From a virus, in IMG/VR virus record IMGVR_UViG_3300042197_003178, positions 1 to 22,309 of that record: DNA of 22,309 nucleotides. One strand, written 5' to 3'. Shown in pieces: positions 1-22,309 of this stretch (positions are counted from its first letter, which is position 1; the number at the start of each line of letters is the position of its first letter). The position numbers and the translations under genes were made by a program. The notes below the pieces were generated by a model. That model was given only the letters and a program-made list of their open reading frames with translations, had not been told where the DNA came from and searched no databases.

Positions 1-873
1 TACTTTAAGTGATTCATTTGTTTTTTCGTTCATTTTCACTTCGTCTGGTTTCTTAGCATTTTTTTCTTTAATTTTTTCTTCATCGTCTTCTTCATCAGAC
101 TCAGATTTCATTTCTTTTTCATCTTCATCTTTTTCATCTTCGTCTTCGTCTTCATCTTCTTCAGATTCGTCAGACTCAGATTTCATTTCTTTTTCATCTT
201 CGTCTTTATCATCTTCTTTATCTTCAGACTCTGATTTGACTGCTTCTTTTTCTTTTTCAGCTTTAGCTTTTTCTTCAGCTTCTCTTTTAGCTTTTTCTTC
301 TTCAGTTTCTTCTTTAACAGCTTCTTTTTCTTCTTTATCCTTAATTGCTTTTTGCAATGCAGGTGGTAAAGTTTTTTGTTTATCTGTTAATTCTTGTTCT
401 TTAACTGCGTCAGCTTTTTCTTTTTCAGCTTTAGCTTTTGCTTCATCTTCAGCTTTTTTCTTTTCGTCGTCAGTCATTTCTACTTCTTTAACCATTTCTT
501 TTTCTTTTTCATCTTCTTTTTTCTTATCATCTGTGTTAGGAGCCACTTCTGATTCAGATTTAGTAGATGCTTTTTCAGCTTCTGCTTTTGCCTTTTCTTC
601 TTCTTCTCTTTTTTTCTTTTCTTCTTCAGTCTCTTCAGTCTTTAATGCTTGACCTGTAAATGGACTGATTTCTTCTTTCTTAAGAATACCTTTAGCAATT
701 TCGTGTGCTTTTTTGATTGTTTCTTTTTCAAGAGGTGGTTCATCACCTGTAATTTCTTTAGCTTTTGCCATGCCAATTGCATATGCAGATCCCTCTTTAT
801 CTTGTTCAGATAATAGAGATTTAGCTTTCTTCGCTTCTGCTAATAGCTTTGCGATAGTTTCTTCGATTTTCAT
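1..873 (-). CDS. Lys/Glu-rich charged protein in the gp22 (prohead scaffold) position, 3' end cut off
   Basis: A frame is open from an ATG at 873 to the window edge, giving 291 visible codons and no stop, so the C-terminus is missing. The start has a clear AGGAG about eight bases upstream (plus-strand ctcct at 881-885). Residues 1-70 look folded, with helical segments around YAIGMAKAK and TIKKAHEIAKGI. After that the chain is mostly Glu, Lys, Asp and Ala, with runs of EEEK and DEDE, broken by a more ordinary stretch, LPPALQKAI, near residue 170. The phrase KEMKSESDE occurs twice near the end. It follows gp21, where T4 encodes gp22, the major prohead core scaffold (269 aa, also helical and charged). 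By position it may be gp22 or an extra core component. I do not recognise gp22 signature sequence, so the assignment is inference; an unrelated inserted gene ahead of the true gp22 is equally possible. Confidence 0.85.
   Translation of the reverse strand, partial: MKIEETIAKLLAEAKKAKSLLSEQDKEGSAYAIGMAKAKEITGDEPPLEKETIKKAHEIAKGILKKEEISPFTGQALKTEETEEEKKKREEEEKAKAEAEKASTKSESEVAPNTDDKKKEDEKEKEMVKEVEMTDDEKKKAEDEAKAKAEKEKADAVKEQELTDKQKTLPPALQKAIKDKEEKEAVKEETEEEKAKREAEEKAKAEKEKEAVKSESEDKEDDKDEDEKEMKSESDESEEDEDEDEDEKDEDEKEMKSESDEEDDEEKIKEKNAKKPDEVKMNEKTNESLKV
95..201. repeat. Direct repeat inside the charged gene (two 32-bp copies, 75-bp period)
   Basis: The 32 bases at 95-126 are repeated exactly at 170-201, an offset of 75 bases or 25 codons, so the reading frame is preserved. 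The repeat encodes the Asp-Glu-Lys-Glu-Met-Lys-Ser-Glu-Ser-Asp phrase. The DNA between is low-complexity Asp/Glu/Lys codons. This looks like an in-frame duplication that can expand or contract. Confidence 0.85.
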
Positions 874-899
874 TTATATTCTCCTAATTTAAATGTAAA

Positions 900-915
900 G
901 AATGGATTTCCATTC
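900..915 (-). other. Small intergenic hairpin between gp21 and the charged gene
   Basis: On the minus strand GAATGG-AAAT-CCATTC forms a perfect 6-bp stem with a four-base loop in the 50-base gap after gp21. It is not followed by a U-run typical of an intrinsic terminator. It could be a weak terminator, an mRNA-stabilising structure or chance. Confidence 0.4.
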
Positions 916-916
916 A

Positions 917-925
917 TATTTAGTT
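917..925 (-). promoter_or_regulatory. Possible late-promoter-like AACTAAATA box
   Basis: The minus strand reads AACTAAATA at the end of gp21 and just after its stop. The identical nine bases occur at 6190-6198 ahead of gp18. T4 late promoters are TATAAATA, and marine T4-like phages use close variants. Only the TAAATA core matches, so this is a weak call. Confidence 0.25.
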
Positions 926-1580
926 ATTTTATTTTCTTAAGAAAGTTTGCAAATTGTATTGCTTGAGCTTCAGCCAATGCTATTCTATTAGTTTTGCTTA
1001 TCTCTTTTCTTACTTGCTCTATATCTTTCTCAACAAATTTACCATCAACGAACACCCACTCTTTTCCTTCCATAACACCACGAACGAATGCGTCTGGTGC
1101 TGATGGATCAGCGACTATATCACCTGCTGTTGCAAGCATAAAGTCATCTTGTACTAATTGAGTTCCGTCATTCTTTGCTCTTAACGATCCCATCCCTCTA
1201 GATGAAACACCCAAATTAGCACCCTCGTCAATTAAACTTTTAACGATTTTACCATATGGAGTGTCCATTATTTTTGCTTTTCCGACATAATTATTGCCTT
1301 CAAGCTTCAATTCTTTTATCATGTGCGACACTCTATCTAAATTGATAGTAGGAGAATCAGGATGCCCTAACTCACCATATGCACGATTCTTTTCGATATT
1401 TTCTTTTGTATATCTTTCAACTTCTTTTTTCATTATTTCCATAGGATATATTCTTCCATTGCGATTTTTAATTTCACCTTGTAAAAATACTCCTTCAATA
1501 AAATAAGTTTTTGCTGATTCTCCTTTTGGAGTTTCAACTAGATATTTTACTGATTCTGTAAATTCTCTTATAAGCTTCAT
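924..1580 (-). CDS. 21: Prohead core maturation protease gp21
   Basis: This 218-aa protein matches T4 gp21 (212 aa), the S21-family serine protease that sits in the prohead core and cleaves scaffold and capsid proteins during head maturation before destroying itself. The family signatures are visible: GELGHP at residues 69-74, carrying the catalytic His73, and GVSSRGMG at 124-131, carrying the nucleophilic Ser (126 or 127). The N-terminal GEIKNRNGRIYP stretch is also typical. The start is supported by GAGGTAG nine bases upstream, which lies in the last codons of the preceding gene; only four bases separate the two genes. It sits between the core proteins and the putative scaffold gene, as in T4. 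Identification is from motifs plus synteny and is strong. Confidence 0.95.
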   Translation of the reverse strand: MKLIREFTESVKYLVETPKGESAKTYFIEGVFLQGEIKNRNGRIYPMEIMKKEVERYTKENIEKNRAYGELGHPDSPTINLDRVSHMIKELKLEGNNYVGKAKIMDTPYGKIVKSLIDEGANLGVSSRGMGSLRAKNDGTQLVQDDFMLATAGDIVADPSAPDAFVRGVMEGKEWVFVDGKFVEKDIEQVRKEISKTNRIALAEAQAIQFANFLKKIK

Positions 1581-1584
1581 TTAA

Positions 1585-2001
1585 TTAACTACCTCTAGCA
1601 TTTGGATTATCATAAGAACCAAATTGTGCTGTTTCTATTTTAGTTTCAAATCCTGAATTTTTACGTAATGTTAAATATACATGAAGATTACCAGTTAAAC
1701 TAGCAACTATATCAGAAGTGTTGTTTATTCCATCAACATAACCTGAAAATATAATTGTATCTGGATGTTCACCACCAACAAATACTTGTGTACCATCTCT
1801 TGTTAATGTGAATGAACTACCAGCAGCACCAGACCAAACCACCTCAGTCATATTTACTTTTACAGTTCCTTCAATAACTTCAGTAGAAAGTAATGCATCT
1901 ACATCTAAATCAAAAGTTTCTGATGCAGTTCCTGCTGTATTAGAAAACTTAACAACAACTTCGTGTTTTGCTTTCTTTAAAATAGTTTTTGTGACAGCCA
2001 T
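1585..2001 (-). CDS. Small beta-rich virion structural protein (position of T4 gp68)
   Basis: A 138-aa protein with no catalytic motif. It alternates hydrophobic and polar residues like a beta-sandwich (KHEVVVKFSNTAGTASETF, then TLTRDGTQVFV, then LHVYLTLRK). This pattern resembles small virion proteins I recall from marine T4-like phages. It occupies the slot of T4 gene 68 (prohead core, 141 aa), but the sequence is beta-rich rather than helical and does not look like gp68. A head decoration or head-associated role is therefore a guess from context. AGGAG nine bases before the ATG supports the start. The gene begins 12 bases after the gp67-like gene and ends four bases before gp21. Confidence 0.85.
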   Translation of the reverse strand: MAVTKTILKKAKHEVVVKFSNTAGTASETFDLDVDALLSTEVIEGTVKVNMTEVVWSGAAGSSFTLTRDGTQVFVGGEHPDTIIFSGYVDGINNTSDIVASLTGNLHVYLTLRKNSGFETKIETAQFGSYDNPNARGS

Positions 2002-2013
2002 TAATTCTTACTC

Positions 2014-2199
2014 CTAATTATTTTCTGAGTTATTTTCTATTTTATCTTTAAATATTGTATTAGCAACTTCTTGCTTTAAACTATCTAATCTTGCTGATAC
2101 TTTTTCAGCCATTACTGTTGAAAATGATGAGTTAATTGCTTCAGCATTTCCTATTTCAATATTATCAATTAAGTCTTTAATTTTGTTTTTCATATCCAT
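2014..2199 (-). CDS. 67: Prohead core protein, gp67-like
   Basis: A 61-aa predicted helical protein lying directly between portal gp20 and the protease region, where T4 has gene 67 (80 aa, an internal prohead core protein cleaved by gp21). The central segment with SSFSTVMAEKVSARLDSLK followed by EVANTIF resembles small prohead core proteins I recall from marine T4-like phages, which carry a similar AMSDKIADAL-type helix. The ATG at 2199 is preceded by AAAGGAA; a second ATG lies two codons downstream. Only three bases separate it from the gp20 stop, and its ribosome binding site overlaps the gp20 end, so the two are probably co-translated. It likely forms part of the scaffold core and is degraded in maturation. 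The assignment rests on length, position and partial similarity. Confidence 0.75.
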   Translation of the reverse strand: MDMKNKIKDLIDNIEIGNAEAINSSFSTVMAEKVSARLDSLKQEVANTIFKDKIENNSENN

Positions 2200-2202
2200 A
2201 AA

Positions 2203-3768
2203 TTATTCCTTTTTTGGTTCATTAGTAATAGGTGTTTCAAGATCAACTTCATCTATTTCTGCATCTATTGCTTCATCATCTGTTTCAGCAGTTTGAGCTA
2301 CTTTTAAATCTTGTAGTTTGCTTTGCTCGCCTGCTATTTCTTTATCATTTTTCGCAATATCATCTTCTGTTTGTCTCAGAATATTCTTGCGTACCCAATT
2401 GATACTGTAATATTTTCCGATATATTGTTCAATAGAATTTAACATATTAATTCTTTGAGACAATATTTCGTTTTCTTTTAATTCAGTAAAGAAATTATCT
2501 CTTAAAAAATCAAAGCGAATATTTTGACTAAATTGTTCCCACTCTTGATCTTTTATAATTCCTTTTAGAATTAATTGCACTCTTAAAATACTGTAAAATA
2601 TAGTGCTAAATTTACGTCTTAATCTATCAATAAATTTTTGGAAGTTTAATTCATCACGACTTATTTCACTCGCTCTTCCTAAATTAAATCCTGTTTCACT
2701 TAACAATCTTGTGACAGGAACATTTAAAGATTGATATAATTTCTTTTGAAAATATTGTACATCAGCTATCTCGCCTAAATTTTGTCCACCTTGGAGTGTA
2801 GTAATTTCAGTTCCTCTACCACCCTCTCTTCTTGGCATCCAAAAGTCTTCAAGCATTGACATGTGTTTACGATCATCTCGTACTTCACCTGTTGATGCAT
2901 CATATACAACTTTATTTCTAAACTTATTCATGATGTCGTTTACATACTGCTCTGCTTTTAACTTAGGCAGATTACCAACATCAATATAAAATATTCTTCG
3001 TTCAGGTGCTCTTGATATACGATAGATTACTATACTATCTTCTACCATTTTCAACTGGTTCACTGGCTTTATCGCTTTATGTAAATGCGATAATATCATA
3101 CCAGAATTTAAATCAGTTAATCCTGATGGAGTAAATACAACTGAATCTAAAGATAGTTTAATACCTGTTGCTAAACTATCAGTAATTCCTTTATCATTGT
3201 AAATGTAGTATTCTTCTATATTTTTTACTACGTCAACACCCTTATCGTTTTTTTCTTTTTTATAATTTTTAATCTTACGTATTTTACGTGGGTCTATGAA
3301 TCTTAATTCAGCTATTCCATTTTTGGTATTTTTTGGATCTATAACTATATGATAGTATAGTCTTCCATCAACATACCATGTACGAAATATATCGTGACCA
3401 CGTAAATCAAAATCTAATAATTTATAAACTTCTTCAAACTCTTTTCTTATAGCTTCTTTAATATTATCTGATGCTTTTAGATCATCTAAAACTACGTCAA
3501 CTGAAAGACGTTGATTATCTAATACAATTGATTCGTTTACAATATCTTCAATCGCATTATCAGCATCTGGGTAATAAGAAACTTCACGATATCTTTTTAT
3601 TAAATCGTTTTCGCCCTTAATACTCGCATCTAAATCAAGTGTTAATCCATAATAAGCCGATGCGTCTGCTACCAACGTCGAACCATCTAAATTAGATGGA
3701 GTGACTACCGAACTAATTTCTTTTTTCGGTGTTTTTCTTTTAATCTCAAAGCCAAATAATTCTGCCAT
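2203..3768 (-). CDS. 20: Portal vertex protein gp20
   Basis: 521 aa, nearly the same length as T4 gp20 (524 aa). It is the dodecameric portal through which DNA enters the head and to which the packaging motor and then the neck bind. Family hallmarks seen include the N-terminal AYYGLTLDLDA region, IYRISRAPERRIFYIDVGNLP, VRDDRKHMSMLEDFWMPRR, GGRGTEITTLQGGQNLG and VPVTRLLSETGFNLGRASEI. These are the conserved stretches used for g20-based surveys of marine myoviruses. The C-terminal 40 residues are acidic (DDEAIDAEIDEVDLETP). The ribosome site is weak (CGGAAA about seven bases upstream). The gene follows gp19 with a 37-base gap that contains a possible imperfect hairpin. Very secure call. Confidence 0.97.
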   Translation of the reverse strand: MAELFGFEIKRKTPKKEISSVVTPSNLDGSTLVADASAYYGLTLDLDASIKGENDLIKRYREVSYYPDADNAIEDIVNESIVLDNQRLSVDVVLDDLKASDNIKEAIRKEFEEVYKLLDFDLRGHDIFRTWYVDGRLYYHIVIDPKNTKNGIAELRFIDPRKIRKIKNYKKEKNDKGVDVVKNIEEYYIYNDKGITDSLATGIKLSLDSVVFTPSGLTDLNSGMILSHLHKAIKPVNQLKMVEDSIVIYRISRAPERRIFYIDVGNLPKLKAEQYVNDIMNKFRNKVVYDASTGEVRDDRKHMSMLEDFWMPRREGGRGTEITTLQGGQNLGEIADVQYFQKKLYQSLNVPVTRLLSETGFNLGRASEISRDELNFQKFIDRLRRKFSTIFYSILRVQLILKGIIKDQEWEQFSQNIRFDFLRDNFFTELKENEILSQRINMLNSIEQYIGKYYSINWVRKNILRQTEDDIAKNDKEIAGEQSKLQDLKVAQTAETDDEAIDAEIDEVDLETPITNEPKKE

Positions 3769-3783
3769 AATCTATTTCCGAGT

Positions 3784-3802
3784 CCCTTTTCGAAACTCTG
3801 TT
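3784..3802 (-). other. Imperfect hairpin in the gp19-gp20 gap
   Basis: On the minus strand GAGTTT and GGACTC can pair over six positions (two of them G-T) around a seven-base loop, CGAAAAG, just ahead of the gp20 ribosome site. It is weak. It is listed because two other of the longer gaps (before gp18 and after gp21) also hold hairpins. Confidence 0.25.
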
Positions 3803-3805
3803 ATA

Positions 3806-4399
3806 TTATATTTTGATTGGGAATGAACCAACTGGTGTATCAATTGAAATATTCACTCCTACACCATCACGTGAAGCTGTATCACTGTCAAAGTAGTTGT
3901 ATTGAAATTCAACATCAAACGTTTCAACTGCATTTGCTGTATCATAGTCTAATTGAACTACACCAATCGAAATTGGGTAAGCATCAACAAAACGATATGA
4001 TTTAATAATTGCACCTGAACGATCTAATTGTCTTACTACTAAATCCGTTTGATAATCTCTTGGATTTACACGACCATTAGTTGTTTGATAATTTTGAATA
4101 CCATTTGACCAACGTTCCATCGCATTTCTTATATTGAAGTTTGTATCATTATAGATTGTGACAGTCCATGGAGCAAATGTTCTTTCTCCTGCAAAATTAA
4201 CAGCACGACCACGATATTGAACTGGAATGTTCTCTATTGTGCTTGCTGGTAATTGTGCTGCTTTACATAAAAATTGTGCTTGTGCACTCGCCAAAATCCC
4301 TGCAACAACGTAGCTAGGGAAAATTAACTCAACACGAAATTGATTGGGACGTGCTCCGCCACCAGTCATTTGTGCTTTAAAATCTGCTATATCAGCCAT
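3806..4399 (-). CDS. 19: Tail tube protein gp19
   Basis: 197 aa, somewhat longer than T4 gp19 (163 aa) but in the range of marine T4-like tube proteins. It forms the hexameric rings of the inner tail tube through which DNA passes. Recognisable family segments are the N-terminal GGGARPNQFRVELIFP, the PVQYRGRAVNFAGERTF loop with FAPWTVTIYND, then AMERWSNGIQ, and the C-terminal strand ETFDVEFQYNYFD. The ATG has AGGAG about nine bases upstream, and only 20 bases separate it from the sheath gene. The order sheath-tube-portal is exactly that of T4 genes 18-19-20. High confidence. Confidence 0.95.
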   Translation of the reverse strand: MADIADFKAQMTGGGARPNQFRVELIFPSYVVAGILASAQAQFLCKAAQLPASTIENIPVQYRGRAVNFAGERTFAPWTVTIYNDTNFNIRNAMERWSNGIQNYQTTNGRVNPRDYQTDLVVRQLDRSGAIIKSYRFVDAYPISIGVVQLDYDTANAVETFDVEFQYNYFDSDTASRDGVGVNISIDTPVGSFPIKI

Positions 4400-4419
4400 T
4401 TAAGTTTCTCCTTTAATTA

Positions 4420-6129
4420 TTAGCCACCGATTTCACTAAAATTGACACTTGATCTTGCTGCAACAAATGTTAGATTAATGAAGTTGATTGAGCGATTAGG
4501 TTTAATGAAAATGCTTGCTACAAATTCATTTTTATCGATTACTTCTGCTGTATTATTAGTTTCATCGCACACAACTCTAAAATCAGTAATACCACGACGA
4601 CCTTGTACGTCTCTTAAGAATGGTTCTATTTGATTTTTAAATTGAGCACGAGTGAAAGCATCATTGAACTCAAATAATTGAGCTTTTGCAGCAATTGAAA
4701 TTGCTTTTTCTAATACAATGAATAATCTTCGTACATTGATTCTATCGAAAGCACTTGGTGCTGACAATAAAGTTTTGTCTCCAAATAATTGTGTTCCTTC
4801 TCCTGGAAACGTCACAACTGGATTTACACCTTTTTGATAAAGTGAATCTCTTTGTGTTCTATTTGGATTAAATGCTAGTTTAACAACATTTTTAATTTGA
4901 CCACGATTTGCACCAGCTGGTGAATACCATGGATCTTGAGCATAATCTGTTCTTGCGGCAAGACCTGCTACATCACCATTTAATGGGACATAACGATACT
5001 TGTCATTATAACGATCATACTGAAACTTATAACCAGAATCTAATATAGCATAAGAAGAACTTGGAAGTCCATTTCTATATGTTATAATATCTGCAACTGG
5101 AGTTGCTGAAGAATCAGAAATATAAGAACCACCTGCTGCTTCTGGAGAGATAAAAGCTACTGAGTCTTTTCTTACTTCTACAACGTTGTTAATTACATAA
5201 GTTGCTGTTGCTGCTGTCGCTTTTCCTAAAAGGACTAACGATATGTCAAGCTGATCGTTTGCAAACAATGCATAACCTGTTTGAATGTTTCCTGCACTTG
5301 TACCTGCATAGTCATCAACACCACCAGTTAAAGAGGCATTTACTGCTGCGTTGATATCTTTGTAAGGTTGTGCTGCTGGAGCAGTACCCCAAGCAACTGC
5401 GTTAGCATTAGCTGCATTATTTACTTCTGCTGCTTGAGTAGGATGATCCATCCACCAAATGTATTTTGAATTTGAATTGATTACATCTCTGTAATAATTA
5501 TTCGAACCATCTGATTTTTTAGCACCTACTGCTTTTGAAACATATTCAAATTTTTCTAAAATTGTACCAGCTGTGCCAGTAAATAACCCATCTTCGTCGA
5601 TTACAATAATATGTATTTCGTCATTTGATACGTTATTTGCAGTCGCCCATGCTGATGTGTCTGGTGATCTATCAAAGCTAGTTTCATAAGTCCAACCTGT
5701 GAAAGTTGACTTATCAGCCATTGATACTTTTAATGAATTGCCGAGTGAACCAGCCCATTTAGCTGCAAATTCACCAACATTTCCCTGACCACCTGCGAAT
5801 GATGATAAGTATTGTTCTGCGTTTTTAATTTTAACTGCGGTACCAGAAACTACTGCATTTCTATCTGCTGTACCATTTGCTCTTACTACGAATAAATTAT
5901 TCGAGTATGATAAAAAGTTAGCTGCAGTAAAAAATGATTCAAAATTTGAATCATCTGGTTTACCGAATCTCTCTACTAATTCGTTTTCGGATGTAATTTG
6001 CACTGGATCTTCGATAGGACCAAATGCGAATTTACCTACAAATGCACCTGCACTTGTGGCAACATTAGGAACTATACTTGTGAAGTCCTTTTCTGTGACA
6101 ATTACTCCTGGACTTAATTGGAATGCCAT
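4420..6129 (-). CDS. 18: Contractile tail sheath protein gp18
   Basis: 569 aa (T4 gp18 is 659 aa; the variable outer domain is shorter here). It polymerises around the tube and contracts to drive the tube through the host envelope. The conserved N-terminus is present (LSPGVIVTEKDFTSIVPNV, then GAFVGKFAFGPIEDP). So is the conserved C-terminal half, with INVRRLFIVLEKAI, the FEFNDAFTRAQFKNQIEPFL stretch and the terminal SVNFSEIGG, all typical of phage sheath proteins. Residues of about 100-400 are the low-conservation, Ala/Gly/Ser-rich insertion domain exposed on the tail. A strong AGAGGAGAG ribosome site precedes the ATG, and the gene has the longest leader gap in the window (72 bases), consistent with high expression. 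Very secure. Confidence 0.96.
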   Translation of the reverse strand: MAFQLSPGVIVTEKDFTSIVPNVATSAGAFVGKFAFGPIEDPVQITSENELVERFGKPDDSNFESFFTAANFLSYSNNLFVVRANGTADRNAVVSGTAVKIKNAEQYLSSFAGGQGNVGEFAAKWAGSLGNSLKVSMADKSTFTGWTYETSFDRSPDTSAWATANNVSNDEIHIIVIDEDGLFTGTAGTILEKFEYVSKAVGAKKSDGSNNYYRDVINSNSKYIWWMDHPTQAAEVNNAANANAVAWGTAPAAQPYKDINAAVNASLTGGVDDYAGTSAGNIQTGYALFANDQLDISLVLLGKATAATATYVINNVVEVRKDSVAFISPEAAGGSYISDSSATPVADIITYRNGLPSSSYAILDSGYKFQYDRYNDKYRYVPLNGDVAGLAARTDYAQDPWYSPAGANRGQIKNVVKLAFNPNRTQRDSLYQKGVNPVVTFPGEGTQLFGDKTLLSAPSAFDRINVRRLFIVLEKAISIAAKAQLFEFNDAFTRAQFKNQIEPFLRDVQGRRGITDFRVVCDETNNTAEVIDKNEFVASIFIKPNRSINFINLTFVAARSSVNFSEIGG

Positions 6130-6155
6130 TTTGCTCTCTCCTCTTTAATTATTGA

Positions 6156-6175
6156 CACGTTTCTTGACAAACGTG
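6156..6175 (-). other. Perfect hairpin in the gp17-gp18 leader
   Basis: On the minus strand CACGTTT-GTCAAG-AAACGTG makes a perfect 7-bp stem, extendable by one G-T pair, with a six-base loop. It lies in the 72-base gap before the sheath gene. There is no following U-run, so it is not a classical intrinsic terminator. It may stabilise or delimit the sheath mRNA. It is the clearest intergenic inverted repeat in the window. Confidence 0.6.
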
Positions 6176-6189
6176 CTATTTCTCTTACC

Positions 6190-6198
6190 TATTTAGTT
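6190..6198 (-). promoter_or_regulatory. Possible late-promoter-like AACTAAATA box before gp18
   Basis: The minus strand reads AACTAAATA followed by GGTAAGAG at the junction after gp17. It is identical over nine bases to the box at 917-925, and the extension TAAATAGGTA recurs at 17348-17357. An initiation site about six bases downstream would give a leader of about 55 bases containing the hairpin. The TAAATA core matches the T4-like late -10 element; the first bases do not. Confidence 0.3.
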
Positions 6199-6201
6199 TT
6201 T

Positions 6202-7785
6202 TCAAAAATTCGAAGGGTTTTCTCGGTCATTTCCATCATTTAAGAAGCCAAATGGAGTCAACTCTTCTTCAATCTCTTGTATTTGTTTTTTATATAACTC
6301 TTTTCTTATGTTTACATCTGTTATTTCTCTAAAATATACGTCAGCTGTAAGCCAAGCAAAGAGTACACACGTCATCACTAAATCATCAGTATAACCATCG
6401 TCAGCTGAAAAATAACCATTTTTGCTGATAAATGTAGTTAATTCGCTAATAATAGTTGAATCAAATATTAATAAACTATTATTCTCAATTAAATTCTTCA
6501 ATATGCTACAACCTTTTCTTTTTACAGATACATCAGTTGTGACACCTAGTGCACTCGATTTATCACCAAAGCCACCAGTAATTCTTTGTCCTTCATTCTT
6601 AACTCTTGCAACATATATGAGATTCTCATACTCTAATTCATTATGCAAGATATATGGTATAGTTTCACCACTATTAATTTCAATTAACACAAAAGCATTA
6701 TTATAATCTCTTCCAATTTTATCTATAATACTTGGAACGAGTAATATACTAACTGTATTCGAACGATATTTACCTACAACTTTATAAGGCATTTCTGTTA
6801 TATCAAAAATGCTCATCGCTGTATAATCTCTTCCTGTTCCTTTACTTGGATCAACCACAATTACATACTTGTGATTTGGTTCAGGTTTCTCTAATATATC
6901 TAAACCATCTTTAGAATATATAAATGGTTTAGGAGATAAATTTCTTAAAGTTTCACCACTAATAAGTGTAAGTGAACTTCCTAAAAATTCACAAAGTATT
7001 TCCTGATTAAACTTTACATCACCAAGTAATTTTCTTTGTGCTTCAGCCCAAGCTTTATCGCGTCCTGGAATCTTATCGTAAGGAATAAAAAGATTTTTAA
7101 ATCCATTTTTATTATTTACAGCATCATTCCAAAATTTCCAAAAGTGATTATATCCTAATGGAGTGGAACTTAGTAATATTTTTGTAGTTTCTCCTGCCAT
7201 AATAGTAGGATAAACTGAAGTAAAAAATTCTTCTGCGATTTGATTCGGTATAATTGCAGCTTCATCAATATATAACCAATTAACTGATTTACCACGTATC
7301 GCACTCGGTGTTGTAGCAGAAGTAAATACTTTGCTACCATTTTCTAATTCTATATCTCCTTTATTCCATGTCACAACACCTTGTTGCAACCATAAAGGTA
7401 AATTTTCATACATTAATTGATAACGATCTAAAACTTCTCTTGCGGTACTTCCTTTATTTGCTAATATACCAACAGTGACGTTATCATTAAACAATGTATA
7501 ATGAACAATACATGCAGCAGAAGTAATAGTTTTTCCTTGCTGTCTTCCTTCCATTAAAATCACTTTACGATTATTCATGATTGTTTTTACTTTTTCTTTT
7601 TGACAATCATATAAAGCAAAAGGAATTAATCCTAAATCTAATGAAACTATTTTACAATAATTTTCTATAAAGTAAATTGGATCTTCTTTACATTTAAGAA
7701 ATTCTTGTACTTCTTGTTTTGTAAATTTTACTTTTACACCAACAGCTTTAAGTGCTGTGTTTGCATTATAAAAATTTGTAGGCAT
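6202..7785 (-). CDS. 17: Terminase large subunit gp17 (packaging ATPase-nuclease)
   Basis: 527 aa (T4 gp17 is 610 aa; the shortening is mostly N-terminal). It docks on the portal, cuts concatemeric DNA and pumps it into the prohead. ATPase motifs are visible: Walker A GRQQGKT at residues 80-86, Walker B LYIDEA at 171-176 with Asp174-Glu175, and the coupling motif SSTP at 206-209. The RNase H-like nuclease shows VVDPSKGTGRDYTAMS with Asp312, IEINSGE with Glu369 and GYTDDLVMT with Asp467/468. The Asp-to-Glu spacing of 57 equals that of T4 Asp401-Glu458. The start is preceded by AAAGGTGG at a rather long distance plus a nearer TAGGG. The upstream neighbour is a fibre-like gene, not a small terminase. 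Confidence 0.96.
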   Translation of the reverse strand: MPTNFYNANTALKAVGVKVKFTKQEVQEFLKCKEDPIYFIENYCKIVSLDLGLIPFALYDCQKEKVKTIMNNRKVILMEGRQQGKTITSAACIVHYTLFNDNVTVGILANKGSTAREVLDRYQLMYENLPLWLQQGVVTWNKGDIELENGSKVFTSATTPSAIRGKSVNWLYIDEAAIIPNQIAEEFFTSVYPTIMAGETTKILLSSTPLGYNHFWKFWNDAVNNKNGFKNLFIPYDKIPGRDKAWAEAQRKLLGDVKFNQEILCEFLGSSLTLISGETLRNLSPKPFIYSKDGLDILEKPEPNHKYVIVVDPSKGTGRDYTAMSIFDITEMPYKVVGKYRSNTVSILLVPSIIDKIGRDYNNAFVLIEINSGETIPYILHNELEYENLIYVARVKNEGQRITGGFGDKSSALGVTTDVSVKRKGCSILKNLIENNSLLIFDSTIISELTTFISKNGYFSADDGYTDDLVMTCVLFAWLTADVYFREITDVNIRKELYKKQIQEIEEELTPFGFLNDGNDRENPSNF

Positions 7786-7803
7786 AAGCCCTATCCACCT
7801 TTA

Positions 7804-8730
7804 TTATATAACTACTATGTTTCCTAACATATTCGCAGGCTCAGATTGACTGCGATATTTAAATGTATTTCCTGTAGCAGCAGACATTGGTATTGTAAAT
7901 GTAATTGTTTGGTTTTGATCTGCTATATTCGGTGATGCTCCTTGTGATGAAATAAAATCATTCGCTGGAGCAACGTTAGAAGAATCGAGTATTTCTAAAA
8001 TTTGTCCTGAACGTGTATTTGTAAATCTTATAGTTTCACCTCTTTGAGCAATAATATCTGGATCATTTTCTCCAGCTGTAAGTAATCCTGGACCAGTCAC
8101 TAGATAATTAGAAGTTGTAGCACCACCAAAAGAATATGTTCTACGTGTAATAACTGTACCAGTTGCACCATCTACTGAAGAAATTGCTGCATCTAAAGTA
8201 ATAGATGAAGCAGTTGGATTTGATATTGACATACCAGTACCAGCAATAATTGCAATATCAGATAATGAAGCATTTGATCCTGTTAAACGAATTGTTCTTT
8301 GACCTGCTTGAATAGCTTCAGCACTTAAAGAAAAAGTGACAGGGGCTGGATTATTATTTGTAAGAGTGATTGTGCTTGCATCAGTACGAGTAATTGTAAG
8401 TCCAGCATTTGCTGATAAAACTGATATATCATCAGTTGTAGCATCTGATCCTGTTAATCTTACTTTTGCACCACTTGCTACTGTTTCAGCACTAATTGCA
8501 TAAGTAGTATTTGTATCTATGTCTGTGTTTGGTACGAAATTAGTTCCATCAAATTTAAGTGTTGCGCCATTTGAAATTGCTGTTGATGGGATTGCGACAC
8601 GCACAGTGCTTCCACCTAATGCGTTATATAATTCATCAAAGTTAGAATTGATTTTTACACCACCATCACGTAAAGTATTACCTGTTCCGTCATTCGGGGA
8701 TGACCCAACTCCAATTATTTGTTTTGCCAT
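7804..8730 (-). CDS. Fibre-like structural protein with cupredoxin-like C-terminal domain, in the gp16 slot
   Basis: 308 aa. The N-terminus GVGSSPNDGTGNTLRDGG followed by KINSNFDELYNAL is a common capping motif of phage fibre and collar proteins. Two tandem repeats of about 48 residues follow at about 77-124 and 132-179. They share the plan ISAE..AxG..xRLTGSxAxxxDI..xAxxGxxIxxxxASxITL. Residues of about 207-308 follow the layout of the plastocyanin-like domains that end some marine phage fibres: GPG near 213, NDPDIIAQRGETIRFTN, then a closing TFKYRS..EPANMLGNIVVI. The copper ligands of true cupredoxins are not evident. The gene lies between gp15 and gp17, where T4 encodes the small terminase gp16, but nothing in it resembles gp16. 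AGGAA precedes the ATG. Likely a virion-surface or head/neck-fibre protein; exact location unknown. Confidence 0.85.
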   Translation of the reverse strand: MAKQIIGVGSSPNDGTGNTLRDGGVKINSNFDELYNALGGSTVRVAIPSTAISNGATLKFDGTNFVPNTDIDTNTTYAISAETVASGAKVRLTGSDATTDDISVLSANAGLTITRTDASTITLTNNNPAPVTFSLSAEAIQAGQRTIRLTGSNASLSDIAIIAGTGMSISNPTASSITLDAAISSVDGATGTVITRRTYSFGGATTSNYLVTGPGLLTAGENDPDIIAQRGETIRFTNTRSGQILEILDSSNVAPANDFISSQGASPNIADQNQTITFTIPMSAATGNTFKYRSQSEPANMLGNIVVI

Positions 8731-8742
8731 ATTTGTTTCCTA

Positions 8743-9504
8743 TTATGTTATATCGTATTCGGAAGTTTTAAATATATCTTCCCAAGTTTCACTCGTAATT
8801 CCACCTGTATTTAGGTTAGCTATTATCGTGTTTTGTCTATCTGGATTGCCAATATCAACAATCGTTTTAGATATAATTTTACCATCTGGGTTTGCATATC
8901 CAAAAAGATTAAGTTTTAATTGAAAACCTAATGTCCATGTCACAAACCTGCGTGTCTCAAAAGTACCATCATATTCGTCTACAAATGTCACACTATTTAA
9001 AATAATAGGAACATCAGTGACAATATCAAGAGGTGTTTTCATCGATTGAATACTCATCGTGAATTCTGGTGTAAAATAAGGTAGAATTTGTTCTACTATT
9101 TGTAAACCATCCTCTGTATTTTTAGATATACAATATAAATTTATATCTAAATTATATGGTACAGGAGCGAAAACTCTATTTGCTGTATTTACTCCAGCTC
9201 CAACTGTTTTATTCTTTTCGATAGATGCCATACGTGAAACTTTTCTCGTTGCATCTAAATTTAACCCAGTCATTTCAAAAGAAAGACGAGGTAAAGTAGT
9301 CATCAATTGATTGTCCAAAGTAGGATCTTGTTCTATACGTTGTATCCACTTTTCTTTTGGAGCATAAGCAATTGGAATTAATAAAGTTTGTTCTACTGTT
9401 CCGTTTGCTTTTTTTCTTTCAATTTTAAGATCTGAAAATATTTTTGCAAATCCTATAATACAATTTCTTATTGTTTCGTGATAATATGGTGGTTTATTTA
9501 ACAT
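8743..9504 (-). CDS. 15: Tail completion / sheath terminator protein gp15
   Basis: 253 aa (T4 gp15 is 272 aa). gp15 hexamers cap the tail tube and sheath and provide the surface that joins the tail to the head neck. Family features seen are the N-terminal PPYYHETIRNCIIGFAKIFSDL, then IPIAYAPKEKWIQRIEQDP, LPRLSFEMTGLNLDATRK, the PYNLDINLYCISKNTEDGLQ strand and EQILPYFTPEFT. GGAGA precedes the ATG, which begins two bases after the gp14 stop, indicating translational coupling. The order gp13-gp14-gp15 is that of T4. High confidence. Confidence 0.93.
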   Translation of the reverse strand: MLNKPPYYHETIRNCIIGFAKIFSDLKIERKKANGTVEQTLLIPIAYAPKEKWIQRIEQDPTLDNQLMTTLPRLSFEMTGLNLDATRKVSRMASIEKNKTVGAGVNTANRVFAPVPYNLDINLYCISKNTEDGLQIVEQILPYFTPEFTMSIQSMKTPLDIVTDVPIILNSVTFVDEYDGTFETRRFVTWTLGFQLKLNLFGYANPDGKIISKTIVDIGNPDRQNTIIANLNTGGITSETWEDIFKTSEYDIT

Positions 9505-9506
9505 GA

Positions 9507-10427
9507 TTAAAATTCTCCAAATGGATTATTTTCAGACCATGCTACCTTATTATTATTCGCATCTCTTTCAACTTTAACCGAAACGTTATCACCAAAGCCA
9601 CCTTGTTTATCAATATTCATATTTAAAGTACAAGTAGCAACAGCTTGAGTTCCTCCAGCTGGTGGTGCACTTATTGTAATTGTAGGTACACTCTTAAATC
9701 CATTTCCTACATTCGTAATTGTAGCACTATTTATTTTACCATTTAATATAGTACAAGTAGCTGTAGCATTTGTAAGTGGATTTCCACCAGTAAATGTTAA
9801 TGTTGGTGCTGATACATAACCTGCACCAAGATTTGTAAACGTAATACTGTTTACATACATTACTTCATTACGTGCAGGGTCAGTATTAAATGTTTTTAAT
9901 GGTTCAAATACATCAATCTCAGGTACACCTGTATCAATTTTTTCAGAAGAATATTGAAACAATTCAACTTGTAAGTCATAAGTATAAAGTTTTCCTAATT
10001 GATAAAAAGGATCTTTATCTTTTACAAATCTTATTTCAAATAAACTTTTTGTTAAAGGAAAATAAATTAAATCTCCTTCAACTGGACGATTTGTTAATAT
10101 GGTATTTCCATATTGACCTACTAATTGTTTCCATCTTCTTCTTGCTACAATTAATGTAGCTGAAGATTCAATCATTAAACCAAATTTACTTATAAATGAA
10201 CCTGCTCCATCATAATCTTTTACATTTTTAAAATACATTTCAACAGGATACGCATGATTAAATGTACTTAATGTATCTTCACCAAGAATTTGATCTTTAT
10301 TTACATATTTTCTTGGTATATAATATACAGTTTGAGCATAAATTCCTAAAGATTCTATAATTAAATCTTCTATTAGGTTTTGCTCATTAGCAGTTCCTTG
10401 TGTAAAATAAACATTTCTACTGCTCAT
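9507..10427 (-). CDS. 14: Neck protein gp14 with an inserted beta-repeat module
   Basis: 306 aa (T4 gp14 is 256 aa). gp14 with gp13 closes the filled head and joins it to the tail. Conserved gp14 segments include SSRNVYFTQGTANEQNLIED, IYAQTVYYIPRK, ARRRWKQLVG, EGDLIYFPLTKSLFEIRFV and the closing WSENNPFGEF. Between residues of about 193 and 268 lies a Gly/Thr/Pro-rich insert holding two related units, NLGAGYVSAPTLTFTGG and NVGNGFKSVPTITISAP, each followed by an ATAT/AVAT-CT strand. This is a repeat type seen in exposed phage virion modules, and it accounts for the extra length. The ribosome site TAGGA overlaps the gp13 stop. The core assignment is strong; the role of the insert is unknown. 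Confidence 0.92.
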   Translation of the reverse strand: MSSRNVYFTQGTANEQNLIEDLIIESLGIYAQTVYYIPRKYVNKDQILGEDTLSTFNHAYPVEMYFKNVKDYDGAGSFISKFGLMIESSATLIVARRRWKQLVGQYGNTILTNRPVEGDLIYFPLTKSLFEIRFVKDKDPFYQLGKLYTYDLQVELFQYSSEKIDTGVPEIDVFEPLKTFNTDPARNEVMYVNSITFTNLGAGYVSAPTLTFTGGNPLTNATATCTILNGKINSATITNVGNGFKSVPTITISAPPAGGTQAVATCTLNMNIDKQGGFGDNVSVKVERDANNNKVAWSENNPFGEF

Positions 10428-10431
10428 ATGT

Positions 10432-11172
10432 TTATCCTACTGAAAATTCTAATGGTGCGTTCTTTCCAACTAATGTGTCTTCTAACTCTTTTTTTTCTTC
10501 TGTTGCTTCAGCATATAGTTTATCACCATCAAGTGTCACACCTCCAGGAAGTTCTAATCCTGAAAATTTCTTTAAATTAGTGCCCCACTGTTGTTTAAAA
10601 AGAGCAGTGGTATAAGATTTTAACCATGGCTCATTATACATTTTAGTAAATGAAGCTGGATCTATTGCTTTATATCCATCGTATATAATATAATCACCAG
10701 CTTTTACAGCAGTTCCCCATTTAATATCTATATTTAATCTGTTTGTTAAACGATTAAAACGAAATAAAGGTTGACCATTTAATATTGTATCAAGTAATTG
10801 TAAATGATTCATTACTGTTGTATAATAAACAATTGAAGTAGATGTTAAATCATACAAGTCATTCAATCTTAATTGATATTGTAAATCGAATATATTTTTA
10901 CTTGTTGATGATCCTGCGTATATGGGAAATACTCTACTTACACCATAAACTATATCAGCAACAGGAATATATTTGTCACTGATATTTTGATTCGTGACTA
11001 AATGTGAAACATAAGTACGTTCAGAACCATCCCAATGATTAATATTGAAATATTCTATTGCTTCATCAAGACGATCTTCTAATTGACCATCATCAACGTT
11101 AATTTCTACAACTGGTGCACCCAATTTTCTAAGTGCATAATCTTTAAGTCCTTCACGAGTGGACACTGGCAT
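10432..11172 (-). CDS. 13: Neck protein gp13
   Basis: 246 aa (T4 gp13 is 309 aa; marine homologues are often shorter). It forms the head-completion ring under the portal together with gp14. The family-like N-terminus is clear: REGLKDYALRKLGAPVVEIN, then QLEDRLDEAIEYFNINHWDG. So is the C-terminal KSYTTALFKQQWGTNLKKF segment with LPGGVTLDG, as in marine gp13 proteins. GGAGGTG about ten bases upstream of the ATG is one of the best ribosome sites in the window. It starts three bases after the stop of the preceding fibre gene and is followed immediately by gp14. Confidence 0.9.
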   Translation of the reverse strand: MPVSTREGLKDYALRKLGAPVVEINVDDGQLEDRLDEAIEYFNINHWDGSERTYVSHLVTNQNISDKYIPVADIVYGVSRVFPIYAGSSTSKNIFDLQYQLRLNDLYDLTSTSIVYYTTVMNHLQLLDTILNGQPLFRFNRLTNRLNIDIKWGTAVKAGDYIIYDGYKAIDPASFTKMYNEPWLKSYTTALFKQQWGTNLKKFSGLELPGGVTLDGDKLYAEATEEKKELEDTLVGKNAPLEFSVG

Positions 11173-11175
11173 AAT

Positions 11176-13275
11176 TTAAGCACCTCCAAGGGCGATCGAA
11201 TAAGCTAAAGCATTTGAATTTGTTGCAGCAACTCCATTTGCAGCAGTAGCAACTGACACATTACTTCCTGCAGGATATCCTCCTCCTGCATTTGTATTAA
11301 ATTGTAAATAACCATCTGCATGCATCATTATTTTTGTAGTTCCCATAATAATTGAACTTCCAGATAAATATAAATCTCTAAATTTAGCACCTGTTGCTCC
11401 TAAATCCATAGTACTATCAGATGATGGTATTATAGAATTTCCAACTAAAATTGTTCCTGTTCCTTTTGGTGAAATACTAATTCCAATGTTTGTATCATTT
11501 CCTGTAGCAGAAATTACTGGTCTATTTCCAGCTGCAGCATTAGTAAGAGTTAATTCGTTTACTGCTGAAGCTGTTGTGTTGAATATAAGTTGTTCATTAC
11601 CATTCGCATCTGCTATAAATCCACCATTTGCTATTTTAGCTGCAGTAAGTGTTTTATTTGTTAATGTATCTGTTGTATCACGACCAACTAATGTATCAGT
11701 AGATGTTGGTAGTGTTAATGTACCAGTATTTACGATTGATGAAATAATTGGAGTTGTAAGTGTTGGTGATGTTCCAAAAACTAATGCTCCTGTTCCAGTT
11801 TCATCAGATATAACACCTGCTAATTGAGATGAAGTAGTTGAAGAAAAAACACTTAAATTATTTGATGTGTAAGTGACTGTTCCACCAGTGCCAAATGCAA
11901 CTGAACTTGAATCTGTACCAGTAAATGTTAATGTGTTGCTTGCTGTTAATGTTTTTCCATCAGCAATAGTTAAAGTTGATCCAGTTGCTGGTTGTGTGAT
12001 TGTAAGATTATTTACAGTAGTTGCTGTTGCTGCTCCGATATTTGGAGTAGTTAATGATGGACTTGTATTAAACACAAGTGACCCAGTTCCTGTTTCATCA
12101 GAAATTGCTGTTGCTAATTCTGCTGATGTTCCTGTAAGTGTATTTGTTGTTAAACTAATTGATTTATTTGTAAGAGTATCAGTAGTTGCTTTTCCAACTA
12201 GTGTATCTGTTGCTGATGGTAAAGTTAATGTTCCACTTGCAGTTGCTAAAACGTTTAATGTTGTTTTTCCTGAAGATGAACCACTTAATGCTAATGTTTT
12301 TCCTGCAGCAGTTTCGATATGTTCGCTTGATGTAAATGCGTCAGTAGCATCTTTCCATAAAATTGATTTATTTCCTTCACCAGATTCAATTACTATTCCA
12401 GCATCATTTGCAGATGCATCATTTGTAGCACCTTTTGCAATTAATATATTTTTATCTTCTACTTCTAAAGTTGAAGTGCTAAGTGTAGTTGTATTTCCAT
12501 TTACAGTTAAATCTCCTGTGACTGTTAAATTATTGCCAACTGTCGTAGTACCTGATGCAGCACCAAGATTTAAAGTTGTAGCAGCACCACCTATGTTTAG
12601 AGTTGTTGCTGTGGAATTTAATAAATTAAATGTAGTTTGGTTAGTAGTTAAATCACCACCTTTTACTTGAATATCTCCATCAACTGCTAAGTCTGCTTTA
12701 ATAGTTGTAGTGCCTGTTGCAGCACCAATAGAAGTTGCAGTAGAAGCACCACCTATATTAAGTGTAGTTGCTGTAGCATTTACTAAATTAAATGTAGTTT
12801 GAGAAGTTGTTAGATCGCCACCATTAATAGCTACATCACCACCGATTGTAGCATCACTTGTTGTAGTTAATAAAACTGATCTAACGTCTGACCATTTTTT
12901 AGATGCACTACCTAATGTATATGTGTTATCAGTATTTGGTAATATATTTGAATTTACATCAGCACCAAATACAACGTTATCAGTGTCAGCATCACCCATA
13001 GTGATTGTGCCACCATTAAATGTAGTTGTACCAGTGACAGTTAAATTGCCACCTACAGATACGTCACCTGATGTATTTAAAGAAGTTATTGTTGGAGTTG
13101 CTGAAGCGAATATATTTGACATATCAGCACGAAGTAATTCAAGACCACCTACTGTTGATCCGTCATGTACGACTGCTGTTTTCTTTGTAGTATTAATTGT
13201 GACTTCACCAACCACACCTGTAAATGAGTTATGTTGGTTTGTCGTTCCTCTTCGTAATTGTAATTGTGTTGGCAT
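11176..13275 (-). CDS. Repetitive tail-fibre-like protein, 699 aa
   Basis: It starts with LQLRRGTTNQHNSFTGVVGE, TINTTKKTAVVHDG and GGLELLRAD, a fibre N-terminal domain of the type found in Mtd-like and marine myovirus fibres. The rest is Thr/Ser/Gly/Asn-rich beta-repeat. Units with GGDLTTSQTTFNLVN and TATTLNIGGA appear near residues 150-176 and again at 205-231. ISDETGTGxLVF with TSPxLTTP occurs near 385-408 and 483-507. TDTLVGxxTTDTLTNK occurs twice. The C-terminus contains a DLGATGAKFRDLYLSG motif common in such fibres. Probably a trimeric adhesin or fibre shaft reaching towards the host. It directly precedes gp13, where T4 has gp12 and wac. The ATG lies one base after the stop of the 117-aa gene, with GAGGG as ribosome site. 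Confidence 0.88.
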   Translation of the reverse strand: MPTQLQLRRGTTNQHNSFTGVVGEVTINTTKKTAVVHDGSTVGGLELLRADMSNIFASATPTITSLNTSGDVSVGGNLTVTGTTTFNGGTITMGDADTDNVVFGADVNSNILPNTDNTYTLGSASKKWSDVRSVLLTTTSDATIGGDVAINGGDLTTSQTTFNLVNATATTLNIGGASTATSIGAATGTTTIKADLAVDGDIQVKGGDLTTNQTTFNLLNSTATTLNIGGAATTLNLGAASGTTTVGNNLTVTGDLTVNGNTTTLSTSTLEVEDKNILIAKGATNDASANDAGIVIESGEGNKSILWKDATDAFTSSEHIETAAGKTLALSGSSSGKTTLNVLATASGTLTLPSATDTLVGKATTDTLTNKSISLTTNTLTGTSAELATAISDETGTGSLVFNTSPSLTTPNIGAATATTVNNLTITQPATGSTLTIADGKTLTASNTLTFTGTDSSSVAFGTGGTVTYTSNNLSVFSSTTSSQLAGVISDETGTGALVFGTSPTLTTPIISSIVNTGTLTLPTSTDTLVGRDTTDTLTNKTLTAAKIANGGFIADANGNEQLIFNTTASAVNELTLTNAAAGNRPVISATGNDTNIGISISPKGTGTILVGNSIIPSSDSTMDLGATGAKFRDLYLSGSSIIMGTTKIMMHADGYLQFNTNAGGGYPAGSNVSVATAANGVAATNSNALAYSIALGGA

Positions 13276-13276
13276 T

Positions 13277-13630
13277 TTATACTAATCCCTCGTTATCAAT
13301 AAGTCTTAATCCCTCTGTTGCTTGATTATCATAAGTAAATAAAAGTACTTGACCAAAAGCATCAGTTGTTGGGTCTGTAATATTACCATAATCAGCTAAA
13401 GGAAATGCACCAAATTTAATTGCAAATGCTAATTGATTGAATAGATCGTCATCTTGTCCTTCTTGACCACCTACAACATCAGCACTAAAATATGCTATTT
13501 GTCCTGCAGCATTCTTATAATATAATCTTCCATCTGCGTAATTTAACGCAACTTCTTTATAACTTAAATCATTAACTGATGGCGCAAGATTCGGTGTTGC
13601 TGAACCTTTTAATTTAATTATTGTCGCCAT
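13277..13630 (-). CDS. Stand-alone fibre N-terminal-domain protein, 117 aa
   Basis: The first 50 residues (IIKLKGSATPNLAP, then LSYKEVALNYADGRLYYKN, then GQIAYFS) are the same type of N-terminal domain that opens the 930-aa and 699-aa fibres. It is normally followed by a long shaft. Here it is followed only by an acidic linker (GGQEGQDDD) and a short tail with FAIKFGAFPLADYG and VLLFTYDNQ. Such a protein could be a short adaptor or a fibre shortened in evolution; no frameshift remnant was seen after it, since the next gene begins with its own complete N-terminal domain. AAGGAA precedes the ATG at 13630. The stop overlaps the spacing of the next start. Confidence 0.85.
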   Translation of the reverse strand: MATIIKLKGSATPNLAPSVNDLSYKEVALNYADGRLYYKNAAGQIAYFSADVVGGQEGQDDDLFNQLAFAIKFGAFPLADYGNITDPTTDAFGQVLLFTYDNQATEGLRLIDNEGLV

Positions 13631-13670
13631 CAGTTAGTTTCCTTATTTTTTCTTTTTATTCTTTTCTTGT

Positions 13671-13862
13671 TTAGTCTTCATCTTCTTCAGAGCTATCAGA
13701 GTCAGAATCTTCATCCCAGTCGGTGTCTTCTTCTGAGTCATCTTCGTCTCCTTCGCATTCGTGATTTTCAAGTTCTTCAACTTTATCACGAAGAGTCATC
13801 AAATCTTCTTCTATTCTATCAATAATATCTGAAACAGTTTCTTCTTTTTTCTTCTTAGCCAT
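13671..13862 (-). CDS. Small coiled-coil protein with acidic tail (possible fibre chaperone)
   Basis: A 63-aa protein in three parts. It has a basic start (MAKKKKEE), a helix with a regular heptad series (V10, I14, I17, L21, L24, V28, L31 at 4-3-4-3 spacing), and a tail of nearly pure Asp/Glu/Ser from residue 38 to the end. AGGAGA precedes the ATG, and a TATAAATC box lies 22 bases upstream. It sits between two fibre genes. T4 gp57A, the chaperone that helps fibre proteins trimerise, is also a short (79-aa) coiled-coil protein with an acidic end, so a chaperone-like role is a reasonable but unproven inference. No sequence identity to gp57A is claimed. Confidence 0.8.
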   Translation of the reverse strand: MAKKKKEETVSDIIDRIEEDLMTLRDKVEELENHECEGDEDDSEEDTDWDEDSDSDSSEEDED

Positions 13863-13881
13863 ACTTGTCTCCTATGTTTAG

Positions 13882-13898
13882 TAGATTTATATAATCTA
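13882..13898 (-). promoter_or_regulatory. Late-promoter-like TATAAATC box within a small palindrome
   Basis: The minus strand reads TATAAATC at 13891-13884, one base off the T4 late consensus TATAAATA. It lies about 11 bases upstream of the AGGAGA ribosome site of the 63-aa gene. The same bases are part of a TAGATT-ATATA-AATCTA inverted repeat (13882-13898). The position in a 50-base gap, and the spacing, fit a late promoter. Confidence 0.4.
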
Positions 13899-13912
13899 AG
13901 ATATTATATCAA

Positions 13913-16705
13913 TTATGCGTATGTTCCTCCGTCCACATCACCATACACTAAAGTCGTTCCATTTGATTGTAATACTTGTCCAGTTGAACCAAGTGATAAT
14001 TTATTTAATGCATTTGCTGCAGCACCAACTAATATATCACCAACTGAATATGATGTATTTCCTGTACCACCATAAATTGTACCGATTGTTGTACCATTCC
14101 AAGTACCAGTTGTAATAGTACCAAGAGTTGTAATAGTATTTTGTCCAACATATGTTCCAGCAATATCAATAGAGTCATTATTAACTGTAATACGATCAGC
14201 AGTTCCACCTATGTTAAGAACACCAGCTGAAAAAGTTAAACCACTTCCAGCTGTTGATGATTTTAAACCTAATTCATCTGAAACGATTTCAAGTCCACCA
14301 TCTGTTTTTAATACGATATCAATTTGATTTCCTGTAAATGCTAATCCAGAACCAGCAATATATGTTCCTGCTCCTGAAAATTGTTCAAATGTAATATTTG
14401 TCACACCAAAAGTGACCATTGGAATTACTTGTATCCAACCAGTTTTTCCGTTTATTGTACCATTTGATATAAACAAAAAGTCACCTGATGCAACTTCAGC
14501 TACTGTATTAAAATCAGCAGCACGTGTAAATACTGTTGAAGATGTACGAATATAGATACCATTATGAGCAGCATTTGCTTGATTTTTAATTAATACACGA
14601 TCACCATTAACTAATGAATAACCATCTAATGTATTAATTGGTGTATCTGTAGTTAATGTAGCACCTACTCCACTTGTACCATTGTCATAAGTCACAGATC
14701 CAGTAAGTGGTGCTGTAGTTGCAGCTTGTACTGAAGCATGAATATGTAATCCTTCAGCAACAGCATCAACATATGCTTTATTCGCAGCATCGTTAGGATC
14801 AACTGGAGTCGCAACGTCTTTAATTAAAGCATTGCTTACAGAAACATGTCCTGTTCCATTTGGATCAAGTGTAATTCCACCATTTACATTTGTTGAAAGA
14901 ATAGAATTGCCATCAATTTGAATATTGTCTACATCTAATTGTAATAATCCAGCTAATGTAGTTGTAGTTGAACCATTTGTTAAAGTTGTAGAACCTAATG
15001 TAATATTTTTTGTAGCAACTGCACCAGATGTGACAGTAAAGTTATTTGTTTCAAAAGATGCTATACCTTTATTATTTGTCGTTGCATCTTCACCAGCAAC
15101 AGTAATTATTGATCCAGCGTGAGATACATCCATTCCCTCACCACCAAGAATGGAGAAAGCATGAGTAGAAGGAGTTAATTCACCAGTATCTGTAGTGATA
15201 GATTTAATAACTGTGTCTTTTAATTCAACTGCACCAGAAGTCACATTAAAGTCATTAGTTTCAAAAGATGCTATACCTTTATTTCCTGTTGATGCATCTT
15301 CTGCAGCAATCGTTAATACATTATTTGTGACAGTAGTATCGATTCCTTCGCCACCAGTAAATGTTAATGTGTCTGTTAAATGAGCAATCGCATCTGTTCC
15401 TGTATCACCTGCAATATTTAATGTAGTTGAAATGTTTTCTGTACCAGCAGCAGTTAATTGTCCTTGTGCATTTACAGTAAATGTAGGAATTGCTGTAGTT
15501 GAACCATATGCACCAGCAGTGACAGTTGTATTTGTAATATTAACTGTTGACGTATTTCCAGCATCACTATTTGTGACAGTAATACCAGTTCCTGAAGTGA
15601 TTGCACCACCTACTGTATCATAAATGAATTCAGCAAGAGTGTCAGTTGTACCATTAATATATGGATTATTTAAAACTAATTTTCCAGTTCCATTTGGAGA
15701 AATTGTAATATCATTATTTGCTCCATCAGCAATTGTGATTGATCCAGAATTTGTTCCTGAATTTGTGTTTAAAACTAAATCACCTGTTCCATTTGTAGTT
15801 AGAGTAGCATTTGCATTACTATCTCCAATTCTTACTGTATCTGAATCTAATTGAACATCACCTGTTCCATTAGGAGCAAGTATAATATCTCCATTTGAAT
15901 TTGTAGATGATAATGTATTTGTATCTAATCTTAAATTATCAATGTTAATAACACCACCAACATTTAAATTTTCAGCAATACCAACACCTCCATCAACAAC
16001 TAATGCTCCAGTTGTAGTTGATGTTGAGGTTAAAGTTGAATTGATGTTTGTTGTTAAAATTGTAGATGCGACATCTAAACTATCAGTGTCAAGAGACATG
16101 GCTTCAACACCATTTGTGACAAAAGAAAGTGTGTCATTTGATGCTCCTGGAGTACTCTCAGCTGAAATAAATGTTAAACCATCAACTGATTTAACTCCAC
16201 CTAATGATCCCCAAGTTGCACCTGAATATCCTTCGAAAGAAGAAGTGTCTGTGTTATAACGAATCGCACCTTGTACGTTAGGTGCTCTTTGTGCTGTAGT
16301 ACCAACTGGAATTATAATTCCATTTGTACCAGTAATAGATACATAACCAGTTCCATCTGGATCAAGTACAATATTTCCATTGGCATCTGTAGAAGATATT
16401 GTATTTCCATTTAGATCTAAATTATCTACTTTTAAATTATCAATTTTGCTATTTGAATCTGTAATTAATGCAGAAGATGCAGTTAATGTACCACGAGTGT
16501 GGTCTAATAAATCTGTAAAATATTTTCCACCTATAACTAAGTGACTCGCAGCATTTCCGTTTGTTTCTGTACCAAGTCCTAAGTAAAGACGATCACCACC
16601 ATTTGCGTCGTTATTAGTAAGACCTGAATATGCAAGTTCTCCAGCTGCAAGTACTGCGGGATTACCTGCTGTTGTCGAACGTTTAATTCTTATTATTGAT
16701 GCCAT
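13913..16705 (-). CDS. Long tail-fibre-like protein, 930 aa
   Basis: It begins with IIRIKRSTTAGNPAVLAAGE and YLGLGTET, a marine myovirus fibre N-terminal domain that probably anchors to the baseplate. A long beta shaft follows, with units of the form STxxNGxIxLxPxGTGxV repeated at about residues 105-125, 265-285 and 595-615. There is also a larger duplicated segment (GNKGIASFETNDF near 470 and NNKGIASFETNNF near 540). From about residue 635 comes the widely shared fibre-tip module NKAYVDAVAEGL, GDRVLIKNQ, AHNGIYIRTSS, RAADFNTVAEVASGDF. It ends with GGTGNTSYSVGDILVGAA, LGSTGQVLQSNGTTLVYG and DGGTYA. It is probably a trimeric host-recognition fibre. No C-terminal chaperone domain is visible. 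AGGAGA precedes the ATG. Confidence 0.9.
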   Translation of the reverse strand: MASIIRIKRSTTAGNPAVLAAGELAYSGLTNNDANGGDRLYLGLGTETNGNAASHLVIGGKYFTDLLDHTRGTLTASSALITDSNSKIDNLKVDNLDLNGNTISSTDANGNIVLDPDGTGYVSITGTNGIIIPVGTTAQRAPNVQGAIRYNTDTSSFEGYSGATWGSLGGVKSVDGLTFISAESTPGASNDTLSFVTNGVEAMSLDTDSLDVASTILTTNINSTLTSTSTTTGALVVDGGVGIAENLNVGGVINIDNLRLDTNTLSSTNSNGDIILAPNGTGDVQLDSDTVRIGDSNANATLTTNGTGDLVLNTNSGTNSGSITIADGANNDITISPNGTGKLVLNNPYINGTTDTLAEFIYDTVGGAITSGTGITVTNSDAGNTSTVNITNTTVTAGAYGSTTAIPTFTVNAQGQLTAAGTENISTTLNIAGDTGTDAIAHLTDTLTFTGGEGIDTTVTNNVLTIAAEDASTGNKGIASFETNDFNVTSGAVELKDTVIKSITTDTGELTPSTHAFSILGGEGMDVSHAGSIITVAGEDATTNNKGIASFETNNFTVTSGAVATKNITLGSTTLTNGSTTTTLAGLLQLDVDNIQIDGNSILSTNVNGGITLDPNGTGHVSVSNALIKDVATPVDPNDAANKAYVDAVAEGLHIHASVQAATTAPLTGSVTYDNGTSGVGATLTTDTPINTLDGYSLVNGDRVLIKNQANAAHNGIYIRTSSTVFTRAADFNTVAEVASGDFLFISNGTINGKTGWIQVIPMVTFGVTNITFEQFSGAGTYIAGSGLAFTGNQIDIVLKTDGGLEIVSDELGLKSSTAGSGLTFSAGVLNIGGTADRITVNNDSIDIAGTYVGQNTITTLGTITTGTWNGTTIGTIYGGTGNTSYSVGDILVGAAANALNKLSLGSTGQVLQSNGTTLVYGDVDGGTYA
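15041..15305. repeat. Duplicated segment inside the 930-aa fibre gene
   Basis: The stretch around 15047-15095 and the stretch around 15254-15302 are near-identical. They share a block starting tttcaaaagatgctatacc and a following gcatctt, at a period of about 207 bases, which keeps the frame. Each copy encodes the NKGIASFETN phrase. It is an internal duplication giving shaft repeats and a possible site of recombination between fibres. Confidence 0.75.
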
Positions 16706-16717
16706 TTTTTTCTCCTA

Positions 16718-17005
16718 TTAAAATTCTCCACTATCTACTGTTTGTAGATTTAATGTTTTAGTTGCTGTCCATTTCGAAGTATTTGTTTTATAAACTAATA
16801 ATGAACCATTATTTAATCCCTCAGATACTATATCAACTTGCACGTTTTCAGAAAGTGGTACTGCAGCACCACTCGTTCCTTGAATTCCTATTGTCGTAAT
16901 CGTTGAACCACCACCATCTGTTGTAGTTGAAGTTGTCAGAGTAGTATTACTCGGACTAATCGTACTACCTTGTGAGTCTACACTTACTGTTAATGTATCA
17001 GCCAT
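16718..17005 (-). CDS. Small beta-rich fibre-cluster protein, 95 aa
   Basis: A Thr/Ser-rich 95-aa protein with N-terminal strands (LTVSVDSQGSTISPSN). Its C-terminal portion, GSLLVYKTNTSKWTATKTL followed by LQTVDSGEF, matches a motif that ends many small proteins of marine T4-like fibre clusters. No enzymatic motif and no signal peptide are seen. The ATG directly abuts the TAA of the upstream 111-aa gene (TAAATG), and the AGAGG ribosome site lies inside that gene, so translation is probably coupled. It may be a small baseplate or fibre connector; the function is not known. Confidence 0.8.
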   Translation of the reverse strand: MADTLTVSVDSQGSTISPSNTTLTTSTTTDGGGSTITTIGIQGTSGAAVPLSENVQVDIVSEGLNNGSLLVYKTNTSKWTATKTLNLQTVDSGEF

Positions 17006-17341
17006 TTATCTTGTGACCTCTGGTGTTATTGTTATAATTCCTTCAACTAATCTACTTCTTGCGTTGAATGAGTCGATTAATTCAACATCATATACATATC
17101 TTCCAGCTTTCATCGCTGTTGAAGTTGCATGTCCCAAAGCAAGTTTAATTTTACCACTTGTATTTGGAGCAATAAATGTAGTAGTTATAGCTGTATAAGT
17201 CGTTGAACCATAACCTTTTCGCATTTGCCCAGAAACTGTACAATTTGTAAAATCTCTTGGTGTTCCATCAGTATTATTAAATGTTAAAATAGCAGACCAA
17301 TCTGATCCTTGATCTATAAAAAAATCTGTTATTTGTGCCAT
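17006..17341 (-). CDS. Immunoglobulin-like small virion protein (BppU-N-like), 111 aa
   Basis: The 111-aa sequence shows the pattern QGSDWSAILTFNNTDGTPRD, TVSGQMRKGYGST, GKIKLALGHATSTAMKAG, RYVYDVELIDS and a closing VEGIITITPEVT. This is the layout of the small Ig-like domain found in phage baseplate upper proteins and many marine phage structural ORFs: an input strand, a modifier strand, then a Y-x-Y-D-V-E-L strand. It probably connects or decorates fibres. A TAATAAATAG box lies just upstream of the ATG, and the best ribosome-site match, AGG, partly overlaps it. It is coupled to the 95-aa gene. Confidence 0.8.
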   Translation of the reverse strand: MAQITDFFIDQGSDWSAILTFNNTDGTPRDFTNCTVSGQMRKGYGSTTYTAITTTFIAPNTSGKIKLALGHATSTAMKAGRYVYDVELIDSFNARSRLVEGIITITPEVTR

Positions 17342-17347
17342 TTCTTA

Positions 17348-17360
17348 TACCTATTTATTA
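17348..17360 (-). promoter_or_regulatory. Possible late promoter TAATAAATAGG before the 111-aa gene
   Basis: The minus strand reads TAATAAATAGGTA in the 29-base gap, and its AATAAATA differs from T4 TATAAATA only at the first base. It shares TAAATAGGTA with the box before gp18. However, it ends only about 10 bases before the ATG, which would leave almost no leader, so it may be only AT-rich leader sequence. Confidence 0.25.
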
Positions 17361-17370
17361 AAATTAAAAA

Positions 17371-18069
17371 CTAAAAAGCATCAACTTTATATTCAAACCA
17401 TCCAAAATCTGTACCACCAACTGTACCAATATATACAAACCAACGTGTTTTTCTATCATTTGATGTAAATACTGAAGTACCAGACATAGTAATAGTTGCA
17501 GTAGCACTATTTTGTGTAATAATAGTACCTTGTCCTGTTGAAAGATTTTGATTATTCGTATTAATAGTCACAGTAATTGAACCAACAGTTGATCCTGCTG
17601 GTCTATTAAACCAAAACATATCTCCAATCGCAGGAGAAGCTGGTAATGTTATACTGTAATTAAGATCATTCCCTAAAATAAAAAATTTACCAACACCATA
17701 AGTAAGTGTTGTTGAACCAGCTGTTGGAACTACAACATCACTAGGAAATTTACCTCTTAATGAAGATGAAAGTTTATCAGCACTGATTGAATTGTCAGGG
17801 ATTGTATTTTGAAGATATTGTGTTGAAAGATAAATTGCGAATAGACTAACACCTGCTAAAATGGGAGCACCTGCTATAGAAATAGCACTACCCCCATTTA
17901 TAATTGTGTAATCTGTACTTGGTTTTTGGATTAAACCATTCTTAATTAAAAGAATGCTTCCTGCTGAACCAATTGGAAAATCTAAAGCAAATGTTGTCGA
18001 ACTTCCATTCGGAGCGAACACCTGTATTTCAGAATTACCATGTATTGGATCTCTACCCAAGTAAGCCAT
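17371..18069 (-). CDS. Tail-fibre-like protein, 232 aa
   Basis: It begins YLGRDPIHGNSEIQVFAPNG, STTFALDFPIGSAGSILLIK and NGLIQKPSTDYTI. This is a widespread fibre N-terminal beta-domain that usually follows the pattern tFtLd, then a-v-nGv-Q-P..dYt. A linker with IPDNSISADKLSSSL follows. The C-terminal 120 residues form a Thr/Gly-rich domain (TLTYGVGKFFILG, LPASPAIGDMFWFNR, KTRWFVYIGTVGGTDFGWFEY), resembling terminal domains of short fibres. AAGGAAAG stands upstream of the ATG. It lies next to the giant structural gene and is probably a short fibre or baseplate-attached adhesin. Receptor and partner are unknown. Confidence 0.85.
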   Translation of the reverse strand: MAYLGRDPIHGNSEIQVFAPNGSSTTFALDFPIGSAGSILLIKNGLIQKPSTDYTIINGGSAISIAGAPILAGVSLFAIYLSTQYLQNTIPDNSISADKLSSSLRGKFPSDVVVPTAGSTTLTYGVGKFFILGNDLNYSITLPASPAIGDMFWFNRPAGSTVGSITVTINTNNQNLSTGQGTIITQNSATATITMSGTSVFTSNDRKTRWFVYIGTVGGTDFGWFEYKVDAF

Positions 18070-18087
18070 AGGATTGTTTCTTTCCTT

Positions 18088-21000
18088 TTAAGCTTGAGAT
18101 TCAGACCAAGATAATTTTCCTGTGACTACTAGTGGTGAAGCTTGAGTAATCGTTGAAGTATCCGTAGGCTGAATCGCAATAGTTAATAAGTCAGGACCAT
18201 TAGGATAAACTGAGTCACCACCTAAAATCGAATTACCCATATCAATCAATCCACTAAGTGTAAAGTTAGTTGAACCAGAAGAAGCTTGAGATGAGAAAAT
18301 AACAGTTCCATCTCTAATAATATCACCTGTATCGTGAGATATCAAGTTAGATAATGATGGAGCCTGAACTTTTTCAAAAGTTAATTTAGATGGGTTTCCA
18401 TTTAGAATGAAAAATACGTTCACTGTTTTATTTGTAGTGATAGCACCTGAGTCTAATTTCATTTGCATACGATTTATAATTTCTCTTTCACCCACTGCAC
18501 CAGTTATACCAGAGTCAACTGCAGGTGCTAAACGAATCGAAATAAGAGGAATAGGACGTGTTAAGTCAACTGCTCCATTTCCAAATGCGTTTTCACCAAT
18601 TGTAAACACTGTTCCACTTGGTATTTCTGGATTGTTTGGAACTGCTGTTGTTGCAGGGAAAGATGTAAATATACGTGAACTTGCTCCAGCTTTTTGAACC
18701 TGAGACACATAAGTACCATCTGGTATATTGCTAGTTGCATCTTTAATTAATTGACCCACAATTGCCTTACCAGCATCAGCTTCAGAACATTGGAAAGAAT
18801 ACACAAACACACGACGTGAGTTTAATGTAATTTCACTGAATGTACTGTTCGCTGTTGATGTTGCAGTTTGAGTTAATCCGAGTGCAAATACGAAAGGTTT
18901 TGACTGTGCTGTAAATAAGTAAGCATCGTCATCATCAAACGTACCATCCATAATAATAGATGTACCAAAGTGGAATAATGTAGGAGCTGAAGTCGGAGCA
19001 TCTCCGTTTTCAATTTCATATCTTGCAGGTAAGTTTCCTGAACGGAAATATGACTCATTTAATTTATTATTGTGTATAAATTCATGGTGGTAATGAATAT
19101 GACCTTTGGCGTCTTTTGTACCAAATCTTATTTTACCAGCACCATACCAAGAATAGTCAGCATAACACATTTGAATTTTATGTATATCAAATATATATCC
19201 ATTTGGACCAGTTCCATCACAAGGATCGATATTCCAGTCCGATTGTTTTACTCTAACATCTTCACGAATTGTACATTTAATTCCTGTAGCTGTAATTCCA
19301 CGATAAGGAGGTTGAACTACCATACGAGAATCTGAATCAACTGAAATAACACGATACATTTGTCCTCGTATTTGAACGTAATCACCAACAATTAATTGAG
19401 ATTGGAATGAAGTATTATCTCCTGTAATTACTTGAGAGTTTTTAGTCGCATTAACTTGTCCTGATAATTGAAGTGTACAAGATCTTCTCACAACATATAG
19501 ATATTGACCATCATATTCGAAGAAGAAACCATTTGAATCATCAAACATACCTGCACGAATAGCTGATTGAGACCAAGAATCTCTTCCATACTCTGGGAAT
19601 CCTGCAGCACTTTGTTGTTGTGGCACAGCACCAACAAGATATGTAAATGTGTTTATATCTATTACTGAATTTACTGGGAATGTTCCATTGTATACGTTAT
19701 TTCCAGTTGTCACAACAGCTTTATCTATAATAACCACATTACCAACACTCAAATTGTGTGGTTCTTGACATGTTGCTCTTACAGCATCTGGATAAGCACC
19801 ACCAAGATTTACATATTCAAGTTTTTGTAAAGTTTTCAAAGGTGAGAAGTTAATCGCAAATGAGTTTTGTATACCTTTACCAGATTGATATCTAAAGTAT
19901 TTACGAGATTGACGAATAATCTTGCTATTTGGTGAAGTTCCTGCTGTTATATCAACACCTCCGTCAAATGATTTATGTAATGAGAAACCATCTGGACGTA
20001 AATTTACAGAACTAATTGTAGAATAGTTTGCAGTTGTAAATGTAGATGGGAATCCTGGAAGTGCTGGATCTATCGACATTTCTGTATCAGAAATAACACG
20101 ATCAACAGAGAATTCATAAAGTCTAGCTGCAATATAAATGAATATTGAATCAAATCGTTTAAATTTACTTAAGAAACGAGTACCTGAGCCAGTAATAGTT
20201 CTTCCATTTTGAGTTCCACTTACTGATCCTGACTGTTTAGTTGTTTTTAAAACGTTTGTTGTTTGAATTGATTGAGTTTGTGTTGCACCTGTTGGTGTTA
20301 ATTGCAATAATTGTCCACCAATCGCTGAAACATAAGAGTTAGCTAAAGAAATCGCATATTCAGATACAGGGATTACGTAAAGATAATTATTATCTACACC
20401 CGCAACTCCAATTATATCAGTATTTCCTGCTCCTGGAACATAAGCAACTAATTCTCCTGGATAAAAGTTTGTAGGATTATAAGGATTTGCTGTTCCTAAA
20501 ACAATTGTATCATTTGTTGAATTAACTGCACCACTATTCGCATCCGAACGAGAATCAAAACTATATGTTCTTGCTGGAATTTTAAATGGAACATTTACTG
20601 TAAATGTTTCAGAATTTGGTACAGAAGCAATTGCATATATACCATCATAAGCACCATCTTGAGATAAAACGTTAAATGTTTGAACTCCTGACCCTGATGA
20701 AGTAAGAAGTATTGTTCCTGTTGTAGCTGATACAATAAGTCTAAGTTCCCACCAGTTTGTCATTCCTGGAACAGCAGCATTTACATCTGATGTTGGAGAA
20801 ACAGTCACAGTCACACCTTTTGGAGAACCAACTAAGAATGATGAAATATCTTTTGGAACCCATGTTGGTTCATTTTGGAAAATACTTGAATCTTGTCCAT
20901 TTACAGCACCAATGTTATAAATGATATTATCAGCAAATCTTGTTCTTAAGAAACGACTTGTTCTTGATAATTTTCCTCTATGTTGAATCATCGTCACAGT

Positions 21001-22309
21001 ACATTGTGTTGGTGCTGATCCTAATGGAGTTTCAATGTTTACAGTAAATACTTGGTTTTGAGCTATTGACGTGCTTCCAAAAGAGTTGGTTGTAGCAGTA
21101 CCAGCACCTGAAGAACCAGCAGCTTTAATTAATAAACGAGAATCGTTTACGAATTGAAGAGAGTAGCTTGTTCCACTCGATAATCCACCGATTGGTGTTC
21201 CTGCAGTTGTATAAGTTGCAGTTGTTGCTCCTGATATTTTGTGGTTTTGAATAAAAATTGTATTGTAAAGAACATTTGTTTTATTATTTGTCACAGTGAA
21301 AGCTGCTGGGAAAGAAGCTATATCATTTGTGAATGGTGTTGTTCTAGATGTAAATCTTAAATAATTTGAGTTTACAACGTTTGCTGTCACTGAAAATTCT
21401 GAAACAGTATAAGGAACAACTGTTGCTGAAGAGTTTACGTATGCAAATCTATTTGTTGTAGAATATCCAGCACCAGTAATTGCAAGTGTACAAACTTCAT
21501 TATTTGTAATTCCATGAGATGGAACATAAAATGTATTTTTTAAAGCAGTTAAATCATCAACAAAACTATAAAATATTTCAGATGAAGTGCCATATGATGC
21601 ATCACCAGTTTCTGGATAATTAATCACAAAACTTCCGAGTGTAGTTGTATCACTTACTTGAAAATTATATGGAGGATTTGAAGTTCCATATCTTCCATTA
21701 TTTCTTGTATTTGCTTGGAATGTAAAACCATCACTTGAACCATTTGTAGAAGATCCATTTGGCACTCGACCTTGGAAACCAATAATTCTATTTCCTGGAC
21801 GTCCACCTTTTCCGAATGTTGCTCCAGCAAAATCTGATCCTGAATGTGCTGTGTTTAAAGCAGTTGGTACGTGATCTATTCTTATGTAATAAATGTGACG
21901 ATAGTTTGAAGTAGGATTACCAAATTTATCTCTGTTAATCGCACCAAATTGAAATTGAATATCTATATTATAATCAGCTCCAGAAAGATAAAAACATCTT
22001 GTCACATCTGTATTCGGAAATTCATTTCCAGGAGATGCACCTTTAGCACCAAGAGAGTAGGAAATATTTCCAGTACCAAGATTTAGATAATTTCTTGCTA
22101 TATAAGTAATATTAATTGGGCTTCCTGCAGTATTTGCTCCTTCAAAATATAATTGATAAATTATTCCTTTAGTTGGAACACGAGATGCTCCCATTATACT
22201 TTGTACGTTCCATGTGAATGAGTTTGTGTTAGTGTTATTAACATAACCTCTGTCATTAGATCCTGTAGCACCTGTCGTCACGTTTCTTGAGAAGAAAGCA
22301 GTGTATCTT
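18088..22309 (-). CDS. Giant virion structural protein (baseplate/fibre type), 5' end beyond the window
   Basis: The frame is open from the stop at 18088 to the right edge. The first in-frame candidate, a GTG at 22279-22281, is preceded in frame by nine more sense codons (reading RYTAFFSRN) with no ribosome site. The gene almost certainly starts outside, and at least 1406 residues are present. The chain is beta-rich. Counting from the GTG, two copies of a small module (GRTITGSGTRFLSKFKRFDS with VISDTEMSIDPALPG near residues 680-745; NSQVITGDNTSFQSQLIVGD with VDSDSRMVVQPPYRG near 937-1000) flank a central domain. Around residues 1015-1060 stands a motif with DPCDGTGPNGYIFDIHKIQM, YADYSWYGAGKIRFG and RSGNLPARYE, which I recall from large structural proteins of marine T4-like cyanophages. 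By place it may replace T4 gp10-type baseplate proteins; the specific role is unknown. Confidence 0.9.
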   Translation of the reverse strand, partial: RYTAFFSRNVTTGATGSNDRGYVNNTNTNSFTWNVQSIMGASRVPTKGIIYQLYFEGANTAGSPINITYIARNYLNLGTGNISYSLGAKGASPGNEFPNTDVTRCFYLSGADYNIDIQFQFGAINRDKFGNPTSNYRHIYYIRIDHVPTALNTAHSGSDFAGATFGKGGRPGNRIIGFQGRVPNGSSTNGSSDGFTFQANTRNNGRYGTSNPPYNFQVSDTTTLGSFVINYPETGDASYGTSSEIFYSFVDDLTALKNTFYVPSHGITNNEVCTLAITGAGYSTTNRFAYVNSSATVVPYTVSEFSVTANVVNSNYLRFTSRTTPFTNDIASFPAAFTVTNNKTNVLYNTIFIQNHKISGATTATYTTAGTPIGGLSSGTSYSLQFVNDSRLLIKAAGSSGAGTATTNSFGSTSIAQNQVFTVNIETPLGSAPTQCTVTMIQHRGKLSRTSRFLRTRFADNIIYNIGAVNGQDSSIFQNEPTWVPKDISSFLVGSPKGVTVTVSPTSDVNAAVPGMTNWWELRLIVSATTGTILLTSSGSGVQTFNVLSQDGAYDGIYAIASVPNSETFTVNVPFKIPARTYSFDSRSDANSGAVNSTNDTIVLGTANPYNPTNFYPGELVAYVPGAGNTDIIGVAGVDNNYLYVIPVSEYAISLANSYVSAIGGQLLQLTPTGATQTQSIQTTNVLKTTKQSGSVSGTQNGRTITGSGTRFLSKFKRFDSIFIYIAARLYEFSVDRVISDTEMSIDPALPGFPSTFTTANYSTISSVNLRPDGFSLHKSFDGGVDITAGTSPNSKIIRQSRKYFRYQSGKGIQNSFAINFSPLKTLQKLEYVNLGGAYPDAVRATCQEPHNLSVGNVVIIDKAVVTTGNNVYNGTFPVNSVIDINTFTYLVGAVPQQQSAAGFPEYGRDSWSQSAIRAGMFDDSNGFFFEYDGQYLYVVRRSCTLQLSGQVNATKNSQVITGDNTSFQSQLIVGDYVQIRGQMYRVISVDSDSRMVVQPPYRGITATGIKCTIREDVRVKQSDWNIDPCDGTGPNGYIFDIHKIQMCYADYSWYGAGKIRFGTKDAKGHIHYHHEFIHNNKLNESYFRSGNLPARYEIENGDAPTSAPTLFHFGTSIIMDGTFDDDDAYLFTAQSKPFVFALGLTQTATSTANSTFSEITLNSRRVFVYSFQCSEADAGKAIVGQLIKDATSNIPDGTYVSQVQKAGASSRIFTSFPATTAVPNNPEIPSGTVFTIGENAFGNGAVDLTRPIPLISIRLAPAVDSGITGAVGEREIINRMQMKLDSGAITTNKTVNVFFILNGNPSKLTFEKVQAPSLSNLISHDTGDIIRDGTVIFSSQASSGSTNFTLSGLIDMGNSILGGDSVYPNGPDLLTIAIQPTDTSTITQASPLVVTGKLSWSESQA

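Follow-up and report, generated by a model that had tools for sequence, protein, structure and literature searches.

Staphylococcus phage K, with a genome of about 140 kb, is described as having lost its GATC (Sau3A) sites (PMC6532042), and GANTC is reported to be depleted in some pelagiphages even though, in the same account, SAR11 genomes carry no recognisable restriction–modification (R-M) systems (PMC9516812). For phages M6, ViI and phiW-14, TG/TC context and a flanking T are reported to decide the resistance of type II sites (PMC6449724). For dioxygenases of the TET/JBP family the substrates described are methylcytosine or thymine, and in phages these enzymes are said often to be paired with a C5-methylase (PMC12730594).

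Here we describe a 22,309-nt stretch of viral DNA (in its full length, ‘the window’) which, like phage K, has lost a palindromic restriction site, in this case GTWAC. Unlike phage K, in which the enzyme is known, the present case involves several motifs purged together, an exemption of palindromes that contain TG or TC on both strands (hereafter TS palindromes, TS being TG or TC) and a presumed enzyme. The pelagiphage case is described for the motif GANTC, whereas here whole panels of motifs vary from one lineage to another, and phages carrying a TET/JBP gene (TET+) spare TS palindromes. The TS rule is that of M6, ViI and phiW-14, deduced here from which sites vanish and which stay; those phages are thought to use incorporated 5hmdU and a 5hmdU DNA kinase, whereas here a TET/JBP enzyme is the candidate. 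With the hypermodified-cytosine systems of phages this one shares a TET/JBP dioxygenase and, in one record (G009), an adjoining DNA-glucosyltransferase-like gene; unlike them, it shows no C5-methylase in 11 TET+ records, and judging by context the protected base would be T or A, not C.

The window comes from a freshwater phage with a predicted SAR11 host. Its gp17 terminase (Table 1) served as query for finding relatives and for a tree of the window and 39 of 80 loci, of which only the branches were relied on and the change counts omit non-avoiding rows. The nearest relatives (L001–L007) have terminases 95–98% identical to that of the window, and a 144,834-bp contig (G001) has one that is 98% identical. 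With a GC content of 31.3%, 3 tRNAs, an AdoMet decarboxylase, a FabF-type synthase, a 2OG dioxygenase and S21, G001 appears to match the Fonsibacter phage PMP-MAVG-15 (pelagimyophage group PMP-D; 144,833 bp, 31.3%, 3 tRNAs, speH, fabF, 2OGFeDO) in size, GC, tRNAs and marker genes; the window represents a strain related to this PMP-MAVG-15-like phage, not the same genome. A bS21 search aimed at the host gave one weak S21 match and, like a tRNA similarity search in phages, did not point to a host. Two terminase scans for freshwater podophages infecting this host gave top hits that were not assignable to fresh water. The gp20 region matched two single-cell viruses by megablast (76–77% identity over window positions 2707–3084), neither of which avoids GTWAC (136/123 and 56/50, observed/expected); a literature search on one of them found nothing. 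The large ORF near the window edge is a homologue of G001 ORF182 (1861 aa), homologues of which are common to both GTWAC-purging clades and also occur in non-purging phages. For G001, as for the other contigs, ORF calling relied on a longest-ORF script, not a gene finder.

Table 1. Features of the window, with the basis of each assignment.
Feature	Positions	Strand	Basis or remark
Stretch without GTWAC	1..22309		Structural region of a T4-like relative of SAR11 phages; counts and codon shuffle
Span of the 48 GTSAC sites	1991..22281		Codon-forced form of GTNAC; would be shielded if TS thymines are modified
Portal protein (gp20)	2203..3768	-	Named in the earlier note and by T4-like gene order; name inferred from HTVC008M order
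Terminase large subunit (gp17)	6202..7785	-	tblastn to annotated terminases, 48–50% identity in the 40 records listed
Large tail/fibre-type ORF	18088..22281	-	First start codon near window edge; putative role
CCWGG sites of the window	1..22309		12/12 are TCCWGGA (flank class TA); 0.18 in 66 control loci

An exact count on both strands confirmed the claim of an earlier note on this DNA that the window holds neither GTTAC nor GTAAC. The expectation for GTWAC was 32.8 under a maximal-order Markov model and 46.4 under a trinucleotide model, the other pentamers with zero counts having expectations below 4 and below 9, respectively. Shuffling synonymous codons in 19 window ORFs (21,021 bp, 300 shuffles) gave 43.1 sites (sd 3.9, minimum 33). 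GTSAC, which the earlier note had put at about 46, occurs 48 times (26 GTGAC and 22 GTCAC) versus 23.2 under the Markov model and 16.2 in the codon shuffle (sd 3.7, maximum 27). Of the supporting details, the estimate of about 100 GTTA was close (103), that of about 95 TTAC was too low (116), and GTAA occurs 150 times; ten of 11 example GTSAC positions were exact, 3711 having to read 3701. The avoidance of GTT and GTA in Val–Thr pairs, noticed in a subset, extends to all 40 pairs in the window (GTC 22, GTG 18, GTT 0, GTA 0); GTT and GTA make up 82% of the window’s Val codons.

The same holds genome-wide in G001, where GTWAC is missing from all three phases and from the bases outside called ORFs (0 observed, 172–205 expected). 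Its Val codons number 1189 GTT, 1118 GTA, 343 GTG and 176 GTC, and before Thr 0, 0, 81 and 79, respectively. GTSAC reaches 160 versus 34 expected in the Val–Thr phase, and 25 versus 35 and 13 versus 12 in the remaining two; the excess is mostly forced, because Val–Thr pairs are restricted to GTG and GTC. GTSAC is thus abundant, as had been noted, but largely not preferred, and the confinement of the G001 excess to the Val–Thr phase rules it out as a positively selected motif.

The loss of GTWAC is lineage-specific: two clades purge it, this freshwater lineage and a marine clade, and a sister lineage keeps it. The sister contigs G029 and G030, which overlap by 14.5 kb at 97–98% DNA identity, have 116/83 and 89/80 sites (observed/expected), at a composition similar to that of G001 and a median protein identity to it of 62–63%. 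Pooling 66 related loci, chosen by clade, showed no depletion (2040 observed, 1842 expected), and L005 and L006, with near-identical terminases, carry many sites (39/58). The site therefore lies far below composition and codon expectation at the DNA level and is retained in relatives outside the selective regime. Each outcome that the earlier note had named as fatal to its reading turned out otherwise: there are zero sites, the shuffle lies far above zero and the 66 loci are normal. Its view that selection acts on a palindromic DNA word and not on protein agrees with the absence from three reading phases and from the whole of G001, and its choice of restriction as the simplest agent is supported. 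TET presence as the cause of the loss was ruled out by the many TET+ contigs that retain GTWAC (L404, L409, L412, L424–L426, and L431–L464 except L455 and L458), and the tail protein ORF182 as a predictor by its many carriers with GTWAC (L350, L356–L359, L361, L362, L364, L366–L376, L378, L379, L381–L385). A literature search for GTWAC returned only papers unrelated by title.

GTWAC had been proposed as the target; it proved to be one among a panel of purged palindromes. In G001 these are (observed/expected) GTWAC 0/172, GGCC 0/25, ACSGT 0/20 and CCGG 0/10, together with GTTAAC 1/31 and GTATAC 2/28. The sister G029/G030 purges GGCC, ACSGT, GTATAC and GTTAAC but not GTWAC, and other SAR11 phages purge GATC, GANTC, TCTAGA and GAATTC. 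A single agent for GTWAC and ACSGT was first suspected since L005 and L006 lose both avoidances; it was ruled out by G029/G030, which retain GTWAC yet lack ACSGT, and by L405 and L406, which are low in GTWAC but retain ACSGT.

The panels follow a rule of context. Calling a word purged at an expectation of at least 8 and an observed count of at most 15% of expectation, we found TS palindromes purged in 0 of 406 tests and TS-free palindromes in 64 of 448 across 11 of 11 TET/JBP-carrying records, a set drawn from few clades and from which other TET+ records (e.g. G018, G034) were left out. Twelve records were first tested as TET+; G029, a fragment without a TET gene that overlaps the TET+ G030, was removed and would add 0/31 TS and 3/32 TS-free. 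In six TET-negative genomes the figures are 33/194 and 25/256. The purged words of the freshwater and the marine group represent every class except CA/TG and GA/TC. Two words with TS on one strand differ, CCWGG being purged unless T-flanked and ACWGT not being purged. The rule has exceptions among TS palindromes, namely GGATCC (3/21 in G001 and 1/18 in the sister, observed/expected) and, in distant TET+ phages, TGATCA (7/28) and GTCGAC (5/33); raising the threshold to 20% adds GGATCC to the purged words of the sister and GTCGAC to those of the pooled distant TET+ loci. In G001, CATG and TCGA reach roughly half of their expected numbers. Because several scans of the data preceded and prompted the idea of a TS exemption, its p-values are descriptive.

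Survivors of the purged motifs often have a 5′-flanking T on both strands. With groups chosen by clade and survivors de-duplicated by sequence, surviving GTWAC is TGTWACA at all 18 distinct freshwater sites, against a codon-shuffle share of 0.15, and at 8 of 8 in G033, surviving CCWGG is TCCWGGA at 149 of 157 and, in the sister, 50 of 54, and surviving GGCC is TGGCCA at 7 of 7; for TCTATAGA the share is 11/13 in marine and 6/11 in freshwater phages. The pattern is weaker elsewhere: TGTWACA accounts for only 24 of 54 sites in a wider marine set that includes the non-purging L412, only 94 of 210 marine CCWGG survivors are T-flanked, and freshwater survivors of GGTACC and GTATAC lack the flanking T (0/7 each). 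The signature expected if type II sites that contain or are flanked by TG/TC are protected is thus seen in statistical form only, with GGATCC and TGATCA as exceptions.

A TET/JBP-type dioxygenase is encoded in G001 at 44780–46078 (PF12851, E 2e-25), directly after a DnaB/gp41-type helicase gene. PF12851 was found in G001, G007, G009 and G010 (4 of 13 records) and in G037–G040, and tblastn added G030, G033 and G036; HTVC008M, HTVC010P, HTVC019P, AG345, G012 and G013 lack it. A PDB sequence search with the dioxygenase gave nothing significant. In G009 the gene adjoining the TET gene gives E 6e-13 with a DNA glucosyltransferase family and a better value, E 6e-34, with a family of unknown function; the 5hmdU DNA kinase domain HMUDK_hel (PF18723) was found in 0 of 10 records. 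Of DNA methylase families, PF01555, PF00145 and PF02086 were not detected in G001 or the purging relatives, and a phage methylase as the cause was rejected on the same searches. C5-methylase PF00145 occurred in 0 of 11 TET+ records, several of them fragments, and in 1 of 13 records of a first set (the TET-negative G016) and 0 of 10 of a second; PF01555 turned up in neither a set of 9 nor one of 8 records, and PF02086 in neither a set of 11 nor one of 10. A crude methylase motif scan flagged G001 ORFs 106, 173 and 182, which had no family-search support.

We consider it probable that these patterns reflect avoidance of restriction sites by a phage that shields the TS thymines of its genome. GTWAC has been purged by selection that acted on the word in the DNA, for the most part via synonymous codon changes. 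The evidence points strongly to a type II-like, sequence-specific endonuclease in the natural hosts as the agent, with several specificities acting jointly, of which the one for GTWAC would strike this lineage and the marine clade and not the sister lineage; the GATC loss of phage K is a documented parallel. If thymines before G or C are modified, as the statistics suggest, sites with TS on both strands would stay uncut and need not vanish. GTSAC has TS on both strands and GTWAC does not, so that the W/S split would belong to the phage shield and not to the enzyme, which may read GTNAC; the target proposed in the earlier note, GTWAC, need not therefore be the enzyme’s specificity, since palindromes with TS on both strands escape in TET/JBP phages. 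The modification may begin with thymine hydroxylation by the TET/JBP-type dioxygenase, after which downstream enzymes that vary between phages might decorate the base, much as for base J. Against this reading stand the near-absence of R-M reported for SAR11, the mixed outcome in phages with known TS hypermodification, the exceptions to the TS and T-flank patterns, the unequal fate of CCWGG and ACWGT, the few clades that supply the TET+ records and the lack of the 5hmdU kinase domain in 10 records. More tentatively, and with somewhat less than even confidence, we propose that in SAR11 phages and their relatives this dioxygenase acts on thymine and writes a base-J-like mark at every TG and TC, so that all sites with TS on both strands persist while unshielded ones such as GTWAC are erased. 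The erased words would then report on the chemistry of the DNA in uncultured phages as well as on restriction enzymes hidden in bacteria believed to have none.

The most serious alternative, though an unlikely one, is that a host enzyme reads GTWAC itself, that there is no shield and that the TS pattern is a coincidence of the hosts’ enzyme set. The zero count across the 144.8 kb of G001, the precedent of phage K and the independence of the GTWAC purge from the other panel words all suit it, as does M6, in which the TS modification is known and TS palindromes are purged as often as others (8/32 TS, 7/32 TS-free). The two other phages with this chemistry, analysed like M6 as partial genomes (50 kb for M6, 100 kb each for these), give 0/43 and 5/50 in ViI, which fits the shielded pattern, and 1/45 and 1/40 in phiW-14, which is nearly uninformative. 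Plain avoidance must explain why no TS palindrome is purged in the 11 TET+ records when GATC, GANTC, TCTAGA and GAATTC are purged elsewhere, and why several unrelated motifs have the T-flank exemption in common.

It is improbable that the phage encodes its own GTWAC cutter, which destroys host or competitor DNA and against which its own sites were purged. The predicted host clade is reportedly nearly without R-M, which is coded by one of more than 100 SAR11 genomes in one account (PMC7029224) and missing from eight SAR11 MAGs in another (PMC9516812). HTVC008M, HTVC010P and HTVC019P, all recorded on one host strain, purge different panels, so something besides the laboratory host must shape the panel. 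Family scans of 128 of the 192 G001 ORFs, with PADLOC run on 72 ORFs, nevertheless recognised no GTWAC- or GTNAC-cutting enzyme and no type II restriction enzyme among the matches listed, which for one scan covered 25 of 49 families and in which the nuclease-like ones, besides replication and recombination, were SegE GIY-YIG, a TnsA-like N-terminal domain, PDDEXK_1 and a homing-endonuclease model. Many enzymes would moreover be needed to account for so large a panel of motifs, and L005 and L006 have many sites despite their near-identical terminases.

Still less probable is a shield on adenine, in which the protected base is the A after G or C, for example through a Mom-like modification. TS and SA are the same dinucleotides on opposite strands, and the T-flank and TS tests do not separate them. 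A T before S is indistinguishable from an A after S. Survivors include CAA and CAT contexts, which differ from the context of Mom modification. Searches of G001 for the adenine-methylase families PF01555 and PF02086 gave no match, and the TET/JBP gene that is present belongs to a family described for methylcytosine or thymine (PMC12730594). A codon-pair, dinucleotide or RNA-level (GUUAC/GUAAC) effect without any DNA cutter, which the visibly altered Val–Thr codon pairs might suggest, can practically be dismissed, such causes having been ruled out by the shuffles, the phase analysis (GTWAC gone from all phases and outside called ORFs, both palindromic partners lost) and normal GTWAC in the sister lineage of similar composition and in the pooled 66 loci.

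SAR11 ranks with the most abundant bacterial groups, and restriction systems are described as almost absent from it; its phages nonetheless show strong marks of restriction avoidance, and these vary between lineages. Should the TS exemption prove real, sequence data alone would show which bases an uncultured phage modifies, a thymine-acting phage TET/JBP enzyme would be a direct and testable prediction, and the purged motifs would chart the restriction enzymes encountered by phages in nature.

An exact count of both strands of the window gave GTTAC 0 and GTAAC 0, bearing out the total absence of GTWAC claimed in the earlier note. Expectations were 32.8 under a maximal-order Markov model, 46.4 under a trinucleotide Markov model and 43.1 (sd 3.9, minimum 33) in 300 synonymous codon shuffles of 19 ORFs, and the expectations of the other pentamers missing from the window are far smaller. 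GTSAC, described in that note as abundant, was counted 48 times against 16–23 expected (Markov and codon shuffle); ten of its 11 example coordinates were exact, and one was shifted by ten bases. In the long relative G001, GTWAC is likewise at 0 against a Markov expectation of 171.8 across 144.8 kb, with none in any 10-kb stretch, and codon-shuffled coding sequence would hold 204.6 (sd 8.8; observed 0). The absence is one of DNA-level nature: GTT or GTA make up 82% of the 2,826 Val codons of G001 and none of the 160 that precede Thr, where GTG occurs 81 times and GTC 79 times. The GTSAC excess of G001 is confined to the Val-Thr phase (160 versus 34 expected; 25 versus 35 and 13 versus 12 in the others), and abundant GTSAC is thus mainly a by-product of GTWAC loss. 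The genes for tRNA-Val(GAC) and tRNA-Thr(TGT) adjoin in G001; GTWAC loss forces the use of GTC or GTG for Val before Thr, and 79 of the 176 GTC codons of G001 stand there. No Val or Thr tRNA was seen in the sister contigs G029 and G030, which are fragments.

Among 2540 annotated phage terminases, the best 40 matches to that of the window (48–50% identity) all belong to Synechococcus or Prochlorococcus phages, while seven environmental contigs carry a terminase 95–98% identical to it. One of these is G001 (144,834 bases; GC 31.3%), with three tRNAs (Arg, Val-GAC and Thr-TGT) and genes for an S21 ribosomal protein, AdoMet decarboxylase, ketoacyl synthase and a TET/JBP-type 2OG dioxygenase. The figures and marker genes published for PMP-MAVG-15, a complete freshwater pelagimyophage whose Ca. 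Fonsibacter host was assigned by tRNA match (PMC7029224), agree with those of G001. From this match we infer that G001 is PMP-MAVG-15; the window is a related strain.

Loss of GTWAC is lineage-specific. Counts are normal in a pool of 66 terminase relatives at greater distance (2040/1842, observed/expected here and for the panels below), in the cultured marine relative HTVC008M (410/377) and in the sister contigs (G029 116/83, G030 89/80), whose median protein identity to G001 is 62–63%. In a tree of 39 loci and the window, the purging contigs form two groups, a freshwater one and one named marine for what we take to be its sample origin, and the branch separating them has support of 98/95; the purge was thus gained twice, or gained once and lost several times. 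Within the freshwater group, loci L005 and L006 (83–92% identical to the window over aligned stretches) hold 39 GTWAC against 58 expected; at 27 such sites in one of the two that align to the window, the window has GTSAC in 15, the rest being other changes or gaps. One freshwater lineage is seemingly mosaic, with many GTWAC in the structural region and few near the replication genes (L005, L006, L123, L124, L343–L345, L405–L407), and ACSGT is again present in several of these loci. All eight GTWAC survivors of G033, a 131-kb marine contig, lie in one 25-kb part, and the other 106 kb have 0.

Locations of features mentioned in the text
Feature	Record	Position	Remark
TET/JBP dioxygenase gene	G001	44780-46078	directly after DnaB/gp41-type helicase gene
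tRNA-Val(GAC) and tRNA-Thr(TGT)	G001	about 99317-99468	L086 19317-19468
Part holding all GTWAC survivors	G033	91749-116185	L476-L477

GTWAC is one member of a panel of purged palindromes. In G001 the panel also includes GGCC (0/25), ACSGT (0/20), CCGG (0/10), GTTAAC (1/31) and GTATAC (2/28); the sister lineage has lost GGCC, ACSGT, GTATAC and GTTAAC as in G001 and kept GTWAC. Absent from the marine contigs G007 and G009 are ACGT (0/155), GGTACC (0/33), CCGG, ACSGT, GTTAAC and GTATAC, and GGCC, GCGC and AAGCTT have almost entirely been lost from them. Three phages with the same recorded Pelagibacter host strain have three different near-absolute panels: HTVC008M (L153/L157/L158; AGTACT 0/40, TCTAGA 0/29, TCGA 2/121), HTVC010P (L155; CTNAG 0/63, GTSAC 0/15, with GTWAC kept at 56/56) and HTVC019P (L156; GATC 0/100, GCGC 0/34). 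A set of type II restriction enzymes with different specificities would cause combined losses of palindromic words like these. In G013 (L327–L334), a T4-like relative without the TET/JBP gene, AGCT stands at 1/254, AACGTT at 0/48 and TGCGCA at 0/41.

In records that carry the TET/JBP gene, palindromes with TS (a T whose 3' neighbour is G or C) on both strands are exempt from this purging. Scoring as purged any word with an expectation of at least 8 and an observed count of at most 15% of it, we found 0 of 406 TS tests and 64 of 448 TS-free tests purged in the 11 of 11 records carrying the TET/JBP gene. These records are not independent of each other; the contrast persists in seven of them spread over lineages (p about 2e-11, as a descriptive value). 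In six genomes without the gene, the share of purged TS palindromes was no lower than that of the rest (33 of 194 versus 25 of 256 tests). The fragment G029, which lacks the gene and overlaps TET-carrying G030 at 97–98% DNA identity, gave 0 of 31 for TS and 3 of 32 for TS-free words. Across the freshwater and marine groups, the only dinucleotide classes missing from the purged words are CA/TG and GA/TC. One TS palindrome, GGATCC, is an exception (observed/expected 3/21 in G001, 1/18 in the sister).

The bases flanking the survivors show the TS rule as well. Residual GTWAC in freshwater contigs is TGTWACA at 18 of 18 distinct sites (15% in the codon shuffle, 19–20% in the sister), as it is at 8/8 sites in G033, 21/29 in the purging marine contigs pooled and 24/54 in a wider marine set that includes the non-purging L412. 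CCWGG survivors read TCCWGGA in 149/157 freshwater and 50/54 sister cases and in only 94/210 marine ones (controls 0.18). Likewise, GGCC survives as TGGCCA (7/7), CTATAG as TCTATAGA (marine 11/13, freshwater 6/11) and GCGC as TGCGCA (19/49 versus 0.07). Words starting with A (such as ACGT and AAGCTT), where a flanking T gives TA, show no such excess among only 1 and 2 marine survivors. Freshwater GGTACC and GTATAC survivors are exceptions, T-flanked in 0/7 cases each.

This is the signature published for phages M6, ViI and phiW-14, whose DNA, bearing hypermodified thymidines, is described as resisting type II enzymes at sites containing TG/TC; the authors add that a flanking T matters too, and put forward a preference of the 5hmdU kinase for TS (PMC6449724). 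The TS rule was drawn from the present counts prior to this comparison. In palindrome tests covering 100, 100 and 50 kb of ViI, phiW-14 and M6, respectively, ViI fits the purge pattern (TS 0/43, TS-free 5/50), phiW-14 shows little avoidance of any kind (1/45, 1/40) and M6 departs from it (8/32, 7/32); known modification thus does not always leave the mark.

We suggest that nuclease pressure, probably of restriction type, would strip unshielded sites, and that a base modification would shield those with TS on both strands. GTSAC would be shielded and GTWAC would not, so that a nuclease with GTNAC as its target would be enough. As the source of such a modification, the candidate that stands out most clearly is the TET/JBP gene. 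This gene directly follows a DnaB/gp41-type helicase gene (named from sequence) in all 11 records inspected, and the genes next after it differ between lineages and resemble exchangeable decorating enzymes: a 334–335-aa protein in the contigs G001, G030 and G010 (the G001 copy weakly glycosyltransferase-like, E 0.12), a protein in G009 matching a DNA-glucosyltransferase family (E 6e-13) that an unknown family fits better, and other enzymes in the remaining records. A C5-methylase is reported to be a frequent partner in phage TET systems (PMC12730594), whereas a family search found none in the 11 TET-carrying records; a 5hmdU kinase domain was found in 0 of 10. It is by exclusion, then, that thymine is our hypothesised substrate of the TET/JBP enzyme; the modified base may instead be adenine after G or C.

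Restriction avoidance is known, as is TS-specific hypermodification; a readout of the latter from the former in TET-carrying SAR11 phages was not found in the literature searched. Searches there for GTWAC returned only papers unrelated by title, and among the matches listed for pelagiphages and palindromes none was titled on avoidance of GTWAC or the panel; PMC9516812 treats GANTC. SAR11 is reported to be almost without restriction–modification (PMC7029224, PMC9516812), which contradicts nuclease pressure on the sites of this phage, while a freshwater HTVC010P-related phage is described as having a putative antirestriction gene (PMC6811365). Either systems in the natural hosts have escaped recognition, or the assignment of hosts is not complete, or the pressure has another source.
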